A DNA stretch of 64,000 bases from Hyperoplus lanceolatus (Eukaryota; Chordata; Actinopteri; Uranoscopiformes; Ammodytidae): the NCBI GenBank assembly GCA_026929865.2, contig CM049402.1, forward strand, positions 11,161,501 through 11,225,500, in the 5' to 3' direction. The position numbers were made by a program, and so were the translations under genes. The notes below the pieces were generated by a model that worked only from the letters and a program-made list of their open reading frames with translations, was not told the DNA's origin and searched no databases. Shown piece by piece: positions 1 to 64,000 of the stretch. The stretch's first letter is position 1; each line of letters opens with the position of its first letter.

Positions 1-1521
<1,521 letters not shown>

Positions 1522-2436
1522 TATATCAACACTATATTATAAGGAGCTTATGTTGCTACACAAGCTGGGGTGATGTCCATGTAGCTGTTTAAGTTTTGAT
1601 GCTGATGAGAGTGGAAGATGGTGTTTGCTATTCTCGGAGAGCGGCAGCAACAGAGGCCAAGCTTAAATGATTGGTAGGCAAGTCATTATTTTATAAATAG
1701 TTTTCTTCATTTCTGTGGAAAGTGGAGCAACCTCACAAGACCATTTCAACAGTTTCTAACATCAGATTCTCTGCAGGTCAGCACTCTCCTCTATTATTCA
1801 GACCTTCTTTTTTTAATAGGCCAAGCCCTAGTGCAGCAGGCCTGCACCTGCAGTGCACTTCCCATGCAGCACGGCCTTCTGCATATTCAGTACTGCATGA
1901 CTCACGAGAAAGTTAAAATAGACATTAACAAAATCCTACATGGCTATACAGGTATAATGTGCTGATGTATGGAAAGTATAAATGAAACACTTAAGTGTGG
2001 ATGAACTACGCTTTACAGCTTGCTGTTATGTATCCATCCTTATTATGTGAAAAATGTACCCTCCACTATATGAAATTGCTTTATAAAAGATACCGTACAT
2101 TCTGCATAGTCTTCAACAATTACTGATGGAATTATCTCTCTGTCGGTCCCTCTTTGTTTTGATATGTATCAGGCTGGGTGGGAATGTGCAGGTATTGTTA
2201 GATACATTCACATCTTCTTTCCCATCGGGGAGAGCTGACATTTTAATTTCCGCAGGCAGAGGCAATGTGTGGCAGACTCCAAGACTGCCACTGTATCTGT
2301 ACTACTGATACAATTTGTGTGAGTGGGTGAGTGTGCTAATCTAATAATTCATAGCATTGCCTGCCTGCAACATCTAGTGTGTGTTTGTCTGTGAATGAGA
2401 AAACTGATATAGAGAACAAAGAAATGGGTAAACAAG

Positions 2437-2450
2437 CTCCCCCTTGTGGC
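2437..2450 (-). promoter_or_regulatory. CTCF-like motif, reverse orientation
   Basis: The minus strand reads GCCACAAGGGGGAG, matching the CTCF core (CCASYAGRKGGC-like) except at its last positions. Its orientation is opposite to the CTCF-like elements in front of the protocadherin exons. Motif match only; binding is inferred. Confidence 0.45.
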
Positions 2451-2969
2451 AAAAAAGTGGAACTGGATTTGCCACTTCTTTTGTGCTGAATGTGTGTCTG
2501 TGTATCAATATATTCAATGATTTAGCATGTTCCCACTCTGTATGTGGTAGTGCACTGACTGGTATTGAGATTGAGTTGATGTGTCCGTATTGATTCATGG
2601 ATAGCAGGTCCTGACCCATTTTACATTCAGCAAAACACAGTCCTCTTCCCCAGCGGCCTGTTTGATTGACAAATCTAGGTTATCCATGTCTGACTATACA
2701 ACTAGATTTATTCTTAATCCGACAAAAATGGTTTAGTTCCAGCAGTTTTTATGTAACAGTGAGAGTCAGGGAGCAAGAATGAGAGAATGTACAGTGATTA
2801 TGTGTGTCCTAAATGTTGAAAATGGATGAATGAAACCTACATTTTTTAATTTGTACTGTTGTGATTTGGGAAAACTAAACACCATGTCCTTGGCATATGT
2901 GTGCTCATAAAGATGGGTGTGGAGGAAAGGGGGATGCAGGGAGGGGCACCGACGGGGGGCTGCATCTGC

Positions 2970-3118
2970 GTCACCATGGAAACAAGTGGGTAGATAGTGA
3001 ATCAATTACGGGTGCTCCATGTGAAAGCAGAGATCGGACACTACCTTTGTCTCCAGGCACATTGTTGAGCCAATCAGAGTGTCCATTACAGTCACATTGA
3101 TTCTAGCTAACCAATCAG
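2970..3118. promoter_or_regulatory. Promoter-like patch: X-box motif and two CCAAT boxes
   Basis: At 2970-2983 the sequence GTCACCATGGAAAC fits the RFX X-box pattern (GTHNYY AT RRNAAC). Two identical CCAATCAG boxes, the NF-Y type, follow at 3070-3077 and 3111-3118 in a locally GC-richer stretch. No transcript can be tied to it, so it may be an enhancer, an unannotated promoter or chance. Confidence 0.3.
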
Positions 3119-4748
3119 ACGTTGTAATGCGTCTGTTGCTGTTACTAAGCGTGTTGTACATCCTGTGCTATTGACAGGTTTTGATTAATGGTGTGTTGTT
3201 GCAAAGCAAACCATGTATGTGCCTCTGCTATCACAACCTGGATTTTAGTTTACTGGATTAGATGTTGTTCATATGTTTGCTGAGAATAAGACACTCCTGA
3301 CATTCTCACTTATTTAAAAAGCATGCATAGACACACACCGTTTCTCTTTGTTGGTCACTCTCAACATTTCTATTTCTCGCTCTCACACAATCTCTTACAC
3401 ACACACAAACACATGCAAAACAACAGACCTGGTGATTCCTTTCTGCAATATAACTCTTTACAAACACACTGCAATTCGGACTATATACATGCTCACATCT
3501 TATTGCTGTTAATTGACTGCTGGAGGTTCAATAACACACCATCTCTTTTGATTCTGTGCAATGACTGAAATTGTGATAGCATAGCACCATTATTATGAAG
3601 ATATTTCATGAGCAATTAAACAAACTGACACAATGTATGAATGGCCTTATACTGACAAACAATATCTAGTGTGGTCCGTAATGAGAGAGGTGAAAACATT
3701 GAAAGGCCAGAGTGTTGGTAAAAAATAAAGAATACACAACAAAAAAGTACTGGATAGAAGTTAGAGATCAGAAATATTGGGCATGTAGAGTGATATATAC
3801 TGCTTTCAAATCTAAATGATGCTGTATTGACACCCTCTCCCCACCAAATGAGAAATAACTGCTTGTGATTACATCAAACAGAGCAAACACATCAGCAACA
3901 ATAGCATGCTGTTTCTCCTGTCTGTTGTTTTACAGTAGAGTAACTAATTATGCGATTTTTTTGGGGCATTGTGCCACTGCTTTCCAAATGAGTGAACACT
4001 GTGTTGGAGTGCCTCTAGTTGCATCTCAAGGGAATATGCATGTGTGTGTGTGTGGGCCATATTGCTGTGTCCTGGTTTTCATCTTCTTCCGGCTCATGTT
4101 TCCCTGGACCCGCCCCTGTCCTACTTATTTCAGAAACCAGTGGAGACGAGCGCAGATTTGACAATAAATGATTAAGTTGGAGTTGGATTAAATACCGATA
4201 GTGATTCATATTTTCCCTACCTCTTTATTTTACAATAGCCTGGATTTAAGAGAACAAATACCAACAAAAAGCATGTTTAAAAGCCCAGTGTCATATGGAA
4301 GCCAGGAAGGTTATTCTCCCAAGTACATGCCCTAATTTTAGATATATTTATCATTCTGGTGTATTTTCCCTTCCTCCCTGTTATTTTAAAAAAACCTCAT
4401 TTGGGTTCCTCCTCTGCAATTTCCCTTCCATATGTTCTGATTATATGACATGTTTCTAATCCTGTTGCCGCGTTATCTCCATTCTTCCTATCTGCTTAAA
4501 CAGATAATCTAAGTCATTAGTGTAACTGAATGTGGGTGTGGTTCTACTCAGACTGCTACTAAAATCAAGTGCTGTATGAAACACAGCCACATCTGTTTAT
4601 AAGAGAATCCCCTGATGGTTTGGACCTATGAATTAGGCTCAGCACACACCACACAGCTTTCAGGGAATAGATCTGAACAGTAAGCATGATATACAGTAGT
4701 GCTAGAAGATATACTGAGTAAAGAAGGACACATGCACAGGAGTAGGTT

Positions 4749-4761
4749 GCCCCCTTGTGCC
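4749..4761 (-). promoter_or_regulatory. CTCF-like motif, reverse orientation
   Basis: The minus strand reads GGCACAAGGGGGC, one base off the CTCF core. It is the second reverse-oriented CTCF-like site in the left flank. All exon-proximal sites read the other way. Motif evidence only. Confidence 0.45.
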
Positions 4762-6156
4762 GTACCCCACACAAGAACAGCGCAATGACATCATCATCTT
4801 GTCACATGAAGCAGGATGTAGTGTGCCGACTGTAGGAGTGGGGGTGGTCTCCAGAGCCCTGGCCCCAAGAGGGTAGACTAGGGTTGGGTATGACTGAATG
4901 CAAAGGTCAGGCGCTCTGTGGGGCTGTGGGGGGTGGAAAAAAGAAGCATGCGCTGCTGCTGAAGTGGATGCGTCAACATGAATATGCTGCTGCAGTGCTA
5001 CATTACCAATGCATGAGCAGTCCAGCTGCCACAGTGGGTAGCCTGGTATGCATAGGAGTGTTGTTTCAGGTTGGGAGTGTGTGTGTGTGTGTGTGTGTTT
5101 TGGGACTGTCATAATTATGTGATCAGATTCATTCATGAGATGAAGAGGCAACAGATAGAAACGTGGACATGGGTAGAAATTCTAGTGTATTACTCTTTAT
5201 ACTATACACTTTGCCTTTTGAAAATAAACCCATGGGCTTCTGCAAAAGCAAGGGTGTGTATGTGTGTGTGTGTGTTCGCACATGCATCCAGTCTGTGCAC
5301 AAGATGGGGTTGCTATGGAGACAAGAGAAGAAATGGGGGGGGGTTGGACTCGCCTTACAGCATGTTCAGATAGCACCCTTCCCCCATCTACTCGCACACA
5401 GATGAACAGCACAGTAAACACCCCCTTAACACACACACTTGTTCAAAAGAACAGACACAACCGATGGCTATGCAAAGGACTATCATGAAATCACTAGTAT
5501 GATGGAGATATGGGCACTAGTTTGGGGACTATATTTGGTGGTGGCCCTTTAATAATGCAGTGAACACGCCTAAAGTGCTGCTGTCGACTGCTTCCGCCCA
5601 TGCTGCCAACCCTCCCCTCCCCTCACCTCCCATCCCACTCATGGCTGCCTCTGCCCCTTTGATCACACTGCTCTTGGTTGCCCCTACTGTTTCTCTTATA
5701 ACTTCCTCACATGGTAGTTTAAGAGAAGCAGGTTAATGGGCATATTATTAAATCACTATATTTATAATGCACAGTCACTTGTGTTCAGGGAGCAAATACT
5801 GTTTGTTTTTCTAAACCATGATTTATTCTCTATTAATTATTCAGCAAATCCAATTATCATATCCTGAGGAAATGTGACTTTCATCAATGCATACAGAGTT
5901 CATAAATAAAACAACGTGATTGTTTCTTCATTTTGACTTAGTTAATTTTAACAACACTTTTATACGTTAAATAAGCACACAAGTACCTGTCTGTGTGTGT
6001 ATGCGTTTTCAAAAAAGTATGAAATATTGTTTGTGCATGTACATACAGAGCTATTCATTCATTCATTCATTTTCCCTCCTGCAGATGCTTCCCAGAAGAG
6101 CTGTATCTGGCATTGGAATAGATAATGTTCAGCATCTTGCATATCTCAATGACACA

Positions 6157-6641
6157 TTAAAGGTGAAGTAAGCGGTTTATTTATGTTAATATATGTGTTA
6201 AATTGCTCTTTATTCATACAGTGATCACTTACATAATGTGCGCGTTTCATAAAGCCAATCTCTCAGTCAGCTGCTCTGCATGTAATCGGCAAATAAAATT
6301 TTCGGCGGATCCCAAAAGTATTGTCCAATCACAAGAGAGAACGCTACAAACCAACACCCGTCTCACTCATGGTCTCACTGCCGGTGAACGCCAGAGCGAC
6401 AGATGGGTGAATGTTTATGTGCCTACAATGGTGGAGCAGGTAAAAATCCTTCCCAATGTCTGATTTGATGGTTTTTATCATGTTTTATCACACTTATGGA
6501 TCTGAGATGATGCTAGATAACTCGCTACTTGAAGACCATAGTGCATTAATGTGGTGACGTAGGGACGAGCGAGGGGACTGCTAACTGCAGTAACTGACAG
6601 GAAGTTAGCTAAAAGAACCATTCCGCTTACAGCACCTTTAA
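6157..6641. mobile_element. Short inverted-repeat (MITE-like) element
   Basis: The left end reads TTAAAGGTGAAGTAAGCGG and the right end, on the opposite strand, TTAAAGGTGCTGTAAGCGG. They differ at two positions across 19 bp, are 485 bp apart outer edge to outer edge, and have TTAA at both outer edges. The interior has no transposase. TTAA on both sides resembles the target duplication of the piggyBac superfamily, but the terminal AGGTG is not the classic CCC end, so the family is open. The frame at 6203-6463 lies inside it and is not a gene. Confidence 0.6.
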
Positions 6642-7082
6642 GTATATCCTCCACATGGCCTCAGCGGGAATGTAGTAAAAGGCCCTGACTTTCCTCTTGG
6701 GTTGGATTCAGTGCAAACACATCTGATATCATACTGTATGTGGTCTACCAGAGTTAATTGTGGACTGCAAATGTAAAACCTATTTCTTAATTCATTGTTT
6801 ATTTTAGAGGTGTGACTGGTTCAAGATTCTTGTCTTCTAGCTGTTTTTTCTTTTGTTGAGATCAGAGAATGTCTTCTTATGACCCAATACCTGTCCATGA
6901 TGTGTGTGTACTAAGGGGTTAACTGTTTACATGCCAGTCTGCAGAGCCTTGACCGTGTACTGACATTTGATTTATTATAATCTCTTTTAACAAATATTAT
7001 GTTTCTTCTACGGAAACATCTACGGTGTGAATCTGAATAATACATCGGGAAGATCTGTATGTATGTGGACATGTGTGGATAT

Positions 7083-7180
7083 ATGTATGTGTGTATGTGT
7101 ATGTATGGATATATATTTATAGATGTATGTGTATGTATATATATATATGTATCTATGTAGGTATATATATGTATCTATGT

Positions 7181-7228
<48 letters not shown>

Positions 7229-7239
7229 TAGGGTATATG

Positions 7240-7271
<32 letters not shown>

Positions 7272-7290
7272 ATGTGTATAGGTGTGTATG
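7083..7290. repeat. TA/TATG-rich low-complexity array
   Basis: Alternating TA with interspersed GTATG and ATCTATGTAGG units, read directly. A short near-direct repeat (GTATCTATGTAGGTATATAT) occurs twice around 7148-7190. Nothing coding. The flanks (6642-7082 and 7291-8517) show no gene or recognised element. Confidence 0.85.
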
Positions 7291-8515
7291 CATGTAGATA
7301 TACTGCATACTGAGTGTATGCATCAATTCCCCCTTTGGGTGTTATAAATTGCCCTGAGACAATAAAAAAATATATTATAAAAAAAAGAGATGTGACTGGT
7401 AGTAGCACAGGTGTATGTAGGCAACAAAGCAGAATCCTTGGACAATGTTATCCTAAGAGATCAACACTTTTTACAGTGCTGAATAAACTAACATCAGAGG
7501 TCCACATGCGTCATGTTGTATTTATGAGAAATATAATCCAGTGTGATGTCCTGCAAGGTCAGTGCAGTGTAGACAGTGACCTAAAAATAAAGACTATGAT
7601 TCATTGAATTTCATCATAGTCTGTCTGGGTCTAATGGGCCACCTGGTCTTTGTGTGTGTGCTTTTATGTATGTAAATGACCTACATGCGCATTCAACTCC
7701 CTGTATAGGCCTACACTATATTTTATCTTGCCATACATTAAGAACATTGAGTAAACAGGTCATCCTATTATTGTGATTGCATTTTTGGGTTAACGGATGA
7801 CTGCAGCTCAGAGTGTGATGGTTATTAATATTTTCAAATCAAATCATGTTTCCCACAGAATGGAAATAGGACAGGCGTTTCAGAATCCAAGGCTTAATCC
7901 TGGGATTACAAACGAGGCAATGTTCATAAACTCATGACTACAGTCTCTGTGGAAATATGGAGAAACACTAAAAAAAACACAGAAATACAGCACAGCACAC
8001 ATATGCCCCTTCTGTGGTTATTTGTAGTGGAACAATAGGGTCCAATTAATACATCTATTGCACTCAAGGGAGACAACAAAAAAAAAGAGAGGAACGGAAA
8101 AGGGAGTTTTGTGTGCGTAATGGGAATAAATGTTTTTATTTATTTCTAAAAATGTTGGACAGTGTTGTTTAGCCTCTGCATGTGTGCAAGGTTTGTTATG
8201 ACTGATATCATTGTCTATATAGATATCTGGTAATTCTATACCAAATAGTAAAAGATAGAATGGAAGTTTAATATCCTGACTATTGGGTACAGATTGGTTC
8301 ACAATTTAAATTGAGAAACGTGGTAAAATTCAGAGAGTGCTTTAAGAGCAGGATACCCAGATAATTGGCTTGATGCTAGTAACAAGCTCAATATCTTAAT
8401 TTGAAGAAATCTGCATTACATGTAACTCTACCAATATATTACACACATGTATGCAAATTAGTGCTTACATTAATTAGACAGAGTGGGGTGGAGAAGTGGA
8501 AAGAGGGGTAGAACG

Positions 8516-8517
<2 letters not shown>

Positions 8518-8587
<70 letters not shown>

Positions 8588-8632
8588 TGTGTGTGTGTGT
8601 GTGTGCGTGCGTGTGTGTGTGTGTTGTGTGTG
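8518..8632. repeat. (TG)n microsatellite, interrupted
   Basis: A run of about 115 bp of alternating T and G with three small interruptions (GTGGTG, GCGTGCG, GTTG). It ends 68 bp before the RE1-like element at 8701. Confidence 0.95.
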
Positions 8633-8700
8633 GAGGGGCTTTAACACATGAATGACGGGGATAACAGCCATTACGTTTCCTGAATATACGCATGCTCTTG

Positions 8701-8721
8701 TGTGCTGTCCGTGGTGCTGAA
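8701..8721 (-). promoter_or_regulatory. RE1/NRSE-like element, orphan, upstream of exon 1
   Basis: Reading the + strand, the core is GCTGTCCGTGGTGCTGAA. It matches the reverse complement of the 21-bp RE1 consensus at 19 of 21 positions (my count). RE1 is the binding site of the neuronal-gene repressor REST/NRSF. All other copies here follow an exon; this one precedes the first, 139 bp before its promoter element, with no exon upstream in the window. Confidence 0.8.
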
Positions 8722-8859
8722 ATGTAATTTCCATCTCTATTATTTCAGTTTGGCTGTTCAATAACACGTAGCTATACATATTTAGAATTGTAGTGACTGC
8801 TTAAAGGAGATTGCATTAACTGCTGCATTTTCACTGCTGTCTGCATGTTGCCCATTTTA

Positions 8860-8924
8860 CCACGTGGCGCCGCTGTTGATCCACCAGAGTCAGAAGTACT
8901 CTTTTATAGAACTAGGCCCCTCCC
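8860..8924 (+). promoter_or_regulatory. Exon 1 promoter: CTCF-like CSE plus C-rich box
   Basis: The element starts CCACGTGGCGCCGCTG, a CTCF-core-like match corresponding to the conserved sequence element (CSE) known from mammalian clustered-protocadherin promoters, though its 3' half lacks the TAGACC of most sisters. CCCCTCCC begins 57 bp after its start. The ATG of exon 1 is 237 bp from the element start. Confidence 0.7.
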
Positions 8925-9096
8925 GTTTTCAGGCGATTGGAACATTTCTTCAGTCTTTGTTTCAAAGAGAGGACGGTGGAACAAACAGAATGTTCCAGTC
9001 CTATCTTAAGCTCTCACCGGCTGAGATCTTCCATAAAAAAAATATCTGACCGTGACTAAAAGTCATATTCATGCTTTGGTGAAATTGGACAGCAAT

Positions 9097-11478
9097 ATGT
9101 TTTCGCCTTGTAGATGGAGCTATTTTGGGATATATCTAGGGCTTTTTCTACTGGATTCTTACTGGGGAACGGTCTCCGGGCAGCTCTCCTATTCCGTCTC
9201 AGAGGAGCTTAACCCCGGTACTCCTGTTGGAAATATCGCTAAGGACCTGAACCTCAATACACAGGACTTGGAACGCCGTATGTTTCAAATTGTTACTGGA
9301 TCAAAGAGAACATTCTTGGCGGTAAATCTAAAGACTGGTGTCCTGTACGTTAGTGAGAGAATAGACAGAGAGGAGCTCTGCGCAGAGGAACTTAAATGCT
9401 CAGTAAGTGTAGAAGCCGTGATAAATAACCCTTTAAAGCTTTATCGTATCGACGTAGACGTTTTAGATGTGAATGACAATGCCCCGTTGTTTACAGCCAC
9501 GTCTCAGAATTTGTATATCGCAGAGCATACTTTACCAGGAGTTAAATTTGCATTATCTGAAGCAATTGATGCAGATGTGGGGAGAAACGGCGTCAGTACA
9601 TACAAATTGAGCCAAAATGAACATTTCACATTGGCAGTGCACAAAGCAGGAGACGGTGTGTCTGCTGAGTTAGTGTTACAAAAAGCTCTAGACCGAGAGA
9701 AACAGCCTGTTATCACCATGACACTGACTGCTGTAGATGGAGGGAGTCCACCGAAATCGGGCACTTCGCAGCTTATTGTTAATGTATTAGACATTAATGA
9801 TAACATTCCATTATTCAGCGAAACGTTATACAAGACAAAAATCCGAGAAAACACGCCACTGGGCACAATAGTAATCGGTGTGAACGCCACCGATCCAGAT
9901 GAGGGCTTGAATGGCGAGATTGTGTATTCACTGAGGAGCAAAGATCAAGATCACGTACTTGATATATTTGAAATTGAGAGTGAAACGGGTGTCATTAAGG
10001 TAAAAGGCAATATAGACTTTGAAGAAAAAAAGGCTTTTGAGATACGTGTAGAGGCCAGTGATAAAGGCCAGCCTCCGATGTCTGCTTATTGTAAAGTGCT
10101 GGTAGAAGTGCTGGACCTAAACGATAATGCTCCCGAGCTCACTGTGACGTCACTGCATAGCACAGTGAAAGAGGACGCTAGTATAGGCACCGTCATTGCT
10201 CTGGTGTCCGTCCTCGATAAAGATGGTGGGAAAAACGGTGATGTGAAAATTAAAATAAAGAATGAAGTTCCACTCAAACTCGAAACTAACTACAAAAATT
10301 ATTATTCTTTGTTAGTCGACGGGCCCCTGGACAGAGAGACTACCTCTAACTACAACGTCACCATAGTCGCCACTGACAGAGGAACTCCGTCACTCTCCAG
10401 CACGAGTGTCTTTTTTATACACATTTCTGATGTCAATGATAACGCACCTCGGTTCCCAGAACCCCTAATTAACGTATACGTGAATGAGAACAGTCCAGTG
10501 GGAACAGTTATTAAAACAGTGACAGCAACTGATGCTGACGTTGAGCAGAACAGACAGGTGAGATATTCATTTTTACACAGTAGCAGTCATCTATTACCTT
10601 TATCCACAATGATAAACATCAACTCAGAAACAGGAGATATAGTCAGCCTGCAGTCTTTTAATTACGAGGAGTTAAAAACGTTTCAGTTTAAAGTTCAGGC
10701 CACAGACTCTGGTGTTCCTCCGCTCAGCAGCAACGTGACTGTGAACGTGTTAGTGCTGGATGAAAATGACAACAGTCCCGCGATACTAGCGCCCTATTCT
10801 GAGCACGGTTCTGTTAACAGTGAGAGCATCCCCTATTCTGCTGAAGCGGGATACTTTGTGGCAAAGATCAGGGCTGTAGACGCAGACTCTGGATACAATG
10901 CGCTGCTTTCTTATCACCTCTCTGAGCCTAAAGGAAATAACCTCTTCCGGATCGGAACCAGCACCGGAGAAATCAGGACTAAGAGGAGAATGAGTGACAA
11001 TGACCTGAAAACTCACCCCTTGGTGGTGTATGTTTCTGATAACGGAGAACCCTCCCTGTCAGCTACTGTGTCTATTGATGTGGTGGTGGTTGAAAGCACA
11101 GCTGACATCCAGACTCAGTTCAGACATGTGCCCATAAAGGAGGAGAGCTTCTCTGCTTTAAACCTGTATCTGCTGATCGCCATAGTGTCGGTGTCAGTGA
11201 TCTTTCTGCTGAGCCTCATCAGTTTAATAGCTGTCAAATGCCACAGGACAGACGGCAGTTTCAGCAGGTACAGCGCCCCAATGATCACCACTCATCCTGA
11301 CGGGAGCTGGTCTTACTCTAAATCTACGCAGCAGTATGACGTGTGTTTCAGCTCGGACACAATGAAGAGTGACGTAGTGGTTTTCCCCGCCCCGTATCCG
11401 CCTGTAGATGCGGAGCTCATCAGTATCAATGAGGGAGAAACTTTTACCAGAACTCAGACTTTACCCAATAAAGAAAAG
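9097..11478 (+). CDS. Protocadherin alpha-type variable exon 1
   Basis: Encodes a single-pass neuronal cell-surface cadherin part of 794 codons. In order: signal peptide (about 1-28), six cadherin repeats (EC1 about 29-128, then roughly 105 residues each to about 660) with DxNDN and DRE calcium motifs at the joints, a membrane helix near 689-712 and an 82-residue cytoplasmic stub. EC1 has the family CX5C motif (CAEELKC). GSWSYS in the stub and SVSEE at the EC1 start indicate the alpha subfamily. The open frame extends upstream to a GTG at 9052, but 9097 is the first in-frame ATG and puts the signal peptide at the N terminus. Coding ends in phase 0 at AAG|GTAAGA; the stop 21 bases beyond is intronic. 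The tail is EGETFTR. From about 10615 on it is nearly identical to all other exons. No constant exons are in the window. Confidence 0.95.
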
Positions 11479-11704
11479 GTAAGAGAACAAGAACATTGAA
11501 AAGGCTATGTTTAATTGTATGTCCTATTATATTTTCGGTGGCTTCGGCTGAGATAACGCCCATGGTCCATCTAATTTTATAATAAAATGACTGTGATGAC
11601 TTTCCACATTTAATTTGTGAATAGGTTTTCAATGTTTAAGCAAAATAAATAACAATTATGAAGTATGGTTATTCATTCTTCCAGGAGCAAAGCATTATGC
11701 GCAT

Positions 11705-11725
11705 GTCGTTGTCCATGGTGCTGAA
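11705..11725 (-). promoter_or_regulatory. RE1/NRSE-like element after exon 1
   Basis: The + strand core is TTGTCCATGGTGCTGAA; 18 of 21 positions match the RE1 consensus complement. It lies 226 bp past the exon 1 splice donor. The rest of the 585-bp spacer to the next promoter is AT-rich with nothing recognised. Confidence 0.75.
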
Positions 11726-12063
11726 ATAATCGCCACGGTCTGTTGTTTGCAATCTGGAGGGTGAATAACTCAAATTGTATCTAGCCTTAATAGTACGTTT
11801 TCCTTGTGCTATCCGGCACACTTTTGGGAGTTGTGTTGCAATTATTTATATATTACATGTAAAAGTGTCGCTCTATGTAATGTATTAGTTATTATTATTT
11901 TATTTGTTTTTGCATATTCATCCTGCTATGAGTTGTATTGGGAATTGGAAGGATACTTGATCAGCAGCATGTCGATTGTGACATGCTGGTTCCTGTATGA
12001 GACAGAACTTGAAAGTCCATTTAAATGCAAAAGTAAAGTGATGCATGTAGTTGCGTTACGTGA

Positions 12064-12127
12064 CCACACGGGGACATTGTAGACCATCACATTGTGATGT
12101 TGCTGGTGGTTGCTTCAGGTTCCACCC
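12064..12127 (+). promoter_or_regulatory. Exon 2 promoter: CSE plus degenerate C-rich box
   Basis: The element starts CCACACGGGGACATTG and continues TAGACCATC (class I type). At the expected 56 bp the CTCCTCCC box reads TTCCACCC, two changes from consensus, in front of an exon that is itself frameshifted. The ATG is 262 bp from the element start. Confidence 0.7.
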
Positions 12128-12325
12128 AGGTTCAGAGGATGATGATGTTTTTCGGGCTTTGTTACAGAGAGACGCAGTGCAAGAGTGGATTGTGTGGCCA
12201 TCAGTTTTATGTTTTACCTCTTAAAAGCAAGGAAACTGGATTCTGGCTCTTAGCTTTCATCGTGAATAAATTGACGGGATTTGCGGCACGAGAATCCATA
12301 TGCTCTGGTCACGTTGGATATAACG

Positions 12326-14708
12326 ATGTCGACGCGGAAGCTACGGATACCTTTTGGGATTTATATAGTCGTTATTCTTTTGGATTGCTGCTTGGAAGCG
12401 GTATCAGGGCAGCTCTCTTACTCTGTATCGGAGGAGGTAAACCCTGGGACTTCTGTGGGAAATCTCGCTAAAGATCTCAATCTCAATGTTCATGATTTGG
12501 AGACCCGCATGTTTCAGATCGTTAGCGGATCAAAAAGGAAATATTTCGATGTAAATCTGAAAACTGGCTTTCTTTATGTCAATGAAAAAATCGACCGCGA
12601 GGAACTCTGTGGGAAGGCTACAAAATGTGCAGTCAGTGTAGAGGCCGTGATTAACAATCCATTGAAACTGTATCGTTTGGATATAAACGTAGTAGACATA
12701 AATGATAATGCTCCGTATTTCCCTGAGAATTTTCAGTCTCTTAACATTGCTGAAAGTACTGTGCCGGGAGGAAAATTTGGATTTATCGGCGCGTCAGATC
12801 TCGATGTTGGTAAGAATAGTGTTAGCACATACACGCTTAATCCAAATGATTATTTTTCTTTAGAGATTCACAAAGGAGGAGAGAGTGTGTCTGCGCAGCT
12901 TGTGCTCCAGAATGCTTTAGACAGAGAAAGACAAGGTACTATAAAACTCACAGTGACCGCAGTGGACGGAGGAAATCCACCCAAATCAGGGACGTCTCAG
13001 ATCATTGTAAATGTTTTAGACAATAACGACAACGCTCCAGTTTTCAGCAGTTCTTTATACAAGGCACGGATTTCTGAGAACCTAGCAATTGGAAAAACTG
13101 TAATAATTCTGAATGCAACAGACGCAGATGACGGCTTAAATGGGGAAATAGAATATTCATTGAGAAGTAAAGGTCAGGATCACGTTATAGATGTATTTCA
13201 AATTGACTCAAAATCAGGTGAAATTTCAGTCAAAGGTAAGATCGACTATGAAGAGAATCCTGCCTTTGAGATCCATGCACAAGCCAGTGACAAAGGCCAG
13301 CCTCCGATGTCAGTCGATTGTAAGGTGCTGGTAGAAGTGGTGGACCTAAACGATAACGCTCCTGAGATTACTGTGACGCCACTAATAAACACAGTAAAGG
13401 AGGACGCAGACGTAGGTACTGCTATTGCACTTGTTTCAGTGCTAGACAAAGATGGTGGAAAAAACGGTGTGGTAAAAGCTGCAATTGCAAATGATGTGCC
13501 CTTTAAATTGGACACGAATTACAAAAACTATTATTCATTGATAGTGAATGGTCTGCTTGACAGAGAGAGTCAGACGCAGTACATTGTTACTATTGTAGCG
13601 ACTGATGAAGGTACTCCACCACTCTCCAGCACCAGCATAGTGAATGTTGATGTTTCCGATGTCAATGATAACCCTCCTCGCTTCTCAGAACAGCTGGTTA
13701 ATGTCTATGTAAAAGAAAATAGTCCAGTAGGAGCAATTCTTAAAACATTGACTGCTCTTGATGCAGATATCAATCAAAATGGTCAGGTGAGCTATTCTTT
13801 TTCACAAAGCAATAGTAATGCATTGCCGTTATCAACGATGATTAACATCAACTCAGAGACAGGAGAAATAGTCAGCTTGCAGTCTTTTAACTACGAGGAG
13901 TTAAAAATGTTTCAGTTTCAAAGTTCAGGCCACAGACTCTGGTGCTCCTCCACTCAGCAGCAACGTGACTGTGAATGTATTAGTCCTGGATGAAAATGAC
14001 AACAGTCCCGCGATACTAGCGCCCTATTCCGAGCACGGTTCTGTTAACAGTGAGAGCATCCCCTATTCAGCTGAAGCGGGATACTTTGTGGCAAAGATCA
14101 GGGCTGTAGACGCAGACTCTGGATACAATGCACTGCTTTCTTATCACCTCTCTGAGCCCAAAGGAAACAACCTCTTCCGGATCGGAACCAGCACCGGAGA
14201 AATCAGGACTAAGAGGAGAATGAGTGACAATGACCTGAAAACTCACCCCTTGGTGGTGTATGTTTCTGATAACGGAGAACCCTCCCTGTCAGCTACTGTG
14301 TCTATTGATGTGGTGGTGGTTGAAAGCACAGCTGACATCCAGACTCAGTTCAGACATGTGCCCATAAAGGAGGAGAGCTTCTCTGCTTTAAACCTGTATC
14401 TGCTGATCGCCATAGTGTCGGTGTCAGTGATCTTTCTGCTGAGCCTCATCAGTTTAATAGCTGTCAAATGCCACAGGACAGACGGCAGTTTCAGCAGGTA
14501 CAGCGCCCCAATGATCACCACCCATCCTGACGGGAGCTGGTCTTACTCTAAATCTACGCAGCAGTATGACGTGTGTTTCAGTTCAGACACACTAAAGAGT
14601 GACGTAGTGGTTTTCCCGGGACCATTTCCGCCTGTAGATGCGGAGCTGATCAGTATTAACGGAGGAGACACTTTTACGCAGACTCAGACGTTGCCCAACA
14701 AAGAAAAG
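12326..14708 (+). pseudogene. Protocadherin alpha-type variable exon 2, frameshifted
   Basis: Complete in length, with a signal peptide from the ATG at 12326 (the frame extends to a TTG at 12281), class I EC1 with CX5C CGKATKC, six EC repeats, membrane helix and a donor AAG|GTAAGA at 14709. One extra C at about 13919, in the homogenised part of EC5 (near codon 532), shifts the frame. Read straight, it ends at a stop at 13991-13993, losing EC6, membrane and cytoplasmic parts. The original frame is open again from just after the lesion to the donor. The length is 3n+1, as expected for a single insertion. EC1-EC5 are closest to exon 3. The tail is unusual (PGPFPP, DTFTQTQ). A sequencing or assembly error is the alternative. 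Confidence 0.75.
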
Positions 14709-14972
14709 GTAAGACAAGTATGAGAAAGCAATAATGGTCCATTCATATTATTTTACTGTCGACAGCTGCGGCTGAATTCGTGGCACTCCTTTTCTTTTTT
14801 CCTCGGACAATAACTACAATTACCTGGTGATAACGTTCCACAATGTATTCATGAATTTGTTGTTGGCTCTATTGATATTATATACAGTGGTAGGCCTACT
14901 TGAGACCGTACTTGAGACCGAGTAATTAATTATATGAAGTTCACAAGCCTTTCACTTGTACATAAAGTGTAG

Positions 14973-14993
14973 GTCGTTGTCCATGGTCCTGAA
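14973..14993 (-). promoter_or_regulatory. RE1/NRSE-like element after exon 2
   Basis: The + strand core is TTGTCCATGGTCCTGAA; 17 of 21 positions match the RE1 complement. It sits 264 bp past the exon 2 donor and only 17 bp before the inverted-repeat element at 15011. Confidence 0.7.
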
Positions 14994-15010
14994 ATTAGTT
15001 TTGTGCAGTA

Positions 15011-15243
15011 CAGCCGCGGAAAAAAATAAGAGACCAGTCTGGATTTTTTTTCAATCTTCATCTCTACATTACTTATTGAAAATGCTCTAAATGACAATAT
15101 TTTTATTGCGAATTTGGTAGAAATGTTGTCAGTAGTATATAAAATAAAATCAAAATGTTAATTATACTCAAACATATGCCTATAAATAGTGAAACAAGAG
15201 ACACTGAACATTTGGAGTGGTCTCTTAATTTTTTCCACGGGTG
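15011..15243. mobile_element. MITE-like element with TA-flanked inverted ends
   Basis: The left end reads CAGCCGCGGAAAAAAATAAG and the right end, on the opposite strand, CACCCGTGGAAAAAATTAAG. Both continue with AGAGACCA-type sequence, so about 25 of 29 terminal bases agree. The dinucleotide TA lies just outside each end, as in Tc1/mariner-type insertions. At 233 bp it has no coding capacity. It lies in the exon 2-3 spacer; 15244-15731 holds nothing else recognised. Confidence 0.65.
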
Positions 15244-15731
15244 TATATTAGGTGCAACATAGAAAATGTATCTAATAATGAAACAATGAAATTTCGTGCT
15301 ACCTGGATTTTATGATTTTGTTAAAGTATTATCTAGGCATGAAACATGTAAACTATATATCAAATGTAAGGGATATATTAATTAGCTTATTATATTCCCT
15401 TGATTTCAAAGCATTTTAATAAATTATTTGGGAACAAGGGAAATACAACAATTTTTGTTTGCCATCATAGTTTGATCTGTCTCTCCATCTAGTGCTTTTA
15501 GTTGGAATGTACGTTGGCTTTGTATAGTTTTTGTTAGCTGGCATGACAGGAACAGGTGAAATTGTATCGGTATGGCAATAAGAAACAAAACTCAAGAGTG
15601 AGAAATACATCGAAACGTGCCACGAATGTTCGTTTGACATAGTTATATGTGTTCTAATAAAATGTCTTCGGTTGCAAACTTGGTTGATAAATTCATTTTT
15701 GTCAAAGGTTGAATACACTTATTTAACATAA

Positions 15732-15795
15732 CCACATGGGGACACTGTAGACCATGACATATGGACGTTATCTCAGGAGGCACTGGACTCCTCCC
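15732..15795 (+). promoter_or_regulatory. Exon 3 promoter: CSE plus CTCCTCCC box
   Basis: Class I element: CCACATGGGGACACTG followed by TAGACCATG. CTCCTCCC is at exactly +56 and a GCTTTGTTACAAAGAGAGA stretch follows further down, a third shared block. The ATG is 260 bp from the element start. Confidence 0.8.
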
Positions 15796-15991
15796 AGAAA
15801 CAGAGGGTGGTTGTGACGTTTTTCTGGGCTTTGTTACAAAGAGAGACAGGGTGAGAGAGGAATCGGTGAAAAACATTTTCAAGCTGGATGTTAACAATGG
15901 GAGAAACTGGATTTTACAGCCTGGCTTTATTATGACTGTTTGATGAGATTGGTTGGACTTGGATTAAAGCTTTTTTGGACTGGACATAATC

Positions 15992-18368
15992 ATGTATTTC
16001 GTGAGCAGAACGAGCCCGTATAGGCTATATTTCGTGGCCGTGCTGCTGAATTGTTGCTGGGAAGCCGTGTCTGGACAGCTCTCGTATTCCGTCTCAGAGG
16101 AGGTAAACCCGGGGACTTATGTTGGAAATATCGCCAAAGATCTGAATCTCAATGTGCAGGATTTAGAGTCTCGTATGTTTCAGGTTGTTAGCGGATCTAA
16201 GAGAAAATACTTCGACGTAAATCTGAAAACGGGAGTTCTTTATGTCGCTGAAAGAATAGACCGAGAAGAGCTTTGTTCAAAGGCTACAAAATGTACTGTC
16301 AGTGTAGAAGCCGTGATCAACGAACCATTGAAGCTGTACCGTTTAGAGATAACTATAACAGATATAAATGACAATGCCCCTGTTTTCTCTGAGCAATTGC
16401 AATCTCTTAACATTGCTGAAAGTACTTTACCAGGGGTGAAATTTGGACTAATAGAAGCATCAGATTTGGACGTTGGCAAGAACGGTGTTAATACATACAA
16501 GCTTAGTAATAATGATTATTTTTCTTTAGAGATTCACAAAGGGGGAGATAGTGTGTCCGCCGAGTTAGTACTGCGGAAAACATTAGACCGCGAACATGAT
16601 TCAGTTATAAAACTCACACTGACTGCTGTAGATGGAGGGAATCCGTCGAGATCAGGAACCTCACAAATTATTATCAACGTTTTGGATATTAACGACAACC
16701 CTCCTATTTTCAGTAAATCTTTGTACAAAATTCAAATTCCGGAAAACTTGCCAACCGGGTCGAAAATTATCATTCTGAATGCAACAGACGCAGATGAAGG
16801 TTTAAACAGTGAAATAGAATACTCGTTGAGAAAAAAAGGGCAGGATCGTGTTTTAGATTTTTTTCAAATTGATAGTAATACCGGCGTAATTTCAGTAAAA
16901 GGTAAGATTGACTATGAAGAGAATCCTGCCTTTGAGATTCACGCACAGGCCAATGACAAAGGCCAGCCTCCGATGTCTGCTCACTGTAAGGTGCTGGTAG
17001 AAGTGGTGGACCTAAATGACAACGCTCCTGAAATCACTGTGACGTCATTACTAAACACAGTCAAGGAGGACGCAGTCGTAGGTACTGCTATTGCACTTGT
17101 TTCAGTGCTAGACAAAGATGGTGGGAAGAATGGTGCAGTAAACGTTATAATTGTAAATGATGTGCCCTTCAAATTGGACACAAATTACAAAAACTATTAT
17201 TCGTTAATGGTTAATGGTCCGCTTGACAGAGAGAGTCAGGCTCAATACAATGTAACAATTATGGCAACTGATGAAGGGACTCCACCACTCTCTAGCACCA
17301 GCATAGTGACTGTTCATGTTTCCGATGTCAATGACAACCCGCCTCGCTTCTCAGAACAGCTGGTTAATGTTTATGTAAAAGAAAATAGTCCAGTAGGAGC
17401 AATTATTAAAACTTTGGCGGCACTTGATGCAGATATTAATCAAAATGGTCAGGTGAGCTATTCTTTTTCACAAAGCAATTTCATTGCCGTTATCAACAAT
17501 GATAAATGTAAACTCAGAGACAGGAGATATAGTCAGCCTGCAATCCTTTAACTATGAGGAGTTAAAAACGTTTCAGTTTAAAGTTCAGGCCACAGACTCT
17601 GGTGTTCCTCCACTCAGCAGCAACGTGACTGTGAACGTTTTAGTCCTGGATGAGAATGATAACAGTCCCGCGATTCTCGCGCCCTATTCTGAGCATGGCT
17701 CCGTTAACAGTGAGAACATCCCCTATTCAGCTGAAGCGGGATACTTTGTGGCAAAGATCAGGGCTGTAGACGCAGACTCTGGATACAATGCGCTGCTTTC
17801 TTATCACCTCTCTGAGCCCAAAGGAAACAACCTCTTCCGGATCGGAACCAGCACCGGAGAAATCAGGACTAAGAGGAGAATGAGTGACAATGACCTGAAA
17901 ACTCACCCCTTGGTGGTGTATGTTTCTGATAACGGAGAACCCTCCCTGTCAGCTACTGTGTCTATTGATGTGGTGGTGGTTGAAAGCACAGCTGACATCC
18001 AGACTCAGTTCAGACATGTGCCCATAAAGGAGGAGAGCTTCTCTGATTTAAACCTGTATCTGCTGATCGCCATAGTGTCGGTGTCAGTGATCTTTCTGCT
18101 GAGCCTCATCAGTTTAATAGCTGTCAAATGCCACAGGACAGACGGCAGTTTCAGCAGGTACAGCGCCCCAATGATCACCACCCACCCTGACGGGAGCTGG
18201 TCTTACTCTAAATCTACGCAGCAGTATGACGTGTGTTTCAGCTCAGACACAATGAAGAGTGACGTAGTGGTTTTCCCCGCCCCGTATCCGCCTGTAGATG
18301 CGGAGCTTATCAGTATCAATGAAGGAGACACTTTTACGCGGACTCAGACTTTACCTAATAAAGAAAAG
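15992..18368 (+). pseudogene. Protocadherin alpha-type variable exon 3, frameshifted
   Basis: Starts at the ATG at 15992 with a signal peptide leading to [15 protein letters not shown]1 carries CSKATKC. The frame breaks at about 17480 in EC5 (near codon 497). Compared with exon 2, five bases are missing between the QSN and LPLSTM codons, so the straight reading stops at 17549-17551. From 17484 the normal frame runs through EC5-EC6, membrane and stub to the donor AAG|GTAAGA at 18369. The lesion differs from that of exon 2 and lies just upstream of the homogenised tract. Promoter and donor look intact, so a transcript with a premature stop is expected. The tail is EGDTFTR. An assembly error cannot be excluded. 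Confidence 0.75.
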
Positions 18369-18432
18369 GTAAGAGCATGATGGCATTTGGTACTTGGGCA
18401 CGTTAATATACGCAACTTACGTTGGGAATTTG

Positions 18433-18453
18433 GTGGGAAACTGTGGTGTTGAA
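18433..18453 (-). promoter_or_regulatory. Degenerate RE1-like half element after exon 3
   Basis: Only the CTGTGGTGTTGAA half is recognisable; 13 of 21 positions match. It is 64 bp past the exon 3 donor. It may be a decayed copy, matching the broken state of exon 3, or chance. The rest of the spacer to 19421 is AT-rich, with a poly-A-rich patch near 18818-18870, and holds no gene. Confidence 0.3.
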
Positions 18454-19421
18454 AAATGTTTTTGGTCATACCCAAGTAAACCTGTTGTGAATGTGTTGAG
18501 GAATTTCTGATTTCTGAACAAATATAAAATGGGTAACACATATAATAACATATCATTGTAACTTGAGAAACTATTAATGATTATATGATTTGAGGGTTGT
18601 GTAAGGATTATAACAATGGTAGATAGTAATATCTTAATAATTGAATCAGTTCATTGGGGAGGCTGAAATAAGTATAGACTATACACAGTGATGGGCAACT
18701 GAGGGCAAATAAAAAATCAATAAAGTGATGATGTTGAAGTGAGTGATCAGTAATCTGGATTACCTCCCAGATGAAACTGATTCAATTATTAAGTATAACT
18801 ATCTACATTGTAAAATAAAAAAAAAAAAAATATTAAAAAAAGATAAAGAGTAAAGAAGTATAAAAGGTAAAATGCTGCATAATTGTTTTTGAAATGATGT
18901 GCCGCTTTCCATGTGTTGAAAAAACGTTTAGTTGTTTCTAAATCACAGGAAACAAATAAACATTTGCTTCTGTGACTGCGCAGAATGTGCAATCCTGTCC
19001 CCTATAAATATCATTGTTATACAGATTCATAACCTCCGTTCGTAATAAATAATTTAGGATATGGAATAATGCACGATTACGATGGCGCAGTGCCCTCAGT
19101 TTGATTAGGTTTTCATTCCTAAATATTATTATTTGTGTCTGTTTAATGTCTTACCAGTATGTAAGATGTTTGGTTATATAGTAAACAACTGTTATGTTCA
19201 GTACCATTTTCTCTTACTATAATACAACAGCTGACTCGTCAGTTTCTAGTTTCTGATATACACACTTTTTATTCTGAAGGATCCGAACGATAGCATACGC
19301 AATTATGCTGACTCTTCCTTGAGCTGAGGAATTTGCTTCGCTGAACGTTCAAGCGGTAAAGAGTTTACTGGTGTAGATAATATTGCAATGTGTTGATGCT
19401 CACTGTAATTCCTGCAACTGT

Positions 19422-19485
19422 CCACACGAGGACATTGTAGACCACCACATTTGAACATATTATTTGATGACTCGGGGCTCCTCCC
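19422..19485 (+). promoter_or_regulatory. Exon 4 promoter: CSE plus CTCCTCCC box
   Basis: Class I: CCACACGAGGACATTG then TAGACCACC, with CTCCTCCC at +56. The block after it (AGAGGATGATGATG, then CAGGCGATTGG) is nearly the same as in front of exon 6, which supports a shared recent origin of the two exons. The first ATG is 271 bp from the element start. Confidence 0.8.
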
Positions 19486-19692
19486 AGAATCAGAGGATGA
19501 TGATGCTTCTCAGGCGATTGGAACAAAGAAATTCAGAGGGCGAAAGAGAACGGTGGGACGAGCGCTTTTTCCATTGTAGCGTACATTTGCCTACAACCTC
19601 AGGCATTGTATTTCGTTATTCTGTTTAATGTGTTTACTTCAGAGACTTTAGTGTTCGATACCGTCTTTGTGCCTTTTTTCTCGGTGTCTGGA

Positions 19693-22071
19693 ATGATGCA
19701 TTTGACGAGCAGGACGAGCTCTGTGTGGATATATGTATTGGTCGTGCTGCTGGATTGTAACTGGGAAGCGGTGGCTGGGCAGCTCTCTTACTCCGTCTCA
19801 GAGGAGGTAAACCCGGGGACTGTTGTCGGAAATGTCGCTAAAGATCTCAACCTCAACGTGCAGGATTTGGAGACCCGCATGTTTCAAATCGTTGCTGGAT
19901 CGAAGAGGAAATATTTCGAGGTAAACCTAAAGACTGGTGCGCTGTACGTGAATGAGAGAATAGATCGAGAGGAACTCTGCGGAGATGAACACAAATGCTC
20001 ACTCAGTGTAGAAGCAGTAATTAATAACCCGTTAAAACTGTACCGGATTGAAATAATACTCTTAGATGTAAATGATAATTCCCCGTCATTTCAAAGCACG
20101 TCACAAGAAATCGACATTACAGAGAGCACAGCAGCAGGGGCAAAATTCCCCCTACATCAAGCTGATGATGCAGACGTCGGTAAAAATGCTGTGAATACGT
20201 ACAAGCTTAGCGAGAATGAACACTTCTCTCTCGTTGCACTTACAAGCGAGAGCGTAACTCCTGAATTACAGCTAAAGAAGGCTTTAGATCGAGAAAAACA
20301 TTCTGTGATTAGACTCGCGCTCACTGCCATTGATGGTGGCACGCCTGCTAAATCAGGTACTATGACTATTATAGTGAACGTTTTGGACATTAATGATAAT
20401 CCTCCTGTATTCAGCCAATCTCTGTACAAAGCCAGTGTGTATGAAAATGTTAAGATAAATACACCGATAATAACATTAAATGCTACTGATTTAGATGCAG
20501 GAACAAATGGACACGTGTTATATTCCTTCAGTAAAGTAGGCAGAGGAAAACAAACGGATCTGTTTGCTATAGACGAGAAAACTGGGACTATAACAAATAA
20601 GAAGAATATAGACTTTGAGGAGAATAATGCTTTTGAGATTAGAGTGCAAGCCAGTGATGGGGCTGCTTCTCCTCTCACGTCAAACGCCAAACTATTAATT
20701 GAAGTTTTAGACGTCAATGACAATGCACCGGAAATTTCAGTCACATCCCTGTTAAACACCGTGAAAGAGGACGCGTCCATTGGCACAGCAATAGCGCTTG
20801 TTTCAGTATTTGATAAAGACGCAGGGAAAAATGGGATGGTTAACTGTAAAATATCCAGTTATGTTCCCTTCAAATTAGAGTCAAATTATAAAAATTACTA
20901 TTCGTTGGTAGTGGACGGTCCTCTTGATAGAGAAAGCGCATCTCAATACAATATCAGCATCACTGCTACTGATGAGGGCAGCGCATCTCTCTCCAGCACG
21001 AGCGTTATTTATGTACACGTCTCAGATGTAAATGATAACAAACCTCTATTCACCGAAAACATAATCAATGTCTATGTGAAAGAAAACAGTCCAGTAGGTG
21101 CAGTTATTAAAACAGTTTCAGCAATTGATGCAGACATCGATCAAAATGGTCAGGTGAGATATTCACTTTTACATAATGGTAACTTATTGCCGTTATCCAC
21201 AATGATAAACATCAACTCAGAGACAGGAGATATAGTCAGCCTGCAGTCTTTTAACTATGAGGAGTTAAAAACGTTTCAGTTTAAAGTTCAGGCCACAGAC
21301 TCTGGTGTTCCTCCACTCAGCAGCAACGTGACTGTGAACGTGTTAGTCCTGGATGAGAATGACAACAGTCCCACGATACTTTCTCCATATTCTGAGCACG
21401 GCTCCGTTAACAGTGAGAGCATCCCCTATTCAGCTGAAGCGGGATACTTTGTGGCAAAGATCAGGGCTGTAGACGCAGACTCTGGATACAATGCGCTGCT
21501 TTCTTATCACCTCTCTGAGCCCAAAGGAAACAACCTCTTCCGGATCGGAACCAGCACCGGAGAAATCAGGACTAAGAGGAGAATGAGTGACAATGACCTG
21601 AAAACTCACCCCTTGGTGGTGTATGTTTCTGATAACGGAGAACCCTCCCTGTCAGCTACTGTGTCTATTGATGTGGTGGTGGTTGAAAGCACAGCTGACA
21701 TCCAGACTCAGTTCAGACATGTGCCCATAAAGGAGGAGAGCTTCTCTGCTTTAAACCTGTATCTGCTGATCGCCATAGTGTCGGTGTCAGTGATCTTTCT
21801 GCTGAGCCTCATCAGTTTAATAGCTGTCAAATGCCACAGGACAGACGGCAGTTTCAGCAGGTACAGCGCCCCAATGATCACCACCCACCCTGACGGGAGC
21901 TGGTCTTACTCTAAATCTACGCAGCAGTATGACGTGTGTTTCAGCTCAGACACACTGAAGAGTGACGTAGTGGTTTTCCCCGCCCCGTATCCGCCTGTAG
22001 ATGCGGAGCTGATCAGTATTAACGGAGGAGACACTTTTAATCGTACTCAGACTTTACCAAACAAAGAAAAG
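19693..22071 (+). CDS. Protocadherin alpha-type variable exon 4
   Basis: 793 codons. Two consecutive ATGs (19693, 19696) begin a 28-29-residue signal peptide; the second aligns with the exon 6 start. The open frame upstream to 19606 has only a TTG and is treated as 5' untranslated. EC1 contains CGDEHKC. EC1-EC4 resemble exon 6 closely, including a distinctive EC3 ([23 protein letters not shown]). Donor AAG|GTGAGT. 3' variants: TILSP, SALNL, DTLKSD, GGDTFNR. Both frame and donor are intact. Confidence 0.95.
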
Positions 22072-22542
22072 GTGAGTCTAATTCTACACATCCTTTCTAC
22101 ATGCTGGTGTTTCGGATGTATGTCACGCTAACAAGATGTATGTTATTAATTAATGATTGCCACACACTTTTTGTGAAAAGATTTTTCCTGTTTTAATTTT
22201 CTATAATCCCATCTATGACACGGCATAATGACCTCTCCTTTCAGCACATGTAGGCCTACTGTTTTAAATAGTGGAGGAAGAAATACGCTATAACCTGTAG
22301 GTAAACCACGAAAAAAAATATTTTATTTTAATACATAGGCTACATTGCGAGTTCTGCTCCACTTGCATCGACATTTTGGAAACAAATCACTGTTTACTTA
22401 TTTTTTATTTTACCTCAACCTTTTAAACTGAAACATTATAACTTGAGCACATCTTAGGCTTCTGGGCATTTATAATGTGTTTGCTTTCAACCACAGACCG
22501 AGCCTGAGGTACTGTGAGAGAAAGTTGGAGAGAAAGACCCTT

Positions 22543-22563
22543 GGTGCTCTCCATGGTCCTGGA
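22543..22563 (-). promoter_or_regulatory. RE1/NRSE-like element after exon 4
   Basis: The + strand core is GCTCTCCATGGTCCTGGA; 16 of 21 match. It is 471 bp past the exon 4 donor, the furthest of the set. The 470 bp before it are AT-rich with nothing recognised. Confidence 0.6.
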
Positions 22564-22759
22564 ATGAACGAACTTGTAATATGAACCTGCAACAAACTGT
22601 CATACGATTTTCTGTTTACATTAGTTCTTTGAAAAGTAAAAAATAAATACAAATAAAATAATGATTAAGATTAGTTTTCAGTAAGTTTGAAAAAGAAGTA
22701 AAGAGTAATATCACTGAATATGCTTTAGTCGGGCCTGTATTTTTAGATATTTAACATCA

Positions 22760-22822
22760 CCACAAGGTGACAGTATAGACCATAACATGAAAATGTCTCT
22801 TTGCGTGTTTAACGCCCCTCCC
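22760..22822 (+). promoter_or_regulatory. Exon 5 promoter: CSE plus C-rich box
   Basis: CCACAAGGTGACAG is a good CTCF core, followed by TATAGACCATA. CCCCTCCC is at +55, with the third block GCTTTGTAACAAAGAGA further on. The ATG is 244 bp from the element start. Confidence 0.8.
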
Positions 22823-23003
22823 AGAGACCGTTCACTGAGCTTTGTAACAAAGAGATATAAGACGAGAGGGTACAGTGCGACGGCGGCTTTTCTAGTAGCG
22901 ACTGAAAAGAAAGAAAATAGATAAATAACACGTTGTTGGTCTGATTTTTTTTCATAAGAACGGTCAGATTTGGATACATGCTGTGTTTGCGCTGGAAGGA
23001 ACT

Positions 23004-25385
23004 ATGCCTTTATCAAGATGCAGGGGCTCTGTCTGGATATATTTGATGCTTCTGACAGTGGATTTGTGTTTGGATGCAGCGGCCGGTCAGCTCTCGTATT
23101 CCGTCTCAGAGGAGGTGAATTCGGGGACATCTGTTGGAAATATCGCTAAGGATTTACACTTCAACGTGCAGGAATTGGAGTCTCGTATGTTCAGAATTGT
23201 TGCTGGATCAAAGAGAAAGCATTTCGAGGTAAATACAAAGACTGGTATTCTCTATGTTAGTGATAGAATCGACAGAGAGGAGCTCTGCGCGAAAGCAGTA
23301 AAATGCACGATTAATGTCGAGGCTGTTATAAACGAGCCTCTAAAGCTGTACCGTATAGAGATAACTATTCTTGATGTCAACGATAACTTTCCGTATTTCA
23401 TTGCAAAGTCACAGAGTATAGAAATAGCTGAAACCACGTTACCTGGGATTAAATTCCCCCTACTACAAGCCTACGATGCAGATGTAGGAAAGAATGGCGT
23501 GAACACATACAAACTCAGCTCTAATGAACATTTCACATTGGCCATAAGCAAATCGGGAGACAGTATTTCTACTGAGTTAGTGTTACAGAAAGCTTTAGAC
23601 AGGGAGAAGGAGTCCATGATCACGCTTACTTTAACTGCGTTGGACGATGGAAGTCCACCGAAGTCTGGGACGTCAGCTATTAATATTCAGGTTTTAGATG
23701 TAAATGATAACACGCCTGTGTTTGCAAAATCATTATACAAAACTCGAGTGTTTGAAAATGTGCCTATAGGTACCACTCTATTGATTTTAAACGCTACAGA
23801 CGCAGACGAGGGAACAAACAAAGACATCGTATATTCACTTAGCACAAAGGAGCAGGATCACATACTGCAGACTTTTAAAATCGACCCAAACACAGGCATA
23901 TTGACAGTTGAAGGAACTGTGGATTTTGAGGAACACCCCGTGTTTGAGATTCGTGCACAGGCCAGTGACAAAGGCCAGCCTCCGATGTCTGCTCATTGTA
24001 AGGTGCTGGTAGAAGTGGTGGACCTAAACGATAACGCTCCTGAGATCACTGTTACGTCACTACTTAACACAGTGAAGGAGGACGCTAAAGTAGGTACTGC
24101 TATTGCACTCGTCTCCGTGTTGGACAAAGATGGAGGCAAGAACGGTGAAGTACACTGTGCAGTAGATGGCAACACCCCCTTCAAATTGGAAACAAATTAT
24201 AAAAGCTATTATTCATTAGTGGTTGATGGGCCCCTAGACCGAGAGAGCATCCCTCACTACAACATCACTATAATAGCAAGTGATGGAGGCAACCCCCCTC
24301 TCTCTAGCACCAATATTGTTACCGTTCACGTTTCTGATGTCAATGATAACGCACCTTGTTTCGCATCGCCTGAAATCGATATTTATGTAAAGGAGAATAG
24401 CCCAGTTGGAGCAGTTCTTAAAACAGTATCTGCCCTTGATGCCGATATGAATAACAATGGCCAGGTTAGTTACTATTTTTTAGAAAGTAGCACTAACTCA
24501 GTCCCGCTTTCTGCAATGGTAAACATAAACTCAGAGACAGGAGATATAGTCAGCCTGCAGTCTTTTAACTATGAGGAGTTAAAAACGTTTCAGTTTAAAG
24601 TTCAGGCTACAGACTCTGGTGTTCCTCCGCTCAGCAGCAACGTGACTGTGAACGTTTTAGTCCTGGATGAGAATGACAACAGTCCCGTGATACTTTCACC
24701 ATATTCTGAACACGGCTCTGTTAACAGTGAGAGCATCCCCTATTCAGCTGAAGCGGGATACTTTGTGGCAAAGATCAGGGCTGTAGACGCAGACTCTGGA
24801 TACAATGCGCTGCTTTCTTATCACCTCTCTGAGCCCAAAGGAAACAACCTCTTCCGGATCGGAACCAGCACCGGAGAAATCAGGACTAAGAGGAGAATGA
24901 GTGACAATGACCTGAAAACTCACCCCTTGGTGGTGTATGTTTCTGATAACGGAGAACCCTCCCTGTCAGCTACTGTGTCTATTGATGTGGTGGTGGTTGA
25001 AAGCACAGCTGACATCCAGACTCAGTTCAGACATGTGCCCATAAAGGAGGAGAGCTTCTCTGATTTAAACCTGTATCTGCTGATCGCCATAGTGTCGGTG
25101 TCAGTGATCTTTCTGCTGAGCCTCATCAGTTTAATAGCTGTCAAATGCCACAGGACAGACGGCAGTTTCAGCAGGTACAGCGCCCCAATGATCACCACCC
25201 ATCCTGACGGGAGCTGGTCTTACTCTAAATCTACGCAGCAGTATGACGTGTGTTTCAGCTCGGACACAATGAAGAGTGACGTAGTGGTTTTCCCCGCCCC
25301 GTATCCGCCTATTGATGCAGAGCTGATCAGTATTAACGGAGGAGACACTTTTACCCGGACTCAGACTTTACCCAATAAAGAAATG
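23004..25385 (+). CDS. Protocadherin alpha-type variable exon 5
   Basis: 794 codons from the ATG at 23004; upstream in frame there is only a GTG at 22983. A 28-residue signal peptide is followed by a class I EC1 with NSGTSVG and CAKAVKC. EC3-EC4 share a nearly identical segment with exons 2 and 3 ([19 protein letters not shown]). The last codon before the donor is ATG (Met) where sisters have Lys, giving ATG|GTAAGA, so the junction residue would differ. Other 3' variants: VILSP, SDLNL, DTMKSD, PYPPID. Confidence 0.95.
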
Positions 25386-25649
25386 GTAAGAAAACTGTTG
25401 TATAAAGTACTATACTGCATTGCTTATATGCTTGTAAATGGAGGGTAATTGCTTTCGTTTCATGTATATTACTTTCAAAAGTTTCAAATAAGTTTCAAAA
25501 TAAAATTAAATTTGGATTACTTTTACAACCAAAATATTTATTATATCAAGTGGAGGAGGATGCCATCGTATATATTGCAGCCTGCTGCATGTTGAGGGTT
25601 ATCGGATTTCATTCATTGTTTACTACCCATTAAGTAGTTTAATCAGCGG

Positions 25650-25670
25650 GTCACTGTGCGTGGTGATACA
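25650..25670 (-). promoter_or_regulatory. RE1-like element after exon 5, diverged
   Basis: The + strand core CTGTGCGTGGTGAT agrees at 15 of 21 positions with the RE1 complement. It lies 264 bp past the exon 5 donor, the same place as its better-kept sisters. The stretch 25671-26259 is AT-rich; a 64-codon frame in it has no recognisable features. Confidence 0.5.
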
Positions 25671-26259
25671 GTATAATGAAGTTTCTGAGCTATGTTGCTG
25701 GCAATAGGACATGCAAGTTAAAGAAATAATGTACGTGCACATTGTATGCAACGTTGAAAACAACGGTGCATAAAATAGCTCACCCATCCTCTTCAGATAT
25801 TTGCTGTTACTTTGTCCAGCAGTTAAAACAGAGTGGGTCTTTACGGAAAGAGAAAGTAGAGCTGTATTATGTACTCATATAATTATATTACTAAATATGT
25901 CGGGACGGAGTGCAAATAATTGCAGTTTTTACTATAGACATTTGAAAAGGCTTCGTGTTGACAATACATCTGGCCCTTGTGCACTTTACGTTTAAAGACA
26001 AGTCTTGTTTTGTCTTAACATATTTGTATATTTTTTATATGTTGCTGAGTTGGTGCTTGCGTGGTGTCTGTACTCTATTGTTTATAGTTTTAGCGGGTCT
26101 TGTTCTGTTGTAAAAAAACGTGACTCATTATAGTAGCCTACCATTCAACCGTTTCCCCTAACTCTAAATTAGTTTAAAGCATTTAAAACATTGAACAGTG
26201 ATACAATGTGTATTATTGTTCTGATTCTGATGTTGAATTAAATGCTGTTCTATGAGTGT

Positions 26260-26323
26260 CCACGGGAGGACACTGTAGACCATCAGATTTTAACGTTATT
26301 TTTGGTTGCTCGGGGCTCCTCCC
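26260..26323 (+). promoter_or_regulatory. Exon 6 promoter: CSE plus CTCCTCCC box
   Basis: Class I: CCACGGGAGGACACTG then TAGACCATC, CTCCTCCC at +56, and a CAGGCGATTGAGACAAAGAGA block shared with exon 4. The ATG is 242 bp from the element start. Confidence 0.8.
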
Positions 26324-26501
26324 AGATTTAGAGGGTGAGGATGTTTCTCAGGCGATTGAGACAAAGAGACGGAGAGGGTGGGATACGACGCTGGTGTAGT
26401 TTATACTCGTTTGGTGTTTTACCCTATTAAGATATAATTATTTATTTTTATGACGTTAACAGACGCGTCATTCTGTATGATTTCTATCGATATCTGGAAT
26501 A

Positions 26502-28877
26502 ATGCATTTTCCAAGCAGGACGAGCTCTGTGTGGATATATTTCTTGGTCGTGCTGCTGGATTGTAACTGGGAAGCGGTGTCTGGGCAGCTCTCTTACTCC
26601 GTCTCTGAGGAGGTAAACCCGGGGACTGTTGTCGGAAATGTCGCTAAAGATCTCAACCTCAATGTCCAGGATTTGGAGTCCCGCATGTTTCAAATCGTTG
26701 CTGGATCGAAGAGGAAATATTTCGAGGTAAACCTAAAGACTGGTGCGCTGTACGTGAATGAGAGAATAGATCGAGAGGAACTCTGCGGTGATGAACCTAA
26801 ATGCTCACTCAGTGTAGAAGCAGTAATTAACAACCCATTAAAACTGTACCGGATAGAAATCATTATCTTAGACGTAAACGACAATTCCCCGTCATTTCTA
26901 AGAACGTCACAGTTAATAAACATTACTGAGAGCACAGCAGCAGGGGTAAAATTCCCCCTGCATCCCGCTCACGATGCAGACGTCGGTAAAAATACTGTAA
27001 ATACCTACAAGCTAAGCCCAAATGAACACTTCTCTCTTGATACACATAAAGGAGAGAGTGTTACGGTCGAATTACAGCTTCAGAAAGTTTTAGACAGAGA
27101 AAAACAGTCTGAGATTAGACTTACGTTGACTGCCATTGATGGAGGAACACCTGCTAAATCAGGCACTATGATAATTGTTGTTAATGTATTGGACATAAAT
27201 GATAACGCTCCCGCATTCAGTCAATCTTTGTACAAAGCCAGTGTGTATGAAAACGCCAAAATTGGAACATCGATAATAACACTAAACGCTACTGATTTAG
27301 ACACAGGGGCAAACGGGCAAATATTGTACTCCTTTAGTAAAATAGACGGTGTGACCAAAACGGATCTGTTTGCTATAGACGAAAAAACTGGGACTGTAAC
27401 TAATAAAATTAATATAGACTTTGAGCAAAACAATGCTTTTGAGATTAGAGTACAAGCCAGTGACGGGGCCTCGTCACCGATGACCTCACATGCAAAATTA
27501 TTGATTGAAGTTTTAGACGTGAATGACAATGCCCCTGAAATGTCAGTTACATCACTGTTAAACACCGTGAAAGAGGACGCGTCCATAGGCACAGCAATAG
27601 CGTTGGTTTCAGTATTTGATGAAGATGGAGGGAAAAACGGAATAGTTAACTGCAAAATGTCCAATAATGTCCCTTTTAAATTAGATTCAAATTATAAGAA
27701 TTACTATTCGTTGGTAGTGGACGGTCCTCTTGATAGAGAAAGCGCATCTCAATACAATATCAGCATCACTGCTACTGATGAGGGCAGCCCACCTCTCTCC
27801 AGCACGAGCGTTATTTATGTACACGTCTCAGATGTAAATGATAATAAACCTATATTCACAGAAAACATAATTAATGTCTATGTGAAAGAAAACAGTCCAG
27901 TAGGTGCAGTTATTAAAACAGTTTCAGCAATTGATGCAGACATTGATCAAAATGGTCAGGTGAGATATTCACTTTTACATAACAGTAACGTATTGCCGTT
28001 ATCCGCAATGATAAACATCAACTCAGAGACAGGAGATATAGTCAGCCTGCAGTCTTTTAACTATGAGGAGTTAAAAACGTTTCAGTTTAAAGTTCAGGCC
28101 ACAGACTCTGGTGTTCCTCCACTCAGCAGCAACGTGACTGTGAACGTTTTAGTCCTGGATGAGAATGATAACAGTCCCACGATACTTTCTCCATATTCTG
28201 AGCATGGCTCCGTTAACAGTGAGAACATCCCCTATTCAGCTGAAGCGGGATACTTTGTGGCAAAGATCAGGGCTGTAGACGCAGACTCTGGATACAATGC
28301 GCTGCTTTCTTATCACCTCTCTGAGCCCAAAGGAAACAACCTTTTCCGGATCGGAACCAGCACCGGAGAAATCAGGACTAAGAGGAGAATGAGTGACAAT
28401 GACCTGAAAACTCACCCCTTGGTGGTGTATGTTTCTGATAACGGAGAACCCTCCCTGTCAGCTACTGTGTCTATTGACGTGGTGGTGGTTGAAAGCACAG
28501 CTGACATCCAGACTCAGTTCAGACATGTACCCATAAAGGAGGAGAGCTTCTCTGATTTAAACCTGTATCTGCTGATCGCCATAGTGTCGGTGTCAGTGAT
28601 CTTTCTGCTGAGCCTCATCAGTTTAATAGCTGTCAAATGCCACAGGACAGACGGCAGTTTCAGCAGGTACAGCGCCCCAATGATCACCACCCACCCTGAC
28701 GGGAGCTGGTCTTACTCTAAATCTACGCAGCAGTATGACGTGTGTTTCAGCTCAGACACAATGAAGAGTGACGTAGTGGTTTTCCCCGCACAGTATCCGC
28801 CTGTAGATGCGGAGCTGATCAGTATTAACGGAGGAGACACTTTTAACCGGACTCAGACTTTACCAAATAAAGAAAAG
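26502..28877 (+). CDS. Protocadherin alpha-type variable exon 6
   Basis: 792 codons from the ATG at 26502, with a 28-residue signal peptide. It is the near twin of exon 4 along the whole length (EC1 CGDEPKC; EC3 [12 protein letters not shown]), with exon 5 between them. This suggests duplication of a unit larger than one exon, or later insertion of exon 5. Differences from exon 4 concentrate in EC2-EC3. Donor AAG|GTAAGA. 3' variants: TILSP, NSENIP, SDLNL, DTMKSD, PAQYPP, GGDTFNR, a combination different from exon 4 despite the close upstream similarity. Confidence 0.95.
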
Positions 28878-29020
28878 GTAAGAACAATAGCATTTAGTAT
28901 GTGTTTTTTATACTGCCCTTAATAACGTTAGGGCTTTCTGCTACTTAAGTTGCAACAAACTTTTATTTTAAAAATGTTTTGCAATCCCATCCTTCTGGTT
29001 TCGACCTCTGCGTTGTATGT

Positions 29021-29041
29021 GTCGCTGTCCGTGGTGCTGAA
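29021..29041 (-). promoter_or_regulatory. RE1/NRSE element after exon 6, best match
   Basis: The + strand core is CGCTGTCCGTGGTGCTGAA; 20 of 21 positions match the RE1 complement. It is 143 bp past the exon 6 donor. The following 29042-29890 is AT-rich, with no gene or element recognised. Confidence 0.88.
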
Positions 29042-29890
29042 TGCAAGTTCCTGAACGTATTCTGCCTGCAATCCCAATGGCATTAGCAAAATAGACTGAG
29101 GGTATGTTTCAAACTAAGAACATGGCTTTGTTCAATGGTGTCGTATCTTTGCATGTGTCATTATATTTTCAAGTAGAGAATAGAGTTTGAAAAAAGGTAC
29201 TACATCAATGGAAAGACCTGATTCGATCTTATGTTTTATTGGTCTTATATCTGGATACTTCCCCCTTGTTATGCATTGAAATGGGCTGCTTGTTTGTCTT
29301 GTTTATTTCCAAAGGGTATATGTCCTCAATTCCATCCTTTGGCCCATTCCTAAAATATTTAATCGGTTGAAAAATAACTTCCAAAAGTGAATGTGTAAGA
29401 CCTTAGCCACAGAAACAGGAATCCTATATTTGTAAAATTATTTTTCCTTCTCCAAACTTGAATAGTTCAGCTGACATAATTCAAACTTTATAACATACAG
29501 TCAGGGAGAAAATAAATGTTTCAGTTACGCTCTAAAACATAAATTGCTCCATTAAAAATGTAAATGTATCGAATCTATTTTTCACTGTTATTTGATTTAA
29601 TGTTGATTGTGAATAGCCGTTTAAATCATTTTTCATTAACATAATTGAATAATAATTGTCAAAGTAGATTCTCCGGCACAATGACTTGGAGTCTGACTAC
29701 ACTGTTATTTTAAAAGGTTTGGGACTGTGCATATATTTTGAGATACATCGTGGGCTTTATAATTTGTTTTGTATCCACATCATTGCAAAAACTCATAGTT
29801 CCCTTTGTCATAAAGTAGTTATCAGCATTTCTATATTAGGACTAGTATTTTACAGTTATCTTTTGCCACTTGCGCAGCTACTCAAACTTA

Positions 29891-29940
29891 CCACGTAGTG
29901 GCGCTATAGACCATAACACTGAAATGTCGAGGCTCCTCCT
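29891..29940 (+). promoter_or_regulatory. Exon 7 promoter: CSE with strong CTCF core
   Basis: CCACGTAGTGGCGCTATAG is the closest fit to the CTCF consensus in the set, followed by ACCATA. The C-rich box (CTCCTCCT) comes early, at +42 instead of +51-57. The ATG is 240 bp from the element start. Confidence 0.8.
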
Positions 29941-30130
29941 CGGGTTAAAAGGGAATGACTGTGGATTTTCATCACAAAGAGAGGCGGAAAGAGAAGGGAC
30001 GACATAATGGAGTGTTCATCTGTAAGAATAAGATTATTGAAATAGTGTTGGCTAAAATATTTTTCGAATCTCATAATACCACGGACGGAGCCTCATTGTG
30101 GATATTTGATTTGTGATTTTTTTGGAAGGA

Positions 30131-32512
30131 ATGATGCCTTTACCGAGTAGCAGAAGGTCTTTTGTGTATCTGGCGCTAGTGCTGTTGGATTGTTACTGGG
30201 AAACGGCTTCTGGCCAGCTGTCCTACGCTGTCTCAGAGGAGGTCAACCCGGGAGCTAATGTTGGAAATATTGCCAAGGATCTAAACCTCAATGTGCAGGA
30301 TTTGGAGTCGCGTTCGTTTCAGGTTGTTACGGGATCCAAGAGGAAATACTTCGAGGTAAATCTAAAGACTGGATTTCTTTATGTCAATGAGCGGATAGAC
30401 CGGGAGGAGCTTTGTGCGGAGGAAGCCAAATGCACTGTCAGCGTAGAGGCGGTGATAAACAACCCATTAAAGCTTTACCGTGTAGAGATAGAAATAAAAG
30501 ATGTGAATGACCATTCTCCGTCTTTTAACACACAATCACAGATACTGGACATAGCTGAGAACACTTTGCCTGGATTTAGATTCGAGTTATCGGAGGCAAG
30601 CGATGCTGATGTGGGTAAACACGGTGTTAGTGCGTATAAGCTGAGTACAAACGAATATTTCAGTCTTGCTACACACAAAAGAGGGGACAGTATATCTCCA
30701 GAATTAGTGCTGCAGAAAGCTTTAGACCGTGAGAAGAAGCCAAATATTCGGCTCCTGTTAACTGCAGTTGACGGAGGAACACCACCAAATTCGGGCACAT
30801 CAGAAATTGAAATAAATGTACTAGATACTAATGACAATGCACCAATGTTTAGCAGCACTCTTTACAAAGTTAAAACGTTTGAAAATATTCCGATTGGTAC
30901 GGCAGTCTTCGCGTTGAATGCGACCGATGCCGATGAAGGCACAAACAGTGAAATAGTATATTCTCTCCGTAGTAAGGATCAGGACCATGTTTTGGATATT
31001 TTCGAAATTGATTCTGACACTGGGATCATTTCAGTGAAAGGCAAAATCGACTATGAGGAAAGAAAAGCGTTTGAGATACGAGCAGAGGCTAGAGACAAAG
31101 GCCAGCCTCCTCTGTCTGCTCATAGTAAAGTGCTGGTAGAAGTAGTTGACGTAAACGATAACGCCCCTGAAATCACGGTGACGTCACTCCTAAACACAGT
31201 GAATGAGGACGCTGGTTTAGGTACTGCTATTGCACTAGTATCGGTTCTAGACCGAGATAGCAGCAAAAATGGTGAAGTCAAATGTGAGATCATGAATGAA
31301 GTTCCGTTTAAATTGGAAACAAATTACAAAAACTATTACTCTTTAGTAGTTGATGGACATCTAGACAGAGAGGTAACTCCTCAGTACAATGTAACAATTT
31401 CAGCTACAGATGAAGGGAGCCCTGCTCTTTGGAACAAAAGTGTTATTATGGTTTACGTTTCTGATATTAATGACAATCCGCCAACATTTCCAGAGCATGT
31501 AGTAAATGTTTATGTGAAAGAAAATAGCAAAGTAGGTACAGTTATGAAAACAGTGACTGCAACTGATGCTGATATCAGCAACAATGGACATGTGAGCTAC
31601 TCACTTTTAGACAGTAATAGTCAATCTCTGCCCCTTCCCACAATGATAAACATAAACTCAGAGACAGGAGATATAGTCAGCCTGCAGTCTTTTAACTATG
31701 AGGAGTTAAAAACGTTTCAGTTTAAAGTTCAGGCCACAGACTCTGGTGTTCCTCCACTCAGCAGCAACGTGACTGTGAATGTTTTAGTCCTGGATGAAAA
31801 TGACAACAGTCCAGCGATACTTGCACCCTATTCTGAGCATGGTTCTGTTAACAGTGAGAGCATCCCCTATTCTGCTGAAGCGGGATACTTTGTGGCAAAG
31901 ATCAGGGCTGTAGACGCTGACTCCGGATACAATGCGCTGCTTTCTTATCACCTCTCTGAGCCCAAAGGAAACAACCTCTTCCGGATCGGAACCAGCACCG
32001 GAGAAATCAGGACAAAGAGGAGAATGAGTGACAATGACCTGAAAACTCACCCCTTGGTGGTGTATGTTTCTGATAACGGAGAACCCTCCCTGTCAGCTAC
32101 TGTGTCTATTGATGTGGTGGTGGTTGAAAGCACAGCTGACATCCAGACTCAGTTCAGACATGTGCCCATAAAGGAGGAGAGCTTCTCTGATTTAAACCTG
32201 TATCTGCTGATCGCCATAGTGTCGGTGTCAGTGATCTTTCTGCTGAGCCTCATCAGTTTAATAGCTGTCAAATGCCACAGGACAGACGGCAGTTTCAGCA
32301 GGTACAGCGCCCCAATGATCACCACCCACCCTGACGGGAGCTGGTCTTACTCTAAATCTACGCAGCAGTATGACGTGTGTTTCAGCTCGGACACACTGAA
32401 GAGTGACGTAGTGGTTTTCCCCGCACAGTATCCGCCTGTAGATGCGGAACTCATCAGTATTAATGGAGGGGACACTTTTAACCGGACTCAGACTTTACCT
32501 AATAAAGAAAAG
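30131..32512 (+). CDS. Protocadherin alpha-type variable exon 7
   Basis: 794 codons. Tandem ATGs at 30131 and 30134 begin a 28-residue signal peptide; the frame upstream has only a GTG. EC1 begins [13 protein letters not shown] and has CAEEAKC. It departs from sisters in the EC1-EC2 linker, which reads DVNDHSP instead of DVNDNxP, replacing one calcium-motif Asn by His. EC4 has an unusual [11 protein letters not shown]. Donor AAG|GTAAGC. 3' variants: AILAP, SDLNL, DTLKSD, PAQYPP, GGDTFNR. Confidence 0.95.
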
Positions 32513-32930
32513 GTAAGCCACATTTTTTATTTAAATTAGTTCATCTATTCTATATCTGGGTAAACATAAAGTTTGTATCTGTTGTGAGATACTAACAGGT
32601 TGAAATTGAATAGTCAAGCTCCATGATTGCACATGTATCTCTAAAGTCATTAAAGCATTCACAGTCATTGCAAAATCTTTTAGATCCAACTTTTAACTTA
32701 AGTCTTAAGTATAGCTACTGTAAACAATTTTCGGATTGGGCTGGTATTGAAAACTTGATTCCAAATGGTTTGTTTTGGCATATTGGTATGTAGATGGCAG
32801 GTGATATTGGCTGTGTTGACTATGGTTAATATTACTTCAGAACAATTTAGTTACAAAGTTGAAGTCTTTTGTATTGGAGACAATACTCTGCAGTCAGTTG
32901 AGCAATGAAATAGTATTAAAACTGCATTGA

Positions 32931-32951
32931 GCCGCTCTCCATGGTGCTAAA
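32931..32951 (-). promoter_or_regulatory. RE1/NRSE-like element after exon 7, first of a pair
   Basis: The + strand core is CGCTCTCCATGGTGCTAAA; 17 of 21 match. It is 418 bp past the exon 7 donor. The sequence before it in the spacer is AT-rich and unremarkable. Confidence 0.7.
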
Positions 32952-32982
32952 ACGTCTTTCTTCTGTTCTCTATTGATACTTG

Positions 32983-33003
32983 GGTGCTCTCCGTGGTGCT
33001 GAT
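32983..33003 (-). promoter_or_regulatory. RE1/NRSE-like element after exon 7, second of a pair
   Basis: The + strand core is TGCTCTCCGTGGTGCTGAT; 18 of 21 match. It starts 52 bp after the previous copy, in the same orientation, so the two form a tandem pair. Confidence 0.72.
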
Positions 33004-33204
33004 ATCATGAAGGGCTCATCTCTGTGTTGTTTTCCGTGTCTAAGTACTACTACTGAGACAGGTCCTGCAAAATAAAAACATACATATTGTGTTAATGAAT
33101 TTAAAAAATAATCTTTTAAACTGCATATACATTCTTAAACTGATAGTATACCTTAAAATTAAAATAATGATTTATTTTGGGCCGTCTTTCTGTATAGAAA
33201 AGTG

Positions 33205-33265
33205 TCACGAGATGTCGCTAGAGACCATGCAAAAATATTGTGTTCACCCTTTAGAAACTCCTCCT
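33205..33265 (+). promoter_or_regulatory. Exon 8 promoter: class II CSE plus C-rich box
   Basis: Class II type: TCACGAGATGTCGCTAG followed by AGACCATG, carrying GTCGC where class I has GACAxT. CTCCTCCT is at +53. The ATG is 245 bp from the element start. Confidence 0.78.
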
Positions 33266-33449
33266 ACCTTAATGACATGAGAAAACGTCATCTTCTGGCA
33301 GTGCTTTGTGAAAATAGCGAACAGTCGAGTGGAGCTCTAAAGAGAGAGGAGCGTTGGCGAGAATGGATACATAACAAATATATTTTTCTTTTCTGCGTGG
33401 ATTGGCCAAGAGGCAGAAACCAGGATTACACCATTTTCCCTGAAAAGCT

Positions 33450-35834
33450 ATGGCTTCTGTGGAACAATGGGACAATATCGCGGGTCTGTTCATCACTCTG
33501 CTTTGTCTCTGCGACTGGTCCGCGGCTCAGATATCCTACTCCATTTCAGAGGAGGTGGACAAAGGGACAGCGGTGGGAAATCTCGCAAAGGATTTAAACC
33601 TTAGTGCGCAGCAACTCGAGTCCGCGGGGCTTCAGATTACTTCGGGGTATCAAAAACGTTATTTTGACATTAACCATGAATCCGGAGTACTTTTCGTTAA
33701 CGAGAGGATAGATCGGGAGGAGCTTTGTCCCAATATGGTAAAGTGTGCTTTAAATATAGAGGCCATATTAAGTAACCCTCGCAGTCTCCATCGAATTGAA
33801 GTTGTGATTAATGACATTAATGACAATACCCCAGCTTTTATGGAAGAAATAACCACAGTAGATATGTATGAATCCTCATATACCGGGGAGAGATATCCAC
33901 TGCCGATCGCTCATGACGCAGACGTAGGGAGTCATTCGGTCAAGACTTACAAATTGAACCCGAATGATCATTTTTCTTTGGATATACAGAGCATTGGTGA
34001 CCAGAGTGTGTCTGCTGAGTTAGTGCTGCAAAAAGCATTAGACCGAGAAAAACAGGCTTTTATTGAACTCACACTGACTGCGATAGATGGAGGAAAACCT
34101 CCCAAAACGGGGAATTTGCAGATCAAAGTTAATGTACTGGATGTAAACGACAATTCACCCTTATTCAGCAAATCTCTTTACAAAGTCCAAGTTGTGGAAA
34201 ATGCAAATAATGGCACACCGTTATTAACAGTGATAGCAACCGATTTGGATGACGGCGTTAATGGCCAACTTGTATACTCGTTTACAGAAAGGGGACGTTT
34301 AAACCCTGATGGCAAATTTGCCCTGATTGATCACACTGGAGAAATGATCGTAAAAGGCAATATAGATTATGAGGAAAATCAAGCGTACGAGATTCGTGTT
34401 CAAGCACGAGATAAGGGCACTCCACCTCGCAGTGCACATAGCAAGGTTTTAGTCGAAGTTATTGATGTCAATGACAATGCTCCAGAAATCTCTGTGTCAT
34501 CTCTCATGAGTCCAGTGAAAGAGGACGCTGAAATAGGCACAGCTATCGCTATGGTGACTATCACTGACAAAGACGGAGGTAAAAATGGCCTGACAAACTG
34601 TAAAATTATAGGTTCCGTACCATTCAAATTAAAATCAAATTATAAAAACTACTATTCGTTGTTGGTTGATGGGCCTCTTGACAGAGAAAGTGTTTCCCAA
34701 TATAATGTATCAATTACAGCCACGGATGAAGGAACTCCTCCTTTGTCTAGCACAAGTGTCATTAATGTTCACATTTCTGATGTTAATGACAATCCTCCTC
34801 GTTTTCTTGAATTTGTGATTAATGTTTATGTAAAAGAGAATAACCCAATTGGAACCACTATCCATACGATGTCGACGTTGGATTCAGATTTGAATGAAAA
34901 CGCAAAAGCAACGTATCATTTAATCAGTAGGCCTAGTTCTCCAAAGACAACACAAATAGCTTCAATGGTAAACATAAACTCACAGACAGGAGATATAGTC
35001 AGCCTGCAGTCTTTTAACTATGAGGAGTTAAACACGTTTCAGTTTAAAGTTCAGGCCACAGACTCTGGTGTTCCTCCGCTCAGCAGCAACGTGACTGTGA
35101 ACGTTTTAGTCCTGGATGAGAATGACAACAGTCCCGCGATACTTTCACCATATTCTGAGCACGGCTCCGTTAATAGTGAGAGCATCCCCTATTCTGCTGA
35201 AGCGGGATACTTTGTGGCAAAGATCAGGGCTGTAGACGCAGACTCTGGATACAATGCGCTGCTTTCTTATCACCTCTCTGAGCCCAAAGGAAACAACCTC
35301 TTCCGGATCGGAACCAGCACCGGAGAAATCAGGACTAAGAGGAGAATGAGTGACAATGACCTGAAAACTCACCCCTTGGTGGTGTATGTTTCTGATAACG
35401 GAGAACCCTCCCTGTCAGCTACTGTGTCTATTGATGTGGTGGTGGTTGAAAGCACAGCTGACATCCAGACTCAGTTCAGACATGTGCCCATAAAGGAGGA
35501 GAGCTTCTCTGCTTTAAACCTGTATCTGCTGATCGCCATAGTGTCGGTGTCAGTGATCTTTCTGCTGAGCCTCATCAGTTTAATAGCTGTCAAATGCCAC
35601 AGGACAGACGGCAGTTTCAGCAGGTACAGCGCCCCAATGATCACTACCCACCCTGACGGGAGCTGGTCGTACTCTAAATCTACGCAGCAGTATGACGTGT
35701 GTTTCAGCTCGGACACAATGAAGAGTGACGTAGTGGTTTTCCCCGCCCCGTACCCGCCTGTAGATGCGGAGCTGATCAGTATTAATGGAGGGGACACTTT
35801 TAACCGGACTCAGACTTTACCTAATAAAGAAAAG
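33450..35834 (+). CDS. Protocadherin alpha-type variable exon 8 (class II)
   Basis: 795 codons, the longest of the set, from the ATG at 33450. The signal peptide is 26 residues, ending LCLCDWSAA, and EC1 opens [15 protein letters not shown]5C is CPNMVKC. EC2 has the class II SSYTGERYPLPIA. EC5 has a slightly longer variable loop before the homogenised tract (ISRPSSPKTTQIASMVN), and the tract itself has SQTGD and NTFQF variants. Donor AAG|GTAAGA. 3' variants: AILSP, SALNL, DTMKSD, GGDTFNR. Confidence 0.95.
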
Positions 35835-36237
35835 GTAAGAAATGCAACCGATTTACACGCAGGATGTTTTTTTTCTTGTGGTGTCCATTAGATTATTATA
35901 AAAAAGATTAAGTTTAGTAGTGTTTGTGACTTTCTGCTCGTTGCTTTTAATTCAGAACGCTATTCAGTCTCTTAACGTTTTCCCGTGGAGAGGATTATGC
36001 TGGATCCAATACTGTTTTAAATTATAGGATGTGTAAATTTATCTTTGTCATTTTCGTCCTCATTGTTTAGAATTGGCGAAAACAATAATTTATTTATTAG
36101 TTTTTTTGGTAACGTTTCAGTCGCGTTAAGGCCTACTTCCACACAATAACAAAAAAAAAACATGAAAACATTGGCCTCTTAAAAATATCACATCTATTTC
36201 CCCACTCAACTTGTATTGGTGTAGTTGTAGTACATCT
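35835..36237. other. Exon 8-9 spacer without RE1
   Basis: About 400 bp of AT-rich DNA with no convincing RE1-like element, unlike most spacers, and no other recognised feature. Confidence 0.5.
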
Positions 36238-36301
36238 CCACGTGGTGACACTATACACCGTGACATCGAGAGTTTCTATGTAGTATGTTCTCGCTCCTCC
36301 C
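36238..36301 (+). promoter_or_regulatory. Exon 9 promoter: class I CSE plus CTCCTCCC box
   Basis: CCACGTGGTGACACTATAC followed by ACCGTG: class I in its GACACT core although its neighbours on both sides are class II. CTCCTCCC is at exactly +56 and GGCTTTGTCTCACAGAGAGA follows. The ATG is 249 bp from the element start. Confidence 0.8.
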
Positions 36302-36486
36302 AGTATTAGATGACGATTCCTCTTCCTCAGGCTTTGTCTCACAGAGAGAACGAAAGGACCGAGAGAAGAGCTGTTTTACCGATGTGTAAAATATACTGTA
36401 AATGACGCAGTTTAAAGTTGTATTTTTTATACTTGTAACATTCGCGGAGGGGCACTGGATGTGTGTTTAAATCACCCTATGGAAAT

Positions 36487-38865
36487 ATGTCTGGATCAAT
36501 GAGGACGTCCATTGTCTCTTATCTGGTGCTTGTGCTACTGGAGTGTTGCCGGGAAGCGGAGTCTGGGCAGCTCTCGTATTCCGTGTCAGAGGAAGTGAAC
36601 CCGGGGATTTCTGTTGGAAATATCGCTAAGGATCTTAACCTCAGCCTCCAGGATTTGGAAACTCGTATGTTTCAAATTGTGACTGGGTCTAAAAGGAAAT
36701 ATTTCGAGGTAAACGTAAAGACGGGTGTTCTCTACGTTAATGAGAGAATAGACAGAGAGGAGCTGTGTGCGGAGGAACCAAAATGCACGGTCAGTGTCGA
36801 AGCAGTGATAAATAATCCCTTGAAGCTGTACCGCTTAGAAATAAATATACTAGACGTTAACGACAACGACCCGTTATTCACTGAGACATCTCAAATCGTA
36901 GACATAGCAGAGAACACACTGCCTGGAATGAAATTCGCTTTGTCCGAGGCTATAGATGCAGATGTAGGAAAGAATACGGTCAATGCGTTTAGATTAACAC
37001 CAAATGAATATTTTTCTCTCGCTACAATCAAAGGAGGAGAAAGCGCGTCTGCAGAGTTAGTTTTACAGAAAACGCTGGATCGAGAAAAACAGGCTGTTAT
37101 ACATCTCACGGTGACTGCTATTGATGGGGGGACTCCACCGAGATCTGGCACGTCACAAGTCATTATTCACGTTTTAGACATAAATGATAACCCTCCTGTC
37201 TTTAGTAGCCCATTATACAAAATTCGTATACTTGAAAACACGCCAATTGGGGCAACGGTGATTACACTTAATGCAACCGACTCAGACGAGGGGACAAACG
37301 GTGAGATAGTTTATTCCTTGAGAAGTAAAGGGCAGGATCGCATATTAGAGATGTTTCATATTGATCCCATAACAGGTGCGATAGTTATCAAAGCTAATGT
37401 CGATTATGAAGAAAATAAAGCGTTTGAGATCCGTGCCGAAGCAAATGATAAAGCTCAGCCACCGATGTCTGCTCACTGTAAAGTGCTGGTAGAAGTAATA
37501 GATCAGAATGACAATGCACCCGATATAACTGTTACGTCATTGTTAAATACAGTGAAAGAGGACGCAGATGTAGGTACTGCTATTGCACTAGTGTCTTTTG
37601 TCGACAAAGATGGTGGCAAAAACGGTGAAGTGAAATGTACAATCTTAAATCAGGTTCCCTTTAAATTAGAGAAAAATTACAACAACTATTACTCTCTAGT
37701 TGTTGACGGGAATCTTGACAGGGAAAGTATCTCAAACTACAACGTCACTATTTCAGCCACTGATGAAGGGAGTCCTCCCCTCTCTAACAATAGTGTTATT
37801 ACTATTCACGTTTCTGATGTGAATGATCATTCGCCTCGTTTCTCACAGCCCGTGTTTAATATTCACGTGAGGGAAAACAGTAAAGTTGGGTTAATTATTG
37901 AAACGATATCTGCATCTGATGCTGACATAGACCAGAATGGCCAAGTGACTTATTCGTTTTTAGACAGTAATAGTAACTCAGAGTCAGTATCTACAATGCT
38001 GAATATCAACTCAGAGACTGGGGATATAGTCAGCCTGCAGTCTTTTAACTATGAAGAGTTAAAAACGTTTCAGTTTAAAGTTCAGGCCACAGACTCTGGT
38101 GTTCCTCCGCTCAGCAGCAACGTGACTGTGAACGTTTTAGTCCTGGATGAGAATGACAACAGTCCCGCGATACTTTCTCCATATTCTGAACACGGCTCCG
38201 TTAACAGTGAGAACATCCCCTATTCTGCTGAAGCGGGATACTTTGTGGCAAAGATCAGGGCTGTAGACGCAGACTCTGGATACAATGCGCTGCTTTCTTT
38301 TCACCTCTCTGAGCCCAAAGGAAACAACCTCTTCCGGATAGGAACCAGCACCGGAGAAATCAGGACCAAGAGGAGAATGAGTGACAATGACCTGAAAACT
38401 CACCCCTTAGTGGTGTATGTTTCTGATAACGGAGAACCCTCCCTGTCAGCTACTGTGTCTATTGATGTGGTGGTGGTTGAAAGCACAGCTGACATCCAGA
38501 CTCAGTTCAGACATGTGCCCATAAAGGAGGAGAGCTTCTCTGATTTAAACCTGTATCTGCTGATCGCCATAGTGTCGGTGTCAGTGATCTTTCTGCTGAG
38601 CCTCATCAGTTTAATAGCTGTCAAATGCCACAGGACAGACGGCAGTTTCAGCAGGTACAGCGCCCCAATGATCACCACCCACCCTGACGGGAGCTGGTCT
38701 TACTCTAAATCTACGCAGCAGTATGACGTGTGTTTCAGCTCAGACACAATGAAGAGTGACGTAGTGGTTTTCCCCGCCCCGTATCCGCCTGTAGATGCAG
38801 AGTTGATCAGTATTAACGGAGGAGACACTTTTAACCGGACTCAGACTTTACCTAATAAAGAAAAG
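36487..38865 (+). CDS. Protocadherin alpha-type variable exon 9
   Basis: 793 codons from the ATG at 36487, with a second in-frame ATG at 36499; the frame extends upstream only to a GTG at 36463. Class I EC1 ([20 protein letters not shown]), yet it stands between class II exons 8 and 10. EC4 has DQNDNAP instead of the usual D[VL]NDNAP, and the EC4-EC5 linker has DVNDHSP. EC6 shows LLSFHLS where all others have LLSYHLS. Donor AAG|GTAAGG. 3' variants: AILSP, NSENIP, SDLNL, DTMKSD, GGDTFNR. Confidence 0.95.
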
Positions 38866-39123
38866 GTAAGGGGCATAATGAATGAAAACTGTCATATAGT
38901 GAATGTTTAGTTTTTCATTTAGAGCTTAAGCTTCTTTAATCTAAGGCCATAACCCTGCCATGCACACTACAATAGGCTGTTTAAATATATTATTTAATAA
39001 ATAATTATTGGTGGTGCTAGTGTGATCCCCCTTACCATTGATAGTGACAAATTAATAGTAAATCACTGGCTATATAAATATTGTGATTGATTTTTCCCCC
39101 TTCTGCTATTGCTTACTGGGGCC

Positions 39124-39144
39124 GTCGCTCTCCATGGTGCTGAT
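39124..39144 (-). promoter_or_regulatory. RE1/NRSE-like element after exon 9
   Basis: The + strand core is CGCTCTCCATGGTGCTGAT; 17 of 21 match. It is 258 bp past the exon 9 donor. The stretch 39145-39914 is AT-rich and holds nothing recognised. Confidence 0.72.
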
Positions 39145-39914
39145 TTCTTTCTGTGTTCCTCAGTCTTTGGCACATTCCTGACTTCATGTACTTATAGTGA
39201 ACTCGTATTGTATGTGCCATAGCTTGCTGGTTTGTCTGCACATTTTAAAGAAAAAGTTGCCGTTGTTGTTTTATGCATAGCAAAACATATTTCAGAAATA
39301 TACGGGCCTAGACTTTTAAACATAACAGATATCAACAACAAACAGACTGGTGACATGGAGAGGAATGAATTGATCATCTGGTTTGTATACTTTGCTTTAA
39401 AAGAAATGTGACCTTGCAGTTGCTCTACAACCATAGAAACATTGTATGAACATAGTACAAAGAAAATAAGAATCTAAAGATGCATTATGGTGTGCATTAA
39501 GTGACAATGGATAACACAATGACATAAACACATTTTATGGTACTATGTAAAAAAAATGTGCATTTGATTACCATATATGCAAAAAATACAGTGTAATAAT
39601 AATCCTGAGGATCAATAAATGTGTTTAAATTGTACAAATAACTATATTTGATCAAATGAACAGGTTAAAGTGTATATGCCATAGTATCACTGTAATGAAA
39701 AATGTAGCGATAATTTGTGAAACATTTGAAATTGAGCTGGAGCAACTAACAGGCTTCATTAAATAATTTCACTGCAGTTACGATGTTTGTTTTTGAAACA
39801 AACATACAGCATTCTTTACGGAATCCGATCAATAATCAAACATTTCTGGTGTATTAATATTATTATAATATTTGTTGTAAACCCTAACTCATGAGGTGTG
39901 GTTAGTACAAAAGA

Positions 39915-39977
39915 ACGCAAGATGTCGCACGAGACCACACATTTATTTGAGTTAATCGATGATTTAAAACTCCTCCT
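39915..39977 (+). promoter_or_regulatory. Exon 10 promoter: class II CSE plus C-rich box
   Basis: ACGCAAGATGTCGCACGAG then ACCACA: class II by GATGTCGC and GAGACC, with the CCAC start lost. CTCCTCCT is at +55. The ATG is 242 bp from the element start. Confidence 0.75.
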
Positions 39978-40156
39978 CCACTGTCGGTGAAATAAAAAAA
40001 AACTGCCTGTGCGTTTCGTAGGGGCTGGGTTAGTAAACCACTTCGTCCTGAAAGATGGTCTCTAAATGAAGAGAGCTTGGTTGGCGTTTGGATATTTTCC
40101 CGTTTTGGTGGATTAATGACATTTGTTTGCTTGGATTTATTACCTAAACGAAAAGG

Positions 40157-42532
40157 ATGAATCCTCAACATAATAGAGAGGCCAAGTGGATGTTGTGCGC
40201 CATTATTCTTTGTTTATCAGAGTGGTCTGGGGCTCAGATTTCCTACTCGGTTTCCGAGGAGGTGGACAAAGGCACAGTGGTGGGGAATCTCGCAAAGGAT
40301 TTAAACATTCAAACACAGCAACTGGAGGAACGGGGATTTCGGATTGTATCGGGATACAGTAAGACATATTTCGAGGCTAATTTGAGAACGGGAGCTTTGG
40401 TTGTTAACGAAAGGATAGACCGTGAAGAGCTTTGTCCGCATTTACCCAAGTGTTCCTTGAATATAGAGGGACTATTAAACGACCCGATGAATATCTATCG
40501 CATTGAGATCAGCATTCTTGACATCAATGATAATGCACCATCATTCCTGGAGCAAACCCATGTGTTTAATATATCCGAGTCTTCTTCATCGGGAGAGAGG
40601 TATCCGCTCCCAATAGCCCAAGATGCAGACACTGGCAGTTACTCAGTGAAAACCTACAAGCTCAGTACGAACGAGTATTTCACAATAGATGTGAGTAGCG
40701 GGGGAGACGGTGCGTCCGCTGAGTTAGTGTTGCAGAAAGCTTTGGACCGAGAGAAACAATCTATTATTAAACTAACATTAACCGCTGTAGACGGAGGAAA
40801 GCCGGCCAGATCTGGTACTATGCAGATCCGTGTGAATGTGATAGATGTTAATGATAACACGCCTTCATTCAGCAATACGCTTTATAAAGTAAGAGTCAGC
40901 GAAAATGTAGCCATAAATACAAAAATATTGAAACTCAATGCAACCGATTTAGACGAAGGGTCAAATTCAAACATTAGATATTCTTTAATGAGAAGAGGAA
41001 ATGTGGACTCTCCTGACAAATTCATTGTTATTCCTGAGAGCGGAGAAATCATTGTAAATGCTAATCTGGATTACGAGGAAAGCAATGCATATGAATTACG
41101 AGTCCAAGCAACAGACCAAGGCGCTTCCCCTCGCAGTGGTTATTCAAAAGTGCTGGTAGAGGTTGTCGACGTCAATGACAATACACCAGAAATATCGATA
41201 ACTTCCCTAATGAGCCCAGTAAAGGAAAGTGCTGAAATTGGGACAGTCGTTGCATTGGTGACTGTGACTGATAAAGACGGAGGGCAAAATGGCCTGACCA
41301 CTTGTACAATTAAAGGCTCGGTCCCTTTCGCACTAAAGTCAAATTACAAAAACTATTACTCGTTGGTAGTTGATGGACTCCTTGACAGAGAAATCGTATC
41401 ACAGTATAATGTAACCATTACTGCTACCGATGAAGGCAGTCCGCCTCTTTCAAGCACTGCTGTAATCACTGTGCACATTTCTGATATTAATGACAACGCG
41501 CCCCGTTTCCCAGAGGCCAATATACATATTAACGTGAAAGAGAACAGTAAAGTGGGAGATATCATAGCGAGGACAACTGCAGAGGATGCAGATGCTAATG
41601 AAAATGCTAAATTGACTTATTCATTAATGGATACAAATCCGAAAGGTTTTCCAATTTCAACGCTTGTTAACATCAACTCAGAGACTGGAGACATAGTCAG
41701 CCTGCAGTCTTTTAACTACGAGGAGACCAAAACGTTACAGTTTAAAGTCCAGGCCACAGACTCTGGTGTTCCTCCGCTCAGCAGCAACGTGACTGTGAAC
41801 GTTTTAGTGCTGGATGAGAATGACAACAGTCCCACTATACTTTCTCCATATTCTGAGCACGGCTCTGTTAACAGTGAGAGCATCCCCTATTCTGCTGAAG
41901 CGGGATACTTTGTGGCAAAGATCAGGGCTGTAGACGCAGACTCTGGATACAATGCGCTGCTTTCTTATCACCTCTCTGAGCCCAAAGGAAACAACCTCTT
42001 CCGGATCGGAACCAGCACCGGAGAAATCAGGACTAAGAGGAGAATGAGTGACAATGACCTGAAAACTCACCCCTTGGTGGTGTATGTTTCTGATAACGGA
42101 GAACCCTCCCTGTCAGCTACTGTGTCTATTGATGTGGTGGTGGTTGAAAGCACAGCTGACATCCAGACTCAGTTCAGACATGTGCCCATAAAGGAGGAGA
42201 GCTTCTCTGCTTTAAACCTGTATCTGCTGATCGCCATAGTGTCGGTGTCAGTGATCTTTCTGCTGAGCCTCATCAGTTTAATAGCTGTCAAATGCCACAG
42301 GACAGACGGCAGTTTCAGCAGGTACAGCGCCCCAATGATCACCACCCACCCTGACGGGAGCTGGTCTTACTCTAAATCTACGCAGCAGTATGACGTGTGT
42401 TTCAGCTCAGACACAATGAAGAGTGACGTAGTGGTTTTCCCCGCCCCGTATCCGCCTGTAGATGCGGAGCTCATCAGTATTAATGGAGGGGACACTTTTA
42501 CACGCACTCAGACTTTACCCAACACAGAAAAG
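40157..42532 (+). CDS. Protocadherin alpha-type variable exon 10 (class II)
   Basis: 792 codons from the ATG at 40157. The signal peptide is 26 residues, with SEWSGA instead of the class II CDW. EC1 is [13 protein letters not shown] with CPHLPKC. The homogenised tract carries two private changes near its start (YEETKTLQF for YEELKTFQF), so the conversion edge is visible here. The end is NTEK rather than NKEK, and the donor AAG|GTATGT differs from the usual GTAAG. 3' variants: TILSP, SALNL, DTMKSD, GGDTFTR. Confidence 0.95.
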
Positions 42533-42850
42533 GTATGTGTTCTTTAGTTTGCGATTGCTTTGAAAAATGTTGATATGATTTAAGTGTTATTGATCTCAAC
42601 TAAACAGGACCTGGAAACCAAAACATAGCAATACCTGCCTAGTTGTCATTGCAACGATATAGCGTTTCAAATGAGCATGGACTTGAATGAATGAACTCAT
42701 ACAAAGTTGTAACATTTCGAAGATACATACACATATTTTTTTTTTTACGTTTCTGAGGTATGAGTCTATTTTATGCAGGAACATTTGATATTTTGGACCG
42801 AAAGCAGCAAATTAGTTGGCTGGATCGATGCGGTTTGTTGTCAAATGTAC

Positions 42851-42871
42851 AGCACTCTCCTTGGTGCTGAA
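42851..42871 (-). promoter_or_regulatory. RE1/NRSE-like element after exon 10
   Basis: The + strand core is ACTCTCCTTGGTGCTGAA; 17 of 21 match. It is 318 bp past the exon 10 donor. The remaining spacer to 43296 is AT-rich and unremarkable. Confidence 0.72.
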
Positions 42872-43296
42872 ATGAGTTGCATACAACGCAACCTTTGAAT
42901 TCTTGAATGTCTCTGGATGTTTATTTTGTTAAATGTATTATTATTATCTAAGACTGACTAAGAGTATGTTGGTTGACCGAACTGTTTTTTTTTATTATTT
43001 AAATGTGTTACAAGAAAAAAATCATCAAAAACATTTAGCCTATAATGACCTAAAATCCTATTCCGTGGATACCCTGCATTTGTAGCACTAAATGACACCT
43101 TGCATGCTCAGATTCACATTTGGAAATGGGAATGATTGATTTAATGTGTGAACTTCCAGTTAATACAACTAAATAACTTTACATATTTTCAAAAACTGCA
43201 GCCAATTGATGCGTCAACGACTAAAAACAACACATCGTATAGGCATACTCCAAATCACTGAGCTAGTCACATTTGTATTGCCTTATCGTTTACTTA

Positions 43297-43356
43297 CCAC
43301 ATGATGTCGCTGGAGACCATAGCTATGACTGTTACAATGTGTGTACAACTCCGCCC
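43297..43356 (+). promoter_or_regulatory. Exon 11 promoter: class II CSE plus C-rich box
   Basis: CCACATGATGTCGCTGGAG then ACCATA. The C-rich box reads CTCCGCCC at +52. The ATG is 218 bp from the element start. Confidence 0.8.
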
Positions 43357-43514
43357 TGTATAAGAAACATAAAACCGTCATTGGACATCACTTTAGGGAG
43401 GCACTGGGATTGTACTGTGGTGACACGAGCCGCAGCCGCTTGATAGTCGTGTTTTTGACGGATATACAAACTGGAAATACATGATTAGCGGGATTCGGTG
43501 TTTCTTGTTCAACG

Positions 43515-45884
43515 ATGGGAAACACAGAAAATGCCTGGATTTATATTTTTGGACTGCTTTGTCTTTGTGACTGGTCTGCTTCGCAATTGTCTTACTCCAT
43601 TTCCGAGGAAGTGAACAAAGGCACCGTGGTGGGGAATATCGCAAAGGACCTGAACCTTAATGTACACGATCTGGAAACTAGGGATCTGCGTATTGTTTCG
43701 AGTTACAGTAAGACATATTTTGATGTGAATTTGCGGACCGGAAACCTCTTTGTTAACGAAAGAATAGACCGAGAGGAGCTTTGTCCGAACACTGCACAAT
43801 GCTCCCTAAAAATACAGGCTGTTTTAAATGACCCAATGAATGTACATCGCATTGAGGTCACTGTTTCAGACATAAACGACAACTCGCCGGAATTCATAGA
43901 TCAGTCTTCTTCGTTAAACATCTCCGAGTCCATGTCGCCGGGAGAACGGTACCTTCTCCCGATAGCAGAAGACGCAGATCTCGGCAGTAACTCAGTGAAG
44001 AGCTACAAGCTCAGCCAAAATGAATATTTCTCGCTTGATGTGCAGAGCGGAGGAGATCACGGTGTGTCTGCTGAGCTAGTGCTACAGAAAGCTTTAGACA
44101 GAGAGAAACTGCCGGTTATTAAACTCATTCTGACCGCTGTGGATGGAGGAAAACCTGCTAGAACGGGTACATTGCAGATACATATTAGTGTATTAGATGT
44201 CAATGATAATACACCCATTTTTAGCAAATCGCTTTATAAAGTGCGTGTGCGGGAAAATACTGCACACGGAACAGTGGTTATTAAGTTAAATGCAACCGAT
44301 TTAGATGAAGGCATGAACAGTAAGATCCTGTATTCGTTAATCAAACGAGGAAATATTGATCCCTCAAATTTGTTTAGTCTAAATTCAGAAACAGGAGAAA
44401 TCACAGTGAAGGGTACATTAGATTTTGAAGAGACTCCTGCTTATGAGGTTAGAGTTCAAGTAATGGACCAAGGCAATTTTCCTCGTAGTGCACATGCTAA
44501 ACTGCTCATAGAGATAATTGACGTGAATGACAATGCCCCAGAGATATCTGTGACGTCACTGATGACCCCAGTTAAGGAAGATGCAGAACTAGGTACTGTC
44601 GTTGCTTTGGTTACAATAAGTGATAAAGATGGAGGAAACAATGGTGCAACTAACTGTGAGGTAGTTGGGTCTGTTCCATTTAAACTAAAGTCCAACTACA
44701 AAAATGACTATTCATTAGTAGTAGATGGACCACTGGACAGAGAAAACACTCCTCTTTACAATGTCACTATTACAGCCACAGATGAAGGGAGTCCTCCTCT
44801 GTCTAGTAGCAGGGTCATTACTGTTCACGTTTCAGATGTTAATGATAACGCACCTCGATTTATGGAGTCTGTGATTCACATTTATGTGAAAGAAAACAGT
44901 CCGATAGGTTCTATTATTTATACAATAAATGCACTTGATCCTGATCTGGATGCTAATGCGAAACTGACTTACAAATTGATAGATAGTCCTCCAAGGAATT
45001 TTCCAATTTCATCAGTTTTGAACATAAACTCAGAGACAGGAGATATAGTCAGCCTGCAGTCTTTTAACTATGAGGAGTTAAAAACGTTTCAGTTTAAAGT
45101 TCAGGCCACAGACTCTGGTGTTCCTCCACTCAGCAGCAACGTGACTGTAAACGTTTTAGTCCTGGATGAAAATGACAATAATCCAAACATTCTTGCTCCC
45201 TATTCTGAGCATGGCTCTGTTAACAGTGAGAGCATCCCCTATTCAGCTGAAGCGGGATACTTTGTGGCAAAGATCAGGGCTGTAGACGCAGACTCTGGAT
45301 ACAATGCGCTGCTTTCTTATCACCTCTCTGAGCCCAAAGGAAACAACCTCTTCCGGATCGGAACCAGCACCGGAGAAATCAGGACAAAGAGGAGAATGAG
45401 TGACAATGACCTGAAAACTCACCCCTTGGTGGTGTATGTTTCTGATAACGGAGAACCCTCCCTGTCATCTACTGTGTCTATTGATGTGGTGGTGGTTGAA
45501 AGCACAGCTGACATCCAGACTCAGTTCAGACATGTGCCCATAAAGGAGGAGAGCTTCTCTGCTTTAAACCTGTATCTGCTGATCGCCATAGTGTCGGTGT
45601 CAGTGATCTTTCTGCTGAGCCTCATCAGTTTAATAGCTGTCAAATGCCACAGGACAGACGGCAGTTTCAGCAGGTACAGCGCCCCAATGATCACCACCCA
45701 CCCTGACGGGAGCTGGTCTTACTCTAAATCTACGCAGCAGTATGACGTGTGTTTCAGCTCAGACACACTGAAGAGTGACGTAGTGGTTTTCCCCGCCCCG
45801 TATCCGCCTGTAGATGCGGAGCTGATCAGTATAAATGGAGGGGACACTTTTAACCGGACTCAGACTTTACCAAATAAAGACAAG
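43515..45884 (+). CDS. Protocadherin alpha-type variable exon 11 (class II)
   Basis: 790 codons from the ATG at 43515. The 23-residue signal peptide ends LCDWSAS, then EC1 [13 protein letters not shown] with CPNTAQC. It is the close relative of exon 12; they share a unique EC4 ([21 protein letters not shown] with Asp for the Asn-Tyr of others). The junction is NKDK and the donor AAG|GTAGGC, the weakest-looking of the set. The tract has NNPNILAP and SLSSTV variants. 3' variants: SALNL, DTLKSD, GGDTFNR. Confidence 0.95.
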
Positions 45885-46303
45885 GTAGGCTATTATTGCT
45901 GAATGCTTGTGACAATGCTATCATCAAACTATAAAGATATTTCCTGATTACTTATGAGTCTCAATAGTAACAGTAGGCCTATTTTAAAAATGCCCATAGA
46001 TTGTTTTGTAGAATGTAAATCAACATCAATGACAACAAACTACTATCATTGACTCTCAACTATTGTATGCTCATTGAAACAGCAACTAATAAGGTTTTAT
46101 ATAAGGCATTAAAATGTTATTATGTTGAACATCAATTTGCTCAAACACAAGTTGTAAAATAACTTGTATTCCTTTCAGAATAGTGCCAGATGCAATCAGC
46201 TTAAAGATGTCCATGTTGAAATGTATGCTTCATCCGTTTTTTTACGTAAACAGTTTGTGTGTTGCAGAGGGACGATCTAAAACGGTTTTAAAGGTATTTA
46301 AAT

Positions 46304-46324
46304 AGAGCTCTCTGTGGTGCTGAA
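46304..46324 (-). promoter_or_regulatory. RE1/NRSE-like element after exon 11, first
   Basis: The + strand core is GCTCTCTGTGGTGCTGAA; 17 of 21 match. It is 419 bp past the exon 11 donor; nothing is recognised in the AT-rich stretch between. Confidence 0.7.
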
Positions 46325-46530
46325 CTATGTTTTTGTGCTATTCAGCTGCAAGGCTGTTTGTGTGCCAGTTGAAAGGATTTCATTAGTGATTACAATCATC
46401 TTAGCTGTTTTTTTCTTGAAATGTAACAGCGGTCACTGTGGTGAGCTCTCAAACTCAAGTGTTTGTAACTGGTATCAATCTGCTGTGATCAGAGATTTGC
46501 AATGCTTCCTGAAATTGAATGTAGTGACAA

Positions 46531-46551
46531 GGTGCTGTCCGTGGTGCTTGT
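46531..46551 (-). promoter_or_regulatory. RE1/NRSE-like element after exon 11, second
   Basis: The + strand core is GGTGCTGTCCGTGGTGCT; 17 of 21 match, with the last three positions diverged. It lies 227 bp after the first copy in the same spacer and orientation. The rest of the spacer to 46883 is AT-rich. Confidence 0.7.
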
Positions 46552-46883
46552 CTTTGTGTAGACAACATGGGGTTTCTGTACCATCCTGTAGTAAATCAAG
46601 CTTGTTTCCTTAATGTATGATTATTAATACAGATTCATTAAATTGTGGAAATTACACTTTTGCATTGGCTTCTATGCAATTTTCTTATTGGATATATTGT
46701 TTTATTGGATCTTTAGAATGGCTGAAGAACAGCCACTAAACTAGTTTGTTTTTCCATCGATTCAGAGTAAGTATTACTAAATATTTAAATAAAGGTCTTC
46801 AGAGTAAACCTGAATTTACCTAAATAATTATATTTTAAATGATTTGGCTATAAAATGAATTAAATTTTCCTACCTACAATTCA

Positions 46884-46943
46884 CCACGTAGTGTCGCAGG
46901 AGACCATGGACATGAATGTGTTCGTATTTCCATAACTCCTCCC
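46884..46943 (+). promoter_or_regulatory. Exon 12 promoter: class II CSE plus CTCCTCCC box
   Basis: CCACGTAGTGTCGCAGGAG then ACCATG, with CTCCTCCC at +52. The ATG at 47110 is 226 bp from the element start, which supports that start over the open frame's upstream GTG. Confidence 0.8.
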
Positions 46944-47109
46944 TGCATGGGGGAAAAATAAATCGTCATCAGTCAGTAGTACACTCGTGGAAGGTGCTGT
47001 GACTAGAAGGGCAAGAGCTACCTTACAACAATATTTATTTGGACGGATACAGTATATCTACACGGAAGATACATGGTCTATTGGGTTCTGTTCTTTTGTC
47101 GCATCAACA

Positions 47110-49488
47110 ATGTATATTCGACGGCGGAAGGAATACGTCTGGATTCACATTGCTGTGCTTCTTTGTCTTTGTGACTGGACTGTTTCCCAGTTATCCTACT
47201 CGATTTCCGAAGAGGTGAACAAAGGCACCATGGTTGCGAACATTGCAAAGGATTTAAACCTCAATATACAGGAACTAGAAACAAGGGATCTACGTATTGT
47301 TTCGGGTTACAGCAAGCAATATTTTGACGTGAATTTGCGGACCGGGAACCTCTTTGTTGACGAGAGGATCGACAGAGAAGAGCTTTGCCCGAATGTGGTA
47401 AAATGTTCGCTGAAAATACAAGCTGTTTTAAACAATCCAATGACTGCACATCGCATAGAGGTTAACGTTTTAGATATAAACGACAATTCGCCGGCTTTTA
47501 TTGAAAAAACTTATTATTTAAATATTACCGAATCATCCTTAACGGGAGAACGATATTTTCTCCCAATAGCAGTGGACGCAGACATAAGCGGCAACTCGGT
47601 AAAGAGCTACAAGCTGAGCCAAAATGAATATTTCTCGCTTGATGTGCAGAGCGGAGGAGACCACGGCGTATCTGCTGAGTTAGTGCTGCAGAAAGCTTTA
47701 GACAGAGAGAAACAGTCGATTATTACACTTCTCTTGACGGCTGTAGATGGAGGCAAACCGCCCAGATCAGGATCATTACAGATACATGTTAATGTACTAG
47801 ATGTTAATGATAATATACCCACTTTTAGCAAATCGCTTTATAAAATGCGTGTGGGCGAAAATGCTGCGCACGGAACAGTGGTCATACAGCTAAATGCAAC
47901 GGATATGGACGAAGGCATGAACAGTAAGATCCTGTTTTCGTTTTTAAAACGAGGAAATATTGATCCGTCAAATATGTTTGATCTAAATTCAGAAACAGGA
48001 GAAATCACAGTGAAGGGTACATTAGATTATGAAGAGACGCCTGCTTATGAGGTTAGAGTTCAAGCAATGGATCAAGGCACATCTCCTCGTAGTGCACATG
48101 CTAAACTGCTCATAGAGGTAATTGACGTGAATGACAATGCCCCAGAAATATCTGTGACGTCACTGATGACCCCAGTTAAGGAAGATGCAGAACTAGGTAC
48201 TATTGTTGCTTTGGTAACAGTAAGTGATAAAGATGGAGGAAACAATGGTGCAACTAACTGTGAGGTAGTTGGGTCTGTTCCATTTAAACTAAAGTCCAAC
48301 TACAAAAATGACTATTCATTAGTAGTAGATGGACCACTGGACAGAGAAAACACTTCTCTTTACAATGTCACTATTACAGCCACAGATGAAGGGAGTCCTC
48401 CTCTGTCTAGTAGCAGGGTCATTACTGTTCACGTTTCAGATGTTAATGATAATGCACCTCGATTTATGGAGTCCGTGATTCACATTTATATGAAAGAAAA
48501 CAGTCCGATAGGCTCTGTAGTTTATACAATAAATGCATTTGATCCTGATCTGGACATTAATTCAAAACTGACTTACAAATTGTTAGCTGATTCACCAAGA
48601 AATATTCCAATTTCATCCATTTTAAACGTCAACTCAGAGACAGGAGATATAGTCAGCCTGCAGTCTCTTAACTATGAGGAGTTAAAAACGTTTCAGTTTA
48701 AAGTTCAGGCTACAGACTCTGGTGTTCCTCCGCTCAGCAGCAACGTGACTGTAAACGTCTTAGTCCTGGATGAGAATGACAACAGTCCCGTGATACTTTC
48801 ACCATATTCTGAGCACGGTTCTGTTAACAGTGAGAACATCCCCTATTCTGCTGAAGCGGGATACTTTGTGGCAAAGATCAGGGCTGTAGACGCAGACTCT
48901 GGATACAATGCGCTGCTTTCTTATCACCTCTCTGAGCCCAAAGGAAACAACCTCTTCCGGATCGGAACCAGCACCGGAGAAATCAGGACTAAGAGGAGAA
49001 TGAGTGACAATGACCTGAAAACTCACCCCTTGGTGGTGTATGTTTCTGATAACGGAGAACCCTCCCTGTCAGCTACTGTGTCTATTGACGTGGTGGTGGT
49101 TGAAAGCACAGCTGACATCCAGACTCAGTTCAGACATGTGCCCATAAAGGAGGAGAGCTTCTCTGCTTTAAACCTGTATCTGCTGATCGCCATAGTGTCG
49201 GTGTCAGTGATCTTTCTGCTGAGCCTCATCAGTTTAATAGCTGTCAAATGCCACAGGACAGACGGCAGTTTCAGCAGGTACAGCGCCCCAATGATCACCA
49301 CCCACCCTGACGGGAGCTGGTCTTACTCTAAATCTACGCAGCAGTATGACGTGTGTTTCAGCTCAGACACAATGAAGAGTGATGTAGTGGTTTTCCCCGC
49401 TCCGTATCCGCCTATAGATGCGGAGCTCATCAGTATAAATGGAGGAGACACTTTCACCAGAACTCAGACTTTACCTAATACAGAGAAG
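47110..49488 (+). CDS. Protocadherin alpha-type variable exon 12 (class II)
   Basis: 793 codons. The frame is open from a GTG at 46987, but the first in-frame ATG is 47110, which gives a 26-residue signal peptide ending LCDWTVS. EC1 is [20 protein letters not shown] (VAN for VGN) with CPNVVKC. EC3-EC4 nearly match exon 11 at nucleotide level, a sign of recent duplication or conversion upstream of the common tract. SLQSLNYEE carries Leu for Phe. It ends NTEK with donor AAG|GTGAGT. 3' variants: VILSP, NSENIP, SALNL, PYPPID, GGDTFTR. Confidence 0.95.
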
Positions 49489-50136
49489 GTGAGTTGGTTG
49501 CAGATTCAAACTCAACTGTATGGCATGAAAATGAAACAATTTTAAACTCCCTTTCCTATTCTGAATACCATCTATAGTGTGGCCTTCCTTTGGTGTACAT
49601 GACTTAAAAACATGAAAGTGGTCATTCACTGAAATACAATACGTGAAACAGGATGTGCAAGATAGAAAAGAAAGCAATTCGAAAAATAGTGGAAATACTG
49701 TTCAAGAGTGGGGCGCTATTTATGCATCTAGCTTTGTTTTAAGTTGACACTGATAAAAATGATTAGTTTTTTCATTATTTACTGAACAGTCTCTAAATAT
49801 CTAAATAATACTTTGTGACTTTCAAATTGTTATCAACCTGTCCATAAGAAGAACATAGTCCATGCATTTGAATTCATTGTGCTTTATCCATTGTTGGTGG
49901 ATATTTTTGTATTGTTCATGTGTTACATACATTTCTGATTGTGTTTGGAGTTTCGTTCAGCAATATGTGACTATTTAGTGGGATATTTACTTATTTAAAC
50001 AACTAGTGAAAGGGGAGTTCAACTTCAGATCGTGCTCTATACAAATGTAGGCATACAATGTATTACTTTTGTTGGAATGTGAGATAAATAGGCGGTGCTG
50101 CTTGATTTTGAAACCATTTTCATTTCCCAAGTTGTA
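49489..50136. other. Exon 12-13 spacer without a clear RE1
   Basis: About 650 bp of AT-rich DNA. A GGCGGTGCTG fragment near 50091 is too short to call an RE1. No other feature recognised. Confidence 0.5.
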
Positions 50137-50197
50137 ACGCGTGGGGTCGCTGATGACCACGTGTTTTTTGTGAGCTCGGCGTTTTCAGTCTCCTCCT
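50137..50197 (+). promoter_or_regulatory. Exon 13 promoter: class II CSE, diverged, plus C-rich box
   Basis: ACGCGTGGGGTCGCTGATG then ACCACG: GGTCGC and GACC are kept, the CCAC start is lost. CTCCTCCT is at +53, and GTGCTTTGTGAGAGG follows. The ATG is 229 bp from the element start. Confidence 0.7.
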
Positions 50198-50365
50198 TTT
50201 CGTGGGAGGAAGTGTCAGCAAACTGCGAGTGCTTTGTGAGAGGAACGCGATGGGCGATGAGAAGGAGAGGGCAGGAGCTGATGGGATTTAAATGCTGGAC
50301 GAACGAGTGGCGTTTTATGGATAAATAATACATTAGGTTTCTCGTCAGTTTCTTTGAAAGCAGCG

Positions 50366-52735
50366 ATGGGCAGTGGAAGGACTAACGGGATTTTCTGTTT
50401 GCTATGGATCCTGCTTCTATGTGACTGGGCTGCTGCTCAGACATCCTACTCTGTTTCCGAGGAGGCGGACAAAGGGACTGTGGTGGGGAATCTCGCCAAG
50501 AGTTTAAACGTCAATGTCCGAGAACTGCAAACGAGGAATCTGAATATCGTGTCTGGTTACAGTAAGAAATATTTCGAGGCCAATTTTAAAACGGGGGAGC
50601 TTTATGTTAACGAGCGAATAGACCGCGAGGAGCTTTGTCCAAACACGATCAAATGCACGCTAAACCTAGAGGCCATACTGAGCGGCCCCATGGTACTCCA
50701 CCGCATCGAGGTGGTAATTGTTGATTTAAATGACAACGCGCCCAACTTCGTCGAGAACTCGTATTCCCTAAACATATCTGAACTTTCCCCTACGGGCGAA
50801 CATTTCTTGCTTCCCCTGGCTATTGATGCAGATACGGGAAGCAATTCAGTAAAGACTTATAGGCTGAGTCAAAATGAGTACTTTTCACTAGATGTACAGA
50901 GCGGTGGAGAACATGGTGTATCTGCTGAATTAATACTCTTGAAAGCTTTGGATCGTGAAAAACAAAGTGTGATTAAAGTATCACTGACGGCAGTAGATGG
51001 AGGAAAGCCTCCTAAAACTGGAAGCTTACAAATAAATGTAAATGTTCTGGATGCCAATGATAACACGCCATCATTTAGCAAAACGCTATACAAGGCAAAA
51101 GTAAAGGAAAATGCGCCAGCTGGATCATTAGTTATTCAACTGAGTGCCACTGATTTAGACGAAGGGGACAACGGGAGGCTTACCTACTCTTTTGTCAAGC
51201 GCGGAAACTTCGATCCTGCAAATGTGTTTTTAATGAATGCAGAAACCGGGGAAATCACAGTAAACGGTAATCTAGATTACGAAGCACAGTCAGCATATGA
51301 GATTCATGTTCAGGCAAAAGACCAAGGGGCTTCGCCTCGAAGTACAAATGTTAAGCTGCTGGTGGAAGTGGTTGATGTAAACGACAATGCACCGGTAATT
51401 GTGGTGACGTCACTCATGAATCCCGTTAAAGAAGATGCTGATATGGGAAGCGTTGTCGCTTTGGTGACCGTGACTGATAAGGATGGAGGAAAAAACGGCC
51501 AGACCAGCTGTAACCTTATTGGTTCTAGCCCTTTTAAACTAAATTCCAATTATAAAAATTACTACTCATTAGTTGTCGATGGACCTCTTGATAGAGAAGG
51601 TTACTCTTTTTATAATGTAACGATTACGGCTGCAGATGAAGGGACTCCGCCTCTTTCCAGCACCAGCGTTATTAATGTTCAGGTTTCTGATGTCAATGAT
51701 AACGCGCCGCGTTTTGAACAGCCAGTAATACATATTTATGTAAAAGAGAACAGTCCCTTTGGGACTAGTATTTTTACAATAACTGCAGTAGATCCTGATA
51801 TAAATGAAAACGCTAGAGTGACATACTCATTAGATGGTGACTCGAAAAGTATTTCTATAACTTCAATGTTAAACATAAACTCAGAGACTGGAGATATAGT
51901 CAGCCTGCAGTCTTTTAACTATGAGGAGTTAAACACGTTTCAGTTTAAAGTTCAGGCCACAGACTTTGGTGTTCCTCCGCTCAGCAGCAACGTGACTGTG
52001 AACGTTTTAGTCCTGGATGAAAATGACAACAGTCCCACGATACTTTCACCATATTCTGAACACGGCTCCGTTAACAGTGAGAACATCCCCTATTCTGCTG
52101 AAGCGGGATACTTTGTGGCAAAGATCAGGGCTGTAGACGCAGACTCTGGATACAATGCGCTGCTTTCTTATCACCTCTCTGAGCCCAAAGGAAACAACCT
52201 CTTCCGGATCGGAACCAGCACCGGAGAAATCAGGACTAAGAGGAGAATGAGTGATAATGACCTGAAAACTCACCCCTTGGTGGTGTATGTTTCTGATAAC
52301 GGAGAACCCTCCCTGTCAGCTACTGTGTCTATTGATGTGGTGGTGGTTGAAAGCACAGCTGACATCCAGACTCAGTTCAGACATGTGCCCATAAAGGAGG
52401 AGAGCTTCTCTGCTTTAAACCTGTATCTGCTGATCGCCATAGTGTCGGTGTCAGTGATCTTTCTGCTGAGCCTCATCAGTTTAATAGCTGTCAAATGCCA
52501 CAGGACAGACGGCAGTTTCAGCAGGTACAGCGCCCCAATGATCACCACCCACCCTGACGGGAGCTGGTCTTACTCTAAATCTACGCAGCAGTATGACGTG
52601 TGTTTCAGCTCGGACACACTGAAGAGTGACGTAGTGGTTTTTCCCGCACAGTTTCCACCTGTTGATGCGGAGCTGATCAGTATTAATGGAGGAGACACAT
52701 ATACACGGACTCAAACTTTACCTAATAAAGAGAAG
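50366..52735 (+). CDS. Protocadherin alpha-type variable exon 13 (class II)
   Basis: 790 codons from the ATG at 50366; the frame upstream begins at a TTG. The 24-residue signal peptide ends LLCDWAAA. EC1 is QTSYSVSEEADKG, with Ala for the conserved Val, and CPNTIKC. The homogenised tract shows two private changes (NTFQF, also in exon 8, and ATDFGV for ATDSGV). The tail is GGDTYTR with Tyr for Phe. Donor AAG|GTGAGT. 3' variants: TILSP, NSENIP, SALNL, DTLKSD, PAQFPP. Confidence 0.95.
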
Positions 52736-53007
52736 GTGAGTTGTTTATTTGAGGTATTTCTGGTGATTGTGTCAATTTATGATAGATGTTGATGGTCGAT
52801 GGAAGATGGAAGACGTGAAAGCAACGTGATACAAAGTGGGAGATACATTTCAAAAATGAATTACCTGACAGATGATTTTTACTCAGAAAATGAATTCACT
52901 ATTATGATGCTGGATATATAATTATATATGTAGTATTCGAAACAGTTCCTGAACAATAGTATTAATGCAGAGAAGTCATCGCTGTGTCTGTTTTACTGAC
53001 CAGCATG

Positions 53008-53028
53008 GGCGCTGTCCATGGTACTGAA
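53008..53028 (-). promoter_or_regulatory. RE1/NRSE element after exon 13
   Basis: The + strand core is GGCGCTGTCCATGGTACTGA; 19 of 21 match the RE1 complement, with the C-to-T change at the centre that is common in RE1 sites. It is 272 bp past the exon 13 donor; the AT-rich stretch between holds nothing recognised. Confidence 0.85.
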
Positions 53029-53274
53029 CTCTGGGTTGTGTTTCGTGCAAAATGGCTGCCTCGCTTATTATCCTATTCTTTATTTGAATACGTTTTAACC
53101 TGGAAACACACAACTGGTATGTTTTTATTGATGCAACAGCAACTGCGTTGTGTAGTGAACCGTCCCGTGCTGTATGTACATTTCTACGGAAATGGATGTG
53201 TCCGCTGTTTTGATCTCCTGCATTAATATAGGTTATAATGTAAAATATTCATGTTCTGCATTAGCTCCAAAATA

Positions 53275-53333
53275 ACAGTTGGTGTCGCTGGAGACCACAC
53301 TATTCGTGTCTTCTTTTTTCCCAGACTCCTCTC
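53275..53333 (+). promoter_or_regulatory. Exon 14 promoter: class II CSE plus C-rich box
   Basis: GGTGTCGCTGGAGACCACA keeps the class II core but the CCAC start is replaced. CTCCTCTC is at +51. The distance to the ATG at 53470 is 195 bp and to the ATG at 53431 only 156 bp, so the second ATG fits the set better. Confidence 0.75.
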
Positions 53334-53469
53334 TGGGAGAAACATCAGTAACCACTAGTGCTTTGTCGTTCAATATACAAATGGTCGCCACACGGAGAGG
53401 GCTTCGTCTGTTGTTTACTTAAGCGAGGACATGTTCCAAAATGTAAATCTGTCTCGTTATTTGGTAGCG

Positions 53470-55848
53470 ATGGGACGTAGAGGACTAACATTCAGGATTT
53501 TGATACAAATAATAGCTTTTCTTTGTTTGTGTGATGGGGCTACAGCGCAGCTCTCGTTCTCCGTTTCCGAGGAGGTTGACAAAGGAACAGTAGTGGGGAA
53601 TCTCGCCAAGAATTTACAAGTCAACGTTCAAGAATTGGAAAAACGGGATTTACGAGTTGTATCTGGAAATTCGAAGAAATATTTCAACGTGGATTTAAAG
53701 ACCAGCGCACTTTATGTCTGCGATAGGATTGATCGTGAAGAGCTCTGCCCGAACACCGCAAAATGTTCCCTGAATATAGAAGCCATTCTGAGTCACCCAA
53801 TGCATCTGCACCGCATAGAGGTACAAATTATTGACATTAACGACAATGCACCATATTTTCGTGAACAGGAGAAGACTTTTAATATTTCTGAATCTTCTTT
53901 TACGGGGGAGAGGTATCTGCTCCCAATAGCAAACGACGCAGACACGGGCAGTAACTCGGTAAAGAGTTACAAGCTCAGTCCAAATGAGTATTTCTCACTG
54001 GACGTGCAGGGCGGCGGACAGCACAGCGAGTCTGCCGAGATGGTGCTACAGAAATCTTTAGACAGAGAGAAACAGTCCGTTATCCATCTTACTTTAACTG
54101 CTCTGGACGGAGGAAAACCTGCCCGATCAGGGACATTAAAAATAGTGGTGCTTGTTATGGATAGTAACGACAACTCTCCAGTATTCAGCCAACCTCTATA
54201 TAAGGCCCAGGTTATAGAAAATGCTCCATTTCAGACTTCCATATTGACTGTAACTGCTACAGATTTAGATGAGGGAATAAATAGTGAAATAGTGTATTCG
54301 TTTATTGAAAGGGGGGATTTCAATCCTGAAGCTTTGTTTTCAATAGACCCAGACACAGGGGAAATAACTGTGACAGGGAAAGTAGACTATGAAGAGAGTA
54401 CAGCATATGATATTCGTGTACAGGTCAGAGATAAAGGTACGCCTTCTCGAAGCGTGCATGGTAAAGTCTTAGTGGAAGTAACTGATGTTAATGACAATGT
54501 ACCTGAAATCATTATCACCTCTCTTATGAGCCCAGTTAAAGAGGATGCTGAGGCAGGCACAGTGGTAGCTTTGGTGACTGTGACTGACAACGATGGGGGT
54601 AAAAATGGTCTCACCAGTGCTAAAATTATGGGGTTGGTGCCTTTTAAACTCAAGCTTAACTACAAAAATTATTACTCATTAACAGTGGATGGATCTCTTG
54701 ATAGAGAAAGTGTTTCTCAATATAATGTCACCATCATAGCAACTGATGAAGGCAATCCGGCTCTCTCCAGCACCAGTGTTATTCCTGTGCACATTTCTGA
54801 TGTGAATGATAACGCCCCTCTATTCCCAGAGCCTTTGATTAATGTATATGTGAAAGAGCATAGTGCAGTGGGGGCTACCATCTTCACTATAAGTGCAGTT
54901 GATCTTGATATAGGAGAACATGCAAAAGTAACATATTCATTATTAGATGGCATTTCAAAAAGTATTCCCATACGTTCGATGGTAAACATCAACTCAGACA
55001 CTGGAGATATAGTCAGCCTGCAGTCTTTTAACTATGAGGAGTTAAAAACGTTTCAGTTTAAAGTTCAGGCCACAGACTCTGGTGTTCCTCCGCTCAGCAG
55101 CAACGTGACTGTGAACGTTTTAGTCCTGGATGAGAATGACAACAGTCCCACGATACTCGCGCCTTATTCTGAACACGGCTCCGTTAACAGTGAGAGCATC
55201 CCCTATTCTGCTGAAGCGGGATACTTTGTGGCAAAGATCAGGGCTGTAGACGCAGACTCTGGATACAATGCGCTGCTTTCTTATCACCTCTCTGAGCCCA
55301 AAGGAAACAACCTCTTCCGGATCGGAACCAGCACCGGAGAAATCAGGACTAAGAGGAGAATGAGTGACAATGACCTGAAAACTCACCCCTTGGTGGTGTA
55401 TGTTTCTGATAACGGAGAACCCTCCCTGTCAGCTACTGTGTCTATTGATGTGGTGGTGGTTGAAAGCACAGCTGACATCCAGACTCAGTTCAGACATGTG
55501 CCCATAAAGGAGGAGAGCTTCTCTGCTTTAAACCTGTATCTGCTGATCGCCATAGTGTCGGTGTCAGTGATCTTTCTGCTGAGCCTCATCAGTTTAATAG
55601 CTGTCAAATGCCACAGGACAGACGGCAGTTTCAGCAGGTACAGCGCCCCAATGATCACCACCCACCCTGACGGGAGCTGGTCTTACTCTAAATCTACGCA
55701 GCAATATGACGTGTGTTTCAGCTCAGACACACTGAAGAGTGACGTAGTGGTTTTCCCCACCCCGTATCCGCCTGTAGATGCAGAATTGATCAGTATTAAT
55801 GGAGGAGACACATTCAACAGAACTCAGACTTTACCAAATAAAGAAAAG
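53470..55848 (+). CDS. Protocadherin alpha-type variable exon 14 (class II)
   Basis: 793 codons from the ATG at 53470. An in-frame ATG at 53431 would add 13 residues; I prefer 53470 because of promoter spacing and a standard 26-residue signal peptide ending LCDGATA, but the first ATG remains possible. EC1 is QLSFSVSEEVDKG, with Phe for the Tyr of sisters, and CPNTAKC. EC3 ends with MDSNDNSP instead of DVNDN. Donor AAG|GTAAGG. The tract start has SDTGD. 3' variants: TILAP, SALNL, DTLKSD, PTPYPP, GGDTFNR. Confidence 0.94.
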
Positions 55849-56323
55849 GTAAGGGTGATGGAACATGAAGGCAGAGGGCAACCAATGTTTTACTTCTTTA
55901 CATACTGTGATTTTACTCCTAAAGCAACTGACCATTTAGAAACCACAAGATAAATCATTCTTTTACATTGTGTTGTCCTTGACAACAGTGTAATTATATG
56001 TGATCTTGAGTGTACAGGTTATACTAAAGCAAATTTAGGATTTTTTATGGGTGCCATGTTTGTAAACTTTGAAAAACTTTCAATTTTTTTGATTTGTTCT
56101 ACTGGGACCCGTTGGTAATTTACTTTTGTCTTTGTTTGTGGCAACACCATTGGACTTTTTAGACATTTCCTCATGCTCATTTTTCTTTACATTGGTATTT
56201 GAAGGTTATATAAGCTCCAGTTGATCAATATGGATTTTTAGTTAATTAATTTTACGGAAATTCTTAATATGTAATAACGTAATCACTAATTTTCATCTTC
56301 TCTTGAGTCAGACTTAAATCGTA
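55849..56323. other. Exon 14-15 spacer without RE1
   Basis: About 475 bp of AT-rich DNA. I see no RE1-like element on either strand beyond a short chance-level fragment near 56147, and nothing else. Confidence 0.5.
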
Positions 56324-56375
56324 CCACAAGAGGTCACTATCAGCTCAAACAGTGAGTTTGTGCGATGCTCCTCCT
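56324..56375 (+). promoter_or_regulatory. Exon 15 promoter: CTCF-like element plus C-rich box
   Basis: CCACAAGAGGTCACTATCAG is a good CTCF core but ends in CTCAA where others have GACC. CTCCTCCT is early, at +44. It belongs to neither promoter class, just as exon 15 belongs to neither exon class. The ATG is 215 bp from the element start. Confidence 0.72.
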
Positions 56376-56538
56376 TTTTCGTCTGGAAAGGGGTTTGTAT
56401 TTCTTTGTTCGTCGCAGCAGTACATACCATCGTCACTGTTTTAAGGGGCTCTGCCTGGATGTATCGTTATTCAGTAATGGTTCTGCTGTAGTGATTTTCT
56501 AACTACAGTCATTAAATTGTTAAGCAGACTTGGACAAA

Positions 56539-58914
56539 ATGCAACAAGGGAATGTTTTACGGCATTGGATTTATTTTTTGTTAAACGTATCTCACATATG
56601 GAGTATCGCAGCAGCACAGATTGTGTATTCTGTTGCGGAGGAATCGAGCCAGGGAACAACTGTTGGGAATTTGGCGAAGGACTTACATCTAGATGTGCAG
56701 GATTTGGAAACTAGAGGTTTTCAGATTTCAGGACCTAATGCGAGGTATTTCGAAGTAAATGTTAAGACGGGTATTCTCTTAGTGAAAGACAGAATAGACC
56801 GAGAGGAGCTCTGCTCCCGTAAAGTGAAGTGTTCGCTGGAAGTGGAAGCCATTGTGAACTCGCCGCTGAATCTCCATCGCTTTGAGGTTAAACTTGTGGA
56901 CATTAACGACAATGCACCATCTTTCCGCACTCCGGGAATTGTTTTGAACGTGTCCGAGTCCACTTTTCCTGGTGAAAGATTTACACTAGCAAAGGCATTC
57001 GATGCCGATGTCGGTAGTTACTCGGTAAAGGGCTACAAGCTGAGCCAAAATGAACATTTCACCCTGGATGTACAGAATGCTGGAGAGCCGACAATGTCCG
57101 CTGAAATGGTGCTGCATAAAACCTTAGATCGTGAGAAACAGCCAGTTATCAAACTAACCCTGACAGCTGTAGATGGAGGAAAACCTGTTAAATCAGGCAC
57201 GTTACATATCACCGTTAATGTGCAAGATGTAAATGATAATATTCCAATTTTTGACAAGCCGCTATACAAAGCCAGAGTGCCTGAAAACACTCCGCAAGGT
57301 GCGACCGTTATTTCTGTTCATGCTCAGGATTTAGATGAAGGTCTTAATGGAGATATACTCTATTCTTTTATCAATCACGACAGCGATAATGATGTTGACA
57401 AATTCGACATCAATCATCTAACGGGGGAGATTACGGTAAAGGCTGAATTGGATCACGAAAAAAGCAATGCAGTTGAAATCCGTGTCCAGGCGAAAGACAA
57501 AGGTTCAAGTCCAAGAGCATCTCACTGTAAAGTACTAGTCGAAATCACAGATGTTAATGACAACACACCAGAAATATCAGTAACATCTTTAGTCAACGTA
57601 GTGAGGGAGGATGCACCCCTGGACACAATGGTGGGACTTATAACGGTGAAAGATAACGACGCAGATAAAAATGGCATTGTTCAGGTTAGAATAGTTGATT
57701 CAGTGCCGTTTAAAATTAAAAACACGTATAAGAATCATTATTCGTTGGTTGTAGACGGTACTCTAGACAGAGAACGATCTTCTCAATATAATGTAACTAT
57801 AACAGCGACTGACGAAGGGGTCCCTCCTCTTTCTGTTACAAGTGTCATTACAGTGCACGTTTCTGATGTCAATGACAATGCACCTCGTTTTAAAGATCCA
57901 GTGATACACATATTCGTTGATGAGAACAGTCCCGTGGGCACTGTTATATATACAATACATGCAGAGGATCCGGATGGAGGTGACAATGCAAAAGTTACGT
58001 TTTCAGTAATAACCGATAACCATAAAAACAATGTAATAGGATCACTTATAAACGTCAACTCAGAAACTGGAGATATAGTCAGCCTGCAGTCTTTTAATTA
58101 CGAGGAGTTAAAAACGTTTCAGTTTAAAGTTCAGGCCACAGACTCTGGTGTTCCTCCACTCAGCAGCAACGTGACTGTGAACGTTTTAGTCCTGGATGAA
58201 AATGACAACAGTCCCGCGATACTTTCACCATATTCGGAGCATGGCTCTGTTAACAGTGAGAACATCCCCTATTCTGCTGAAGCGGGATACTTTGTGGCAA
58301 AGATCAGGGCTGTAGACGCAGACTCTGGATACAATGCGCTGCTTTCTTATCACCTCTCTGAGCCCAAAGGAAACAACCTCTTCCGGATCGGAACCAGCAC
58401 CGGAGAAATCAGGACTAAGAGGAGAATGAGTGACAATGACCTGAAAACTCACCCCTTGGTGGTGTATGTTTCTGATAACGGAGAACCCTCCCTGTCATCT
58501 ACTGTGTCTATTGATGTGGTGGTGGTTGAAAGCACAGCTGACATCCAGACTCAGTTCAGACATGTGCCCATAAAGGAGGAGAGCTTCTCTGATTTAAACC
58601 TGTATCTGCTGATCGCCATAGTGTCGGTGTCAGTGATCTTTCTGCTGAGCCTCATCAGTTTAATAGCTGTCAAATGCCACAGGACAGACGGCAGTTTCAG
58701 CAGGTACAGCGCCCCAATGATCACCACCCACCCTGACGGGAGCTGGTCTTACTCTAAATCTACGCAGCAGTATGACGTGTGTTTCAGCTCAGACACAATG
58801 AAGAGTGACGTAGTGGTTTTCCCCGCCCCATATCCGCCTGTAGATGCGGAGCTGATCAGTATTAATGAAGGGGACACTTTTAACAGAACACAGACTTTAC
58901 CCAATAAAGAAAAG
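56539..58914 (+). CDS. Protocadherin alpha-type variable exon 15 (divergent class)
   Basis: 792 codons from the ATG at 56539; the frame upstream starts only at a TTG. The signal peptide is 26 residues. EC1 is QIVYSVAEESSQGTTVG, unlike the SVSEE of the others, with CSRKVKC, and EC2-EC4 are also the most divergent (for example VVREDAPLDTMVG in EC4). In spite of this, the part from mid-EC5 to the donor is the common homogenised sequence. It is the last variable exon in the window. Donor AAG|GTAAGA. 3' variants: [35 protein letters not shown]. It could be the fish counterpart of a C-type or ancestral exon, but this is not shown. Confidence 0.94.
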
Positions 58915-59071
58915 GTAAGATGTAAACCTCCCCTTGGAGTTCATACTCCAATAGTTTTGTAACTGTTGTATACAGTATCGAAATGTTTAGCCCTGCTGGG
59001 CAGTGGAAAAAGTGTTTCCAAGTAGGCTATTTCTCTCACTAACTTTTCCTTCCCTGCTTGCGTCTGGCTTA

Positions 59072-59092
59072 GGAGCTATCCATGGTACTGAA
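59072..59092 (-). promoter_or_regulatory. RE1/NRSE-like element after exon 15
   Basis: The + strand core is GAGCTATCCATGGTACTGAA; 17 of 21 match. It lies 157 bp past the exon 15 donor with no exon following in the window, which supports linkage of RE1 to the exon on its left. Confidence 0.72.
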
Positions 59093-61146
<2,054 letters not shown>

Positions 61147-61775
61147 CTAGAGTCACACATTGTCCTCCCTGTTAATCATTCAAGGTTTTACATATTTCCA
61201 TTATTATTATACTATGCCCCACTCTCTTAATTGTTTTCTGCACCTCTACCCTACATTTGTTTGTGAAACACAGTGAGTTTTTGTAGGGCAGTGTGTGACA
61301 GTAGGCTATATTTCATATGCTAATACTATAGTAACACCCATGGGAAATCTAAAGCCATGTTATTCACTTATACTATAAAAGAGTAATGAGCTAAGGGAAT
61401 TATTTGTTTTCTTTTGTATTCTCAGCTCTAAAAATACAACCGTTTTCATTTCTATATGTATTACTCCTGCCTGCTACACATCACCATTTAGTTTGCTCTG
61501 CACCATCAAAATACATACATGATACTATTCATTCCAAGCCTGCTCCTTTTTCTCTTCCTCCTGCACCATGTTGCCAGACCCTTTTTTACCCTCCCCCTCT
61601 CCTTCACCAGCACTGGTGGAGAAGGGGAGCAGCTGAGAGAACTAACAGGGAATTAACGTCCATCTCTGCAGACATGTGTGCCATCAGCCTCAGAGCGCTG
61701 TAAACACGATCCAATATATTTTCATTAAGATGCCTAATGTGTGCACAGAGTAGAGGCAGCCCTGATCCGCTCATA

Positions 61776-61800
61776 CCACGTGGGGGGACACGGACATTTC
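61776..61800 (+). promoter_or_regulatory. CTCF-like motif in right flank
   Basis: CCACGTGGGGGGACACGG resembles the class I promoter element with two extra G, in the same orientation. There is no C-rich box at the expected distance and no exon after it, so it would be a stand-alone site. Motif evidence only. Confidence 0.35.
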
Positions 61801-62339
61801 GATAAGATTTGTCAGTAGTTAAATCTAGCTTTGCATGTACAGTCGCATGGTATTGCTATTTAAAAATGTTGTTATAGCTCCAAGCGCGTGGGATGTACGT
61901 TCACATACTCCCGGCGAAGCTCACTTTACATTGTGTGGTGGTGGTTCTATGATGCTTTTAAGTCACTCAGACGGTATGACCTCATTTCAGGGAGTGGTAC
62001 AGCACAAGCAAGCATGGCCTGATGTCATAACTCCCGTTGGTTTGGATTGCTTCTGTGTGAAGTGAATGTGTTTTTGTCTGCGCTCTCAAACTAACTGTAG
62101 GCTACATACTGCAGGAGCTGCTGCGTATGAGCTATGTGGGTCAGCGTGTGATTTAAAGATGGCAGCGCGCTACAAACATGCTCCATCTGAATGAACCTGT
62201 CTCGCTCTTTTCTCGGATGCAGCCTCTGCTGCACCATCTCTACATCCATAATGTGGCTCCTGACACAATGCCTGAAGCTGTTTCTTGCACAAAAGTGGTT
62301 CAGTATTTGTTCTGTATGCTGCAGCTCTCCGTGAATGTG

Positions 62340-62560
62340 AGAGTGCGGGGGGAGGGGCAGGTAATTTTCCGTTACTCGCTGCTTCTGCAGCAGAAGGAAG
62401 GGGAGCTTCAGTCAGTACCGATCGAGGTATCAGCTCCGCTCGGCTCAGCTCTCTCCCCTCTGCGGCTGGGCGGGGCCGATAACACCTAGTGTCAGAAGGC
62501 AAACCGGTTGGGAGGGGCCAAGGGCGGATGAGGAGGAGAGGCTTTTGTCCAAACGACCAT
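62340..62560. promoter_or_regulatory. GC-rich promoter-like patch
   Basis: In an otherwise AT-rich flank this stretch has many CpG, a GC box (GGGCGGGGCC) near 62468-62478 and several GGGGAGG/GAGGGGCC runs; a TTTATAAAACC sequence lies about 90 bp beyond. It could be a CpG-island promoter of a neighbouring gene or of a further protocadherin exon outside the window. The open frames through it match nothing I know. Confidence 0.35.
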
Positions 62561-64000
62561 CCTGTGTCGTGTTTCAGTATATCTTTTTTATGGAGCAGCA
62601 AGACTGTACTCATTTGCATAAAGCAGAAATGGCCTCATGTGGGTGTTTTATAAAACCGCGCTGGTGTTGATAATAAGGTACACATTTAAAAACCTATTGA
62701 GAGGGCTATAGTTATTGTTTTGCAGTAATACATAAGATGTTGACTTGGGGTTTAGAGTGTGCATCCGATAAAAGCTTCTAACTCCCTCCCTAGTGCTGCA
62801 AAATGCATTAAATAATTGATTCTGCAGCACATTATCCTGGTTGAGTCATACAGTTAAGTGGTTCACTGTTCATAGATTGCAGCCCTACATTAGATAGAAG
62901 CATTCACCTACGTCATGTTGGTGGATTACACATGTGGGTCAAACAGATGGACCAAAATCATGACAAGAAATGTCCTTATCTAACCGGTTTTAATACAAGG
63001 TGACAGAGTGGTTACCTGAAAATGTATTGTTCTTCTGTATTTCTCTCCCCGTCACACAGTCTTATATCACTTCCTGTTTTTCTCCTTGACAAGGGTGTGT
63101 CCTTTTGTGCAAGTGAGGTTAGTGCTGCTGTCTGTGGTTACCATGGAGACTGTTCTCAGCCTTAATGAAATGATGAACTAGTCTGTTTCCAGGGAGCTGC
63201 CAGCACGTACCCACCCCCACCCAACATCCATCCCAGCATGTGTTATAGAGAGGCAGTCATGGAGGAAACAGGGTGTACGCAATGGGAGGCAGGAGAGATG
63301 GAGAGAGATAGAGAGACAAAGTGAAAGATGTCAACCAAAGATGTGCTGCATCTTGAGCAGGAATGCCAAGTCAGACCAAGGTTAAAGGATGTGAGCAAGC
63401 TAGAGAAAAGTGTGTGATTACAGAATCGTTTCTAAAAAATAAAAATAAAAAGTGGGGAGAGGGGTTTAGAGGAAGTCACAAACACAGCGGCACAGACTCG
63501 AGCCTTGAGCGTGAGATAGTGAGTAAATTGTAGCTTCTGAGGATGTGATGGACAAAAAACATATTAAATACATGCCCTGCGGCTGAGTGAGAACATCACA
63601 GGCTTACAATTGGTCACAGATGAAAGAAAAGAACGTATCACCACCATTCCCCTTCTCCCCCTCTTCCACCAACCCATCCTTCATCCGAGCTCCCTCTTAG
63701 TGGCATCGGGACGTGTTTGCAGTCATTAGATTAGCTTTGTCATGCTCAGAACCACGGGTTCCATCCTCTCCCATCCGGCAGGGATACAATACCAGTGCAT
63801 CCTAAGAGGGAAGTATCCAAAGCCGGCCTGCTTTCCCTGATAGCTTTGTTCAGTCCCACAACAAGAATCGGTGTTATTTATGCACAGGCTGAACCAGGAC
63901 AACCAAGGAACTGTTTGCAGGGCCCAAGAGGGAGGGATTTCTGCTGCTTTTGGTAGTCTTGTGCCCTTCATCTTTGAAAGCAAGGTACTCAAGGGATCAG

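Follow-up and report, generated by a model that had tools for sequence, protein, structure and literature searches.

In Hyperoplus lanceolatus, genuine canonical RE1/NRSE sites very probably lie between the variable exons of a clustered protocadherin alpha locus of teleost type; through these spacer sites the variable exons would be silenced as a set by REST, and the sites would descend from copied ancestral RE1s, each kept by selection. The window (the entire stretch of DNA analyzed, 64,000 nucleotides, C8:11161501-11225500 of the 807-Mb genome) contains 15 large exons, all on one strand and each terminated by a splice donor (Table 1). Both exons examined for their domains (B1 and B14, 2 of the 15) encode cadherin domains and a protocadherin-type cytoplasmic domain, and the best matches of one window exon among solved structures were protocadherins (Protocadherin-10, gamma B4, and Pcdha7). 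Two Cadherin_tail matches on C8, at 11239742 and 11248681 (14 and 23 kb beyond the window), were taken as the alpha constant exons, and a third, at 11478074, as gamma; two further matches lie on C13. Upstream of the window is another alpha subcluster with 12 mapped exons and one more; downstream, one C-type-like exon is followed by 15 mapped gamma exons, position and divergence suggesting the C-type assignment. The upstream subcluster is referred to as alpha A and the window as alpha B, after which comes early gamma; the joined locus that was scanned comprises 214 kb, from the two alpha subclusters into gamma.

Table 1. Variable exons and RE1-type sites of the window (window coordinates; scores against the RE1 consensus)
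Feature	Coordinates	Strand	Score	Bp past donor	Remarks
RE1	8701..8721	-	17/19		contains 16-mer TCAGCACCACGGACAG (zebrafish REx1); upstream of the subcluster's first exon
Variable exon B1	9181..11478	+			mature start to donor
RE1	11705..11725	-	17/19	227	
Variable exon B2	12410..14708	+			frame broken
RE1	14973..14993	-	16/19	265	
Variable exon B3	16076..18368	+			frame broken
Listed site, not counted as RE1	18433..18453	-	11/19		chance level
Variable exon B4	19780..22071	+			
RE1	22543..22563	-	15/19	472	
Variable exon B5	23088..25385	+			
Listed site, not counted as RE1	25650..25670	-	13/19		chance level; perhaps a decayed RE1
Variable exon B6	26586..28877	+			
RE1	29021..29041	-	18/19	144	contains REx1 16-mer
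Variable exon B7	30215..32512	+			
RE1	32931..32951	-	16/19	419	close pair, first member
RE1	32983..33003	-	16/19	471	close pair, second member
Variable exon B8	33528..35834	+			
Variable exon B9	36568..38865	+			
RE1	39124..39144	-	16/19	259	
Variable exon B10	40235..42532	+			
RE1	42851..42871	-	16/19	319	
Variable exon B11	43584..45884	+			
RE1	46304..46324	-	15/19	420	
RE1	46531..46551	-	15/19	647	shares spacer with 46304
Variable exon B12	47188..49488	+			
Variable exon B13	50438..52735	+			
RE1	53008..53028	-	18/19	273	
Variable exon B14	53548..55848	+			
Variable exon B15	56617..58914	+			
RE1	59072..59092	-	16/19	158	donor of the subcluster's last exon; next exon ~10.6 kb downstream

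Identity of the RE1 sites

Sites were scored by consensus, not with a JASPAR matrix, against TTCAGCACCNNGGACAGCGCC (19 informative positions), in the IUPAC form that we take to represent RE1, and 200 dinucleotide shuffles of the window defined the chance level. PMC3531662 gives a 16-base RE1 core consensus, and PMC3529185 a 21-base RE1 site. The sequence-only reading had listed 15 same-strand copies of an RE1-type sequence. All 15 are of that type and lie on one strand; 13 of them score 15–18 of 19 and stand beyond chance, and those at 18433 and 25650 are at chance level. In the whole window, 13 sites reached at least 15 of 19, when 0.05 were expected (10 of the 200 shuffles had one such site, none scoring above 15), and 13 reached at least 14 of 19, when 0.72 were expected per shuffled window. 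The comparison with shuffled sequence, which the earlier reading had suggested as a check, thus came out in favor of its RE1 call. Weak matches (11–12 of 19) were 1.5–2.3 times commoner in the window than in the shuffles (65 versus 28 at 12 of 19), so that the shuffle expectation may be about twofold too low (1.5–2.3), which is immaterial at 15 or more. Exact matches to TYAGMRCCNNRGMSAG numbered seven, with two more at one mismatch, all on the minus strand and none on the plus strand.

The spacing of the two half-sites was equally specific. The canonical gap of 2 bp gave 39 matches in the 214-kb locus, compared with 0–4 at every other gap between 0 and 13. Noncanonical RE1s (at least 14 of 17 in the same locus) amounted to one, three, and one matches at gaps of 7, 8, and 9, and the reversed control gave none; two of the five overlap with canonical sites. 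One possible noncanonical RE1 precedes the window by 2,877 bases. In the whole genome, the 17-base core pattern occurred 487 times and its reversed version not at all; the 21-base consensus with up to three mismatches occurred 1341 times, versus 23 for the reversed pattern. At the latter density, 0.106 sites would be expected in the window, in which 10 were seen.

A chance match as the origin of the array was set aside. Score, shuffles, and gap specificity together strongly support the identity of the predicted sites as RE1/NRSE, as had been proposed, and the array appears to be real, of a known kind, and probably functional. The affinity of those predicted sites that carry a G at position 15 (six sites: 22543, 32931, 32983, 39124, 42851, and 46304) or four mismatches (three sites: 22543, 46304, and 46531) is uncertain.

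Placement and orientation

Nine of the 14 window spacers contain an RE1, two of them two sites, and five are empty; outside these spacers, one RE1 precedes the first exon and another follows the last. Each of the 15 exons borders an RE1-bearing spacer. The earlier claim of about one site per variable exon is corrected by these counts. Among bounded spacers shorter than 6 kb, an RE1 was present in 8 of 11 in alpha A, 9 of 14 in alpha B, and 13 of 14 in early gamma; the sites at 8701, 59072, and window-relative position 97336 were left out of these counts (gaps above 6 kb or without a mapped donor). No RE1 lies inside an exon (0 of 41 in the 214-kb locus), and alpha spacers without an RE1 are shorter than those with one (8 and 17 spacers, respectively; Mann–Whitney p 0.011).

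The 11 sites inside the 14 window spacers lie 144–647 bp past the donor. The range given by the sequence-only reading, 64–471 bp, is exceeded by the site at 46531. Its further claim, that the sites occupy a fixed place in the repeat unit, was not supported: between the donor and an assumed promoter limit of 330 bp, the spread is compatible with a uniform distribution (KS p = 0.19), though in the window the donor distance is the steadier measure. That limit derives from a CTCF-like element, used solely as a rough promoter mark at 330 bp before the mature start; its best forward match lies 273–358 bp before the mature start in 12 of the 15 window exons (2–4 mismatches, without a chance control). 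Over the full spacer, from donor to mature start, the window sites fall preferentially in the donor half (KS p = 0.004), as is expected if the promoter end of the spacer is occupied. Tests of anchoring gave mixed results. Within the window, spacer length bears no relation to the distance from the donor (rho -0.19, p 0.58) but increases with the distance to the next exon (rho 0.83, p 0.0015), in favor of the donor-side placement of the sequence-only reading. In alpha A, 8 of 10 sites lie 537–900 bp before the next mature start, and when the 38 sites in spacers shorter than 6 kb are pooled, both distances correlate with spacer length.

All 13 RE1s of the window run against the direction of transcription, on the minus strand. 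The same holds for each of the 41 sites scoring at least 14 of 19 in the 214-kb locus (reversed-pattern control, 1), and the array extends past the window through two alpha subclusters into gamma. Alpha and early gamma together have 42 of 43 sites on the minus strand; the one exception, a plus site, precedes the first mapped alpha exon by ~1.6 kb. Across 20 kb of later gamma, the sites (six of at least 15 of 19 and one at 14) are all on the plus strand, and the exons remain on plus; the change of direction falls between C8:11321682 and 11398352. These later-gamma sites resemble other sites only at the motif and the exon edge, bar one unrelated-looking block. As the sites are turned round and the exons unchanged, direction is a property of the sampled subclusters, and it is unlikely that one direction is needed for function.

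The shared strand could alternatively mean that the motif works at the level of the pre-mRNA, perhaps as a splicing element in the intron that follows each variable-exon donor; the uniform orientation of the 41 sites relative to transcription would fit this, as would the window donor distance that does not grow with spacer length. We regard this as extremely improbable, given the reversal of all six later-gamma sites of at least 15 of 19, the plus-strand site that precedes the first mapped alpha exon, and the presence of the motif on both strands of the genome in about equal numbers (630 and 711). Moreover, 18 kb separate the RE1 at 8701 from the nearest mapped variable-exon donor before it, and the RE1 at window-relative 97336, which precedes the first gamma exon and follows the last alpha Cadherin_tail match by ~10 kb, is >25 kb away from where the variable exon before it ends (donor unmapped).

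A 50-kb stretch of C13 holds a duplicate locus with three variable exons and constant-exon matches. Three variable exons are also present at the fugu Pcdh1 locus, according to PMC1852091. The C13 stretch showed no RE1 of at least 15 of 19, and its single match at 14 of 19 was equalled by one control match. Half-site matches there (at least 14 of 17) were absent at the canonical gap and occurred once each at gaps of 4, 7, 8, and 9 (control, 0), so a noncanonical RE1 may be present at the duplicate. Lacking a canonical RE1 of at least 15 of 19 in its sampled part, the duplicate offers a within-genome comparison. A possible, though doubtful, reading is that RE1 polarity is a heritable mark of subclusters (minus in alpha and early gamma, plus in later gamma, none canonical at the sampled duplicate); the spacer arrays would then have been built at least twice, or one ancestral site inverted, independently of the mammalian coding-exon arrays, and canonical REST control would have been kept on one locus copy. 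If so, the duplicate locus would be a natural test of the role of REST in protocadherin choice. Among the matches listed, no title or abstract start describes either the orientation pattern or the contrast with the duplicate locus; both the subcluster-wise orientation and that contrast may be unreported.

Descent and constraint

Across the 23 alpha sites, identity is 0.87 in the RE1 core and 0.26–0.28 in the flanks, the edge falling at the motif. The sites were picked by score, which inflates the core identity, and more weight therefore falls on how many of them there are. The restriction of conservation to the motif argues that the alpha sites are individually retained silencers rather than young copies of an exon with its RE1. 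In-register alignments between alpha sites span 22–40 bp, little beyond the motif, with one exception (8447-21780, 94 bp at 83%); there are also alignable blocks in some spacers that are in a different register or do not include the RE1.

An RE1-carrying dispersed repeat, inserted again and again, would be another source of multiple sites. RE1s within transposable elements do occur in mammals, which provides a precedent; the alpha sites, however, share almost no flank beyond the motif, and repeated insertion is not expected to give a single orientation, so that this origin deserves practically no credence.

Alternatively, the RE1s might be passive passengers of recent exon duplication or gene conversion, alike merely through youth. 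In favor of this, four recent gamma copies share 761–1,020 bp around the RE1 at 81–97% identity, RE1 included. Moreover, the 3′ ends of the window exons are homogenized, with an identity of 0.989 between -300 and -101 of the donor and of 0.89 over the last 100 bp. From 7 bp past the donor, however, identity is 0.28; the homogenized tract stops at the donor, and gene conversion of exon ends thus leaves the RE1 behind. In addition, the alpha flanks are near chance on both sides of the conserved core, and window RE1 variants show no correspondence with exon relatedness (Mantel r = -0.11 for the previous exon and -0.02 for the next). For the window, passive carriage is largely refuted, and as a general account it is very unlikely. 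Tracking of exon relatedness by RE1 sequence was likewise not seen within alpha A; it was weak in alpha A and B together (r = 0.11, p = 0.048 for the previous exon and 0.061 for the next), and present in gamma (r 0.45, p 0.0004 for the next exon and r 0.20, p 0.048 for the previous one) and when all sites were pooled. The proposal of the sequence-only reading that exon plus RE1 is the duplicating unit is therefore shown for the recent gamma copies but not for the window, with its unalignable flanks, lack of Mantel correlation, and a homogenized tract ending at the donor.

The variable positions of the RE1s and the unalignable alpha flanks could also be taken to mean that each site arose independently by point mutation under selection for REST control, without common descent. 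Such an origin is improbable: random events would yield both orientations, against the 42 of 43 minus sites in alpha and early gamma, and at position 20, where the consensus is C, 26 of the 41 sites carry A (a count in which the recent gamma copies figure several times). The orientation shared within subclusters argues instead for descent from ancestral tandem copies. In the favored history, ancestral RE1s would have been copied as the exons multiplied, and would then have been kept singly by selection as the surrounding spacer DNA diverged, with the loss of some sites and the doubling of others.

Predicted function and comparison with known systems

Silencing of the exon set by REST outside neurons is likely, as the best reading of the predicted sites. 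In non-neuronal cells and progenitors, REST would occupy these sites and recruit corepressors, and neighboring variable-exon promoters would be shut as a set, each site covering the promoters on both sides. Upon loss of REST in neurons, the block would be lifted and promoter choice left to the usual CTCF/enhancer system. That one site might cover neighboring promoters follows a report on fugu: Tan et al. are said to have found, in 2010, that genes without an NRSE of their own rely on that of a neighbor. The occupation of nine of the 14 window spacers, with no two empty ones adjacent, fits such reliance at a level that is not significant (0.13).

The 16-mer TCAGCACCACGGACAG, present at 8705 and 29025, is identical to zebrafish REx1, an element placed in zebrafish reporters (PMC3531662). 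REx2, in which REx1 is combined with another NRSE, keeps expression down outside neurons, and 3 of 10 REx2 lines became de-repressed upon rest knockdown (PMC3531662); repression by tandem NRSEs in zebrafish is REST-dependent (PMC3529185). In PMC3531662, REx1 and REx2 are synthetic and placed at a promoter, and the stable-line results concern the two-site REx2, whereas the 16-mers found here are genomic. A 30-position Pfam model for the rest gene matched nothing in the genome, nor anything in its controls.

In the fugu type of cluster, the NRSE reportedly stands in the 5′ intergenic region, a finding ascribed to Tan et al. from 2010; this spacer position is seen here in 9 of 14 window spacers. 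NRSEs are described in the Pcdh clusters of fugu, mouse, and human, those of fugu standing at promoters and the mammalian ones within coding sequence (PMC3601302, citing Tan et al, 2010, NAR 38:4985); in Xenopus, Pcdh constructs whose expression was neural became ubiquitously expressed once the NRSE was deleted (PMC3601302). The present cluster thus resembles that of fugu in having multiple RE1s, those of fugu lying at promoters (PMC3601302). In human PCDHA, each alternate exon has one NRSE, bound by REST in vitro (PMC8096226), and the tandem arrangement is shared with the array described here. The view of the sequence-only reading that mammalian clusters are known to contain only scattered NRSEs is therefore incomplete, considering these human sites and the promoter NRSEs of fugu. 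The principle, REST sites in Pcdh clusters, is already in print for fugu and human, and the array opens no new kind of mechanism.

The differences from mammals concern location. Sites a, b, and c of human PCDHA and PCDHG lie within variable exons (PMC8096226), in contrast to 0 of 41 here. Each human C-type exon contains an NRSE (PMC8096226), whereas no site is closer than 10 kb to the C-type-like exon of the present locus, which lies beyond the window, 69.6 kb from its start. The mammalian HS5-1 enhancer likewise has an NRSE and thereby REST control of the alpha cluster, which is predicted here; that NRSE has noncanonical half-site spacing (PMC8096226), and no equivalent was found at gaps of 7–9 in the alpha–gamma interval. 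What the fish-type genome adds is a set of REST sites that is nearly per-exon and lies in spacers, versus the coding exons of mammals, and this difference in placement suggests that the logic of control may persist for longer than any single site.

Variable exons and the tract behind them

The variable exons of the window are near-identical at their 3′ ends, and identity is lost within 7 bp beyond the splice donor; the homogenised tract therefore has a sharp edge at the donor. The reading frame is broken in two of the 15 exons, which may reflect decay or an assembly error. The RE1s at 11705 and 14973, which adjoin these two exons, carry GGACAA, a departure from the consensus. Beyond the window, too, several exons have no complete open frame. 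Behind the last window exon, ∼10.6 kb without a mapped exon precedes a C-type-like exon, and after the site at 59072 no RE1 matching at least 14 of the 19 informative consensus positions was found until gamma begins its own series at window-relative 97336.

Features discussed in the text
Feature	Location
Frame-broken variable exons	window 12281-14723; window 15992-18380
Exon-free tract	window 59093-64000 and beyond
Later gamma subcluster, two stretches (L040, L041)	C8:11396501-11406500; C8:11411501-11421500
Duplicate protocadherin locus (L028-L032; three variable exons)	C13:22870001-22920000
Repeated units (L035-L039)	C2:3538301-3602400

RE1 orientation in later gamma

All RE1s scoring at least 15/19 in the two later gamma stretches (6/6) lie on the plus strand. 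Their direction is thus reversed compared with alpha and early gamma, while the strand of the exons is unchanged.

RE1s on C13 and C2

The scan of the C13 duplicate locus for canonical RE1s returned none of at least 15/19; its weak matches may be noncanonical RE1s. On C2, five similar units lie within 64 kb, each with an RE1 whose 17-base core is the same in all five and faces the same way. One has an open frame, Ig-like in appearance when judged by eye. In each unit, the core is followed after ∼19 bp by a putative CTCF-like motif.
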